Shown: positions 1-64,000 of the stretch, one piece after another
Numbering within the stretch: the stretch's first letter is position 1
Layout of the letters: each line of letters begins with the position of its first letter
Source: Henricia sp. BOLD:AAB3569
Taxonomy: Eukaryota > Echinodermata > Asteroidea > Spinulosida > Echinasteridae
Length of the DNA stretch: 64,000 nt
Assembly: GCA_037783545.1 (NCBI GenBank)
Contig: JBBELK010000298.1
Coordinates: 2,604,001 to 2,668,000 of the forward strand
Reading direction: 5' to 3'
Program-made: the position numbers and the translations under genes
The notes under the pieces: generated by a model
What the model saw: only the letters and a program-made list of their open reading frames with translations
Told to the model about the DNA's origin: nothing
Database searches by the model: none

Positions 1-235
1 CGCTTGTGTTACATTTTAGGCCGTCCCGGTTACTAGCGTATATTGGAAATTTGTACACAGGGCTTTTAGAAAGGCATGTTGTCACACTATTTGTAACCCT
101 TTTTGGGCCTAAGTTATCTCTTCAGAACAACTGAAACTTATTTCTTTTATTTTAAGACAAGACAAAGGTATTTCCTTGAAAATATGGTCCGTGTTGCCAA
201 AATGCCCCCTTTACTGTGGAAGGACTCGTATGTTG
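1..235 (+). repeat. Dispersed repeat, copy 1 (second copy at about 36721-36972)
   Basis: Both copies share TTTTAGGCCGTCC, GGAAATTTGTACACAGGG, AGAAAGGCATGTTGTCACAC, TTCAGAACAACTGAAAC and TGTTGCCAAAATGCCCC in the same order, with small indels. No terminal structure is visible because this copy is cut by the window edge. Confidence 0.75.
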
Positions 236-1954
236 TGCCCTTATTCCAGAAATCCACCAAAACGTTTATCTCTCAAGTGATATATTGGACATGTGTAATA
301 CATGTGTAATACATGTGTAATACATGTGTACAGGCATGAGAATTCCCCGCCGTTCCGCGGTTTCCCGCTTTTTGGAGGCCAAAATATGTCCTCTCCGAGT
401 TCAATGTGAATCCGGTTTAAAATTTGGGGGGTAGAGGTGGTCTAGGGTTATTTTTTTTTAGGGAAATTGTGAAAATATAATACCTGAAATGCCCCGAGAT
501 CGGCACTTTTAAAGTCGGCTTCATAGCTTTGTTTTTAGACGCTCCCAGCTGTTTTATAAACCCGTTTGTCCGATCTTATTTACACGACGTACGCAGAGGG
601 AAATTTATAAAACTCGGAGGTGGTCGGAGGTAGATTGTTTTTGCTAACGTGTAGTTGGTGCGTTAACGGTGGCCCGGAGCTACGCGGTATTAAAATAACA
701 AGCCGGAAGTAGGTTGTAGCATGTACTACACGGTCACAACAAATTCTACCTACGGGTTACCTCCAACCTCCGGGTTTCAACGACACCCTCCGCAGAGTGA
801 TGAAGTGCTGCTACAGAGATGAAGTTTACTAAACGAATCAACGATCGCGTTAGGTATCAAGTATTCCATGACGTCATAAAAGTTGTCCAATCAACGATCC
901 CCTATAATGAGGGTTAGGAAATGCTGTTGTTGAATGAGTAGATTGGTTCCCGATCCCATCGCTTATTGCGAACATATAAGGATCGGTAAAGGGCAGCCAT
1001 GACGGGCAGAATTCTGCCCGGTCACGTGGTTATTATTATAATTTTTTTTTAGTAAGTGCGCATATTTTGCATTGACATTTGTAACCCGGCCGTGCATGTC
1101 GAAATCAAGATGAAGCGCCCTTTACCTGTCCCTATATTCTCCTATGTGGATGGGAACCAGTCTATTGATTGAGCGGCCATCGTGTTAACGCTTTGGCCTT
1201 TGTGTACGTGAAAGAAAAAAAGTTATAGTAAAATTATCGTGAAATATCGGAGGCATCCGACTTCAAAATGCCGCGAATTTTTGATAGAAATGAAGAACAT
1301 TTCGTACAGGAGTCAGATAAAGGTGTCAAAGAAAAATGGAAGTGGTCTTGGTTAGAAGATGTGGAAATTAAACTGCCTGGTATTGCCGATAAAGTAAAGT
1401 GCAATCTCGGCGAGTTCGCCAGAAAGGTAGATATACCAGGGAAGTCGCTTTGCAATAAACTGATCAACTATGGAAATTTTAGTACTTGAGTCTGAGGTGA
1501 ATCAAAATTATGTTATTTTTTATTGTTTAACATGGAAATCCACATCTCAAAATTCTGAAAATTTTCTCAAGAAATAACCCAAGAACTTAAAATATGTATC
1601 AATTGGTAACTTGTTATTATAGAGTGATACATTTAGATTCTCAAGTGTCAATTGTGTTTATTTCTGCTGTTTAATAGGGCCTATATTAACATTCAGATCT
1701 AAAAATTACATTGAAAATTGCTTGAAAATGCTACTTTTCAGTACCTAAATTGTCAAAATTTTCTAAAGGGGGCGCTGACCCCTTCCACCCCCGCCAGGGG
1801 CCCCCTGAAACCCCCGGCATGCCTCGCCTTCGGCTTGGGCCAAGCCTACGGCTTGATTGGGTCATTAATAGTGAATCGCTATTTTCCAGTTTTTTTTTCC
1901 TAACACAACCCATTCTCATGCCTGATGTGTAATACATGTGTAATCTTTCCCCAG
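236..1954. other. Upstream intron or flank of the CENPJ-like gene
   Basis: No further CENPJ exon with matching phase is seen between the left repeat and the exon at 1955. Besides the ORF fragment at 1268-1489 this is AT-rich unique sequence. A short block at 296-330 repeats TGTGTAATACA, and the same words recur just before the exon at 1928-1943. Confidence 0.4.
1268..1489 (+). pseudogene. Possible fragment of a transposon-derived zinc-finger gene
   Basis: A 73-residue ORF (MPRIFDRNEEHFVQES..., with KWKWSWLEDV, EFARKVDIPGK and a C-x-K-L-I-NYG stretch) looks like the start of proteins whose N-terminus carries a WL motif and one C2H2/BED-like finger, often from DNA transposons. Here the finger is broken after NYG. 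The assignment is from general resemblance only; it could be a chance ORF. Confidence 0.3.
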
Positions 1955-4900
1955 AGGAGAATTCATTTGAGGAGGATGCTTCCAAGCATGAACAGAACCT
2001 GGAACAGTCAAATGATATTACCGATGACAGCGACGAAGATCCCAAACATGTTAACAACGATCGCGACGATTCCGGCGACGAATCCGACCGACCAAGTCAA
2101 GCCATGAAGCGAAAAGCCGCGACATCGTCACACGCAGTTGACGTTGATTTCGAAGATGACGAAAGCTGGGGTGATTTTGGAGATAATAGTTTAGAGAGTT
2201 CGGACGAGGAAGTGGATGAGGAGGGAGATGATAGCGTCATCTTGGCGGGAGCTCCGTTTGCGACATCAACACCACCGCACGGACCACTCAACAAAGGTTA
2301 GACCACTGTTTTTAATATTTTGGTTTTGTAAATTAGGGTTTTTTTGGCCCTTAACCGACGTAATTTGATTATACTCGGTAAGTGCTTCCTTGAGACAGTA
2401 CAAACAAAAATTTATTGCGTGCTTGGTTGGGACTCGAACCCACGACCTTCTGCAAACTAGGCCAATGTCTTACCCACTCCACCACTGAACTGGCCAGTGT
2501 CAAAAGGCCATTTCGAATCTGGTGATTTAGCTTGCGTCATGGAGAAATCAATATTAATTAGGGTTTGTTTTGCCCCTGCCCGACGTAACTTGGTTAGCAC
2601 TGTGAGAAAAACTTCATAGCCTACTCGGTTGGGACTCAAATCCACAACGTTCTATTTTTCATTTTATTTAAATTGAGCAAAGAAATTTGGCAAAATTGGT
2701 ATTAAACCCAAGTCTTTAGATTAACCTCTACCAAATGAAATCTCTGGGTCTGTTTTGGCTGTCGTCAAGTCCATCAAACCTAGTGATGATAAAACTACAA
2801 GTCAGTTGCGAGGCCGTTAAGTCCAGTTACAAGCAAGTAATGCACCTATCAATTGTTTCCCCCACCCCTCCCCCCCGCGCTACCCCACCCCATAGGTGGG
2901 GGTTTGGTCACATTTTTCATGCCCCAGGGTGGGGCATTTGGTGCATTTTTGTGCATTTTTTCGCATGTTTTGCACCCGAGGGTGGGGATTTTTGTCATCT
3001 AAATGTTGCCCCAGGGGTGGGGATTTTGTCACGCAAAAAGTGACAATCCCCACCTCTTAGGTGGGGTAGCCTGGGGGGCGGCGGGGAGGGGTGGGGTAAA
3101 CAATTGATAGGTGCATAAGCAACAAAGAATGAACATGCACAAAAGAATGTCTCTGTTGCAGTTCTTTTAAAGGCAGAGGCTTGTCAATGTGCACTTGAGG
3201 CCAAATTCGTCCCAAGAAATACGCAGCTTCATGCCTTTGCTATGGAGCTGCGTATTTCGTGGCACGAATTTGGCCTCGCGCGCGCTTCGACGAACCTGTG
3301 CCTTTAAATAGCTTTGAATGCAATATCTGGCATTGTGCCCAATCACCACCGAAATGAAACAACCAAACTTGGAATGAGAGAAAAATTGTGAGGGCCTTAT
3401 CGGGATTCGAACCCAAGACCTCTGACTCATTGGGCAGATGCTCTACCAGCTGAGCTATAAGGCACAGTGGTATACTCCCTCAGGTTGTCCCTAGCTGGTT
3501 GCTAGGGTGCTAGAACTTTAAACTCGACGTTCACATTCTAATCTTGATTGAGCCAATTTAATTTTCTAAATATAAATAATTTCAATACATTAGCGTAAAA
3601 TTGTATTTTGCAGGGCAGAATTCTGTTTTGGACCGAAGAAAAGACTCGGCGAAGGAGTCGTCCCAAATGAATCATACGGCCTCCCCTCCTACATCTTCAC
3701 TGGTGTCTAAACTTTTCCCTAAGCTAAAGCCAACGCAGAAAACCAGTCAGCCCACACAAGTCAAGGTATAGTTGGGATGCGTTTATTTTCTTTACACAAT
3801 ACCCTGTGGTACTTTTCAACCCAGATAGTCTAGATACTAAGTTTTCAATGATATATTTCTCAAGTGGGATATTATATTACGCTCAATTAAAATATTTGGA
3901 TTAAGCATAGCACTAATGTTCACTTAAGCATGGGTCTTTTAGAGAGTGCGAGCGCAATGCTGTCGTCTGTTTTGTTCCAACGCGTTCGTCGTCTGTAATG
4001 GCATGTTTCCATTTTTGGATGATTATCACTACCACAGAAAACTCTTGCATGACATCGGTGTATTTGTTGGAAAATATGTCTTGAATTTTGCTATAAATAG
4101 CAAAGAAAAGAGATGGCGTCGCGTTAGCAAAAAGTCGGTATGTTAGCATGCAGTTTGGTTTGCTAGTGCTTAAACAGTTTTATAAAATGGAGAGAGGGCT
4201 GCTTAATCAAAAATCGGGTGCTAACATGTTTTATGAAATTAGCCCCAGACCACGAAGCTGGTTAATGGTGTTAAGTGAATGGTAAAAAATGTGTGTGGAG
4301 CAATGAATGAATAGGCGGTTCTTGTACTCGGTACCCTCTCGGTACAATAGGGAACAAAAGGATGAAAAGGTCTCCACGAGGAAATTTCTATCGATGAAAA
4401 AGTCTCCACAATGTTCTCACGAAATAGAAAATATGGATTTTACTCAAAAAGGAGGAATTTCCAAGTGTCACAAGTTGAAGTATATAAAATAAGGGACATT
4501 CGGTCGGAAATTTATTCTGGTTTAAATAGGAGTGTTTTTAAAATTGTTTTCTCGACCCTCTAACAAAGGGATGAGAACAAAGGGATGTCTCCCCAAGGAT
4601 ACAAATTTGAGAATGTGTGTTTTGAAGGGTGTATGTTCTGTCGCTGTTTATTAGGTATCCCATGCACTTAAGTTACTCCTGATATTCAGACTGAAGTGTC
4701 TTATAAATAAATAAACAAATATTCATCTGCTGTCTCACGATGTGGCCAGCGAGGGGATTGCGACATTTCGACCGCAAAGCTGCAGGCCTTCATCAGGCGA
4801 TGGTGTAGACAGTTCGGTGTCTCCCTAGGTAGCTGACCGTGGGATCCACCGACGCTGTGCGGCGGGCCATAATTGGCGGATGCGTGGTGACGCGGTGGGA

Positions 4901-7900
4901 AATTCTGTGAAGGAAGCAAACAAAGGCAATGTTAGTCAACTGAAAAATGCAACGCGTATATATACGTAACGCGTCATGAAAAAAACCACAAAAGATACAA
5001 ACAAAGCAAAACAGTTTCTTGTTTCTTCAGGAGCATCCTGCACAGCAACCTGCCAAAGCACAGGAGCAGCCTTCGTTAGCCGATGGACTGCAGTCTAAAC
5101 TGCTTAAAGAGAAACTTGTGGAACTGGAAGCTGAAATCGCTAAATTCAGGCGAGAGAACACAGCTTTGGCAAAGCTGAGAGAGGAGAGAGAAAAGGTTAG
5201 ACAAATTTTAATTTTTACTTTAAAGGCCCTGTAGATAATCTGTTTTTGAGCGATTCTGCAAATAAAACCATTATAAATCAAAAGAAAGACATCAACAAAC
5301 TCATCCGAAGAAATTTCAGCTTTGTTAAATGTACCACGTTTAAAAAAAACATGAAAATCCATAGGCCTATGGGTTTTCCTGGTCTTGGCGGGGTGTTTTA
5401 AATATTCGTTCTCAGTGGATCGGGTACTATGTGGCCTACGTCATGCACTCTGTGGCGCACATCATATACTGCGTGTGCGCGCGATCCATAAAAATGCATC
5501 GCATTGGAACACGCACATGCAGTACACAGCGCCATGCATTTGGGACCGCGTAGATGCGAACCAAAAATGAGTAAATCGTTTGCAAACGATCTAAATAATT
5601 TCATCTTTAAGTATTATTTTCTGGTAAAATTATATCATTTTGAGCGGAAACCTTTCATTGGGTAGTTGCTATTAATTCAATCTTTACTTTCAAAACTTTT
5701 CCCCTGTAAACTCGTCGATTACTTTTTGGGGTCATTGCAAATGATCCACTGGGCCTTTAAAGGAGCGTGTTCAGTTCATAATTTTAAACCTCCCCCTTTT
5801 TCACATAGGTGTTGAGATTTTAATCATTTTTCATATTTTTCTCATTACCATTGTCAAATTTTGCGCTTTAAATCCGTATATTTTCAAGGATATCGTCAAA
5901 AGCCACTGATGTTTTGTAAACTAATGTCCAGTTACATAAAGCAGTGCAGTGATTACACCAACCTTTTTGCTTCCACATCCAAATTGGAGATTGCAGATTT
6001 CCTGTTTTCTTCCCATGGATAGTATTTTGGGGAGGTATTTTACAAGATTGTTAGGTTTAGACGAAAATCCATTTTCCAGAAAAATCTGAGGAAGCTTCTT
6101 TAAAAATAAATTTGAAAAAAAAAAATGTCACCGACACCATGAACTAACACCTAAGTGCAGAACACTTAGTGAGAAATGCACGTTGGTGGCCAGTTATTTT
6201 TACGAACTGATCTTCACGTGTGTGCATGCACTTCGTACACCGACTCGTAATGCAAGAATTTGGGTTTTCTCAAACTGACATGCACGTATGCGGTGGATTT
6301 TATTTTGAAAAGAAAAAGCTTTGAAATGCTGGACACAAGTTTGCTCCATCCATATACTTGTGAGATATTAGGGAGGTTTCGGTCGCATAGGGTTAGGCAA
6401 AACGACGACTATTAGTGAATTTTACGTCATCGATTTGTGCGTACTTGTGGCGTTTACACAAATATCCCAAGTGTTGTTTTGTTGTTCACACTGGCTGCGT
6501 TCGGGCGTGCAGTTCTCGTTACTCGGGAGTAATGCGTGCGCATTGCACTCGGGTCACATCACGCGTACGGCAAGTCCGCAGTCCGCGTGCGTGAATGGCA
6601 ATCAGTGAAGATGGCCGTCTCTTGCATGCCATCACTGCACAAAAAACGCCGTTTAAATGCTCACACGAAACGCAGGAAATACAGGATGTAAGTCGTGAGA
6701 ACCTTTGATGCCGTCTAAAACAAACCTTAGGGAGTTGTTGTTTCAGTTATCCAGTTGACACGTTGAGCAAATTCACCTAAAATCCCACCCATATTTCGCC
6801 GTCTTCGTACAAATCACATGACTCTCGTTGGGAGTAAGAGCACACTCCCCATTTGTTGGGAAGTAGCGAGAGCATACTCTCATTGACCCGAGTGTCGTTA
6901 TTCTTGCCGTTCGCGCGCGCAGGAGTATACTCGTGTTAACACGAGTACACGCCCGAACGCAGCCAAAGATAGCAACGCCTCTACACCTTAGTAAAAAACG
7001 GACAGCGAAAGGTATTACGATTTTGAGGTTTGGCTAATCGTAGTCGTAATCACTAACCGTGCACACCAAAACCTCACTAATGACCCCTGCATATACGTCA
7101 TTTAGGGATCAAATTATGACGCATCAATAGGGAGGTTTAGATACACGTAAAACGTGAACGTGAAATGCTTTGAACACGTGTCATTATTCTAAGGAGATCT
7201 TAGAACAGATGAATACATCTTTGACTTTCGTGGCAGGATAAAACTTTTGATGTGACCAAGATTCGAGCCTGAGTTCTAAGACCTCATGAGGTGACCAGTG
7301 CTGAAAGAATTTTGCGTTCACGTTCGCGTTTTACGTGCATCTAAACCTCCCTAATGTTGACTTCATGTGCGTGCAGTTGTGTGTGCCACCGGTGGGCGTA
7401 ACGCGCTTTATTTTATCAACCTTAATACAAAGCGTTACGCGTGCTAGAGACACACAACGCGCACGCACAACGCTTCAACAATGACGCGGCATTATTTGAC
7501 CCCTAAAATTACGTAGTAAGCACAAGCCTAATAGTAACAACATTTTTTTAGTGGCAAAACTGCATTGCAATTTGTCTTCTTTTTTTTTACCCCAAAGGGA
7601 CTTGCTACATTGGACAAAGAGGTTGTTGAATTCCAGAAACAGAAAGCAGAAGAACTAAAGAACCTTCAAGACTTCAAGGAGGAAGAAATGAAGAAACTGA
7701 GGTATGAGAAATCAGTCAGGCATGGGCATGTAATTACCTTAAAGGGGGTGGCTCGTCAGTACAAGGATTAGGTTTTTGAAGTGAGCCCTCTTGCTGATTC
7801 TTAATTCTCCATTCCTATTTTTAGCAGCAACTGAACTCTTGACCTGGCCGACCGCGCGCGCGCGCGCGTCCTTTGTCTCGCACGTACAATATGCATTCTG

Positions 7901-10900
7901 CAGGCTAGGTGGTTGCTTGGACATGACTTGGAAGCATGAGCCTCACGCAAAAATCTCAAACGTTGCTTCGAAAAGATAAGACAGGACCAACATATGTCTC
8001 AAGTTTGTTTACATGGCGACTACCCACGTGATCATGGCCCAATTTCATGGCGCTATTTAGCACAAATATTTCGTTAGCACAGAATTTGTTTGCTTTTTGC
8101 AAAAATGAGTCGGCCAAAAGCGTATTTGGTGTGTATTGACTGGTATTCTACATACCAGTCAATACACATCAAATACTGTGCTAACCAAATTGTTGTGCTA
8201 AACTGCTAGACCTGTTGTGCTAGACCTTGAAAAAGTTGAAAACTTTGAAAATACAATCAACTAGTCCTTTAGCCCTCATCAAGGGACCAATGTCTCTTTT
8301 AAATTGATTTTTATTTCCCCTTACACGAAGCAATATGCACTGTACACTAAAAGTGCTTCCCCAAACAAATGCTAAAAACTCATAAGGCCTTTTCCCACTA
8401 AACAAAACCTCGGTGGTGACCCTGGGGCGACGCCGGGGTGAAAATAAGCCCCGATTCCCACTTGCAACTCTCACCCCCGTGCCACCCCCGAGCTTGCTCA
8501 TTCCCCGGTGCGAGTTCAACCCTGGCACCAGGGTTGAAAAATTTGGCCCCGGGGCGAGACACTTTCCCCGTGGCGAGAATTGTAGTGGGAAAAGTCCTCG
8601 AGGACTTGCATTGGCTACCTGTTCAGGCCAGGGTCAACTACAAGATTCTCCTTCTGACTTTTAAGTCCCTTTGTGGACTTGCACCCGAGTATCTGTGCGA
8701 ACTGATCGCCCGCCATATACCTGGTCGGTCACTTAGATCATCGAGTGGCCCAGTGAGGCTCAAGGAACCGCGCTATCTCTTGGAGTCTCTTGGTGGCAGG
8801 GCCTTCTCCTGTGTCGCTCCAAGGTTGTGGAACCAGCTGCTCTCATGTGACATCGATTGTATAAATGCCAATAAACTCCTGCATTTCCGCACTGAACTAA
8901 AAACAACATTGTTCAGGTCAAGCTTCATGGAGTAACTTTCTTCAGCGCATCTGAACAGTATTTCACTGGAAATTGCGCTTTACAAATGACAATTTCATTC
9001 ATTCATTCAAAAGGGGCAGGAGCGAGTTCTCACTCGTTCAAGTGAGGGACGAGGTGCCGATCTCCGGGATGAGTTCGCCCCGGGGTGAGACTCAGAACAA
9101 CAAGTGTAAATCGACGCGGGGTTGAACTCGGGGTTGAGTCACACCGGGGCGAGGCTTTAACGTTGTAGTGGGAAAGGCCTATTGTGTGCTTGGATGGGGA
9201 CTCAAACCCACAACCTGCTATGATATGATACTACATCTAAGTTGTCTTAATCACTCAACTACCAAGCCTGTGTGAAATGAATGTTCAAGGCCTTTAGCAG
9301 TGGCTATTGTGATTTAAGAAGCAATCTAATTATTGCGTTGGTTCATGCTATACTTTCAATGGATTAAATTTGCCCTTAAGGCCACTTCGTATTTCACCAA
9401 AACAAAAGGCGCGAATTTGACATGAATCTGACGTCAAACATTTCATGGCAAATATACGTGCAAGTTAAAAAATAAAAAAAATTTAAACTTTCTGCAAACT
9501 TTCGGTTTAAAAATTTTGCAGTTTGAAAACTTGCAGTGACGTAAAATTCACATCCTCGGTTGCTTTCGCATTAAGTATGAAGAAGGCTCTACACGATACA
9601 GTATGTTCACTTAAGTTTTTTTAAGACGTAAGTCTTTAATGTTTTCACAATATTTTCACATTTTAGCCAACGTTAATAACAGCTGTAAAGGTAAGTTCCC
9701 AAGTCAAATTTACCCATAGTGAAAATGCCTCATAATGAATTTCATAGAATTATCATGTAGACCGAAATCATGTTTGGATTGGTTTTTGTTGTTAAAAATA
9801 TGGAGAGGAGCTTGAGATGGATTTTTCTTTCTTCCTACTATGTCTTTTTTTTGGTGTAATTGTTTACCTTGCGTCGGGGAGAATGAATGTTAATTAGGGT
9901 TTGTTTTGCACTAAATCCCACCCGAGCACGCTATGAAGTTTTTCATTGTGTCTCGGGAAAGCACTGAGTATACATGTACATACAGTGCTAACATACGTTG
10001 GGTAAGGGCAAAACAAACTCTTTTTTTTTTGTTCACTATTTTTTTTGTATCAACTCTAACAAGAATCTTGGACTCTGAATCAATTCTAAAGTATTGGAAA
10101 TGCTAGGCATTGTTCCAATTTGCAAAGCATGGTTCCAGTTATTACGTTGTGCCAATTAAGTCCAAAGAAATTAAACAGTAATTTAATGCATGCCCACATT
10201 GTTATGGACAACTTTTATTTTCTGCATGCCTTTTTACTCAGCTTCCACATTATGCACAGAAAATGTTTAGTGTATTGCATGTGGTATTCAAAAATGGCAT
10301 TACCACAGCAATCAACTGCTGTTTTATGTGAGGAACATACTATTAAGTGCTGTCACTTGTTTTAGTGGGCATTCAAACACACAGCATTTGCATGTCTTGT
10401 TAATATCAGAATTGCATCTTGGATATCGCCAAAAACTGACAAAATGAACATTGTAATTTTTAAAAATATTGTCCACTTGTTAATGTTAACTCCAAATGTA
10501 GCAAATCATACCTTTTTCAAATACCATATTAAAACGAGGTTTTCCAGCTTGCTTGGACTCTCAGAAAAGTCTAAGATAATTGAGCAAAAGAAATGACTGT
10601 GCATTCATTTTGTTGCCCTTCGCTATTACACACAACCTTAATCGATGTTATATTTATTTCAGGAAGGAGAAGCGAATCTTTGAGAAGTATCAGAAAGCCG
10701 CGAGGGCCTTGCCGGATAAAAAGGATCGAGAAGAAATCGAACTTCTTAAAAATCAGGTTAAATATAAACCCTGACCATGTAAAAAACAATAATAAAAACC
10801 AGGCATGCTGGCCATTTACAAGGCCTTGTCAGATATGGAAATTACACATGAATCAGTGGCAGAACAAAAACTGTTAACTTGATAACATGATGTTTAGGAT

Positions 10901-13900
10901 ATGTTAGTGTTACATGTACATCTCATGTTAGTTCAACAGCTCCTGTTACATATATTAGTGTAACAGATTTGTTAACTAAATCCAAAAGCAAATTTGATAA
11001 TTTAGAACGTTCGTGATTCTCAACTAATAAACCCTTTCACGTTTATCGACGCCATCTTGTTCACGGTGCACTTCGAACACGCGTTGCTGTCTGCGTGCGC
11101 GGATCGTATACGAATGCATTGTTAGGTCACTGTGCATTAGTTACGATCCACGCACGCACACGGCAACGTGTGTTTGAAGTGCCCCGTGAACAAGATGGCG
11201 TCGATAACCGTGAAAGGGTTTATTGAAATTAAATTTCAGTACAACTTATAAGTGTTAAGTTTTGGATTCTAGGAGACAAATTGTTGGCTCCATGAAGATT
11301 TTACAAGATCTACTCACTTTAAGTGGTTAACCTTGTGTAGCACGGACTGCAGTTCACAATTTTGTGTTAGTATTATGAAAGTCGTGCAGAAATTTAAATT
11401 TCCAAGACGTTGAGTTAAAGCCCCAATACATCATTTGCAGTTACCCAACATTTTTCTTCACAAGTTGACAAGAAAAACCTGACTAAAAGTGTTAATACCA
11501 ATGGTAACAAATACCACAAGTTTTTTTATGTGTAAAATTGTACCTTTGTGGGAGAAATTGCCAACTTAAGGTGTTTTTTTTTAATTAAAAAAAAATGTTC
11601 TGCTTTTTATTATTTAATTGCGCACAAAAACCATGCATGGATTTTTCAGGTTTTCTGAAGTATTACTGCATCTATGTGGCTGAAATTTCTACAAGGCAGT
11701 TTATCAACATTATTCTTTAGTTATGTAATGCCGTTTTCCAATCATGTAATCTTTCTTTATAATATGTCCCAGGCATTGCTGAAAAAAACAATGAATTCAC
11801 ATGAACATTTTAGCCTGAACTGTTTTTGTCTCAGCTATCTGACCTCCAAGATGAAATAAGCCGTCGCGAGACACGGTGGACGGCTGCATCAACGCGTCTT
11901 AGAGACCGAATCGACATTATGGAAAAGGAAAATGAAGAACTGAGGGAGGAAGTTAAATTGTTGGAAAAACAGCGGCTACAGGCTTGGAAGAGAGAAGAAG
12001 AAAAGGTAACGTGGACACAAAACGCATTGATTTTTAAAGTAATTGATTTTAATTTTTAATTATTGATTTTAAAGATACATAAGAATAAAAAAATAACAGA
12101 GATAACATACAAATCATACTTATATTTGGTATATTTTCTAACAAGTTTTACCTTCTAAACTTCAGCTAAAAGCATTTTTCTCTGAAGAAAACCTTGTTTT
12201 TTAAAGAAAAATATTCTGAGATAAATCTTTTTAATAATTGATCAAATATTCCCCAACTGTTCAAGCTATAAGTGGTCCATCAACATGTGTCCTTTAACTT
12301 ACGCTAAACATAATTCATTCTTTACAAATGAATTTGGAAATAACTGTTTACTGGTCGCCACTAATTTTCCTTAATATGACTCATTAAACACCGAAAAGTA
12401 AAGAGTGACAAACATTCAACAGTTTTTTTTCTCAAAATACTGTAACTTTCACTGCCATGTTCCATAGACACTGCCCACGGCATCTCATTAGTTACCTGTG
12501 AATGAAATTCATATAATGAATTTTTGGCCACAGGTAAAGTCCAGCCTTGCAGCTAAGCCCAAGAAACAACCCCCAGTTATCAACAAGCAGAAAGTCCCCC
12601 CTCTGCTGAGTATCTCCACTGACCCTGAGCCCAGGCCAGACCCAATGGACACTGCTGAAGAACCCAGGAGAGACATCTCACGAGAGAAGCCTAAGACACC
12701 TCATCATGGGCCAACGCAGACACAGGTTACAAACCACAAACTGGATAACGTAGCAGCTGAGCAGAGGACAGTGGAATCAAGGTAATGTGAAATGGGGAAC
12801 TCCTTTCTTCCCAAACGTGTTTCCAGGGTTGTAATGACTCGGACTCGAGACTCGAGTCGACTCGAGTCCTAATTTCTGCTGACTAGACTTGACTTGAGAC
12901 TTTAACTTTAAATGACTTGACTTGACTTGAGACTCGAGCCTCAAATGACTTGACTTGACTTGAGACTCGAACCTCAAATTACTTGACTCAAGTCTGCCAA
13001 AAAACGCCCTTTTTTTATTTTCAGGACCAAATTGTAATTCAGCACTACAGATACACTAAGCTTTGTTTTAACATCATTCTTGGCCAGAACAACACAAATA
13101 CCCTACACGAATGCAAGTTTCAGCATTTAGACACATTTTGAAATTAGCTTGAACAAATTTACTGTCGTCACTACTTGACTTGAACCGACTTGACCAACAT
13201 AACCGACTTGACTTGACTTGGGACTCAAAGGCAGTAGAGTTGACTTGACTTGACTTGGGACTCGAAGGCAGTTTGACTTGACTTGACTTGGGACTCGAAG
13301 GCAGTTTGACTTGACTTGACTTGAGACTCGAGCAGAGGGAGACTCGTTACAACCCTGCATGTTTCCACTGCAGGCATCGCTATTTAACACTTTTTGACAG
13401 GCTAAATCGTGATCAAGTAAAAACAATTTCATTTTTTACAAGCCGAGTACATGCTCAATAATTTAAACATATCGCAACGCGCACGTGCGGCATTTTAAAA
13501 TGAAAATACGCTGGTGGGTATTTTTTACGTCTGTTCATGTGCGTCTATTGGCGCACGCGTGGCCGGTGCACCCAAACATTCCTGGATGTTGCACGTGGTC
13601 GAAAGCTGTCCATAACAATTGTCTGCTCCATGTGAGTATTGGCTACAACCTAATAGCTGCTCACTTAAAGGGGCTATGTAACGGTTTGCACATGTGACAA
13701 ATCCTTTAAATTTTTGACATATATGCGTGCGCGCTCAGAAGAATGTAGTGCAATTTCGTTACACAATGCCATTAGTTTGTGTGCGTAAATGTACATCGTG
13801 TACTTGGCATGTGCTGCACGGGCAATATACAGTGTTCAGGAGTGTTTACAATATGCAGAATTCAACTACATGGTACATCGTGTTGTGCGCCTTCGTTACA

Positions 13901-16900
13901 GCAGCACGGTGTCTTTCTATCGACAGAAGACGTGCTGTAAAAATGCTGTCAAGACCAAATAAGCAAACCAGTTTGGGTGAAAATAAAGGTTTAACAAATT
14001 GCTGTATCCAACCATGTCATTAATATCAATCTATGTCGTTTCTGTCATGTTTTGTCAGGGTTTTTTGATGGGATGAAAATACACCATCTTTTGAACGATG
14101 GCAGCACACCCGGTGATATTGATGTTTGATGCCATTTCCAATGCAAAGTAATGCATCAGGACAACCTGACAGTTGACAAGTACACCACAGCCAGAATTAC
14201 TAAAGTATAAGGGATGGCCAAGATTGAATAGAATATGCAAAACCCAATCGACGAAACTTGAAAAAGTTAGCCCAACTTTTTAAAGTTTTGCTGCGCATCC
14301 GCAAACCTTGACACAGCCCCTTTAAAAGCTGCGAGGGTAACAATCCTTTACTCCTGGGTGGAGAGAGAAAACTTATTGCAAAGTGTCTTGCCCAAGGACG
14401 CACACATGATTAACCAACTTTGAAAGCAATTTCAATCAATGATTCCTTCAGCAGTGACGATGATGGACTATCCTCATCCAAACCTCGCAGACCATCACAG
14501 AGGAAACGATCGGTCAGGTTTGAAGACGACAGCAGTCCCACGCGTCACCAGCCAGCAACAACAACCACAGGCCTCTCAGATCAGTCCATGGACCTCCTCA
14601 GTCCCACTAGAGACGAGAACTGGGCGGCAAATGAGGCCTCGATTTTCTCTCCTGTGGGCGAGGCTGACTCCATTGTTGGTAGGAGAGAGGTCGGACAAGC
14701 CAACCGATCGGCCAATAATAGTAATGGGGAGGACGAGAAAGAAGTGGTTCATCACCCAGATGGAAAGGTAGGTTTTACTGAACAAAGCAGCTTCATTTAA
14801 GCATGTACTCGTTTTAACTTGAGTATACTCCTGCGCGTGCGAACGACAAGAATAGTGACACTCGGGTCAGTGAGAATACGCTTTTAATTGCTACTCCCCG
14901 ACAAATGGGGAGTGTGCTCTGACTTCTGACGAGTGCCATGTGATTTGATGGCGGAATATGGGTGAATTTGCTCAATGTGTCAACTCGATAACTGAAGCAA
15001 CAACTTATCTTTTAATATTAAGGCTCATACCATTTGCAATGACCCAAGATGTTTAAAGGCACAGGCATGCAGCAATGCTCGCCCGCCAAATTCGTGCTAC
15101 GAAATACACAGCTCCATAGCAAAGGCATAGAGCTGCATATTTCGTGGCACGAGTTTGGCGCGCGCGCATTGCTGACGAGCCTGTGCCTTTAAAGCAATGG
15201 TAACAAACACCACATGGATTTATTTCTGCCCAAGATGGTCAGAAATTAACAACTGAAGGTGGTTTTAAGAAAAATGTGTGTGCACACATTTTTTTTACAA
15301 TTCATTTAACACAAAAACCATGCATGGATTTTAAAGGTGTTCTGAAGCATTGATGCATCTATGTAGCTGAAATTTCTGCAGGCTAGTTTACCAATAGTAA
15401 AAGGACATGCAAAGGTTTCATCCTCCAAATGATATTTTAGGCCTTTATTCATCTATAACAGGTAGAGGAGATACGTAATGACGGCAGTCGGGTCATCACA
15501 TACAGCAACCAGACTCGTAAAGAAATCAGCGCAGACGGCCAGTCAGTTATCGTTACGTTCTTCAATGGGGATATCAAGCAGATTATGCCTGACCAGAAAG
15601 TGGTAAGTCGGTCCCCTCGGCGATCAAGGCTTTAAAGACCCATTGTATTATTTGCAATGACCCCATTTTGTTTTTCATGAGTTGACAAGAAAAACCTTAC
15701 TCAAAGTGTTGATAGCAATGGTAACAAACACCACATGAATTTATTTCATGCTGGAAATTGACCGATGGTGGTTTCCTAAAAACGTTCTGTGCACGGGATT
15801 TTTTACCATTCACTTGTCACCAAAATCCATATATAGATTTTAAAGGTTTTCTATAGCATTGATGCATGCTATTTATCCACTCAAAACCGACAATTAAAAA
15901 ATAATAAAAATCCACGTCGGCAAGAGGGATGTTTGGACTATCGAAAAAAGCCTAAATGTTGGATTTTCGTTGAGGGGGATTCTTCCTCTTTAACAAGTCG
16001 ACTTCTTACTTTTAGAATGTCAAATACTTCACACTCGGAATACACGATGCATACTACGTTGTGGAAGGGACAATTATGAGTACTATTAATTTCAGGAAAA
16101 TGTTTTTTCAGCTTTATTTCTGTGAGGATGTTACACTCTTATTGCACGAATCTGTACAAAGTTTTATCTTGCAAATGATACATAGGGCCTTTAACACTAT
16201 CGCTGTTTTCACGCAAGGTTTTCACAATGCCACTGACGACTTCCGTTTTCTCCTCAGATGTACTACTATGCTGAAACGCAGGCAACTCACACAACGTACC
16301 CTGATGGTTTGGAGATTATACAGTTTAACAAGTATGTAAATCTTAGTCAATTTGAAACCAGAAAGATTATTTCAAGTTCACTTTTTTGCAAGCGAATGCT
16401 TTGGGATCTTTTAATAGAAATACGGTGCCATTGTCCCCTCATTACCCGGAGGTTAGCGGACCTGTAAAAATACCGGCGTAACTGCAAGGGAAACGGCCGG
16501 CCTTGTGGGATCCATTAAGACAGGGTGCCGTGTGTCTGGGGGATCCTCCATAGCCCACCTCCCATGGGATTCTCCTGGAAAACTGCTCAGAATCCGTCTA
16601 CTGTAATACTTCTATACAATGGTTCCTCAATCCTTTTGAAATGTCTCTCATTCTTTTCCTACATGATAATTGTTTCTTCTGACTCCAAGTTTTTATTTTC
16701 TCCACAATTCACATGATTATTGTTGATTACTACCTTTTTGTTTGATATATTTACATATTCCTGCCGTGAATATGGCCACTGATGCGGGCACGGCGCTAAA
16801 CCTAAAACTCACTCACTCACTCATTTTAATGGAGATATTGCCGTTTGTGTTTGGCTTAGTGGTAGAATGTTTGTCTCCCAAGCCACAGATCGTTGGTTCA

Positions 16901-19900
16901 AATCCCGGCTGGAGCACCCTTAGTTCATCAAGCTTTGAATAGGTAGGTAGTCTATCAAGACCAAGCGAAGGTACAGGCGGCGGAGGAAGGAACTGGCCAT
17001 CCTACTCCATTATGCCGAGGCTCAGGAAACAATGCCGCTCTACCAACATGTCCCAACTCTCATTGCATGAGTGTGGGACTACCTGTCGTTACCTTATTGC
17101 CGTTTGTAACAGTCTTCCAATCTTGTTTCCTATTATCCTTTATAGCAACCAAACAGAGAAGCACTACCCAAATGGCACAAAGGAGATCACCTTCCCAGAT
17201 CAAACCATCAAGTACCTGTTCCCCAACGGTAACGAGGAGAGCATATTCCCTGACGGTACGGTACTACGAGCCGAGAAGAACGGGGACAAAACGATGGAAT
17301 TCCCTGATGGGCAGAGGGAAGTTCACACAGCACAGTATAAGGTTAGTTCGTGACAATGACTCCGTTCTCGTTAGGAAATCGCTTAGTTTAACGAAGATTT
17401 ACTCATGTTTAAGGTACACACCAGGGGCCAATTTCATAAAGCTGTTTAGCAAATAAATTTGCTTAATCCAAAATTTGTTTGCTTCATAAAAATGGGTTTT
17501 CAGCAAAATCTTATGTAATGTATATTACAATTGACTGGTGTTCTGCTATTCTTGCTAAAAACATAATTTGATATACAATTTTGACGGTTAACCCATTTTT
17601 ATAAAGCAAACAAATTTTGGATTAAGCAAATTTTTTGCTAAACAGCTTTATGAAAATGGCCCCAGTTTAGTGAACAGTGGGCAACAAAAAAGCCAAAATT
17701 ATTGTCAAAAGAACCGCTCATCAGGATGCCTTGACCGAACAATGTCATAAGTAGGGAGATGGCAATTGACATACTCCAGGCTGGCGCAATGCAAGGAAAA
17801 TACAAATATGAAAAATCTCGGTTTAGAGTCAAAGCACCCAGAAATTAAGCCTATTTATTAAATAGGTTAAAATTTTGACCCCTTCTAAGTGGCTAACCAC
17901 TTTCCAATTTATTTCCCTGGAGTGGGGGAGACTGCACTTGCAGTTTTGGTTATATATGTCTCTGGGGCTGGAGACTTGATGACTAGTTTTTATTTCAAGT
18001 CGTAAATCAATTTGATTTTTCAACTCCAGTCACAAGTCATTTTCTCCAGAGTCAAGTCACAGGTCAAAGCCAAACACTGACTTGATCCCTAGCCAACAAG
18101 ATGATAAGAGACCTGGGGCCAATTTTATGGCGCTGCTAAGCACAACAATTTGCTTAGCACAGGATTTATTTGCCTTATAAAATGGGTTAAAAGCCAAAAA
18201 TATTTGTCAACTTGTGTTCTTCGCAAGAGTAGAAGAATACCTTTCAATACACATCACTTACGATTTTGGCTGGCAATCTATTTTTGCAAAATAAAGCAAA
18301 CAAATCCTGTGCTAAGCAAATTTGTGTGCTTAGCAGCGCCATGAAATTGGCCCTAGTTCTGCCCTGGGCCCAATTTCATAGAGCTGTTTAACAGCCCATT
18401 TTCCGTTAACCGAGCGTCAGGCCATTTCATAGACATCGTTAACGGTAAGCAACTGAAAACCTGCCTTAACCTTTGCCTAAGATAGCGACGCAACAATGGC
18501 GGTTTCCAAATGCGCGCATGCTTAAGCACGCCGCGGCCGTTAGCACAACTTTTCTGCTACAGTAAGCACACGTTTTCAGCTAGCGCTTAAACAGCTCTGT
18601 GAAATTGGTACTGACCCATGGGCTAATTCTGTATAACCGCCCCCAAGACACTCGCACTTAAAACAGCATATGCAGTTCCCCGTCGCGAAGGGGTTAAGAT
18701 ATGAATGTCCATAGCAATCACCATGTTGGAAGATCACAAATAACATTTCTGGGCACATCCCTATAATCTAGAGTTGCAAATAAGAACGTGTACTTTGCCA
18801 TAATTAGTTTGTGCTCACAAGATGGTCGTGAAATTTGCCCCGGTCAGAATGTGTACTGTAAATTTAATAACATGTGGGCCGGTGTTCAAGAAACAAGCAT
18901 TCTCATCCGTCAAGCTAATGAATACCCTGGATACATCTCTTTTAAGTGTCGTCTCAACTCTACTGAATCATATCAAATGATCCAAATAGGCCGCGCTGCC
19001 CACAAACCTCTTGATAGATTTCTTGCTCCAGTCCAGTTTTTAAAAGGTCTCCACTTAAGATGGTTTTTAGTGGCATGCACTTAGCTGATTGATTGTCAGG
19101 TAAACAGATGGCTACCGTATTTATTGTGAGGAGCTTCCAATTTCTTCCATTAGCCCTGTTAACCATTTGACGCCGGGAATATTTTTGGCAAAAAAATAAT
19201 ACCATTTTCTTAATGAGCCGTATTCCTGAACGCGTGAGGGCGCTGTCAAGTGATCCTCGCCCATTGCGCTACGCGCGCACGCCTTCCAGACGTCTATTTT
19301 GAATGGAAATCTGGGTGCGCGCCACGGGCCTGCGCGCTCAGCGTACGCGGCTTTTTCCTACGTACGTACGTATGCACGTACCCCCACTTTTCTACTGTCG
19401 TCTATGGACATTTCCCCCCAAATCACCTTGTTCGAGTGCCCTCCCGCGTTCAGGAATACGGTCTATTGGCTAAAAGTTAAGACCAGGAGCCAATTTCATA
19501 AAGCTGTTTAGGCCAAACAAAATAAATGGTGTGTTTATGGTAACCCGACCTACCTGGAATTTTTGAGGCCAAATTGCCGACCTCAAACTTTTTATTGCCA
19601 ATTTTCAAGTTGATAATTTTAAATGAGCACTATTTGCAATAATTTCCAAGAACATAACATTTTTTACACTTGTACATGAACATGGTTAATAATGTTAATA
19701 GTGAGTTTCAAACATTGCAAAACAACACGCAAATGCATGAACTGAAATGTAAAAAAAAATGAAAAAATATAATTATTTTCCTACCTACCTACCTGGATTT
19801 TTTTTAGGCCGTTGCCATAAACGCACCATTTATTTTGTTTGGCCTTAGCAGAAAATTTTGCTAAATCAAAAACTTGTTTGCTTTATAAAAATTTGTTAAT

Positions 19901-20508
19901 AGTCAAAAGTGTATGTCAACTTATGTTGTTGATTAAGCAAATTTTTCTGCTCAACAGCTTTATGAAATTGCCCCAAGGGCCCAATTGTGGTTAGCAGGGG
20001 TTAAAAATTAAAAGACATTTGCTCTTGAGTGTAGCTGGTCATAGGAGCGTATTCCACAATAGCACGCTGTGAAGTTTCAACATACACCTTTTGGGAGAAG
20101 CACTGACTATGCATGCAGTGCACTGCATAGTCATAATTAACATCGGTAAAGTGAAGGCAGTTCTCAAAACAGGTTTTTTTCTTTTCATTTTTTTGTACGT
20201 ACATCCATGTGCGTTAAGAATTGTTTGATGCGAACATGGCTCGTCAAACGTGCACACATACGCACATGGCTGATGACACAGGTTTCCTAGAAGTTGTGAT
20301 ATCACGGAAAGCGGTGATGATTTTATAGTTATAGTGAAAATTTCCGATTTTGTTTCCCCATTTATATGATTGTCTTTGTCAGAGAAGGGAATATCCGGAC
20401 GGGACAGTCAAGACAGTTTATCCCGACGGACGGCAAGAGACGCGATACGCCTCAGGCAGGATCCGAGTCAAGGACAAAGAGGGGAGGATTATCTTGGATA
20501 AAAAATGA
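1955..20508 (+). CDS. CENPJ: CENPJ/CPAP (SAS-4) centriole assembly protein, 3' part, 12 exons
   Basis: Exons: 1955-2296, 3614-3765, 5031-5195, 7598-7701, 10663-10756, 11835-12005, 12534-12781, 14452-14767, 15462-15602, 16258-16331, 17146-17341, 20383-20508. All have AG/GT borders and matching phases, giving 709 residues to TGA at 20506. In order: an acidic Asp/Glu/Ser stretch; a segment with SKLFPKLKP; a charged coiled coil (exons 3-6); a Pro-rich linker; a Ser-rich segment; then the TCP10/G-box domain, a ladder of short beta repeats with FPDG-type turns (HHPDGK, FFNGD, TYPDGL, HYPNGT, LFPNGN, IFPDGT, EFPDGQ, EYPDGT, VYPDGR), ending RVKDKEGRI. In CPAP this domain binds STIL in the centriole cartwheel, and upstream regions bind tubulin. 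The first exon here enters in phase 1, so the N-terminal exons are left of the window. Coiled coil plus G-box makes CENPJ much likelier than a TCP10-only paralogue. Confidence 0.93.
2405..2480 (-). repeat. tRNA-like SINE head
   Basis: On the minus strand the sequence has a B box (GGTCGTGGGTTCGAGTCCC) after GTGGAGTGGGTAAGACATTGG, typical of a tRNA-derived SINE rather than an intact tRNA: the arms do not close into a cloverleaf. Confidence 0.4.
2841..3115. mobile_element. PIF/Harbinger-like MITE with GC-rich arms, copy 1
   Basis: Terminal inverted repeats TGCACCTATCAATTGTTT...CAATTGATAGGTGCA flanked by TAA direct repeats (2838-2840 and 3116-3118). The interior holds C- and G-rich inverted arms (CCCCACC...GGTGGGG) and words such as GTGGGGATTTTTGTCA. 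A second copy lies at 54332-54661 with the inside inverted. Confidence 0.8.
3167..3308. mobile_element. Palindromic MITE, 'AAAGGCACAGG' family, copy 1
   Basis: Ends TTTTAAAGGCAGAGG and CCTGTGCCTTTAAA are inverted repeats; the interior folds back on GCAGCT...AGCTGC. A second copy is at 15052-15194. Both sit in CENPJ introns. Confidence 0.75.
3393..3466 (-). repeat. tRNA-like sequence, degenerate (pseudo-tRNA or SINE head)
   Basis: The minus strand reads GCCTTATAGCTCAGCTGGTA ... GGTTCGAATCCCGATAAGGC. The acceptor ends pair over six bases, and A and B boxes are good. The anticodon arm has only four pairs (TCTG/CAGA) around a ten-base loop, so it is not a normal tRNA. A related B-box fragment, GGTTCGGATCCCGATGAGGC in reverse, lies at about 46170-46200. 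Confidence 0.5.
3766..5030. other. CENPJ intron, no recognised element
   Basis: AT-rich unique-looking sequence. I see no exon with matching phase and no closed inverted repeat in it. Confidence 0.4.
5221..5761. mobile_element. MITE-like element, 'TTAAAGGCCC' family, copy 1
   Basis: Starts TAAAGGCCCTGTAGAT and ends GATCCACTGGGCCTTTAA. Interior words (GAGCGGAAACCTTT, ACTCGTCGATTACTTTTTGG, GTTCGCATCTACGCGG in reverse) recur at 33403-33647. A block at about 5365-5580 is absent from the other copy and may be a later insertion. Confidence 0.6.
5765..6105. repeat. Dispersed repeat with AAAGCAGTGCAGTGATTAC core, copy 1
   Basis: Shares with 53683-54035 the blocks GGTGTTGAGATTTT, AGGATATC, TAAAGCAGTGCAGTGATTAC and GATAGTATTTTGGGGAG in the same order. 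A third, inverted copy runs at about 29340-29700 (GCAATCACTGCACTGCTTTA). Confidence 0.7.
6493..6964. mobile_element. Palindromic element with GGCTGCGTTCGGGCGTG ends
   Basis: Left end GGCTGCGTTCGGGCGTG is matched by CACGCCCGAACGCAGCC at the right. Subterminal TACTCGGGAGT and GAGTATACTCGTGTT are also inverted. A partial relative with GAGTATACTCCTGCGCGTGC and TGACACTCGGGTCA is at about 14800-15000. Confidence 0.7.
7128..7353. mobile_element. MITE, 'TAGGGAGGTTTAGAT' family, copy 1
   Basis: TAGGGAGGTTTAGATACACG at the left and TGCATCTAAACCTCCCTA at the right form inverted ends; subterminal GTAAAACGTGAACGTG mirrors CACGTTCGCGTTTTAC. Full second copy at 21764-22004; an interrupted third copy surrounds the element at 22065-22823. 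Confidence 0.8.
7754..8590. other. CENPJ intron with alternating CG tract and a short palindromic MITE
   Basis: A CGCGCGCGCGCGCG tract is at about 7855-7868. About 8036-8212 is a palindrome of the 'CCAATTTCATGGCGCT...TTAGCACA' type, related to the elements at 17424 and 18115, with inverted arms TGTATTGACTGGTATTCTA / TACCAGTCAATACACA. The left half of the interrupted element at 8385-9180 follows. Confidence 0.5.
8385..9180. mobile_element. GC-rich MITE interrupted by a LINE insertion
   Basis: Left end AGGCCTTTTCCCACTA (8385-8400), right end TAGTGGGAAAGGCCT (9166-9180). The arms carry repeated GGGGCGA / CCCCGG words. The CR1/L2 fragment at about 8594-9009 splits it, so the MITE is the older insertion. 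Confidence 0.65.
8594..9009 (+). mobile_element. 5'-truncated CR1/L2-type LINE, C-terminal part of ORF2
   Basis: The plus-strand frame to 8935 reads [49 protein letters not shown] and ELKTTLFR, the conserved tail downstream of reverse transcriptase in CR1/L2/Jockey-type elements. After the stop comes GCGCTTTACAAATGACA and an ATTC microsatellite (8995-9008), the usual 3' end of such elements. It is only the last 115 or so codons, a dead copy. Confidence 0.85.
9181..10662. other. CENPJ intron with a tRNA-like SINE fragment and unassigned AT-rich DNA
   Basis: About 9185-9270, minus strand, has GTTGTGGGTTTGAGTCCC, a B box, with GGTAGTTGAGTGATTAAG, resembling a Leu-type tRNA head of a SINE. The rest of the intron shows no exon or closed inverted repeat I can support. 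Confidence 0.4.
11026..11224. mobile_element. Near-perfect palindromic MITE, 'AATAAACCCTTTCACG' family
   Basis: AATAAACCCTTTCACG and CGTGAAAGGGTTTATT form the ends; pairing continues inward through TCGACGCCATCTTGTTCACG / CGTGAACAAGATGGCGTCGA and ACGATC. Only one copy is seen here. Confidence 0.8.
11415..11760. repeat. Dispersed repeat, 'CCCAATACATCATTTGCA...CATGCATGGATTTT' family
   Basis: Blocks AAAGCCCCAATACATC, GTTGACAAGAAAAACC, CCAATGGTAACAAA, AAACCATGCATGGATTTT and GCATCTATGTGGCTGAAATT recur in the same order at 15195-15390 and 15640-15860, and in reverse at about 41100-41430. It is the most frequent family in the CENPJ introns. Confidence 0.7.
12824..13357. mobile_element. hAT-type non-autonomous element with CTTGACTTGA tandem arrays
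   Basis: Ends CAGGGTTGTAA and TTACAACCCTG are inverted repeats of the CAGNG type. The flanking 8 bp are CGTGTTTC (12816-12823) and CATGTTTC (13358-13365), one mismatch, the 8-bp target duplication of hAT elements. Inside, GACTCGAG words and runs of TTGACTTGACTTGAGACTCG repeat tandemly in both arms. It sits just after the CENPJ exon ending 12781. Confidence 0.85.
13366..14451. other. CENPJ intron, nothing recognised
   Basis: Contains repeated words around GGGGCTATGTAACGGTTTGC and, at 14298-14325, GCGGATGC...CCTTTAAAAGCTGCG, suggesting another diverged palindromic element (about 13668-14325), but I could not close its ends with confidence. Confidence 0.35.
15052..15194. mobile_element. Palindromic MITE, 'AAAGGCACAGG' family, copy 2
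   Basis: TTTAAAGGCACAGGC at the left is matched by GCCTGTGCCTTTAAA at the right; the middle TACGAAATACACAGCTC pairs with GAGCTGCATATTTCGT. Homologous to 3167-3308 over its whole length. Confidence 0.75.
15195..15400. repeat. Dispersed repeat, same family as 11415-11760, copy 2
   Basis: GCAATGGTAACAAACACCAC, AAACCATGCATGGATTTTAA and GCATCTATGTAGCTGAAATT appear in the family order. The left part is replaced by the palindromic MITE at 15052-15194, so that MITE apparently inserted into this repeat. Confidence 0.65.
15640..15870. repeat. Dispersed repeat, same family as 11415-11760, copy 3
   Basis: Contains CATTGTATTATTTGCAATGA, GAGTTGACAAGAAAAACC, AATGGTAACAAACACCAC and AAAATCCATATATAGATTTT in family order, directly after the CENPJ exon ending at 15602. 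Confidence 0.65.
16755..17090 (+). mobile_element. LINE 3' end and a tRNA-derived SINE, in tandem
   Basis: About 16785-16832: GGCACGGCGCTAAACCT followed by an ACTC microsatellite, typical of an L2/CR1-type 3' end. About 16847-16914: an A box (TGGCTTAGTGGTAGAAT) and a B box (GGTTCAAATCC) with tRNA-like spacing. The SINE body appears to run on to about 17090 (GGAGGAAGGAACTGGCCATC). Immediately upstream of the CENPJ exon at 17146. Confidence 0.55.
17424..17663. mobile_element. Palindromic MITE, 'CCAATTTCATAAAGCTGTTTA' type
   Basis: GGGGCCAATTTCATAAAGC pairs with GCTTTATGAAAATGGCCCC at the right; inner GCTTAATCCAAAATTTGTTT pairs with AAACAAATTTTGGATTAAGC. Related elements follow at 18115, 18367 and 19489 in the same intron and at 8036. 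Confidence 0.85.
18115..18354. mobile_element. Palindromic MITE, 'CCAATTTTATGGCGCTGCTAAGC' type
   Basis: GGGGCCAATTTTATGGCGC at the left pairs with GCGCCATGAAATTGGCCC at the right; AAGCACAACAATTTGCTTAG mirrors CTAAGCAAATTTGTGTGCTT. Related to the palindrome at about 8036-8212. Confidence 0.85.
18367..18615. mobile_element. Palindromic MITE, 'TTTCATAGAGCTGTTTAA' type, diverged
   Basis: CCAATTTCATAGAGCTGTTTA at the left, AAACAGCTCTGTGAAATTGG at the right. Interior pairing is weaker than in its neighbours. Confidence 0.65.
18788..19084 (+). other. Unassigned ORF inside a CENPJ intron
   Basis: An intron stretch with a 98-residue open frame containing [12 protein letters not shown] and [14 protein letters not shown]. 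No family is recognised, no splice sites match the CENPJ phases, and no repeat termini are visible. Probably chance or a decayed repeat. Confidence 0.2.
19489..19976. mobile_element. Palindromic MITE split by a nested MITE
   Basis: GAGCCAATTTCATAAAGCTG at the left and CAGCTTTATGAAATTGCCCC at the right are the ends of the same family as 17424-17663. Between them sits a complete second element (19511-19844). Confidence 0.8.
19511..19844. mobile_element. Nested MITE with GGCCAAACAAAATAAATGG ends and TTA duplication
   Basis: Ends GGCCAAACAAAATAAATGGT and ACCATTTATTTTGTTTGGCC are perfect inverted repeats, flanked by TTA (19508-19510 and 19845-19847), a 3-bp target duplication as in PIF/Harbinger-type elements. 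Subterminal ACCTACCTGGAATTTTTGAGG mirrors the CCTACCTACCTGG side only loosely. Confidence 0.85.
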
Positions 20509-21036
20509 CAAAAAGAGCCCCCTTGTCGTTAAGAAAAATAAGGGGCAGCTCACTCCGTGGCCAGGCCTTGATTTTGTCCAAATTTCAAAGGGCACCGAGG
20601 CCAACTGGAGGGGCACAACGGCCATCTTTGTTCCAAATGTGCACTGGTTATTAGTGTATACAAGCCTCATGAAATTTAAGATGATGGGGCAGGCTGGCCA
20701 AGCTGGCCTCAAAAAGTGTATATCTTGAAGGGGCATCGGGGCCAACTCGGCAGGGCATGAGGCCATTGGCCTCGGTCTCGGTTAATGTCAAGGCCTAGAG
20801 TCAAAAATGATTGGTTGGTTGAATTTACATGGGTGGGGCTAAATGTTTCCGGGTTGGCCTATTAGACAAATGTTTTTTCCAAAATTGTTCTCAAAATATT
20901 ATCTCATACATGTACTTAAAAAGTACTAGACAAATTACTGTGTGTGCTTTTAGAAAGTAAGTTTGAAAAACAGTTTCAAAATAATATGTTCAAGTTTGTA
21001 CAGTGTATGTAATTATTTATTTACTAAATAAATAAA
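20509..21036 (+). other. 3' UTR of the CENPJ-like gene with poly(A) signals
   Basis: After the TGA the sequence is non-coding. Two overlapping AATAAA hexamers at 21027-21032 and 21031-21036 are the first convincing poly(A) signals downstream, giving a 3' UTR of about 530 nt. The exact cleavage site cannot be read. Confidence 0.5.
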
Positions 21037-21763
21037 TGTCGGTGGTAACCCAACTGTGTAAGATTTGTACAGTCAAATTTTGTATTCATAAGATAAAACA
21101 ATCATCATAATAACATTGTCTTTTATCGATTATCCCCGCCCCTGTTGTGACAATTATTGATACGGCTTTCAACTCAGAAAATGAACACTATCGATTAGAA
21201 AAACAAACGTGGTTTTGTTCTGTTTTATTTTCAAGCGACTACATTATCACCTCTGTGTGTTTTTTCGCGGCACTTCGCTTCTAATGGATCTTAATTCACC
21301 CCATTAATTATCACGCCACGGGTCTAGCTGCCACGGTACTTAGAATTATGTCGGACAGTTTTTTTCGCGCTGGTACGATGTCATATATTGAGCATTTTGG
21401 CGGTTTTTTTTTTAAGACAAATTTTTTGGTGTACATGTAAGTGCAGGTCAATCTGTGAAATGGAGACTTGGGGGGTGGGGCGGGGAATGGTCATTTAACA
21501 AAAAAAAAATTCAGATTACAATCGAAAACGGGTTTACAAGAGTCGGCGAAATAAGTGACAATTAAGAAATTACTCTTTTCTTAATAAAAAGTGGAAAGAC
21601 TAATAAAAACCGATTACCAATAGCTTGTATAACGCGTACAATATTCACAAAATGTTGCAATATCACTGTGCTATATCTCTTGCTACACACGAAAGGATTC
21701 GGAGATACCGGGTATGAAAGGGCTGGAAGTGGGGATTTCTGCAACCTTTATACGTATGATACA

Positions 21764-22004
21764 TTAGGGAGGTTTTAATGCACGTAAAACGCGAACGTGA
21801 ACGCGAAATTCTTTCAGCACCGGTCGCCTCGTGATGAGGTCTTAGAACTCCCCCCAGAATCTTGGTTACATCAACAGTTTTATCTCGCCATGAAAGTCAA
21901 AGATGTAGGTTTTTGTTTTCATCTGTTCTAAGATCTCCTCAAGATAATGACCAAGTGCTCAAAGCATTTCACGTTTGCGTTTTAGTGCATCTGAACCTCC
22001 CTAA
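21764..22004. mobile_element. MITE, 'TAGGGAGGTTTAGAT' family, copy 2
   Basis: TTAGGGAGGTTTTAATGCAC at the left, GTGCATCTGAACCTCCCTAA at the right. The interior (AGATCT, AAGTCAAAGATGTAG, GATGAGGTCTTAGAAC) matches copy 1 in inverted order. Confidence 0.8.
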
Positions 22005-22064
22005 TAATATATGCACTTTAAAACGCGAACGTGGACGCGAAATGCTTTGAGCACTTGGTCGTTA

Positions 22065-22823
22065 TGCACTTGTCAATTGTAACCCGCGCCCTAGCTGGGG
22101 GACCCTGGCTATACACCAATCCGGTAACTAAGATCTCCTCCCTGCATATCCGCCATAGCTGGGGGGCGTCCAGTGCATGGGCTGTGCGTTTTGTGTTGCT
22201 GTTAGAACGAAAAGCGCTCATCCATTACATGCACGAACGAGCCTCCTTCGCGTATACGCGACGCGCCCGCCTTTGCGTACACGCGACGCGCCCGCCTTCG
22301 CGCGCGCACAACCCTACAAAGACGCGCAACTTGTTCGAAGTAAAACAAATGCAGCTTCAGCAACAACATAAACATACAGTTCATTCAGTGGAAGCCCCCC
22401 AGCTATGGCGGATGTACAGGGAAGAAGACCTTATTACCGGATTGGTGTATAGCGGGGACCTACCAAAGGGTTTCCAAGAAAAAGGTGCCCCGCTACCCTG
22501 GACATTACCCCAGGACTGACCCAAGACTTCCAAAGGGGTTGCCCCGCCGGCCGGGGCGATACCCAGGGATTTCCAAAAACATGCCCCGCCGGCCGGGGCA
22601 TATGCAAGGACTTCCACATTAGGCCCGGCGTTACAGGGCTGGACTGGACTGTGCGGGGACTTCCAACTTATGCCCAGCGGTCGGGGGCGGGGACTTACCC
22701 ATGGGTTCCAAGAAAACAGTGTCCCCGCGGCCCGGGGGTTTCCAAATTTCAATATGGAAGTTCCCGGCTAAGTCCCCGCTAGTCCAGGGTCCCCCGGGGC
22801 GCGGGTTACAATTGACAAGTGCA
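22065..22823. mobile_element. GC-rich element with TGCACTTGTCAATTG ends, nested in a MITE
   Basis: TGCACTTGTCAATTGTAACC and GGTTACAATTGACAAGTGCA form inverted ends; inner arms CCCTGGCTATACACCAATCC and CTATGGCGGATGTACAGGG are also inverted. About 22440-22770 has GC-rich imperfect units (CCCCGCCGGCCGGGG, GGACTTCCA, GGGTTTCCAA). It splits a third copy of the TAGGGAGGTTTAGAT family, seen as AACGCGAACGTGGACGCG before it and TTTCGTGTTCACG after. Confidence 0.7.
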
Positions 22824-23259
22824 TTACTTTGAGAAAATCTTTGAACCCACACAGGTGACTTTCGTGGCAAGATAACTATTTTGCCTAGACCAAAATACAA
22901 ACCTGGGTTCTAAGCCCTCCCCAAGGACATGACCAGTGCTGACGCCATTTCGTGTTCACGTCGGGGTTTTACGTCCATCCATGACATGCAATGTACAAGT
23001 TCTTGTTGATAACCCGCCGTTCCTCGTTATTTCATCTTGTCGAATGATTAACTTCAGCTAGGTAGTTTGTTCATATACTCGGATTTCCTTTCTGGCTTAG
23101 GATCACGTAAAATAGCCATTAATAATGGCTTATGTCGGTCGTGGTCGGTATTGTGTTCCAATTTGTTAATTTAGGGACGTGCAGGACTCGTCTAAGGAAG
23201 AACAAACTTGTCCTTGTCATAATGAATGTCAAACATTACTTTTGACGTCTGCTCAGAAG

Positions 23260-23840
23260 ATGTATGGGGCCTGTTTTCGCGACCCAGAAACATGTTTCCG
23301 ACGTAACTCCGCAATCAACCAATTATCAGCTTTGGTCGTCAGTACCTGAAGTTGTTCATTGGTTGAATATTAAGCCACTCTACAATGGCAAACACTTGCA
23401 AACTTTTTGTTTGCAAACATCACCAAACATGTATGTTTGCTGATGTTTTCTGTGTGCCTACATTTGCAAACAGAAGCAAACTTCTGGAACAATCGTGTGA
23501 TCACGATTGGCTGGCTCTAATCACATGACCTGAAACTGGTTCCTGATTGGTTCAGACATGAAACACGAGCAAACAAATGTTTGCCAATAGCAGCATGTCC
23601 AAACACGAGCAAACAGTTTGGTGAAGTTTGCTGTCGTTTGCTGATGTTTTATGTGCCGTCCACACCTGCAAACTTTTCTGAAAAACATGACAAAACTTGA
23701 AGTTTGGTCATGTTTTATGTGAAATGTTTGCCAGTGTAGACGAGGTTAGTAATCACGTCAGAAACATGTCTCTGGTTAATGGTCGAGAAAACTTGCCCCG
23801 GGTTTCATGGTCTTTTACCATGGAGAAATCAAAAGTTGGG
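23260..23840. mobile_element. Two nested palindromic elements
   Basis: Outer: TTTTCGCGACCCAGAAACATG ... CATGTCTCTGGTTAATGGTCGAGAAAAC, related to 34170-34345 (GTTTTCGCGACCATAATC ... GATCGCGAAAACAC). Inner (about 23376-23745): CACTCTACAATGGCAAACA ... TGTTTGCCAGTGTAGACG, with many GCAAAC / GTTTGC words. Outer and inner ends are approximate. Confidence 0.55.
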
Positions 23841-25394
23841 GGTGCGCCTTATACTCGCGTATAAGATGCATTGTGCCATCCGTCTACAGTTGGAGGTGCG
23901 CCTTATACATGGGGTTTTACGGGTACTATAGTAAATACTGACGTACGTAGAATGATTTTACAATTTTCGCAATAGTACATGACTTTTGTGTTAACTGGAA
24001 TACCAGCGATGGGTATGGACCGGGAAGCAGTCAAGGCGATGCATTGTCTTTCCTGGAGTAACAACATGGCCGACGCGTTGCATCAGAAACTAGTTTCTTT
24101 CGGGCAATCCTGCGGGAGCTAATTGGATGTTGTTTTAGTTTTTTATGTTAATTTGCAGTTTTTATATGTTTTTGTTTTGTTTTGTTGTTTTGGTTTTCTT
24201 TTATTATTTATTATGATCATTATCTGTCTGTAGTTCTGTGACATTAGGTGTATATCCCGGAAAATTAAATAAATACTAAATCAATTCTTGCATGGTCACC
24301 TTCTGGTATACCTACGCCCATTGTATAGAGGTCGGTGTGTAGGATACGCAATAAAATTAAACATGCTTATCGACCAATTAATGCCAAGTCACAAACCTAA
24401 ACACAGTTTGACAATTTTTACTTTCTAAAAGTCACGTTTGTTCGTTGTTTGCTCGTGCCAGTCCAAAGTTACAAATCGCTCATGATTGCAAACGGAACAC
24501 CATTACCAGGTTGATAACCGTTCCAGAGAGAAACATCGCCACTTTGCACACTGCCGCGCGTTTTATGCTTTTGCACGTTCGCTGCCGAATGTTTCGCGTA
24601 ACGGCGGCTTTGTGAAAAGCCATGTTTTATCTGTATCGGGCCTGATCAGTTTGGTCAAAGGCAAATGCCGCCGGTCACTCAGTGTGTTGTGAATTTTGGA
24701 CCGTATAAAACGTGTCATGGCTTAAAGTTATATTATACTTGATCGGAAAACTGTTACAAACGGCGTTATCTTCATGTGTGATTGAGGATGTCCGTGTGTG
24801 AGACAAAAACCAACCTGTGTATAAGTCAGCTCAGCACATGCATCTACGTTCCGACAAAACGATGAGCAATTGTGTTCACGCTTTTAGGAAAATGTTCAAA
24901 GCCACTGTCCTACTTAGGCTGGTTCCCTGGATACTGCCTGGAAAACGGAGCCGTAATACCACGGCGAGTCATTGCATTGGATATACCACTTCTATCTTTT
25001 CATTTGCTGAAATGTTTTCCCTTCAAATGGCTGGTTGCAATTTTGTGACATTGCAAGCCATTGATTAGGACCCACTTCTCTGTCACGCCAGGCAGATACT
25101 CAAGAGGAAAACAAAATCAAATTAGGAAATTTTCCAGATTTGGGGGGGGGGGGGGGGGAGGTGGTTTCTCGTCATGTATTGCGGCGACCACAGAATGTCT
25201 AGTTACAAAGGGGCGCCTCCTACTCTTTATTTGGCAACAGAAAATGAACTTCAGCCCACTGTTAATTTTCTAGAGTGCTGTTTTATTTGATTATGTTTTG
25301 ATGTATCGCCATTGCCGACTTCAAAAAAATTGGCAACAGAAGAGAAAACATGTTAAGATATATATACGTTATGTGAACAATTCTGAAAACTAGA

Positions 25395-25485
25395 CACTAT
25401 GAGCAACTAACAATGGAAATTGGGCACAAACCATTGTTATTAACAATGATGTGTGCCCAATTTCCATTGTTAGTTGCTCATAGTG
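25395..25485. repeat. 91-bp long hairpin
   Basis: CACTATGAGCAACTAACAAT and ATTGTTAGTTGCTCATAGTG are the ends of a 34-bp perfect inverted repeat, which continues imperfectly to a short loop near 25440. It is downstream of the GPCR stop codon (25896), in sequence that could be its 3' UTR. Confidence 0.85.
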
Positions 25486-25574
25486 AGAGCAGCACAACAC
25501 AGACTCGAAATGGTCTTAAAAATTTGAATTATATGATGTCCTCTTGTTATTATATAATCATTATTCATTAACTA

Positions 25575-25782
25575 CACTCTAAAAACAGGAACTGAAAATC
25601 AGTCAGTTTGACTAGATTTCCTAATCAGGATGACTAAAATCTTGTAAGGTCAAACAGATATTAGTTAAAAACAACTACCAGGCGGAGTCAGATTCACTGT
25701 TGTAACTATATTTATAGTCATTTATCAGTAACTAGGTTTTCAGAGTCCACTGGGTTTGACTAAGTGTTTTTACAGTGTATTG
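25575..25782. mobile_element. Short MITE-like element, ACACTCTAAAAAC ends
   Basis: ACACTCTAAAAACAG at the left and TTTTTACAGTGTATT at the right are imperfect inverted ends; interior words CAGTTTGACTA and GGGTTTGACTA repeat. No target duplication was established. Confidence 0.45.
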
Positions 25783-25895
25783 GGCATTCAGATTATTGAT
25801 TAAGATTTTTGTTTGTTTTTGCGGGTTTAGAGATGTACCTTTATGACCCTAAAGGTGTTGCTGTTTTTCTTGGCAAAATTACTTAGGATTTTCAG

Positions 25896-28800
25896 TCATT
25901 TTTCGAAAATCCCTTGGATGTATCCTGGGAGCTGTACGGTCGTTGAGGCAGCGTGGAAGTCTCCTCTGGTCTTTAAAGTTGTCCTGTTAAAAGGTTGAGA
26001 GTCCACGAAAGAAAGTGACTCTTTTTGTGGGGACTGCGGCATCGGACAGCAGGCAGTCTGTTCGGTGTCCTCGGACAGTGGTGGTCCACAGACGTCAGGT
26101 AACAGAGTTACTTCATCAATAAAAACCCTGCGCACTTTGACTATGTCCCCGAAAACTGGCTTCTTCTTGAAACACTTGGACACAGCAACCACTGAGCCGT
26201 CCTTATGCCCCGACAAGTTGGACTTATTTTGGGGAGAAAGTTGGTTTCTTGAAAGAGTGTGGTATTTTGTCTTGCAGTCATCGGGATGCTTCGCGAGAGA
26301 TTTCTGGGTGTCTGTTATCCTTTTTTCTGGGTAAGGGGTACATATATCGGGAATGTGCTGTCCTTGATTCTCTTCGCGGAGTTGCGAGATGGCGGTTATG
26401 TCAAGTAAGGGGAGCTGCCTTCGGCCGTCGTTTGGGTTGTTAATACTGTCAGAACCGCTGCGTCGGCGCGAGACTTTGCCACTGAACCGCCGCGCGTTGT
26501 GGGCGAGGGACTGCGACCAGGAGCATCGCTTGAGCAGCGGGGGAACCGCTCCTCTGGCCCCCAGGGCCGCTTCTCGTTCTTGGCGCCTTGTTGCTACGTT
26601 GGTTTCACTGGGACCTACGGAGTGTCTGATGGAAAACACCGACTGCTTTTTAAGGCTGATTTCATGGTTTATCTGCAAGACTAGCTGGCCAGAGGGACAC
26701 CCTCCCCGGCCCTCCTCACCGCAACCCTCGCCGAAAGATTTCTGGATTTGCTCTCTTGGTATCACGATCACCGCGTCGAGTTGGGTCTTCCTCTTGCGAC
26801 ACCAGCGGTAACACCTCGCCTTCCTCACCACCTCCAAGACCTTGGGATGTTTGGCGGTCAAGTAAGCCTTAAACTCCTGCCTGAGGGAGGTGTTCATAAA
26901 ACCGTACATGACGGGGTTTACCGAGGAGGCAGCGAACATCAGCACGGCAGAGGCGTTGCGACTCAGGTACTCAAACTCACTTAATTCAAAGAGCGAGAGG
27001 CAAGTCATGATGTAAAAAGGCGTCCAAATAAAAGCCGTGCTTGACACCACGAAAATAACCAGGCAACCCACCCGGACTTGCACCCGCATCTGCACCGTGT
27101 ACATGTGGCGACTACACCTGTCTTGGACCAAGAAGTTCTTCTTGAGATGCCTTCGCAGTGAGACGTAGAGGATGATGTAGCTTATGCAGATGACTGAGAG
27201 GGGTATTAAGTGGCCCAATATGCTGAAGGTGACTGCGGCTGGCATGCTCGTGTGGCCGTCCGAGATGGCGTAGGCTATGTAGGCCGGATGGTAGGTAAAC
27301 AGCTCGTGCTCGGTGTTGTCTGGATCAAAGTAGAAAGAAATTCATGAGGCATACATGCTCAAAGTGAGAACCGAATCAGTTTCTTTCCAAAACATAATGC
27401 TCAATAAAATTATTGTTCACATGCAAGAGCCCCATGACAACTCAAAGACGCCGAGAAATGTCCCTCTTCTGATGCTAACAATTGTGAGCTTTTGGGGATT
27501 TTTTTTAGAGCAGCACCTAATTATGGACTAAGTGTGGCTGAAAACTTTGCAAAACGTAAGCGTCAAGGTCGTGCTTGCCGAAGGATGCACGTTCAATAGC
27601 CCGAGTAAACGACTATCTGAACTAAGAAACCGTCCGCCATCTTACTTCAGAAAGACAATACTTTATATTTTTCTGACTCCGTTCCTACGTCAGAAACTTC
27701 ATTTCTTTTCTATATCTACCTCATGTAAAGACACCAAATAAAGGAATCATGACACAAATTTCATTGGTGAACATTTGGGATGGCTGCGGGCACGGAAAAT
27801 CGCCTGTTTATTCATCAAACCATTTAAGTCAAATTCTTATTACATTCTTACTGATTTAAATAGCATGACAAAAAGTTTGCTTCACTTATCAATTTATACA
27901 GGAACATGAACAAGGCTTTCGGTATCAGTCCATACAGCACGCTGCTGGTCCTCGGAGGCCACGAAAAACCCCCTTTTTTTTCATTTCTTTATCTTTTTAG
28001 GAGGAAACGTGGGTGCATCCTAGGATACCGAAAGAGGGTGCACTCCCTTTTTCCTTGCCATATACCTAATTAAATGCTTAAACACTGGAAATCTTGTGTC
28101 TGAATGGGCGGGCGGGTGGGCCCGGTTTCAATGCTCACACCGAGAAGAAAGATACAATGCGAATTGCGCTCCTTATATATGAAGGAGCATTGGTGCGTAA
28201 CAGAGCATTACGCAAGAGCTCAATTGAGCGCACCTGTCGTTATTGAACGCACCTGTCGTTCGATAACGAAAAGAAATTTCATATCTGTACTCGTACTACC
28301 TTTACACATGTAGTGTATAAGTTGAATAGATTGTATGGGTCGTATAGACCGGGAAACTGTCTAGGCAAAGCATTGTCTTGCCTGATGCTTTGCTCTTATT
28401 GGCCAACAGGCTAATTGTTTTGGTAATGTACTCAAACGTATGGATGTTACTTTCAATTCGATTTCTATGGTTGGAATTCATTTTGCATACATTAGTTGCT
28501 ACATGGCATAAGCCCCGACAAGCTTTTTGGCCTGCAAGAAACCTTTTGTTATTAAAGTATGCATGGAATTTGCATGATTTATTCATGTATTGCAAAAAGC
28601 TCCGTTGTTTTCTCCCATCTGCTGTTGTGTATTCTTCTATCGGTGGGCGTTTTTTTTGTGTGGTATGATCTCCTAAAGGAATCTGGTTGTTAAGATTAGC
28701 CGACTTAAGTAGTTGTCCTGTAGCCACCTATGAGGTTCTTCAGCATGGCCACGAAGCGCGAGAGAGCAGGAGGAAATGCTATTTTAGAAGTAGTAGGAAA

Positions 28801-31800
28801 ACCCAGAACCCAATCCAAATACTGACCCGGACGGGACTCAAACCAGGATCACAGACGTGAAAGGCGAGAAAAGTCAGTGGGAGAGATTTACCGTGATTTA
28901 AGAACGGCAGAAGGGGTGTCAGGCAGGACTGCAACCAGATGTAGGCGATGATCTTACAGGCAGCACTCGGTGGGAGCCGCTGCTGCAGCGTTTCGGGGAA
29001 TGTGATGGCCACGGTTCGAATCACGCTGATGGCCGATTGAGTCAGGAGTGAAGCGATGATCAGTGTTTGAAGCAGGTAGGCTGGTAGAAATGACAAAGGA
29101 AACGAGGATGATTGATATGACCGAGACAGAAGTCATTGGTTGCGGGCTTTGAGGCACATAGGCCAAGTAGACGGATTGATCACTTTCCATAGGCTTGGGT
29201 GTAATTTCAAGGTACACAGCCAATGATTTCTGACAATGTCACAGACGCGGAGTGTGGAACTTTACAGGAGCATGCCTAACGTAAATGTCGGCATAATCGC
29301 CAGGTCCGCGACCCTATTCATCAGCCATTGTTCGTCAATAGGGTAGAGATGCCGACATTTACGTTAGATTTTTCCAATAAAATGGATTTCGATAAAATAC
29401 CTATAAAAAAATATAAAACTGTCAATGAGAAGAAAAAACGAAATTCGCAATCTCCAATTTGGATGCCGCGGAAACAAATCATGCTGCATGCAATCACTGC
29501 ACTGCTTTATAGGCTAGGTCCTATAATAAATTAGTTTACAAAATGTTAGTGTTTTTTTAACGATATCCTTGAAAATGGATTGACGGCAAAAATTTCAGAA
29601 TGGTAATGAGAAAAATTTGACAAATGATAAGGTATCAAAATCTCAACACCCATGGGAAAAATTAAGGCCTCAAAAATGTGATTTGGACATGCTCCTTTAA
29701 AGTAAAATCTTACCCTTGGGGAGGATTTACACTGAGCCTTTTTCGCGCGTAAATTTGACGCGTTCGCTTTGAGCCCATATATCGCTATCGCTTCACGATA
29801 CTGGGGCTCCTGCTGGGGCCAAAGGTTTGGTTTTATTCAGTGCATGCATTGGGCCTATTCCTCTCCAGTCGTATAATAGACCTTAGTAGGTTAATTGGGT
29901 CTAAACCTCCGCTTGTAAATCTGAAAAGACCATTGCTAAAGCGTATAGGAAAACACAAATACGTTGACACGGATACTCAAAAATTCAGTTCAACTTTAAC
30001 TGCGGACTTTATTCAAATACCATCTATCACTCTTCTATATATGTACGTTCCTCGGTCGCCCCTCTCCCTACCCCGCCATCAATACCCAGAAATCATGTCG
30101 AATTAAATTTTTCCCTAAATGGATTGAAAGAATTCGTGGCAGCAAATGGGGGCGGAAATAAGCAGTGGTTCGCCAATAATTCAAGGCGTAGACTTGCCCA
30201 AGTCTGACCTCCCGTGCTCGGGCTGCAACGCGCAGCGCACTAGTACGCCCTCCGGTACGGTGGCCTGTATAATCTGTTTTCTTTTGTTTCCTCTGTCTCA
30301 GCTCAGAAAGTCTTCCGAGATATATACCCAGCACGATATGTGGCAGAGGGACACGCCCCTAACGTCCCTATACCTCAACACACTCTTCCCTTTTGTTAAC
30401 GCACCAATCCCCGCCCCCTAAAAACTAAAAGGAATTCCTTGGAAATTCCTTGGATGTTTGAGACACAATAGGGGAACAATGGTAGGGGGAGTCCGTTTGC
30501 CACATATCGTGCTGCATATGCCGAGATAGACGGAAGAAAAGAGATTTGAAGGCAGTCCAGAATGCGCGCTGCACGCACCGCACAGACCAAACACGGGAAC
30601 CGAAGTCAGACCTAGTATGGGCAAGTCTTGGCAAAACGCAAAAACGGCGTCTTCACAGCTATCTATACTAATATACAAAGTATGATTTTTTTTCATTAAA
30701 ACAAAGTAAATGCTTTAAAAATTCGTTGGAAGAAAAAATATCAAATTTGCTGAGAACCACAAACTGTATAATTATCTTTAATTTTGCAACATATAAACTT
30801 GTCAGCTTTCCAAACTCGGTTCATTATAAGACTGGTAGTTTTCCATCGCATGGTCGCATCCATGTCCTATCTCAGTCCGCGGTTTCCATTCGATGTTTGT
30901 AGTAGCTGATTTATTAACGAAATTGCAATTACCGGTTTCCACGCAATTTCATGATTAGGGAACGATATGGAATGAAATATTGATGACTTCTACGAAAAGT
31001 GATCAAAAAGCAGGCGATGGATATCTGCAGAGAGGGTGTATATTTTACATTGTCCCCCTTGTCAACCAAGTGATGGGGGAATGCATTTCATTTGAAATGT
31101 ACACATTTTTTTGTCAGTTCCATTTACATGAGCACGACTCCCTTTGTTCTATTGTCACTCTATCGTTATCATTCCGTTGTATCGTTGAATATATGATGTT
31201 AAATTTAGTGGTCTCATGCACAGGTCTCATGTTCGAACGAACTCCCCCTCCACATCACATCTGGAGCCTGGGGTCCGCTTATAGACACTTTCCACGGGCA
31301 GCCATGACGGGGGCAATCACATTGTCGCCGTGCATCATGCACGAGTATACGCACTTTGTGGATCTATTGTGACATTTAAATATGAAAACATGCCCCCTGT
31401 CATGGCCATCGGTGTAAAAGGTCTATTATTGTTTTTAGATGTAAATCGTGACGTCATTGTTTCTTTCCATGGAAGCTTAGGTTCTTGTTATGACGTCAGT
31501 ATGCCATTGCAAAAGGGAAAAACTAGCATGTCCTGGACCGTAAAACGTATTGCTCAACAGTACACATTATTTTTAAAAACATACCAACCTTATTTTTTTA
31601 CTTGCTTGTTACGTCTATCCTTGGGCGATTCTATTGTTTTTGGAGGCGATTCCGATTTCACTTAGGAATCGCGATTCTATTCAAAGTCGATTCCAGGTTT
31701 CGGATCAAGGCTATAATTAAAATACTAAATTCTGTCGGTCGCACATCCTGGCACTTTTGTGACCCTGTGTCATATGCCTTTGTATACGGGCATAACACCG

Positions 31801-32664
31801 CGAGTGGAGTGGAAACACATGCACATATACGTGTACGTGTTGCGTCGGCCTAGACAACAGCTTTGTTCCTTCGCTTGTCACCATGGGCACACCGTTGTTT
31901 TCACTACGGAAAGTGACGTTGCGGCGACCGACAGAATTGCACCAAACTTGAAGGAACACGCCCGGTTTTTCCCATTGTATTCCTGTATTTTAATGAGCCT
32001 GGATACGCCATTGCTTCCATTTTCAAAACAAAAGTTGGCAATAAAATTTAAAAATATGTCTTCCTATAAACGTGCTACAAAACACTACTAACTTTCTGGA
32101 ATGTTGGGTTCTTTTTTAAATCCCCAAGATATTGAGAATCGATCCCTCTTACGAGACGGAATCGCAATGCCGATTCCCAACTTGGAATCGATTTAAATCG
32201 ACACCAGGAAGGATTCGCCCAAGCCTTGTTTCGTCAAAGTTTGTTGTCGTTTAATTTTTATTTATTTAACATTTCCCCCTTTATATAGACTCACCGGCAC
32301 CTTTGCAGAGTTCGTCTGGTACCTGGACACTCCCGTTGCTAGCCGAGAAGAAAATGGATATCGGGATGCAGGTGAGTGACATAGTCAGGTCCACGATCAC
32401 CAAGTTGAGCATCAGTAGGTGCATGGTGGTGCCTGGACGCTTAGATTTGACCAACATCAGCCCGTTGAGCGAGTTAGAGGCGATTCCGAGGAAGAATATT
32501 AATCCGAGAAGAACCATGCGAAATGCTACCTTGGCCGGGGAGATAGCGAACGGAGCCCGGGTTGCGCCCGCTGCTGCTTGCCCGGTCCACGAAAGGTTGT
32601 TCGCGGTGTTTGTGAAGAGCTGGTCTAAAATTGGCGTTGTGGATTCTCTCAAACTGTGCTCCAT
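25896..32664 (-). CDS. Rhodopsin-family (class A) GPCR with long C-terminal tail, three exons
   Basis: Exons on the minus strand: 32295-32664 (ATG at 32664), 28892-29080, 25896-27319; phases 1 and 1 match; 660 residues. Exon 1 holds an N-terminus with an NLS glycosylation site, TM1 (about 50-75) and TM2 with NLVIVDL (Asp2.50). Exon 2 holds a Cys before TM3 (LCKG), TM3 and TM4 (Trp in AYIWLQS). Exon 3 starts in extracellular loop 2 and gives TM5, TM6 (IWTPF), TM7 (NPVMY, near residue 322) and a tail of about 330 residues rich in Ser, Lys and Arg. Oddities: the E/DRY position reads IRT, CWxP reads IWTP, and loop 2 has no Cys to pair with the Cys at TM3. Such receptors usually sense peptides or amines and signal through G proteins; the ligand cannot be called. 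A possible AATAAA lies on the minus strand at 25282-25287. Confidence 0.86.
27320..28891. other. GPCR second intron, no recognised element
   Basis: AT-rich sequence without a supported exon. About 28800-28865 has tRNA-B-box-like CGGGACTCAAACCAGGATC, possibly a SINE head. The intron also carries CGTATAGACCGGGAAACTGTC at 28342, a word recurring at 42410, 51920 and 61310 near receptor genes. Confidence 0.4.
29340..29700. repeat. Dispersed repeat with AAAGCAGTGCAGTGATTAC core, copy 3 (inverted)
   Basis: Reverse complement of the family: AATGGATTTCGATAAAATAC, GCAATCACTGCACTGCTTTA, CGATATCCTTGAAAAT, AAAATCTCAACACCCATGG, CATGCTCCTTTAAAG. Lies in the first intron of the GPCR gene. Confidence 0.7.
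30188..30630. mobile_element. Palindromic element with TAGACTTGCCCA ends, carrying a nested MITE
   Basis: TAGACTTGCCCAAGTCTGACC at the left, GTCAGACCTAGTATGGGCAAGTCT at the right. A second, uninterrupted copy is at 52608-52807 (TAGACTTGCCCAGGTCTGAC ... GTCAGACTTGGGCAAGTCTA). The nested element is 30319-30520. Confidence 0.75.
30319..30520. mobile_element. MITE, 'CAGCACGATATGTGGCA' family, copy 1 (nested)
   Basis: TATACCCAGCACGATATGTG and CACATATCGTGCTGCATATG form the ends; inside are AACACACTCTTCCC and GGAATTCCTTGGAAATTCC. Other copies: 39148-39317 and 58515-58671. Confidence 0.8.
31281..31432. mobile_element. MITE, 'GCCATGACAGGGGGCA' family, copy 1
   Basis: TATAGACACTTTCCACGGGC...CCATGACGGGGGCAATCACA at the left and GCCCCCTGTCATGGCC at the right. 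Copies also at 46755-46925 and 62238-62398. Confidence 0.75.
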
Positions 32665-33402
32665 ATTTAGTTGTGTAAACCTGTTTCGGGTCTGTGTAGT
32701 TTCCTCAAAAGGTGCTAGGTTTGTGTCAGATAATGGAAATATCTGGTATTTAGTTCTGAAGCTGATGTTAGTTACCCATAACCAATTCAGTTTAAAGCAA
32801 ACAAAACTGCGATGATGTAGTTTCTTCGATTCAATATTCTCTTAGTTTTTAACAGATTGAAACCAACATTAAGAATATACCAATCTAAGCCTCACGTCCA
32901 CCAAACTCGAACCACTTCCAAAACCACCAAAAGAGCATTAATAGTTCACAAACTGCAAAATGAGTTTAATACTGACATTACGTATTTTGTGTCGAACCGA
33001 ACAAATGCACTCGGGCTGTGTACGAAATTCTGGCGGCAAATTTCTGACCATTTCCCATACCAAAACCGTCCAAAAGGACCGACCGTAGGTTCTCCAGCCA
33101 CAAAAGAGCTAAACTCGAGCAGACACACGGTAGTAGTGATGATTCGAATTATCGTCTCTCGGATGAAAAAAGATCAAGAAAAGCTGTTATGTTCTTGTTA
33201 GACCTTATCCTAAAATCAAGACCCTCTTGCCAAAGATATTTTCGCCACGTCATCCACGCAAGCCGCATCGAGTTTCATTCCGTCCGCTCGATTACGGCTG
33301 GTCTGCCAATGCGCGCACGGAGCCCAAAACCTACACCAATATTAACTCGGCTAAAACCTATAGTAGACGAAAGCATCACAGAGTACATATACACACTTGA
33401 CT

Positions 33403-33647
33403 TAAAGGCCCAGTGTATCATTTGCAATGACCCCAAAAAGTAATCGACGAGTTTACAGGGGAAAAGTTCTGAAAGTAAAGATTGAATTAATAGCAACTAC
33501 CTAATAAAAGGTTTCCGCTCAAAATGATATAATTTTACCAGAAAATAATCCGTAAAGATTAAATTATTTAGATCGTTGGCAAACGATTTACTTATTTTTG
33601 GTTCGCATCTACGCGGAATATCTACAGATCATCTACAGGGCCTTTAA
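33403..33647. mobile_element. MITE-like element, 'TTAAAGGCCC' family, copy 2
   Basis: CTTAAAGGCCCAGTGTATC at one end and ATCTACAGGGCCTTTAA at the other, with interior sequence in reverse orientation to 5221-5761 (AAAAAGTAATCGACGAGTTT, AAAGGTTTCCGCTC). Confidence 0.65.
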
Positions 33648-34782
33648 TTGTCGCTCATTCTTTCTGCGTAAAAAATGAACCAGGGTTAATGTACAACAAA
33701 ACGAGTTTGCGAAAGCCTATACGAGATCATCAGATTAATGTAGTGGCTTGGTAATCAAGTCTGTTGTGCTTGTACGCGGACTGGGTTCCGACGATCAAAA
33801 TCGGCCGGCTCGCATTGGCTTCTCGACCGGGAGAAAATCACCTCTCGTCCGGCTACCATGCGAGCTCAAAGTTCAACAATGATCAGACTTTTTTTTACCG
33901 AGCGTTGCCGCGGAAACGGAGTGTCACTGATCCTGAGCGTCGGCTCGCCCTTTTAGATGACCACTTTCGGCTATTTATTTCATTACAGTTAACAACACAG
34001 GATTTGTTTGTTTCCGCTTGTGTAAAATGGACACTCTGATAAATTTACCCACAAATGTAGTGACACTTAGTTTAAAAGGCATAAACACTTAAAATACAGT
34101 GTAACTGTGTATATTAAATAATTTTAAACTTTCTTGTTTTTTCCGAAGGTGCGTCAACTATATTATAAAACCGGGGCGTGTTTTCGCGACCATAATCAAA
34201 AATATGTTTCTGACTTAATTACTGGTAAAACCAATTGACAACTTCGGTATAGCCGACGATCAAAGTCGGTCACTCACTGCATGGATGAATCCGCATTTAC
34301 GCCAGGGACATGTTTTGGTCGTGATCGCGAAAACACAGCCATTTGCTCAATTTAAAGTTTACTTCTGTCATTAGACTTGACATTTTCCCGAAAAGGGGAA
34401 AATACAGGGTGATTCGTACATTTTAAAGAACGGATATTTAGATACTTAGATGAAGCTTTTCGGCAATTTCGAAACCCTTTTGTCATTGGACGTATAACCC
34501 TTTCGGACGCGCATATCGTTTACCCTTATATTAGCGTACAATACAGGTTTCATAAAAGCCAGTCAGTCTGGGCTAAGCGCTACATGGTAAATGGCACTGA
34601 GTTAATACAAACGGACAAACAAAGCTCCAGATAAACTGGAGGGCATTTATTTTTATACAAATTTTTATACAAATTAAATTGTAAACTTTAGTTTGAACGT
34701 TTCGTGATTATAAAAACAAAAATAAAAACACATTTTCTGTCCAACTATGTAAAGACTATTAAAATTAATATAAAACGTTATT

Positions 34783-35082
34783 TAAAGGCAGTATACTTGT
34801 TTGGTAAACTGTTAAAAACGGCATGATTTCCACTGGTAATTGAAAGCATAGGTCGAGAAAACTACCTTGTAGAAATTCAACCATGCACATAGATGCAGTA
34901 AAAAACCTGAAAAAAGGTACGGTTTTTGTGCATGAATGAATGGCTCTAAAGATCGCCTATACAGGCGATCTTTGGAGATTAAAATAATTTTGTCATTTTT
35001 CTCATGAATGGGGGCAATTCAGACGAAATACTTTTACAGGATGATTACTACCATTACCATCTTGATAACAAGTAAGCTTAAA
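34783..35082. mobile_element. MITE, 'TTTAAAGGCAGTATACT' family, copy 1
   Basis: TTTAAAGGCAGTATACTTGT, GGCATGATTTCCACTGGTAA, CATAGATGCAGTA and TTACCATCTTGATAACAAGT follow in the same order at 62419-62718. A GATCGCCTATACAGGCGATC palindrome is inside. Confidence 0.75.
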
Positions 35083-35480
35083 GATAAAACTGTTACAAAT
35101 AGTTTTATCCCCCTGTGTGATTGAAGATATGCATGATTAAAACCAACCTGAGCAAAAACCAGCTCCGCACTTTTTTACCGCAAAAACTCCTAACTTTTGA
35201 GAAAACAGTCAAAAATAAGTTTGCAGTTATTTCGCCCCAAAACCACTTCGCCCTCAACCATTTCGCCCTGAACCACGGCCTGTGCACGAAGTGGTCTTGG
35301 GACGAAGTGGTTTTGGGCGAAATGGTTTTGGGGCGAATTGAATTTTCGTCTCATGAGACGAAAACTAATTGTTTTACTCATTTCTCAAAGACTATAGCAC
35401 TTCAGACAAAACAATTTCAGGGGAAGTTTTCTACGGTCATCTTGTTTATATTGTGTAAGTTAGGCGTAAATCTGTGAATA
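35083..35480. mobile_element. Element with scrambled TTCGCCCCAAAACCACTTCG core, copy 1
   Basis: Starts AAAACTGTTACAAATAGTTT, ends near ATTGTGTAAGTTAGGCGTAA. The core is a run of 12-16 bp units on both strands (ATTTCGCCCCAAAACC, ACTTCGCCC, GAAGTGGTTTTGGG) followed by CGTCTCATGAGACG. Copies at 47707-48203 and 63358-63680. Confidence 0.8.
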
Positions 35481-35780
35481 TTTCTGATTTCTACTGTTAG
35501 TAGGCGTGAGTCAAGTCAGATTTTACATATTTCACGGCGTGTTGGAGTCGGGGAATTAAGCGTTGAACTCTGACGTCATCCATGCAACTGTTGCACGTTG
35601 ACGTCATCTTCCCTATCAAAATGTTATTATGACGCCGCACATAGCCGCATTGGCTGCAAAGTTTATCATTAAAATTAATTGTTGCCGGTGTTAAAAACAA
35701 GTGTCCAGGATTCCCATAAGGGTTTATGCATCGGGCAACACGTATAGGTAAAATTTTTTAAAATCAATTTTATCGGTAAT

Positions 35781-35916
35781 GGACCTGAAACACATTGACG
35801 TCACGGTTTGTTTACATACGTGTTTTCCTATGACCATATGTCGTCTGGTGCCCTGAGACTCCTCCATAGATTTGCGGGCATGTAAACAGACCATGACGTC
35901 ATTATGTGTCAGGTCT
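35781..35916. mobile_element. MITE, 'GGACCTGAAACA...TGTTTACAT' family, empty site
   Basis: GGACCTGAAACACATTGACG pairs with the right end GACGTCATTATGTGTCAGGTC; ACGGTTTGTTTACATACGTG pairs with GCATGTAAACAGACC. The centre reads CTATGACCATATGTCGTCTGG, intact here and split in the copy at 58459. It lies just downstream of the receptor A stop codon (35943). Confidence 0.8.
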
Positions 35917-35942
35917 ATTCCAAAGAAGTGTTTTCTCTTCTT

Positions 35943-38900
35943 TTAAACATTGTGAGATTCCAAGTGGCCATATTCATTGCCACTTTGGAGTTGTCCAACA
36001 GCGCCCTCTTTCGGCTGTGTGTGGTTAGATCGACTGACGCGATCGTACCCAGGGGTCACGCTCAAGTGTGAATAACTTGAACCATCATCCTGGCGCTCAG
36101 GTGATCGCTTGACGTGATTGTAGTCTATAGACTCTCCACCAGCGGTAGTTTCGTCAATATCGTTATCGACTTGTGGTTCCAGAGTAAAGTACTTGTGCTG
36201 ATTTTGTGACACACTCTGATTAGCCTGAGCTTCGTGGCGTGATACACCATGTTCGGCCCTTACGGTTTCGCGAGTTGTGTAACCATTACTTCCCACGCGC
36301 AAATCTCCACCATCGAGCTCGTGATAAAAATGTCCAGTGGCGCCATGGTCTCCACGGGCCTCCGTACTACTTTCGAGGTGTTCTATTGGTGGAGCCGATG
36401 GCGTCACTGACGGTCCACCATTGTGTCCGTTCTTGGGGGTGTGACTTTCAAGATTCCAACGGGCTTGATTCTTGCCTTGGTCCTCTGGTAGATCAGTGAT
36501 GGGCACGGCGTACGTTGGGTTGGCCATTGTTGTATCTTGTTGTGGTTGACTTAGCGAGGCCAGTGCCACAGGTTGCCTGATTGGGTCTTTGCGCTTCCTT
36601 CCATCTGTAGCTCTATTGCTTCTGAAATAGGATTGATACCGAAAACGTTCAGTCCGTAAACATCTTGCTCAAAATATATACACACTTAATTAAAACTTCC
36701 TACTGAAACATTTACGGGACGGACACCTGTGTTTCATTTTAGGCCGTCCTGGTTACGAGCGTAGGCCTATATTGGAAATTTGTACACAGGGTTTTTAGAA
36801 AGGCATGTTGTCACACTATTTGTGACCCTTTTTAGGCCTAAGTTATCTTTTCAGAACAACTGAAACTTATTTCTTTTATTCTGAGACCAGACAAAGCCAC
36901 AAAGGTATTTTCTGGAAAATATATATGGTCTGTGTTGCCAAAATGCCCCATTTACCGTGGAAAGACTCGGATGCATCAATGCTTCAATGTTGGGGTATTC
37001 TTAAACAGACGAATTACTGAATATAACCACGTACCTTATGCACATCAGTTTGTCTTTGGGGAAAAAGCACAACACGCCAAGCACGACCGACACAATCACC
37101 ATTGCCAAGACGGACCCAAGGATCACAGCTTGAACGTTGACCTGCGAAGCCGGAGATTGCATTGTCGACACGGGTGGTATCGACAGCTCTTTCCGTCGAT
37201 CAATACAACTGTGATATGATAAAATTGTGTTGGTAAAATGAGCCCGAGTGTTAAAAGAGACCATGGGGGCTATCTGGAACGAGACCATGGGGGCTATCTG
37301 GAACGAGCCCATGGGGGCTATCTGGAACGAGCCCATGGGGGCTATCTGGAACGAGCCCATAGGGGCTATCTGGAACGAGCCCATAGGGGCTATCTGGAAC
37401 GAGCCCATGGGGGCTATCTGGAACGAGCCCATGGGGGCTATCTGGAACGAGCCCATAGGGGCTATCTGGAACGAGCCCATAGGGGCTATCTGGAACGAGC
37501 CCATAGGGGCTATCTGGAACGAACCCATAGGGGCTATCTGGAACGAGCCCATAGGGGCTATCTGGAACGAGCCCATAGGGGCTATCTGGAACGAGCCCAT
37601 AGGGGCTATCTGGAACGAGCCCATAGGGGCTATCTGGAACGAGCCCATAGGGGCTATCTGGAACGAGCCCATAGGGGCTATCTGGAACGAGCCCATAGGG
37701 GCTATCTGGAACGAGCCCATAGGGGCTATCTGGAACGAGCCCATAGGGGCTATCTGGAACGAGCCCATAGGGGCTATCTGGAACGAGCCCATAGGGGCTA
37801 TCTGGAACGAGCCCATAGGGGCTATCTGGAACGAGCCCATAGGGGCTATCTGGAACGAGCCCATAGGGGCTATCTGGAACGAGCCCATAGGGGCTATCTG
37901 GAACGAGCCCATAGGGGCTATCTCGAACAAGCCCATAGGGGGTATCTGGAACAAGCCTATGGGGGTATCTGGAAAGAGCCCATAGGGGTATCTGGAAAGA
38001 GCCCATGGGGGTATCTGGAAAGAGCCCATGGGGGTATCTGGAAAGAGCCCATGGGGGTATCTGGAAAGAGCCCATAGGGGTATCTGGAAAGAGCCCATAG
38101 GGGTATCGGGAAAGAGCCCATAGGGGTATCTGGAAAGAGCCCATAGGGGTATCTGGAAAGAGCCCATAGGGGTACCTGGAAAGAGCCCATAGGGGTACCT
38201 GGAACGAGCCCATAGGGGTACCTGGAACGAGCCCATAGGGGTATCTGGAAAAAGCCCATAGGGGTATCTGGAACGTGCCCATAGGGGCTATCTGGAACGA
38301 TCCCATAGGGGCTATCTGGAACGAGCCCATGGGGCTATCTGGATCGAGCCCATATGGTATGTAGAACGAGCCCATAGGGTATGTAGAACGAGCCCATAGG
38401 GGTATCTAGAACGAGCCCATAGGGGTATCTAGAACGAGCCCATAGGGGTATGTAGATCGAGCCCGTAGAGGTATGTAGAACGAGCCCATAGGGGTGTGTA
38501 GAACGAGCCCGTAGAGGTATGTGGAACGAGCCCGTGGGGGTATCTGGAACGAGCCCGTGGGGGTATCTGGAACGAGCCCGTGGGGGTATCTTGAACGAGC
38601 CCATGCGGGTATCTGGAACGAACCAGTATGGGTATGTAGAACGAGCCCGTAGAGGTATGTAGAACGAGCCCATAGGGGTATCAAAAACGAACCCACAGGC
38701 GTACGTAGAACAAACCCATTAATGTAGAACGAACCCAAATGTACACACCTTTTACCGACCAGAGTTTCTGAGATTTCGTCACAGATACAGTAGGTTCTGT
38801 TGAATGTGTCGAAGACGCAGACATCGTCATTGTCGTACTCGCAGATCCTGGCATCTTTGAAGAGACATACTTTACATTGCTCGTCTCCGCACAAAGTAGC

Positions 38901-40374
38901 TGAAAGTAATTTTGTGTGTCAAACAAATTTAATTTCGTTCAATAAGACATTTAGATCCCACAGCACACCTTTTTTCTGTAAATTTAGGGAAACCACAGGC
39001 CCCCACAAAGAAACAAAATATGTACGAACAGACACAAGTATATCAAAAACACAGGCTATTAGCACCGTCCAAAAGTAAGTGCATGGACTGGTAATACATC
39101 AGCGGTTGGCTTTGTGAAAATTAAAGAAACGCGTTTGCCATCTCGCTTATACCCAGCACGATATGTGGCAAAGGGACACACCCTAACGCCCCTATACCTC
39201 AACACACTCTTCCCTAAAAACTGAAAGGAATTCCTTGGAAATTCCTTGAATGTTTGTGACACAATGGGGGAACCATGGTAGGGTTGATATCCTCTGCCAC
39301 ATATCGTGCTGCATATGATCTCGCTCAAGGGAGGACAGTGTTCTGCCTAGACTAGTACCCAGTCCATACACACGATCGCTTGTATTCTACTTAATACGTG
39401 TACTCTAGTAAAAGTTTGTATAACCAGTTTACGCAAGGCATCGTCTACCTTGAGCAAGATGGCGAACCTAACGGTTGCCTCACTCAGGGGTGTCGCATGT
39501 TCAATCCATTGTATTTGTAGCTCAGTGCCATTATCGGACTTGCACCGTCTGTAGGGTGATACGCACTCGACTAAAAACAATACAAAATGTTTAACTAAAC
39601 TCACCATTTGTGCACTTATCCTCGTAGCACTCGGCGTCAATGTCATCCTTACGTCCTGTTGGGCATATCTGCGAGCAGATGGGACACCATCTCGAATCGG
39701 ATGTCTTGCATGATTTCCAAGAGCCGTTGCAACTGTTGATTGATTAATAAAGTCTTTAATATATGTCTAAAAAACAATAACATCATGTCATGTTCTATGG
39801 AGCTGATCTTCCCTATGGAACTGCGATGTACGAATCGTCTGATTCCAGATGCTCTCGGGGTAAATCGTGCAAGATGTAACATGATCACATCTAGGGATTA
39901 CTAAGGTACATGATTGTGTGAGCTTTTTTACAACATGTACACTTGTTGCAAATTTAACAGGACCTTTGCCTAACAATGCATATCAGGCACCAGGTAATCG
40001 GTAAAAAAGTCATGGTGCATCCCGCTGAAGTTTCCTAATAGCATCTTTTGTGTTCCATAATTGTACCAAGGAGCTCTACCGAGTGGTGTAGCAGATTACA
40101 AGACTTTGATTTAATGTACAGGTTACGGGCTCTAGCCACATGGCATAAAATTGTTGTCTTAAATATTTGTGATATCTTTACATATTCACGTTACTTACCT
40201 CTCACAAAAGTGCTGCTGCAATTGGAAAATGACGTTTCGAAGTTCGCCTGGTATCGATTCCACGTCTCCATCACACACACCGAAGCGAATAACCCAGAAC
40301 ATACAGAGCAGGAGAAACGTTGCACGGGGTTGAACGAGTGGCCAAAACACGTTAGACCGCTGTGACTTCGTCAT
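35943..40374 (-). CDS. Receptor A: secreted-Cys-rich/EGF-like, single-pass membrane protein with multi-tyrosine tail
   Basis: Exons: 40199-40374, 39605-39732, 38749-38899, 37035-37208, 35943-36621 (phases 2,1,2,2), 435 residues, TAA at 35943. Residues 1-36 are a signal peptide (hydrophobic FLLLCMFWVI). Then comes a conserved segment ending HFC, a Cys-rich exon (about 59-101), an EGF-like exon whose last six Cys follow C-x7-C-x7-C-x9-C-x-C-x11-C, a short stalk, a TM helix (about 175-201) and a 226-residue tail. Tail tyrosines: NPTYAVP, FYHEL, KYFTLE, IDYNHV and SSYSHL (both fit the ITIM consensus), GYDRV, EYGHL. These suggest phosphorylation and SH2 recruitment (inference). An upstream in-frame ATG exists, but MTKSQ starts directly before the signal peptide. 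Unlike B and C it has no 38-nt micro-exon. It is closest to small EGF-like scavenger or immune receptors, with no family assigned. Confidence 0.82.
36721..36972 (+). repeat. Dispersed repeat, copy 2 (matches 1-235)
   Basis: Same order of blocks as at 1-235, in the same orientation, with a few insertions (for example TAGGCCTA near the start). It lies in the last intron of receptor A. Confidence 0.75.
37251..38720 (-). repeat. Minisatellite of 24-bp and 23-bp units in the intron before the TM exon of receptor A
   Basis: Roughly 60 tandem units built on GAGCCCATAGGGGCTATC plus TGGAAC. From about 37255 to 37945 the period is 24 bp with very few changes (almost only A/G at one site); from about 37950 to 38270 it is 23 bp (one base lost); towards 38720 units are more diverged, with TATGTAGAACGAG variants. 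The array fills nearly all of the intron between the EGF-like exon (ends 38749) and the TM exon (starts 37208). Because 24 is a multiple of three and the unit lacks stops, several frames on both strands stay open. The homogeneous left end suggests recent expansion. Confidence 0.95.
39148..39317. mobile_element. MITE, 'CAGCACGATATGTGGCA' family, copy 2
   Basis: Same ends and interior order as 30319-30520 (CAACACACTCTTCCCTAAAA, GGAATTCCTTGGAAATTCC). Lies in the second intron of receptor A. Confidence 0.8.
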
Positions 40375-42949
40375 CTTGTGGGTAGTTGATATTTTTGCGC
40401 CGGTTGAAATGTTCACCTCAAATCTGAGACTTTTTGAAGTGTTTTGCAGGCGTTTCGGGGAAAATCTTTCTTTTGTAAAATCACAGTAGCGATATACGTA
40501 GTGCAAATCAACTCAATGGGTAGGCCTACAGTACGCTTCTGGCAATAAAATGGTCGTTTTTAAACTGTTGCCAAACTTTTAATAGATGCAAGCCTATTAC
40601 GCTGAATCAACAATACAATGAGTCATACTCATACCAATGGCGTCATGCGTCTATTCCTGAGATTCGGATAAGGTATGGTGCATTACCACACCTGTGTTAA
40701 CGTCACAGTGTCAGTTGATCCAACGGCACTTCATTGACTAATGGGGGAATCTTCCTGTGTATATATTATGATGGATGTGGGGAGCTACGTCATCGCCACA
40801 ACAATGGCTCCAAACAGTGACCACTCGACTTAATGTCCTTGTTGAAAAGGTGCCAGGAAACAGTTGGGTGATTTTTGTGCAGAGCCATTAGTGTCCTTGG
40901 TTTTGTATGACGTGAGTAATGGAATAACTACCGGCAACAACTGTTCAGGAAAACCAAGCCCTATATACCTCCCACAACATGTTATTACTGTTATCGCAAC
41001 TCTTTGGACAACAACCGGATGTGGTCTCGAAAAACGTGGCTCGGTTGTCTTTTTTCCTTCCTTCCGGCAACTGTGCAACTCCACTGAAACTGTGCTAGTC
41101 AATTTAAAGGCCATTATATCATCTGCAGATAAAACTTATTTTTAGAACTTACAATAACAACAGGCTCACACAGCTAAAGAATAATGTTGATAAATTGTCT
41201 TGTAGAATTTTCAGCTACATAGATGCAGTAATACCTCGGAAAACCTGAAAAATCCATGCATGGTTTTTGTGATGAGAGAACGGTAAAAAAAAACTTGTTT
41301 GCAAACGATTAAAAAATCCTTTAGTTGGCAATTTCTTCCACAATGGCACCATTTTACCATGTAATTTTACACAGGAAAAATCATACAGTCTTTGTTACCA
41401 TTGCTATCGGGTTTTCTTGTCAACTCAAGAGGTACAATTCGGAGTCACTATATGTTCTATGTATTGAGTATGGAAATAAAGTGATGATGATGATAAGTGA
41501 TATAATGTGGCTTTAAACCCAGTCTTTACAATCAATTGTATTTGTCTTTTCTTTACTTATTTATTGCAAATTTTCCAGAAACAACAAAAACACACTAACG
41601 ATTAATCGAATTGGAAACTAGATTATGTTAAACAATCGAAATTTTGAAAGCAAATTTTTTGCAATTATTGAGCACGTATAATAATTCATCATTTAAAATG
41701 TGCATTGTTCAAAATATAAAAACCCAGAAAACTAAGTTGCTAAGCTTACCAATATTGTCCAAATAATTAATTCTTCAAAATAATAAATTTTCTATAAGTA
41801 ATATACAGCATTTGTAAATGTTGCTCGAAAATAAATGTATAAGTCACAGTGAGACAGACTGATTTATGCGCGTTTGGGAACATTGCAAAGTCCTTGTTTA
41901 TATCGTAATATTTTCAAGAACATAAAGTTCTTTTACATTTTGCACAGGGAAACGGCACGTTCGAAATCTGTCACGTCCGTGGCTGGGCGTCATCTTTCGT
42001 CGTGTACCTGGCAGAAGAGTGGTCCGTTGCCAACAATCAGTTACACCCTTCTGTCAGGCACAAAAGTAACTGATATTTGGTACCAGCCTGCTTATATGCC
42101 CTTCTGCCAGGCACACGACGCATTTACATGCAGTGATAATGTCAAAACGAACAGCGAACGTGAAAAATGACTTGCATTGATCAGCCAAGCATTTGGGAAC
42201 GATTGCGCTCCAGCACTCTGGGGACAAGGTTGCTGATCAAATACCAAAAGGGGTCTGCTGCCACCAAGAGTCTGTGTACGACGAGTCGTCAAATCACTGA
42301 TTCTTTTTGTATGTAATGGATGACTGTGCAGCAGCAGATGATTAAGCGAGAATTAAATCAACTCGTCGGCCATCTTTCTTTAGGAAAGACAATGCTTTTT
42401 CTAAACTGCTTCCCAGTCTATACGATCCCTTGTATTCTACTTTTAAATAATTAACACTTTCAACATTTCCCACAAAGTGTAAGCATTAGTCATTGTGCTT
42501 AATACCCTGGATCTCGTGTTTCCGTGTAAGTTTTGTATCGCTGTCTCGAATTAAAGGTCCATATCATTTACAGATAATTTTTGTACGAATTTCTAGAGCA
42601 ACAGCATTAAATATATAAAGAAGAATGAATTATAAACTACCCTGTAGAATTTTAAAAAAACCATAAAAATCCATGTATGATCTTTGTGTTGAGTGGATGG
42701 TAAAATAGTGTACCATTTTAACACAGTGTCTGTTATCACTGCTTTGAACACTCTTAGCAGGGGGTTTTATCAAGTAAAATATGTATTTCTACACAGCTTG
42801 ATCTACTTGAGTATAAAAACCAGTTACTTTCACTGGTCGGCTTTGATCGCTGTATGTGATCGTACGGTGCAACCAATCCAGTTCCTGACAACATGGCGGA
42901 GAGGAAACCAATGCTAATAATTGTCATTTTCTGCATCATCATCCGCTAT
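40375..42949. other. Intergenic DNA between receptor A (5' side) and receptor B (3' side)
   Basis: About 2.6 kb. The 5' region of receptor A runs upward from 40375. Contents: the inverted repeat at 41100-41430, AT-rich DNA at 41520-41870, and a palindrome at about 41955-42125 (GTACCTGGCAGAAGAGTGG / CCCTTCTGCCAGGCACACGA). No extra exon or receptor remnant is seen. Confidence 0.5.
41100..41430. repeat. Dispersed repeat, same family as 11415-11760, inverted copy
   Basis: Reverse order blocks: CTACATAGATGCAGTAATAC, AATCCATGCATGGTTTTTGT, GTTACCATTGCTATCGG, GGTTTTCTTGTCAACTC. It lies between receptors A and B. Confidence 0.65.
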
Positions 42950-45354
42950 TTAGGAGTCGCTTTTTTCCAAGACAAAGTATTCGTGATGTATCGGCGACTT
43001 TGTTAAAACACCCATGCCGGCATTAGAGGTCGCTGAAGATGCCTGAACTTCACCCGGTTGCCGATCTCGCTCTAAAACGAAGTAATGGTGGCCTTCCCGG
43101 GCCTCGGTAGTTTCGTCCATTTTGGGGGGTGCATTTGACGGAGAAGCCGTACGCGCATGGCCTTTATTAAGCCCTTGGTCGTTGGTCATTATGTTGTCCC
43201 TTATCTCAGAATAATAATGGTTTGTACTTAAAGAGGTATTGTTGGATATAGCTGTAGCTGCCTGTGGATTGTGATTGTCGTTGTTGTCTCTGCGTGTTTG
43301 CAGCTCCAGAGGGTGCTCGCCTCCTGCAAACAAAAAAGAAGAGCCAGAACAATGGCAACTAACAAATAGTGACGTAATCACTTCGGTTCTCCAATACCCC
43401 ATGTACTAAAATTTAGGAAATTGTTGTTACTGCCTAAATGTTTGTAAACACATGTACTGGCAAGGTGTGGATTTCGTTGATGTATATTTGTACTGACCTT
43501 TCGTGTTCATTTCAGCGGATGTAGTTGCCGTATCGCTGGTAAAATAATAAAGATAGAAAAATAGCTTCTTAAAAAGATTTGAATTTAGTTTTATTTTACA
43601 TTCAAGAGAAATCTGAGAAGAGTTGATGATAAACTACCAGATTGGAAAACTGTGTACAAACAACGTTATCTTCACGTGCACTTGAGGCTGTGTACGATAA
43701 AACCCAACCTTGTACAAGTTACCACAGTACCTCATCCATGTTGATTCACAGAAAACTATGAGTCCATGCTTTCAGGAAATTTTGCAAAGCCACCGTCCTA
43801 GGCTGTCTCTATAGCTATAATCGGAAAACTGAGCCATTATAATCAAGGGCCTAGTCTGTTTCACATGAGGGCGCCCTAATAAAAATGCGTGCGCACAAGC
43901 ATATATACATTTTCTTATACAAAACATCTCTGACATAATCCTTGCACTGGACAGTTGGAACCACTTTCGCATCGTCCATTTAAGTAAGTTTTTTTTTGAT
44001 TCAATTTTGGGACATTGCAAATCCTGTAAAGGGGCTTTAAAGTGAACTGAACGGTACGATAGGAATACGTACTTGTTGCTCCTGCGGACCAGTTTATAGG
44101 TAGAGCAAATCCAAACTGTTGCTCCGAGAGCGATTAACACCAGACCCAAGAGAACACCGCCCAGAACTATTGCCGGCACGTTGATCTGGCCGGATGGGCT
44201 GGGAGGTGAGGTTTCCTGCCGTGTCGACAGGGCTGGTGTCGACAGGGCTGATGTCGACCGTGCAGTTGCTGGAGGTGCGCCTCTGTCTGCACAGCTGCGT
44301 CGAAAAGTAAATTTAACACATTTAAATGGACCATTTCTGGTTTAAAGGAGCGTATTCAGATCACACAAATTGACCCCCACTTATTTCATTAGAGTTAAAG
44401 AAGAAGTATACACAAAAAACTAAACAAAAAGACCACCTTTATAAAGAGGTCACCTGCTCATAGTGGCCACCTGTCTCTGGTCCCAAATGCCATGTGTATA
44501 ATGCTAATGCAGTCCTTATAAAAGGGCCACCTGTTTACAGAGACCAGTTCTTACTGTCTCAAGGGTGGCCACTGTATGCAAATTTCACCACTTATGACCC
44601 ACTTAAAAGCGAGTATGAACACATAATGACAATTGCAGCGATGCCATTCAGTTTGGGGCTACCATTTTGACCAAGAATTGGGCGAAAATAACTTTCTGCG
44701 CACAATATTTTGGTATATTGCCCTAGAAACACATGCACTAAAGACTTTTACGCAAATACTTTTTTTTGTGGAGGGAAACAGACAACTAATGGTATTAGAT
44801 GAATTTTAAATTGTCATCGAAAACGAGGGTTCCATTGCTTTCTTTTGTAATACAATTTGCAAATAAAAAAGGTACGTGACGTATAACACAATGGGTCAGC
44901 ATCTGAAAAAAGGCTGTCAGTGCTAATTTGATTTTTTTCCCCCAATTGGATCTGAAAAATTACCTGGATCCGAGATCGCGAATGCGCGTACCGCGACATG
45001 TACAAAACGATACTGTTACGCCGAGCCTGGTTGTATAATACATGCACCCATCACTTGCGGTAGTAGTATAGAGACACACGCTTGTGCCATAGTAAGTGCA
45101 GTAGAAATATTGGTCGCTTGCACACCAAAAATCTGTCAAACCAAAAGAAAATTAAAACCGTCTGTTTACCAGATTCCCTTTTACTAATCCATTTCAAAGC
45201 GCGACTCTAACAACGTCTGAATAACCAGCTAACGTTCAATAACAAGCAATAGGGCGCCATGATTGATTTTTGACCAATCATATTGCGTCTAAACTGGAAG
45301 TTCTCTGGTAGTGAACTATCATTTGCCAATCAGAAAACAGCTTTCATCTGCCAC

Positions 45355-45393
<39 letters not shown>

Positions 45394-47111
45394 CTTGGTA
45401 AAGCGCCATATCCAAAAATTGCTCTTAGGCGCAGTACAACAATACATTAACAATAAAACAAGGCTACATTTTTCAAACCTGCGATATACAGCTAAACATT
45501 TAACAATTAAAAAATGCTTCTCTAAAAAGATGGGTTTTTAACCCACACTAAAAACAACTAACACTACTAGACTCCCTGGGTTCAATTTCAAGCTGGTTCC
45601 AAAGGCTGGGACCAGCCACCGAGAACATTCTCTCACCAGCGGAAACTAGCCTAGTTTTTGGACAATTTAGTCTCAATATGTCTTAGACCGACCTATAGTG
45701 AACCGACTGGGTACTCTGATACTGATACTAAATAGCTATCAGAACTATATCTTGCATTGAATGCGTTCTTCGGTGCTGTCCAAAATCCTTTTTTTTCCTT
45801 CGTTTCAATAAAATAATTGCTTAAAAAATTTGCTCGAAGAAGAGAATCGAATTTGCTGAGAACCACGGACAATATAACTTTAAATTACATGTGGAAATAC
45901 AGTGTCGCATGTTTAGGACAACACATTATATCTACACGTTGAGTATGGTAAACCTACCCGTATCATCACTTTTTTGGCATGACTCATCCACGCGACCAAT
46001 GATCTGTGGGCACCAATTCCGCTGGCAGAAATCATTGGCGTCTGCATCACAGGCGAAGCTATAAGGCAAAATTATTGACAAAATTATAAGGACGACTTGA
46101 AGTTAGAGAAGAAACTAAAGGGGATTGGAATGGACATCAACTAGCTTGAACCTAACATAAGAAAAAGCATATGGGGCCTCATCGGGATCCGAACCCGAGA
46201 CCTCTCATTCCGTGTTTGGTAATTTCATTTCATTGGTGATTAGGCACCACACAGAATATATACAAATAAAGTGTGACGTCAGTTATCGTGGTTACCGAGT
46301 CTAAACATTCGCTGGTAATCTGAAACGTCTGTTGGTACCGGGTGGAGGGAAAGGTTTCACTGGTTCTATATAGTGTATACCCAATAACCTTGGCAACATA
46401 CACAAGATGTCGTTTTTACTTGAGTGCTCTATAGAGTAGGCCTACTATAAAACGAAAGCCGTTGTATATTACCAAGCAAGGTCAAGTGGTCTATTCTAAA
46501 AGCAATCAACTGTTTCCCTACGCTTTACCAATGGGCGTTTCAGATTACCAGCGAATGTTTAAACCCAATTACTTTGGCAACTGACGTCACACTTTAGGAG
46601 TCTATTGCAAATTTCGACCTTGTTCCCTGAAGCAGTTCTACAAAATACAAATGCTGATTGCGAAGGTGCCAGACGCATGTGCTTCCCAAGCCTCGTTTCA
46701 AAGACGAGGCTATCCGTAGAGCAGTTTCAGGAGACACGATTAAAATTACACAACGTGAATAAGGCACATATAGAGCCTTTGCACCGGCGGCCACATTGGA
46801 ACAGGCTTTCATATTTAAATGTGTGACAATGGATCCACAAGGCGCCTACTCATGCATGACGCACAGTGACAAACGCGACTGCCCTCTGTCATGGCCACCG
46901 ATGCAAGGGATCCATATTTCCGCATCTCAATTTACCTTAAACAAAAGTTGTTGATGATGGCTCCCATGTTTGTAAGAAATGCCCGTGGAAGTGCGACCGA
47001 CGTCCCCGGCGCACCGTGACATAGGGAGACTTCACCCACAAGAATCAGGACTGTAAACAGCAGAACAGCGCGGACCGTGAAAGACCCACGAAAAACAGCG
47101 CGCTTCTTCAT
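42950..47111 (-). CDS. Receptor B: Cys-rich/EGF-like single-pass receptor with Ser/Thr/Pro stalk and tyrosine tail
   Basis: Exons: 46936-47111, 45958-46058, 44964-45132, 44073-44294, 43498-43535, 42950-43323 (phases 2,1,2,2,1), 359 residues, TAA at 42950. The first coding exon is 176 nt, as in receptor A, with a signal peptide (VLLFTVLILVGEVSLCHG) and a segment ending NNFC. Then a small Cys exon, an EGF-like exon (C-x7-C-x9-C-x13-C-x-C-x11-C), a Ser/Thr/Pro stalk with a small internal repeat (TSALSTPALSTR), a TM helix (about 186-212) followed by KLVRRS, the 38-nt micro-exon, and a 125-residue tail. Tail tyrosines: NHYYSEI, HHYFVLE, HEYFVLE. The repeated YFVLE is a YxxL-type SH2 or endocytic motif. 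An in-frame ATG further upstream (47234) would put 41 residues before the signal peptide and is less likely. Confidence 0.82.
45350..45770 (-). mobile_element. Retroelement 3' region bounded by an AAT microsatellite
   Basis: An (AAT)n run at 45353-45390 is followed by AACTTGGTAAAGCGCCATAT and, further on, GGGTTCAATTTCAAGCTGG and GGTTCCAAAGGCTGGGACCA. On the minus strand this gives the usual 3' end of CR1/L2-related LINEs or their SINEs, with a GCGCT box before the microsatellite. Lies in the second intron of receptor B. Confidence 0.55.
46755..46925. mobile_element. MITE, 'GCCATGACAGGGGGCA' family, copy 2
   Basis: TAGAGCCTTTGCACCGGCGG at the left and CTGCCCTCTGTCATGGCCAC at the right, reversed relative to copy 1. 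Its right end stops about ten bases before the donor side of the first coding exon of receptor B (46936). Confidence 0.7.
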
Positions 47112-47706
47112 GTTTTGTCTTGTAATTTGAAGACTTGAAAGTTCCAAAATATAGTAGATCCACGATTGTTTGGTTTTGTGAAGAGTTTGCGTTCGTTTTC
47201 CGGCTGATGGACGCGCACAAATGGAACCGAACATTCATCCGCGATTGTCAATGCCAAAAGGTCCACTATTTCGTTGAGCGTGTATAGGAATCAAAGTCTT
47301 ATTGAGCATGTATTGAAGAAAATAATGTCTGTGATTGAGAACGTACAATACGTCCACCATTGAAGAAACAAATGAGCACAAAGGGTTTCAACCGTTTTTA
47401 AAACATTCTTTTTCTCATACACCAAAGTTATAAACCAAGAGTGAAAACAACTTACACCATGGAAGGATATCCGGTCTTTTTGAGCCAAAGGTGACCCGGA
47501 AATACTGACTAAGAGGCCTTGCCTGGGATAATGTTTTTAACAATGCTAAATGAATCAGCGTTCATTTTGAGAATTTTGTAGAGTGGAACGCGTGGGGACA
47601 AAATTGCAACCTTGAACTGCACTTTTGTCATTCACGTTTATTTGATATAAACTTTTCCAAAATGAAAACGCCTTTATCCAAAGTCAATTTATATGTAGGC
47701 CTACAT

Positions 47707-48203
47707 TTAAAGATAGTATACATGATTGGTAAACTGTTACAAATAGTATTATCCCCCTGTGTGATTGAAGATATGCATGATTAAAACCAACCTGAGCAAA
47801 AACCAGCTCCGTATTTCGTCTAACTTTTGAGAAAACAGCAAAAAAAGTTTGCAGTCATTTCGCCCCAAAACCACTTCGCCCTTAACCATTTCGCCCTGAA
47901 CCACGGCCTGTGCACGAAGTGGTTTTGGGGCAAAGTGCCATTTGGGCAATGTAGTGTTTGGACAAACTAATTTGGGGCGAAATGGCACTCGAGCGAAGTG
48001 GTTTGGGGCAAAATGGCATTGGGGTGAATTGAATTTTCGTCTCATGAGACGAAAACTAATTGTTCTACTCATTTCTCAAAGACTATAGCACTTCTGACAA
48101 AACCATTTCAGGGGAAGTTTTCTACGGTCATCATGTTTATGTTGTGTAGGTTAGGCGTAAATCTGTGAGCATTTCTGATTTTCGAGATGTATACTGCCTT
48201 TAA
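47707..48203. mobile_element. Element with scrambled TTCGCCCCAAAACCACTTCG core, copy 2
   Basis: Full-length copy: TTAAAGATAGTATACATGAT at the left, GATGTATACTGCCTTTAAG at the right. The core has more units than copy 1, in other combinations (GGGCAATGTAGTGTTTGGAC, GCGAAATGGCACTCG). Lies between receptors B and C. Confidence 0.85.
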
Positions 48204-48350
48204 GTGTCGGTGTTCTTCCAAAAATACAGCTACATTACATCAGTGAACTCTGTGTATCGCGTATTGTTTGACATTTTGTCTTTGTATGTTTGGAGCAAAT
48301 AAATCCCAGCATGATCTGCATTACATGTATTTAAATCTGCACGACACATC

Positions 48351-48471
48351 TTCCCTATGAAAATATAGCAATTTCAACTCCCAAAATAAATGTGAAAAAC
48401 AAAAAAAAGACTTCCCTATGAAAATATAGCAATTTCAACTCCCAAAATAAATGTGAAAAACAAAAAAAGAC
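48351..48471. repeat. Tandem duplication, 61-bp unit, two copies
   Basis: TTCCCTATGAAAATATAGCA begins at 48351 and again at 48412; the two units differ only by one A in the poly-A stretch. Located just downstream of the presumed poly(A) signal of receptor C. Confidence 0.9.
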
Positions 48472-48892
48472 TATAAATGTGCGATGATGAAACGTTGCAG
48501 GGGAAAAAAACAAACTGTCTTCATTCAATCCTTTATTATTTTCATTTGTCGGCAGTATAAACATGGCAGAATGTTCATATGCCACTGTAAACTACGTATA
48601 GTTTCTGCCTCATCACACTTTACATAGCAACATAATGCAAACTACCCGTAACCAGACTACATAGCGTTTTAGGCTTAGTCCAAATTTTTACAAATATTCT
48701 TTCGATTTTAAACAATTTAAAATTACAACTTATTCAACAACTGTTGTAAACACAGTTACGTTAACGTAACTTTGATTTTCTTGAGCTAACCTCAACCCAT
48801 TTTCGGGAATTTTTCTAAAGTAAGGGAAAGTGTTCATTGTTTCCCCCATATTGTTTTTTTTAAATACACATATGATCCACTTTATTGTAATA

Positions 48893-51800
48893 TTATTCCT
48901 TTACAGCGCTTGCGGTTGTCACTTCATTGTCAGGGCGTTTGAGATGGTCATAATCAGTTTGAACTGCACCACCGCCATCCTTCCGTTGAGATGCAACCTC
49001 GCCGACCTTCTCGTACCCCGAATCAGGCGAAGTCGTGTTCCCCGCCTTTTGCTCCGGCTTAAAATATGTAAAGCGTATGACGTCATCGCCGCCAGGATTC
49101 AAATTCGCCGTAGTGTTTGCAACCTCGTACCCAGAATCCCGATTCTGATAAGAGTCCGGACTGTGATTGGTCGATTGCGATTTGACGTCGTCTGGAACCT
49201 GTGGTGTGGCGATCTCGTAACCAGTGGATTCGTTTTGATCTGGTTGAACTTCGACGTAAGACAGTTTGGCCTTGTCCGTTTCAGACGAGGGATTTGTAGA
49301 CCCCACAGAATGCTTTATATCTTTTTGTTCATCACCGGACTCGGGCATTTTGTCGAGCTTGAAATAAAAGTGGCCGTCCCCATCCTCGGTTTTCTCCGTA
49401 GCTGCGTCTTGCCCAGTTTCCGGACCGGAGTTGTTCTTGCTGACCTCGGAATTGCCGGAGTTGCCCGGATCTTCGACCTTTTTCAGGCGCGAGTAGTAAT
49501 GATCTTCCTGCTGCTCGTCCAGATCCGGATCATTTTTAATGTGCCGAGGATCGGTTGCCGGAGCAAATTTATGGTGGCCGTATGCGTATGAATAATCAAC
49601 GGGATCAGATCCAGATTGGTCAAGAGATTCTGCAGCCGGATTGTTACCTTTTAGGAAAAAAAGGTACGTGTATTTTGTTTAATGGCGACCAAAATGATTG
49701 TTACACGTTCGCCACAAATGTTCCTAATATGGCATGCATATTGCCCACTCCCCCCAAAAAAAACAATTTGGTGAGGAAACTTCGTCCGCGAAGGTATGTC
49801 TTAACCCTTCGCGAACGTTAGGTGGCCCACTGCCTTTGTCTGGTTCCCAGACCTAAAGATTCCAATCATTCGGTCGCCGCGACTAACTCGACCGTTTACC
49901 CTTACCAACTCGACTCGAACCAACTCGACTGCTGTGTGTACTCAATGCACAACGGTCGAGTTCATAAATGGTTGAGTAGGCAATTTGGTCTAGTTGGGAT
50001 ACGGCGAGTTGGGAATAGATACGGGAACATGTCTAATGTTTAACACGCGCCAGTGCACTCGACTAAATCGACTTGTCGTATAAGGAACGTGCGAAGCAGA
50101 TCTTCCCAAGATTTGGTCGAGATCGGACGTTTTGTGTGAACATTTTTATTTGAACGTGCTTCTTTCTTCGTGGTTGACTACCGAGATATACGACATACAA
50201 GTCGGGAATCAGAGGGCGATAAATAGAGTGAGTAGCACGCATTTTAAGAATAAATAGGCATTCGAAAATGTATAGGTGTGATGTACAGTATAGCTAGTGA
50301 GGAAAGGCAGTCTGTGAAAGTCGGACCCTCCGGGTCTTCCGGATCTTTGTTAAAAATTGATACATGTATTTAACGAGCAGAAAGTACCTAGTTTGACTTC
50401 TAAATACGCTTACATACCTTTTAACACCATGTATTGCACCAATTTGTAATCATACACCACATCGACTATCCACAAAGTGAAATTTTCGAAGAAATAGGCG
50501 CAGGAAATGCAGGACACTAAGAAAAAAGAAATTGGTTTTTTTCCACGCCGGATCTTTAAAAATAAGGCCTGTACATGGCGGTAAAAGGTATGGAAGCGTA
50601 TTAAGAAGTCAAACTAGGCACTTTCTGTTCATTAAATAGCCATTTTTGAAAAAGATCCGGAAGATCTGGAAGGATCCGGAGGGTCCGTTTTTCACCCACA
50701 CCCTGAGGAAACATGGTTTTGGCACCGATAACAGTTTTTTTTTGTAAACACTTAGTGCATGCAGTCTCAACTGGCGAACGTGTATGGTACTTTTTCCTTA
50801 CGGTGTTGTAAAGTCACAAATGTAATATGTGGTACATGTACATGTACATGGTACGGTATAAATGGTATGGTGCCTATAGGTATAAATATTTTGGTACATA
50901 AACTTGGTATAAAATATTTTGGTAGTACGTCGATATGGCGTAGTACATACCTGACATTTCCAAATCCTCAGTTTTTGAAGTGTTAGCTCTAAGGAAAGAG
51001 TAAACAAAGATATATAAAATGATTTGTACACTCGTGGCAAAAACTGGCACATCACAAACTTTTGACATCAAAGGATAACAAGCAAAATCGCCGGGTAATA
51101 TAATGCCCAGTAATTTGGAAAAATCATTTTTCGAAAAGTTTTTACAAATGGCGTCGTACTCTATACCTTGACTCTTTCCGGCAACAAAAGAAACCCGTTC
51201 TCCAGAAGAAACATACAAGAGCGACCACCAGCAGAGTTAAAACGACCAAGAGACAGCAAATAATCACAAGCACTGCAACACTGACGCGCAGGGTCGGTGT
51301 TGGGGTCGGTGAAGGTACTGCGCAACTGCAAAACAAAATTTGAAAAATAGACTTAAAGTGTGACGTCAGTTGCCGTTGTAAGTGGGTCTAAATTTTCGCT
51401 GGTAATCTAAAACGTCCACTGTCAAAGCGCAGGGAAACAGTTCATTGGTTTTAGTGTAGACCCAGTAACCTTATAGCAACACACTGAGGGTGACGTTTTC
51501 ACTATACAATAGACAACAATACAACAGGAGCTAGCTATGCGAGAATTGGCCTTTTGCGTGTTTCACATGAATAACATCTGGTGTACTGACGTACTTCCTT
51601 TCACATACACACTTAGTATCCACTTGACCAGACTAAAATGTTGTTGCTATGTGGTGCACGCGACAGGCAGGTATGAAGTACAGAATCAATGCTGTATTCA
51701 CCGTAGGAGAGAATGGCACAAAGGAACCAGACTGTTAGTTACTAGACAATGGCGTCAACCATGTAACAGCTTAGTATGTGACTTTTTAAACTGCACCTCC

Positions 51801-54800
51801 ATTTGACAGTGAAGAATTCGGGGCGCCAGCCAATATGCAAATGTTACATGCAAAAGGCTAATTGAAGCAACGCGCCGGTCATCTTGCTGCAAGAAAGACG
51901 GTGTCTTACCGAGACTGGTGCCCGGTACACAAGATCGCTTGTATTCCACTTAACACATTAACGATTCCCCAATGACAGAATTATTAATTGGCTCACTAAA
52001 TTTAACACATAATCATTGAAACATTGTGAAAATTTCGTGTATTTATAATGTAATTTTATCAAACACGGTCGTGACATCACATTGAATTAGGGGCTGTTCC
52101 CGAATCGAATGGCTTTATCTTCGGCTACAACCATCCTTTACCTTAAACCAATACTAAAGACAACCAGACCATGAACGAAGGGGGGAAAACCCCGCAATAT
52201 TAGAAAAGGGACTAATTAAACTAACCTGGCTTGCTGCATTGGTTCCCAGCCTGTTGGTTTTTGACAAACGCAAAACGACATGTCCCGATTTTTACGATGT
52301 ATACATATCCCGTTTGTGTTGTTGCACACCACTGCGCCGCTGTACTCACAAACGTAGTTTTGTGAATACTCATCGCAAGGATTTTCATCATCTGCGATAT
52401 AAATATAAAACCAAAATGGCATATACTTTGCATAATCGTATAACACGGACTTACGAATGGTACTTTGAAGATATACAATCCATGGTTCTCTGCAAATTTT
52501 ATTGTTTTTAAAGCATTTACTTTATTTTAACGAAAAACATCATACTTTGTATTTTAGACATCGACAACCCTGTGAAAAACGCCGGTAATTTTTTTTTGCG
52601 CCTTTCCTAGACTTGCCCAGGTCTGACTTCTCTTGTTTGGTATGTGGTGTAGTGAGTGCAGCGCGCCCTCTGGACTGATGGCCTGTCAAATCTCTTTTCC
52701 TTCTGAGACAGAGGAAACGGAAGAAAACAGATTGGACAGGCCACCGGTCCGGAGGGTGCGCTGCGCGTTGCAGAACGAGCACGGGAGGTCAGACTTGGGC
52801 AAGTCTACGCATTGAATTATTGGCAGGCGGACCGCCAATAATTCGAAACAGTAATTGTTCGATAACTAAACGTTGGTCGATATTTTTCCTTGGTGTCTCG
52901 TTTGAAAGCGAATAACTGTTGTTTCTAGAAAAATATTAATTATAAAAAACTGTATTTTTCACACCCAAAACTTTCAACTATCTTTAGGAATTTTGTGCAC
53001 ATCTCCGCAAGCATTTGTACAATTTAGAGACACCACTGTCCTTTTTTAGACATTAGTACGTCCGCACAAGCGCCGTAATCAATAAAATTATTTCTTCCCA
53101 TTGAAATTTATTCCGTAGCTGTCCCCTTTAGGGGCTCCGTATGGAACTGAATTCATGAGCCAAGAATCTCCCAATAACACATTGTCTTTCTGAAAAAATT
53201 ATTGTAATAAAGTGCCTTTATGGGCAGAGGTCATATATTAGATAACTTATTTGAAGAAATTAAATTTCAAAATAAGTACGTGTAGCATGAGCGATGTCTT
53301 TCGCTTCCCTGAATTTTAGAATTCACCAGATAGGCCTAGTTTTTTTCCCGCGTTTTGCTTTTCCGACAAAACTTGACAAGAGCTATTTTTAAAAAAAAGA
53401 CAAAACAAGACATTTAAAATTTCATTTCATTCTTACCAACATCATTAAGGAAACATAACGGCCCAGAGTTTTGCGTATGGTTGCAAAGTTCCGAACAGAG
53501 TCGACAGGATTCTTGTTTTTGGCAGAGGCGCGGAGAGCTAGAGCAGCGGCTGTAGTCAAGGACAGAGAAAAGAACAGTGGTGCTGGGCGAGTTAGGTTTT
53601 AAGAATATCCTTATACCCGTATACAACCACGTAAAAGTCAGTTTCTGCATGCCTTGTACGCGCTCCCGGACCCCTCTGGGCCCAATTTATTTTAATGAGC
53701 GTGTCCAGAACACGTTTTTTAGGCTCCCCCATTTCCCCCATGGGTGTTGAGATTTTGATACCATATCATTAATTTGTCATATTTTTCCCAATACCATTCT
53801 GACATTTCGCGCTCCCAATCCACATATTTCGAAGGATATCTTCAAAAAGCCATCAATGTTTCTAAACTAATTTATATGGTTACATAAAGCAGTGCAGTGA
53901 TTACACCAACACGTTTGCTTCCATATCCAAATAGATTGCAAATTTCCTGTTTTGTCCCCATTGATAGTATTTTGGGGAGACATTTTATCACTGTTGGGTT
54001 AGAACGAAATCCATCTGAGGAAGTTCCTTTAACAGCCTGTTTTCTCAGTGTTAAATTTCATAGACATCGTTTTACAGTATTCAGAAATTGACTGTCCATG
54101 AGGGGTGATAGTATACAAATAGTGACTGCAATGAGGGACATGGTTAATATTATATGCCCAGGGTGATCTCGAAGCCATGACTATGCCCCGAGGCTTCCGC
54201 CTCGGGGCATAGTTATGGCTTCGAGATCACCAAGGTCTTATAATCTTAACCATGACCCGAATAAACAGCAGTCAATTTTTGTTTTATATACCGAATGTGT
54301 AGATTTTTGTCATCTGGTTGGTTAAAAGTAATGCACCTATCAATTGTTTCCCCCACCCCCCCCCCCCCCCCGGGCTACCCCACCTAAGAGGTGGGGATTG
54401 TCACTTTTTGCGTGACAAAATCCCCACCCCTGGGGCAACATTTAGGTGACAAAAATCCCCACCCTCGGGTGCAAAACATGCGCAAAAATGCACAAAAATG
54501 CACAGATAATGGGCCAAATGCCCCACCCTGGGGCATGAAAAATGTGACCAAACCCCCACCTATGGGGTAGGGTAGCGCGGGGGGAGGGGGGGTGGGGGGG
54601 GGGGGGGGGAGTGGGGGGGGGGGGGGGAGGGGGGGGGGGGGGGAAACAATTGATAGGTGTATAACGATACACAGTCACAGTCATGACAGTGGTCTTTCGA
54701 GTTTCGATTTCGGAAGCTGGTCTACGGCGGAAAAGTTGTGTATTTACAGCAAAAAATTGTAGCATAATCACCTGCACTTTAGTAGCACATTTCACCTGAC

Positions 54801-56419
54801 ACAGTTTTCACTGAATATAGGCCATTAGCGTCCTGCTGAATGTTTACGTGAAGTGCGCAGCTATAGCTACATAGTTGGTGCACAGCTATGCTACAAATGT
54901 TATGCGCGAGTCCGGAACCCGCTAAATGACTATGCCCACGGGCATAGCAAAGACTGCCCGTGGGCAGAGTCAGAATTATACACGCGCCGGGTCTAGCTGA
55001 TTCAATGCCCCCACTTTTAACCAATCAGATGACAGGAATCTACGCATGAGGTATATAATGCAAACTATTGTCCCTAGGTTGTCTTGAGACAGTAGGCTTG
55101 CTACCCACCCACCCCCCCCCCTAACCCCACCCCCTAACCCTAATCCTAACCATAACCCCCACCCCGCCTGCTAAACGCCTCATTTCAGCCTACCCCATAG
55201 TGTTTCTCAGTTACAGTAGATTGTATTTTAGTTAGGTACGGTGTGAAATTATACGCCGTATAGTTGTGGTATTTTTAAGCATTTCTATACTTACACACGG
55301 TATACAACACAAACACAGTAATGTTATTCTCCAGAACCTTTCTTGATTTCAAAGGGAACAAGATTCATTATAAATTTAAAGCCCCAATACACAATACAGC
55401 ACTTGAAGTGATCCAAATTTTGCTTAACAAGTTGACAAACAAATCCGACTAAAAGTGTTGATAGCCAGCAATGGTAGGCCTATACAAATAATGAATGTTT
55501 ATGAGTTCCATTCAACAAGGCAAAGCCGAGTTGAATGGAACATTCCATCTTTCACCAAATGAAAATATTCCTCCCATTGAACGAATTAAAACATTCATTA
55601 TTTGTTTTATATAACGCCCAAGTAGATCCTTGTTATCCTACTTTGTTTACAAATTATTCAGGCTTACCCTTCAAGTTTATTTCTAGACTGGTTCCCGCTC
55701 CACATATTCCACATACAACGACTGGATAGGAGGACCGGCTACCGTGGTGTTTAAAATAACACTAAGCATTACGTCATGCATTTATTTGTTTAGGAGCGCA
55801 TAACCGTTAATTTTATATAAAACAAATAATGATGTTTATGAGTGCAATGGGAGGAATATTCATTCGGTGAAAGATGGAATGTGTTCCATTCAACTCGGCT
55901 TCGCCTCGTTGAATGGAACATTCCATCTTTTACCTCATGAAAATATTCCTCCCATTGCACAAACATCATTATTTGTATAATACTACATGTGTGTGGCTGA
56001 CATTTCTACATGGCATACACTTTATCAACATTATTCTTTAGTTATGTAATGCTGTAACAAGGTTTTATCTGCAAATGATAAAATGGCTTAAGCACAAGCA
56101 CTGTACATCAGGTTACCAGTGAAATTCTTATATGAAAATAATAATCTGGAAAACAGTTATCAAAAGAGCACAAGCGTATTATGTCATTCTTGCAGTAAGG
56201 TAATTTTTTCTTTGATTGTAGGCCTATGTGCTGTTCTGATGAACATGGATGAATTATATTACATTTCATTCACAGAATGACTTACCCGTTGCAAAAATAG
56301 CCAAGCAACCGTGTCGGAAATTTTGCAAGTTCTGCTGGAAGATGCACGATACTGCTGTCTGCCAGAGTCCCGTGCAAACACATCCCCATAGCACACACAA
56401 CAAAAAGAACAACCCTCAT
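48893..56419 (-). CDS. Receptor C: Cys-rich/EGF-like single-pass receptor with the longest multi-tyrosine tail
   Basis: Exons: 56286-56419, 53437-53549, 52226-52391, 51167-51325, 50951-50988, 48893-49647 (phases 2,1,2,2,1), 454 residues, TAA at 48893. A short signal peptide (VVLFVVCAMGMCLHG) is followed by a segment ending GYFC, a Cys exon, an EGF-like exon (C-x7-C-x6-C-x10-C-x-C-x13-C), a PSPTPTPT stalk, a TM helix (about 153-179) and CCRKES, then the 38-nt micro-exon and a 251-residue tail. Tail motifs: VDYSYAY, HYYSRL, FYFKLD, LSYVEV (ITIM-like), GYEIAT, SGYEVA, TYFKPE, SGYEKV, DYDHLKRP. The first exon is 2.7 kb from the second and was found by splice site, phase and the conserved LPAEL...FC segment; it is the least certain join. 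An AATAAA on the minus strand at about 48529-48534 may be the poly(A) signal. Confidence 0.8.
50325..50692. mobile_element. Palindromic element with GGACCCTCCGG ends
   Basis: GGACCCTCCGGGTCTTCCGG at the left mirrors GATCTGGAAGGATCCGGAGGGTCC at the right; inner AAAGTACCTAGTTTGACTTC mirrors GAAGTCAAACTAGGCACTTT. Lies in the last intron of receptor C. Confidence 0.75.
52608..52807. mobile_element. Palindromic MITE with TAGACTTGCCCA ends, uninterrupted copy
   Basis: TAGACTTGCCCAGGTCTGAC and GTCAGACTTGGGCAAGTCTA are inverted ends; the middle shows AGCGCGCCCTCTGGACTG against CCGGAGGGTGCGCTGCGC. Lies in the second intron of receptor C. Confidence 0.8.
53683..54035. repeat. Dispersed repeat with AAAGCAGTGCAGTGATTAC core, copy 2
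   Basis: Collinear with 5765-6105 and in the same orientation; begins near ATGAGCGTGTCCAGAAC and ends near CTGAGGAAGTTCCTTTAA. Lies in the first intron of receptor C. Confidence 0.7.
54139..54255. mobile_element. Near-perfect foldback element, GATCTCGAAGCCATGACTAT core
   Basis: GATCTCGAAGCCATGACTAT pairs with ATAGTTATGGCTTCGAGATC around a GAGGC-TTCC-GCCTC turn; outer CATGGTTAA pairs with TTAACCATG. Lies in the first intron of receptor C. Confidence 0.85.
54332..54661. mobile_element. PIF/Harbinger-like MITE with GC-rich arms, copy 2
   Basis: Same termini as 2841-3115, flanked by TAA (54329-54331 and 54662-54664). Its right arm has expanded into an almost pure G tract (about 54583-54642). 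The inner segment is the reverse complement of copy 1, as expected for a near-palindrome inserted in the other orientation. It lies in the first intron of receptor C. Confidence 0.8.
55490..55990. repeat. Complex inverted repeats with GGGAGGAATATT arms
   Basis: AATGATGTTTATGAGTGCAA (about 55828) to the right end GCACAAACATCATTATTTGT form one palindrome, and about 55490-55620 is a diverged relative (GAATGTTTATGAGTTCCATT ... AACATTCATTATTTG). Both share CCATTCAAC and GTTGAATGGAACATTCCATC. Lies in the first intron of receptor C. Confidence 0.65.
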
Positions 56420-57232
56420 CTCAGACATTTGTGTTTTGAATTTCACTGACAAAAATTCTGACTATATACACCGACAGCCAAAATCTTCAACTTGAAATGG
56501 TGACAAATCCAATAATTCCCACTCAACGTACTAATACCAGACCTGTTGTGCATTTGGGCTTAGTATGATTTTGCAGTAAAATGACCTCGCCCTTGAAAAT
56601 CTTTTCTGTGATATAAATGAGTTCTTGACGTAGGCGCAATGGTGTAACCGTCACACAATGCATCTGATACGAGTCACTGGCTACTCTAAAAATACCGTAT
56701 TACCTTCACCGATTTCTATAGAAAACTGGATAAACCTGTCTCATTCAACGATATAAAAACGTGCTACTTCCTTTTTGAAACACGTACATACGTACTCACA
56801 ATACGTTAGGGATATTAGTACGTGTATGTTGTATTTTTGGAATTAATATTTTTTCAAATGATTGTTTTTACCTATTCCTGTGACAAGGTGTGTCTGTCAT
56901 GCAGATACAAATGTCTAATCGTATACAAAATCATTCAAGCGGAATGCATACCCTTAATAAAATATCTGCGTACACCCATTCCCTAACTTTTTGCGAGTAG
57001 TATAGGCCTATACTACATGTATTGCATGTTCTTCACACAAATAGACCGTATCGAATAGCTGCCATCTTGTAGGGCAGTTTCTTTGTTCCTTGAGGACATG
57101 CATGGTTGCACATTTTGTGCTTACATTGTTTACCAACTTCCTATTCGGAAGTGATTCAAAGTTGCTTGTCCTCCAAGATAGTTGGAACATGTACAACCAC
57201 AGCGAGTCTTTCTGCTTGATATTCTTGGGTTT

Positions 57233-57566
57233 CACTTGGCTTGGCAACGGCTGCTATCCGCCATTACTGTGTCCATACTATGGCACGCCAAAGCGAAAAA
57301 TAATTAAACACTGATAATTTAATGTTGACGCATATTTTTGCGAATGTTGCGCAGGAAAACAAAGTTGGCATGACTTTTAAATGTTGATAGACTGTTTGAA
57401 ACTGGCATACCGTGCTTTTGTTGGCATGTTTTTTTTTTTAATGTTGAGACTTGTTTTTCAGGGTTAATGGCAAAATTATCAGTGTTTAATTATTTCCGCT
57501 TTGGCGTGCCATAGTATGGACACAGTAATGGCAGATAGCAACCGGTTGTCAAGCCAAGTGAAACCA
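57233..57566. mobile_element. Element with long inverted arms around ATTAAACACTGATAATTT
   Basis: TGGCTTGGCAACGGCTGCTA...ATTAAACACTGATAATTT on the left is mirrored by AAATTATCAGTGTTTAAT...TTGTCAAGCCAAG on the right, arms of about 90 bp separated by about 155 bp. One of the strongest foldbacks in the window. Confidence 0.8.
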
Positions 57567-58458
57567 AGGAATAGTCGATGCTTTACCACTGGACTATCAA
57601 ACAACTTGCCAAAGCCTTGATTTTCTGTAAGCCATGACAAAACTGGGGGTAGAAACTGCAGCAATTTGCCACAAGTCCAACTTGAAGTCTTATGTTTTTT
57701 CTTAACTTTTCCCTTCTGTCTTCCTTATGTGATGCACTCAAAACAGCGCCCTCTGTCTGTGATTTATTGCAATGAAATCTTCAAAGTTGAAAAAGGCCAC
57801 CTTTTATTGATTTTACATCCAAACGAACAATAGTATGTCTTGCTGAACAAGTAATCCGCCATTGTGAAGCAAAGCTTAGGCACAAAGTTGTTTAGCATGT
57901 CACAGGCCCTTTAAGGCACTATGGAGCACTAATAACTATTCATCTCCAATGCATTATCCTTTTGCACATTTCGTATCCAGATGACCATACTAAATGTTTG
58001 TTGCTGTGTAATGTGGTGCACGCAGCACATGTGAAGTACAGAATGGCATGAAGCAACCAGACTGTTGGTTTCTAGGCAATGATGTGCACTACGTAGTAAC
58101 AATAGCATAGTATGTGGACTTGCAATAAGTGAGCCATAGTATCAAACTTATTTAGGAGTGGTTACATGGCGCTCCTGTTTTTGTAACCTCAAATTTCACG
58201 GTCAGCCGTTAATTCAGATTTTCTTGTGTCAGTGATAACCGCTCTTTTTTCCCAGCGTTTTGAAGGTTTATAGCGCATATTAATGGATGATTGGATCTGT
58301 AGGCTCAAAAAAAATAATTGAGGACAGAAATATGCGTTTTCTTTATTTTAATTGCGTGCACACACAGATAAATCGGGAAAGAAAGTCGAGAATAACAGAA
58401 AACGAAACTCTGTGTATTAAATATGAGATAAACATTTAGTTCTTTACCTCCAAAACAA

Positions 58459-58752
58459 TGGAACTGAAACATAATGATGTCGCGGTTTGTTACGTGCTTT
58501 TCTATGGCCATATGCAGCACGATATGAAGCCGAGGGTACCCCTCTACCATTGTTCAGTTCCCCCATTGTGTCTCAGTTTTCAGGGGGGTTGGTGCATTAA
58601 CACAACGGAAGAGTGTGTCGAGTCATATAGGGGCGTTAAGAATCGAATCGTGCTGGGTATATCTATAGCCCTATGTCGTCTGGTACCCTGAGACTCCATC
58701 ACAGATTTGTACGCATGTAAACAAACCGTGACGTCATTATGTTTCCAGTCTA
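58459..58752. mobile_element. MITE, 'GGACCTGAAACA...TGTTTACAT' family, filled site
   Basis: ATGGAACTGAAACATAATGA at the left, TCATTATGTTTCCAGTC at the right. Its centre is interrupted at CCATATG by a copy of the CAGCACGATATG family (58515-58671). The uninterrupted relative is at 35781-35916. Confidence 0.8.
58515..58671. mobile_element. MITE, 'CAGCACGATATGTGGCA' family, copy 3 (nested)
   Basis: CAGCACGATATGAAGCC at the left and AATCGTGCTGGGTATATCTATA at the right. It is inserted into the centre of the MITE at 58459-58752. The junction has TATG on both sides. Confidence 0.75.
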
Positions 58753-59770
58753 CTGCATAAAACGAAATATTAAAAACTATAATTCTCTTAATCATAATAA
58801 TATAATTGTCTTGATTACCAAAATGTCTTGTATATACATTTGTAAGTAAGCATGTAGGCATGTAAGCATGTCTTTGTATCGAACATTTATAAACATATAT
58901 AACATGTAAATTTACATCAAATAGGTAATTTGGGAGACACGTTAGGGATTAAAAAAGGGGGGTTGTGGGGGACTTTGTGGAATTAGAGAGACATTGGTGG
59001 TGTCTCCTAGTCCCTAATTTTCACAAATTAATAAACAATATTTATTGGAATTATTATTAGGTCGGGATTAGGTTAGGGCAGTAAAGGCACAAACCATTTA
59101 CGTTTGAAATTTCAGCTTTGTAGCTTTAGGTAAAATTAAGTTAGGTGTCATTAAAGTTTTGTACACGACTCTATGGAAATGTCTCCCTATTCACCTATTT
59201 TCGGAAATTATTACAATGGTTATTATTAATTGTAATAAATGGCTTACCCTGATACACAATAGGCCCAAATGAAAGTGCACTTTAGCAATGGACCTTTCAG
59301 ATTACCAGCGAATGTTTAGAATCACTGACGTCATACTTTTGTAGTCTATTATTAAAATAAAATTATGGCAAAATAAAAATATGGCCAAATAACATTTTAC
59401 ATGTTTTACAAATACACATCCAACGTCACTAGTCCAATAAATGACTTACAATCTTTATAATCGGCAGTCGGCAACAAAATAGCAATGGTGAATTCACTGT
59501 CCTGATCACGTGTTTAGGTTATGTGTTTTCATTGGCTAGTTAATTTATTTTTGCTCAGCACATAGCTCAGGTTTGCCACACAAAAAAAGGTCGGAAAAAA
59601 ATCAAACAGGACGGAAATATTTTTTTTCTCCAAAAACCGTACACACCGTACCAAATAGCCGCCATCTTGTAGGGCAGTTTGTTGTTCCTTTACAAAAATT
59701 GCCCCACAAGATTGGCAGCTATTCGATACAGTCTATTGAAATTACACCCTATTTTTTTTGTCAGTAGAGG

Positions 59771-60280
59771 CGCACGTCCAAAAACGGGAACATCCCCGAA
59801 TTCGAGGACTGCCCAATCCCCTTTTATGGGGACAACTGACATGCCTTTCCAAGACTGTCCGGGTTTTGGGGACAATGGTGACGCAATCTGATTATATGCA
59901 GCATGCCAAACCGAATATATTGTAAACATAACCAGTATCGATTACATGCAGACAACTGTGCACAATACAAAGGTGTTTTGATTGATTTCACAACTCGAGT
60001 AAGAATAAAAGTAACGATTAATGTTGCCTGCGTTCTTTTTCCGATTGTAACCTGAGAAGTAAATGTTAGATATTTTGTTTAAACGGCAGCTTTGAAGATT
60101 GTATTCATGAGGAATCCAACGAGGCCACTTAACTAGTGTCAACGGTGTAACCCACAAGCCTGCTAGAAAGAAAAAAATGTCCTGTGTTTGGGGGACATCC
60201 TCGTTTAAGGGGGGACAGATTTTGTCCCCGAAAACCAGGACTTACTCGAAATCGGAGATGTCCCTGTTTTTGGACGTGCG
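59771..60280. mobile_element. Element with CGCACGTCCAAAAACGGG ends
   Basis: CGCACGTCCAAAAACGGGAA at the left and CCCTGTTTTTGGACGTGCG at the right are inverted; subterminal GGGACAACTGAC, GTCCGGGTTTTGGGGAC and GGGGGACATCCTCG words repeat. It is about 510 bp, longer than most MITEs here. Confidence 0.75.
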
Positions 60281-60314
60281 AGGCTGTCTGTGTGTATCAA
60301 ACTGCAAAATCGTT

Positions 60315-61063
60315 TCAAACGACGTTGACAGAAGCGTACGGAGATGCCAGGGGTGGCTTCTGAGATTGGCCTGTGACGCCCTCACTCGACTCGCTTGCTG
60401 ACACGTTCTTAGGGTGGTCGTATTCGGACAGCGTATTATGAGGAATGCTCGAACTTGGCATTGTGCCCGTTGGCGTAGCGAGATGGTTGTACGCGGACTT
60501 CGTACTTGGAGATTGATATTGGGCTGGGACGCCCTCGCTCGTCTTGTTTGCCGATACGTTCCTAGGGTGGTCGTATTCGGTTACCGTACCACGAGGGGTG
60601 CTCGTGCTCTTCATTGAGCCCGTTGGCTTAGCGAGATGGTCGTACGCGGACACCGTGTTTCCTTGGTCTTTCGATTGCCGTCCGGAAACTGGTACCACCT
60701 CCGAGTAAGCATGTTGAGCATCTTCTTCCGGGGTTTCGTTTAGTGTGAAATAATGGTGGTTTTGCAGGGCCTCCGTAGCTGTAGCGTTATGTACGTTCAA
60801 TGCCTCCCCGGTGTCTTTCGAGGCTTCCGTAGCTTTGTTTAGTGTAGTGTAGTTGCGGACTTGTGGATCAGCAGTTAGTGCTTGATAATCTTCATTCCAC
60901 TGCGGTGAAGTGACCTTTGACCTCTCCTGGTCACTCCTTGTCAACTTTTCGCCAGTTTTCGCTGGTTCCCCAGTCCTAGGACTGTCTGGAACTCGCCACT
61001 GATTGTCGTGTGTGTGATCACTGGTTTCCGTGCGTTCAGCGAGATGCACACGTCTGGAATCCA
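60315..61063 (-). CDS. Receptor D: last exon (cytoplasmic tail) of a fourth paralogue, 5' exons not found
   Basis: This exon enters in phase 1 after an acceptor AG, exactly as the tail exons of B and C, and ends with a stop at 60315 after PYASVNVV. It codes 249 residues, all hydrophilic. Motifs: EDYQAL, NYTTLN, HHYFTLNE (the family's YFxL signature), AYSEVV, SAYDHL, TEYDHP, AQYQSP, SAYNHL, SEYDHP, PYASV. Residues from SAYDHL onward form a tandem duplication of about 50 residues, SAY(D/N)HLA(K/T)PTG...EYDHP(R/K)NVSA...SEGV. SAYDHL and SAYNHL fit the ITIM consensus. The micro-exon, TM and ectodomain exons should lie at higher coordinates, in the last 3 kb or beyond the window; I could not find them. 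Confidence 0.75.
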
Positions 61064-62237
61064 CTGCCCAATCGAAAAGAAAATGATGTAAATTTGCTAT
61101 ACTTTAAGTAATGTTTCGGCAAACATAATTAAATTATTCATTTATAATAAAACAGGTTTTGGACCTATATACAATGTACTGCTGATAAGCGACTCCCTAA
61201 ATGAAGAAAATGTCCGCCATCTTGCTCCAAGGAGTACAATGCCTAGATTGGTTATATACTATTTTCATTGAAGTACATGTGTTAAGTGGAATGAAATCGA
61301 TCGTATGGACCGGAAAACAGTCTATGCTAGTACCCGTCTTGTCTGTAACAAGACGGTTGATACGTTACTTCAATTCTCGTATAGTCATCCGTTATTGCAT
61401 CTGGCCTATTGTATTAAGTTCAGTTCGGTCGTACCCGGTACCCACCGCTGGGACGGGCTGATCTATTTGCGCCCTCATTGGCCAAAATGTATACGACACG
61501 TGACCACGATGTCACCTCCTTTTCTTGGAAACGGACTTTAAAACGATTTTTTCCAGCAGGCATTTCATTCGTAAATTTGATTTTTGCACTGGATATTATG
61601 TGTGTTAACATGCTATTTTTTAATTATTCGTCTCTCAGCAAGCGACCCAAAATGCTCCGCGCGTCTGTATATGTGCCATTTTCGTCACGTGTTTCCTTCA
61701 CAGAAATATGTGAAGGCACACAAAATCCAGTAAATATGTAAATTCACTTTGGGCAAAAGCAATCTGCGAAGGAGTGCCACAACGCTTTAAACCGAATAAA
61801 AATGTTTGTAAATAAATATTAATTATATAGCAAATATTTCACAGATAATTTCAATTTTTTAAATAAATATAGTCATTTTATCTTTAGTCCGAATTCTACA
61901 CCATGCATAAAGTAAAGAAATGTACAGTTTACATTCTACATTCACGCGTGTGTGGTTTAATTTTACTAGAAAAATATCCATTTAAAAATATTGGTACATG
62001 CTTTAATACATGCTTGATTACACTTAAAACGGTTTTTAAAAATGCAAGACAGATTCTTGAACATAAACATTGGACGGAAAAGTTATTTTCCTTTTCCTTT
62101 TTTTCAACTTATAATGTATGAAGGCTGTAATCAAAACAATCACCGATATCCATAATCCAATGTAGAAAATCCAATATAATAATATTCGTTTTCTGAATAT
62201 TTCATACGAGCAAACCTAAATATATTATACAATATAC

Positions 62238-62398
62238 ATGTATAGAGCCTTTGCACGGTGGCCATGACAGGGGGCAGTCACATTGTCACCGTGTGTCATG
62301 CATGAGTAGGTGCTTATTATGGTTCTATTGTTACATCATTTAAATAAGAAAACCTGCCCCTGTCATGGCCGCCGGTACAGAAGCTCTATTGCAAACAT
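62238..62398. mobile_element. MITE, 'GCCATGACAGGGGGCA' family, copy 3
   Basis: TATAGAGCCTTTGCACGGTGGCC ... GGCCGCCGGTACAGAAGCTCTA with internal CATGACAGGGGGCAGTCACA and CCTGCCCCTGTCATGG. Best preserved ends of the three. Confidence 0.8.
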
Positions 62399-62418
62399 TG
62401 AAAACTAACAATCAGCTA

Positions 62419-62718
62419 TTAAAGGTAGTATACTAACTTGTTTGGTAAACTGTTAAAACGGCATGATTTCCACTGGTAGGTGGAAGCATAGGTCAAGAAA
62501 ACCACCTTGTAGAAATTTCAGCCACATAGATGCAGTAATACTTGAAAAAAATCCAAGTACGGTTTTTGTGCATGAATGAATGCATGGCTCCAAAGATCGC
62601 CTATTGGAGATTCAAATAGTTTTGTCATTTTTTTTCAAGAATGGGGCAATTCAGACGAAATAATTTCACAGGATGATTACTACCATTACCATCTTGATAA
62701 CAAGTAAGGCTACCTTTA
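62419..62718. mobile_element. MITE, 'TTTAAAGGCAGTATACT' family, copy 2
   Basis: TTAAAGGTAGTATACT at the left and GGCTACCTTTAAAG at the right; interior blocks match 34783-35082 in order and orientation. Confidence 0.75.
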
Positions 62719-63357
62719 AAGCCTGTTATCATTTAGTGGATGAACAGTTGTGTGGCAGTCACGGAGCACCGTACTACCAATCATGAATTGTTGAACAACA
62801 TCTAAACATGCACAATTTCTCCCGATTTCATTGTAGAGTGGTAAATCCCCGGTAAAACATGGCCTTTCAATACTCTCAACATGGCCTTGGGAAATAATAT
62901 TAAATACAAGCTAAACAGACATGCAGCTACGTACACGAACCTTGGACAAAACGGACTTGTTATTCATTATTGTACAGCCATTTGTATTTTACTTCCTCGT
63001 CCGTGCATTGAAATAAGCATTTGTTTCGCTTTTTAAAACGCAGTTTTGAACGTCATAAATGCGTAGCATCCGTGATGTATGCTCGGGTGATTCAATTCAT
63101 TATTCGCACTTTCCCACGACCCAAAAATAAAAAAAGAAAGAAAAATCTCACGTGATTATATACACTAATTTCCTATACAAAAAATACTGTGTACATGTAG
63201 GCCTATACTGCAAAAAATGTGATGTTAAATTGACACCAGTGGTGTTGTCTTATATGGATACCAAGTCTGGTGTTAAAATTTAACACCATGTGTGTTAGTT
63301 TTTATTCCTCATTTGGAATAAATGCATTATTTTTAACACCCTAGGTGTTAAAACTAT

Positions 63358-63680
63358 AAGAAATGTTCACAGATTTACGCCTAACTTACACAATATACAC
63401 ATTATGACCGTAGAAAACTGATATAGTCTTTGAGAAATGAGTAAAACAATTAGTTTTCGTCTCATGAGACGAAAATTCAATTCGCCCCAAAACTATTTCG
63501 CCCCCAAACCACTTTGCCCGAGTGCCATTTCGCCCCAAATCACTTCGTCCAAACACTACATCGCCCAAATGCTACTTCGCCCCAAAACCACTTCGTGCAC
63601 AGGCCGTGGTTCAGGGCGAAATGGTTCAGGGCGAAGTGGTTTTGGGGCGAAAGGACTGCAAACCCTTTTTTGACTGCCAA
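63358..63680. mobile_element. Element with scrambled TTCGCCCCAAAACCACTTCG core, inverted copy 3
   Basis: Opens with CACAGATTTACGCCTAACTT and CGTCTCATGAGACG, then about 12 units of the TTCGCCCCAAA / ACCACTTCG type. The left-end module of the other copies is missing or diverged after 63680. Confidence 0.8.
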
Positions 63681-63783
63681 CTTATAAAGTAAAAATGTGG
63701 CCCGGAATGTGGGTCATTGCAAATGATATAATGCCGTACAATCAGTTTTGTTTATCTCCTTTTAAAACTCACTTTGGCCTCCA

Positions 63784-63933
63784 TAGACCGCATCGAATAG
63801 CTACCGCCTTCTTGGGGCAGCTTCTTTGTTCCTTGAGGACATGCATGGTTGCACATTTTGTGCTTACACTGTTGACCAATTTGAATGACAAAAGTTGCCC
63901 TACAAGATGGCAGCTATTCGACACGGTCTATAT
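63784..63933. mobile_element. MITE, 'ATAGACCGTATCGAATAGCTGCC' family, complete copy
   Basis: ATAGACCGCATCGAATAGCT at the left, AGCTATTCGACACGGTCTAT at the right, with the interior GGACATGCATGGTTGCACAT. Partial copies: 57040-57140 (same interior) and 59640-59745 (CCGCCATCTTGTAGGGCAGT ... GGCAGCTATTCG). Confidence 0.85.
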
Positions 63934-64000
63934 AGCAATCCAAAAGTACTTTAGAATAGCATTTTGGTACTACATTAAACCGAACATCTCATTTTATTGG

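Follow-up and report, generated by a model that had tools for sequence, protein, structure and literature searches.

A cluster of genes for probable tyrosine-rich receptors

The minus strand of the window analysed here, a stretch of 64,000 nucleotides, carries three complete genes for type I membrane proteins (A, B and C) and one tail exon (D). It is part of a larger cluster of at least eight loci (A–H) within about 124 kb. As judged from their sequences, A–H probably constitute a clustered family of type I phosphotyrosine-docking receptors, in which recognition by the ectodomain would be coupled to a multi-site signalling tail.

An earlier note on this DNA had described an array of four paralogous receptors. 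Its three complete genes and single tail exon were confirmed by joining the exons by hand. The number four, however, was too low because the array extends past the window: on the same contig, complete genes E, F and G could be modelled, together with a partial gene H on the opposite strand. Profiles made solely from the window genes recovered three exons of gene E outside the window (exon 3, E = 7e-6; transmembrane exon, 0.0083; tail, 0.0075), and in a hold-out experiment a profile from A, C, D and E detected B with E = 0.001. No convincing exons 1 and 2 were found for H, and a scan of the 10 kb below contig position 2574001, confined to H exons 1–2 and Tyr-rich frames, gave nothing convincing. 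No ninth member was present among the matches listed for the profiles over 240 kb, to contig position 2814000. Searches of the organism's own genome, with queries other than the tails of B and G, found no convincing copies elsewhere. The proposal of a paralogous receptor family is itself supported, the family being clustered and having a single strong hydrophobic span and tails enriched in YxxL/I/V.

Exon organisation of genes A, B and C

Genes A (40374..35943; 435 aa, 5 exons), B (47111..42950; 359 aa, 6 exons) and C (56428..48893; 457 aa, 6 exons) were modelled by joining exons by hand, all on the minus strand, and all 14 introns are of the GT-AG type. Intron phases 2,1,2,2 are common to the three genes, with one additional phase-1 intron in B and C. 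The shared exon order and phases given in the earlier note were thus reproduced in our models, an agreement that is partly built in because splice boundaries were chosen by visual inspection alongside the paralogues.

Exon 1 of A (40199..40374) contains the start codon, a signal peptide with a hydrophobic start and an IPGEL-x10-FC block, and ends in phase 2. Its counterparts in B (46936..47111) and C (56286..56428) carry a signal peptide followed by LPRAF-x10-FC and LPAEL-x10-FC, respectively. Exon 2 (A, 39605..39732, phase 2 to 1; B, 45958..46058; C, 53437..53549) encodes a cysteine-rich module, and exon 3 (A, 38749..38899, phase 1 to 2; B, 44964..45132; C, 52226..52391) displays an EGF-like cysteine spacing. 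The last cysteine, a stalk and the transmembrane span are located in exon 4 of A (37035..37208, phase 2 to 2; hydropathy peak 2.89), B (44073..44294; 2.63) and C (51167..51325; 3.54), the stalk of C being short and rich in proline and threonine. A 38-nt microexon follows in B (43498..43535) and C (50951..50988); across the family it is usually present, with 35–41 nt, and the long tail lies on a single last exon. One strong hydrophobic span was observed in 7/7 proteins, and a hydrophobic N-terminus in all six for which exon 1 is available.

The tails are enriched in YxxL/I/V motifs

The tail of A is encoded by exon 5 (35943..36621, ending with the stop codon; 6/8 Tyr in YxxΦ), that of B by exon 6 (42950..43323; short, 3/4 Tyr in YxxΦ, with two YFVLE) and that of C by exon 6 (48893..49647; 13 Tyr, 5/13 in YxxΦ). 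Together with D, the window tails carry 21 of their 35 Tyr in YxxΦ motifs, a number reached by none of 20000 shuffles (mean 4.7, maximum 13). Over the eight tails, which are not independent (F and G being almost copies of each other, and H containing internal repeats), 50 of 76 Tyr belong to YxxL/I/V (shuffle mean 10.5, maximum 20; 0/2000 reach 50). The ITIM form [SITVL]xYxx[ILV] has 18 matches in seven of the eight tails and none in B (shuffle mean 2.6; 0/2000 reach 18). A strict ITAM (YxxL/I-x6-8-YxxL/I) occurs once, in tail D, and at least one is found in 59/2000 shuffle sets; the relaxed arrangement YxxL/I/V-x5-12-YxxL/I/V occurs 8 times in 6/8 tails (shuffle mean 0.3; 0/2000 reach 8).

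YF-x-L is present in all eight tails. The more precise motifs listed in the earlier note held in part: YFxLE is found in A and B but reads YFKLD in C and YFTLN in D, and Y(D/N/S)HL does not extend to B, where Y-x-H-L is absent. Not all pairs of tails beat shuffles, as for B against F, G and H, where 83, 15 and 65 of 200 shuffles, respectively, reach the score. Tail H contains five 49-residue copies with two Tyr motifs each, and 10/10 Tyr are kept; with pS at 0.070 and pN at 0.058, these repeats give no signal of purifying selection.

The YxxΦ enrichment also fits AP-2 sorting signals. A–H could then be endocytic or scavenger receptors for the uptake of ligand or debris, like the engulfment receptors Megf10, Draper and CED-1, which combine NPxY with an ITAM or YxxL and resemble A–H in being single-pass proteins with a cysteine-rich ectodomain and Tyr motifs in the tail (available text of PMC8092387). 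Tail A does contain an NPTY. This is however the only NPxY in the eight tails and is not above chance, at least one being obtained in 583/2000 shuffle sets. In addition, Megf10, Draper and CED-1 have EMI and EGF-like or NIM repeats as well as NPxY, whereas the proteins of this family carry a single six-cysteine module and Pfam listed no EMI or EGF family in 7/7 of them at E ≤ 5, a search in which HMMER filtering removes the majority of matches above about 0.1. Up to 13 YxxΦ per tail and duplicated Tyr modules would also surpass the needs of sorting, and we regard an endocytic role as unlikely.

A divergent cysteine-rich ectodomain

Three exons encode the ectodomain, which is of small size, rich in cysteine and highly divergent. 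Both sequence patterns proposed earlier for it agree with A, B and C: [IL]-P-x2-[LF]-x10-F-C matches exactly in exon 1 of each, and the measured cysteine gaps (A, 7,7,9,1,11; B, 7,9,13,1,11; C, 7,6,10,1,13) fall within C-x7-C-x(6,9)-C-x(9,13)-C-x-C-x(11,13)-C. The six-cysteine spacing with C-x-C is present in 5/7 genes (A, B, C, F and H), and is incomplete in E, without C-x-C, and in G, without two cysteines. A typical EGF has a shorter gap between the second and third cysteines and a shorter gap before the last one than these modules. Given this incomplete pattern and the absence of any listed Pfam EGF family, ‘EGF-like’ was not upheld as a domain name.

These observations bear on a further alternative, in which A–H are membrane-anchored growth-factor-like ligands whose six-cysteine module acts on a receptor kinase as an EGF-type ligand, the tail serving in trafficking or reverse signalling. 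The single EGF-like module adjoining the membrane in A, B, C, F and H would suit such ligands, but the missing Pfam EGF match, the altered modules of E and G and the very long, Tyr-rich tails make this highly unlikely.

Among A, B, C and E, the mature ectodomains align better than nearly all shuffles in 6/6 pairs (0 to 5 of 500 reach the score). Those of F and G have no detectable similarity to A, B, C and E (8/8 pairs; score reached in 47 to 330 of 500 shuffles), and these two genes are tied to the others through layout, phases and tails only. The stalk is repeat-rich in F and H. Transmembrane adaptors, LAT/PAG-like scaffolds with an ectodomain of little importance, would share the many tail Tyr and could accommodate cysteine-bearing ectodomain parts as short as those of F and G (about 75 and 100 residues), but Grb2-type YxN is depleted in the tails (1 versus 5.6 expected) and the signal-like hydrophobic start, N-glycosylation sequons in 5/6 genes and retention of most of the cysteine layout make this reading highly unlikely.

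A shared terminal-exon cassette in F and G, and tail exon D

The terminal-exon cassettes of F and G are nearly identical, with about 91% DNA identity that includes the 3′ flank, whereas their ectodomains are dissimilar; at least this pair is therefore mosaic. The three coding indels between the two tails (6, 3 and 3 nt) are multiples of 3, as expected for a translated exon, and the 3′ flank has four indels of 19, 13, 1 and 1 nt. For the tail, dN is 0.081 and dS 0.156 (dN/dS about 0.5), and 405/437 positions of the flanking non-coding DNA are identical. Since dN about equals this non-coding divergence, purifying selection on the F/G tail is not demonstrated. In the F/G ectodomains, exon 2 is the one exon with dN clearly above dS (1.08 versus 0.78); in the transmembrane exon the excess is slight (0.42 versus 0.38). 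Positive selection was considered here but is not claimed, as the aligned codons are too few (23 and 41, respectively) and the alignment too poor.

Tail exon D (60315..61063, minus strand; 249 aa, acceptor phase 1) has 7/10 Tyr in YxxΦ, two YDHP, the ITAM-spaced pair YQAL-x8-YTTL and an internal duplication of two 51-residue copies. No ectodomain or transmembrane exon for D was recognised between D and the upstream gene E, and none of exons 1–4 appeared among the profile matches listed for the ~3.2 kb separating the D acceptor from the E stop, so that D was rejected as a normal full gene. A hydrophobic, basic-ended frame at window positions 62.1–62.2k was likewise rejected as its transmembrane exon: the acceptor phase misfits, no good donor was seen and the frame is absent among the transmembrane-profile matches listed. 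D may be a decayed gene or an alternative last exon of E, whose microexon would join it in frame at phase 1. The case from sequence for its place in the family is weaker: D was not among the matches listed (E up to 10) for a profile built on the tails of A, B, C and E, and between 3 and 30 of 200 shuffles attained the score of D against tails A, B, C, E, F and G, compared with 0/200 against tail H.

Database and literature searches

No relatives were found in the protein database for gene C, for the ectodomain and transmembrane region of gene A or for the seven-gene alignment; this is weak evidence of absence because the coverage of invertebrate deuterostomes in that database is not established. 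In the PDB, the C ectodomain had no sequence match at E ≤ 5, and the seven-gene profile gave 20 matches with E of 10 or less, the best at 0.29; most of them were to transmembrane segments. Pfam gave nothing at cut-off for A–D. For E–H, the one match over cut-off, Cementoin in H (27.8 bits, cut-off 27), sits on a TTQAPS stalk repeat; Extensin, insulin-receptor TM, TMEM154, GAPT and others were below cut-off, on stalk repeats or transmembrane segments. No match was regarded as homology. Neither Ig nor sushi was among the Pfam families listed at E ≤ 5 for the 7/7 proteins. A literature search, judged by titles and abstract openings, found no published family of such receptors among the entries listed.

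Proposed function and comparison with known systems

For A–H as phosphotyrosine-docking receptors, we propose that the ectodomain of each would bind a ligand, that Src-family kinases would phosphorylate the tail and that the resulting phosphotyrosines would dock SH2 proteins, either SHP/SHIP phosphatases or Syk-type kinases; each gene would therefore pair one recognition module with a multi-site signalling tail. Many specificities with one shared output could then arise as the array grows, tail cassettes are exchanged and ectodomains diverge. The likeliest use, we infer, would be in immunity or self-recognition. In vertebrates, NK-type recognition depends centrally on clustered receptors that bear ITIM/ITAM-type tails.

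The layout of A–H, with divergent outer parts and Tyr motifs kept inside, resembles that of known immune and self-recognition receptors. Sea urchin Sp185/333 proteins, unlike A–H, are secreted effectors without a signalling tail. By description, their immune genes are likewise clustered, and are diversified with repeats and a proposed gene conversion (available text of PMC5103432). Parallels are also found in Botryllus schlosseri, where the fester co-receptors (FcoR) of the fuhc locus form a clustered multigene family. They are type I receptors whose long tails may carry ITIM, hemITAM or core YxxI/L/V motifs; in the related fester family, uncle fester is a duplication of 3′ exons with an unrelated N-terminal half, as in F/G here (passages of PMC12065747). 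Hydractinia Alr is similarly a large allorecognition family, with 41 members in one complex (passages of PMC11999971), and ITAM and ITIM motifs occur on candidate allorecognition genes (PMC12065747, same passages). A–H, known from the sequence of one assembly, are likened to FcoR and Alr on gene cluster and tail motifs: clustered YxxI/L/V tails are found here as there, but Pfam listed no Ig-type ectodomain at E ≤ 5, that of FcoR being Ig plus sushi. On our best reading, A–H would work like these Botryllus and Hydractinia receptors, yet are not members of those families. In amphioxus BbLcLRR, of which the ectodomain is instead LRR, the Tyr motifs include HDYSEV and HDYDDP, resembling HAYSEV and EYDHP of tail D; this protein is phosphorylated by Lck and, in Jurkat cells, associated with SHIP1 more than with SHP1/2 (available text of PMC8211107).

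FcoR and Alr are two invertebrate allorecognition systems that place ITIM/ITAM-type tails on Ig-type ectodomains (PMC12065747 and PMC11999971, as far as their available text goes). A family that combines this tail logic with a small, cysteine-rich and unrelated ectodomain would have reached a diverse receptor set by an independent route, and one gene pair, F/G, gives evidence at the sequence level for separate evolution of ectodomain and tail cassette. More speculatively, there is a small chance that the locus represents a non-Ig recognition complex that has not been described before. Its cluster would be expandable, and terminal-exon exchange would join rapidly diverging cysteine-rich ectodomains to a shared library of phosphotyrosine tails of differing polarity. 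Such a complex would serve to recognise partners or to tell self from non-self, as an independent parallel to the Ig-based Botryllus and Hydractinia loci. A–H provide concrete candidates for phosphoproteomic work and for the resequencing of haplotypes.

Anatomy of the receptor genes in the window

Joining the minus-strand exons of the window, which lies at positions 2604001-2668000 on a 5.30-Mb contig (C298) of a 740.7-Mb assembly, recovered the three complete genes and single tail exon described in the earlier note: A (435 aa), B (359 aa), C (457 aa), and D, a tail exon of 249 codons that stands alone (61063-60315). A, B and C each have a hydrophobic N-terminus, 3 cysteine-bearing exons, a stalk and a single strong hydrophobic span, and most or all of each tail is coded by a single last exon. 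Their introns are GT-AG with phases 2,1,2,2 in all three, and B and C additionally carry a 38-nt microexon and an extra phase-1 intron; the phases are those read previously (2,1,2,2, plus 1 in B and C). The patterns proposed for exon 1 and for the cysteine exon match exactly in A, B and C. The tail motifs YFxLE and Y(D/N/S)HL are present as well, with small corrections, since the final E of YFxLE occurs only in A and B and Y-x-H-L does not occur in B.

A 24-bp minisatellite of about 61 copies (37257-38682) takes up the bulk of the third intron of gene A. The extended open frames that run through it on either strand look like repeat artefacts. Downstream of gene A, on the minus strand, lie two likely exons of a rhodopsin-type GPCR, at 25896-27341 (Pfam 7tm_1, E=2.3e-08) and at 32281-32841 (same model, E=5.8e-05, short of the curated cut-off). 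A plus-strand exon with Tcp10_C repeats (16943-17353; Pfam PF07202, E=1.3e-24) probably forms the end of CENPJ/CPAP, a centriole gene, and a coiled-coil-like frame at 11814-12059 may be part of the same gene. A tRNA match of 42.5 bits (3392-3464, minus strand) lies close to an element found twice, at 3200-3274 and again at 15085-15159; the match or its neighbour is possibly a tRNA-derived repeat.

Extent of the array

The array had been described as one of four members; it is larger, as E, F, G and H were also found along the contig. Profiles of the exons of A, B and C (with D added for the tail) were scanned over 230 kb of contig. They detected E, which adjoins the window (exon 3, 7e-6; TM exon, 0.0083; tail, 0.0075), and gave weak tail matches only for F, G and H (E-values 0.8 to 8). 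Searching the whole genome with the F tail joined these three firmly to one another (E-values: F 1e-97, G 2e-76, H 2e-26). Outside the window, E (422 aa), F (364 aa) and G (351 aa) were modelled on the minus strand with phases 2,1,2,2,1 and microexons of 38, 41 and 41 nt, respectively, and H on the plus strand, for exons 3-6 only, with a 35-nt microexon. By contig position the order is H (+), then A, B, C, D, E, F and G, all (-), with about 56 kb, including other genes, between the ends of H and A. Among the 32 introns modelled, 31 are GT-AG; the exception, after E exon 2, starts with a GC donor. For the F TM exon the modelled acceptor is weak, and a candidate 31 nt upstream that looks better would break the reading frame.

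Nothing off the locus scored better than E=0.66 in own-genome searches with tails A, F, E, D and C and with H exon 3 (A only to 0.001). The copy count is a lower bound because these searches, which omitted tails B and G, score best candidates only. Judging from the reading frame, D may serve E as an alternative terminal exon: it is entered in frame in phase 1, the phase in which the E microexon finishes (contig positions 2668285-2665063).

Paralogy and the F/G mosaic

Mature ectodomains of A, B, C and E align better than nearly all shuffles in all six pairs (score reached by at most 5 of 500), and so do those of F and G (0/500). No sequence similarity was shown between F or G and the A, B, C and E ectodomains, as 47 to 330 of 500 shuffles reached the score in the 8 pairs. 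Tails F, G and H match one another, tail E matches those of F and G, and tail D is linked to tail H (0/200 shuffles in each case); tail B is not above shuffles against F, G or H (15 to 83 of 200). H exon 3 resembles E exon 3 (50% over 28 residues, E=0.0017). On these ectodomain and tail shuffle comparisons there are two subgroups, A/B/C/E and F/G/H, linked by gene structure and some tail pairs.

A shared block of 1013 alignment columns in F and G covers the intron end, the whole tail exon and the 3′ flank. Identity is 32/36 nt at the 3′ end of the intron, 450/494 in the tail exon and 405/437 nt in the aligned 3′ flank, with indels of 6, 3 and 3 nt in the coding part and of 19, 13, 1 and 1 nt in the flank. 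Protein identity is 63% in exon 1, 13% in exon 2, 32% in exon 3, 46% in the TM exon and 83% in the tail. Exons 1-3 carry a higher density of synonymous differences than the tail (Fisher p=1.4e-6), and poor alignment inflates the differences of exons 2-3; exon 1 alone against the tail gives p=0.006. The simplest reading of this alignment is that a terminal-exon cassette was recently copied or converted between genes that are themselves older. A similar account exists for uncle fester, a Botryllus fester-family gene with a 3′-exon duplication and an unrelated N-terminal half (PMC12065747); the F/G case concerns one gene pair.

A dispersed element with 15-16 bp units of type TTCGCCCCAAAACCAC sits between receptor genes (35212-35490, 47840-48181 and 63481-63641, also in the surrounding contig pieces L003 and L004), where it could favour ectopic exchange. 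Mucin-like stalks made of TTQAPS and STPAV/NTPAV repeats occur in H (piece L028, 6980-7384) and F (L004, 197-454), and G is without one.

Tyrosine motifs of the tails

The models have membrane-protein anatomy, and their tails are enriched in tyrosine motifs. YxxPhi (YxxL/I/V) accounts for 21 of 35 tyrosines in the four window tails (composition shuffles: mean 4.7, maximum 13 in 20000) and for 50 of 76 over all eight, H contributing 13/16. By count, ITIM-type sites ([SITVL]xYxx[ILV]) predominate over ITAM-like ones in the eight tails (18; shuffle mean 2.6), and relaxed ITAM-like pairs are above chance too (8 in 6 of 8 tails; mean 0.3); a pair with the strict ITAM spacing is seen a single time, in D. 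Y-x-H-[LIVP] occurs 23 times and Y[FY]-x-[LIV] 10 times, with one or more in every tail (mean 0.5 for both). Across the same eight tails YxN is depleted (1 against 5.6 expected), YxxM, YxxQ and ITSM are absent, and neither NPxY nor YDxP exceeds chance.

In the H tail a 49-residue module, bearing YDHL or YNHL together with YSHI or YNHI, is present in five tandem copies, and the D tail has two copies of a 51-residue module. Because of these repeated modules, the predicted docking sites are multiplied inside tails as well, not by gene duplication alone.

Relation to known receptors

EGF, Ig, sushi and EMI families were not listed by Pfam for any of the seven proteins at E<=5. A-D have no Pfam model at its cut-off, and for E-H the sole one is Cementoin, on the H stalk repeat. 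Searches of the protein database, and of the PDB by sequence, turned up no relative.

The main rival to signalling through docked partners is YxxPhi-driven endocytosis, which may operate alongside docking. For Botryllus fester co-receptors (FcoRs), ITIM, hemITAM or core YxxI/L/V motifs are given as possible (PMC12065747), and by analogy the putative Henricia receptors would follow the same docking logic. Clustered receptors with YxxI/L/V tails are a known kind; the novelty here lies in the ectodomain and in the duplication of docking modules.
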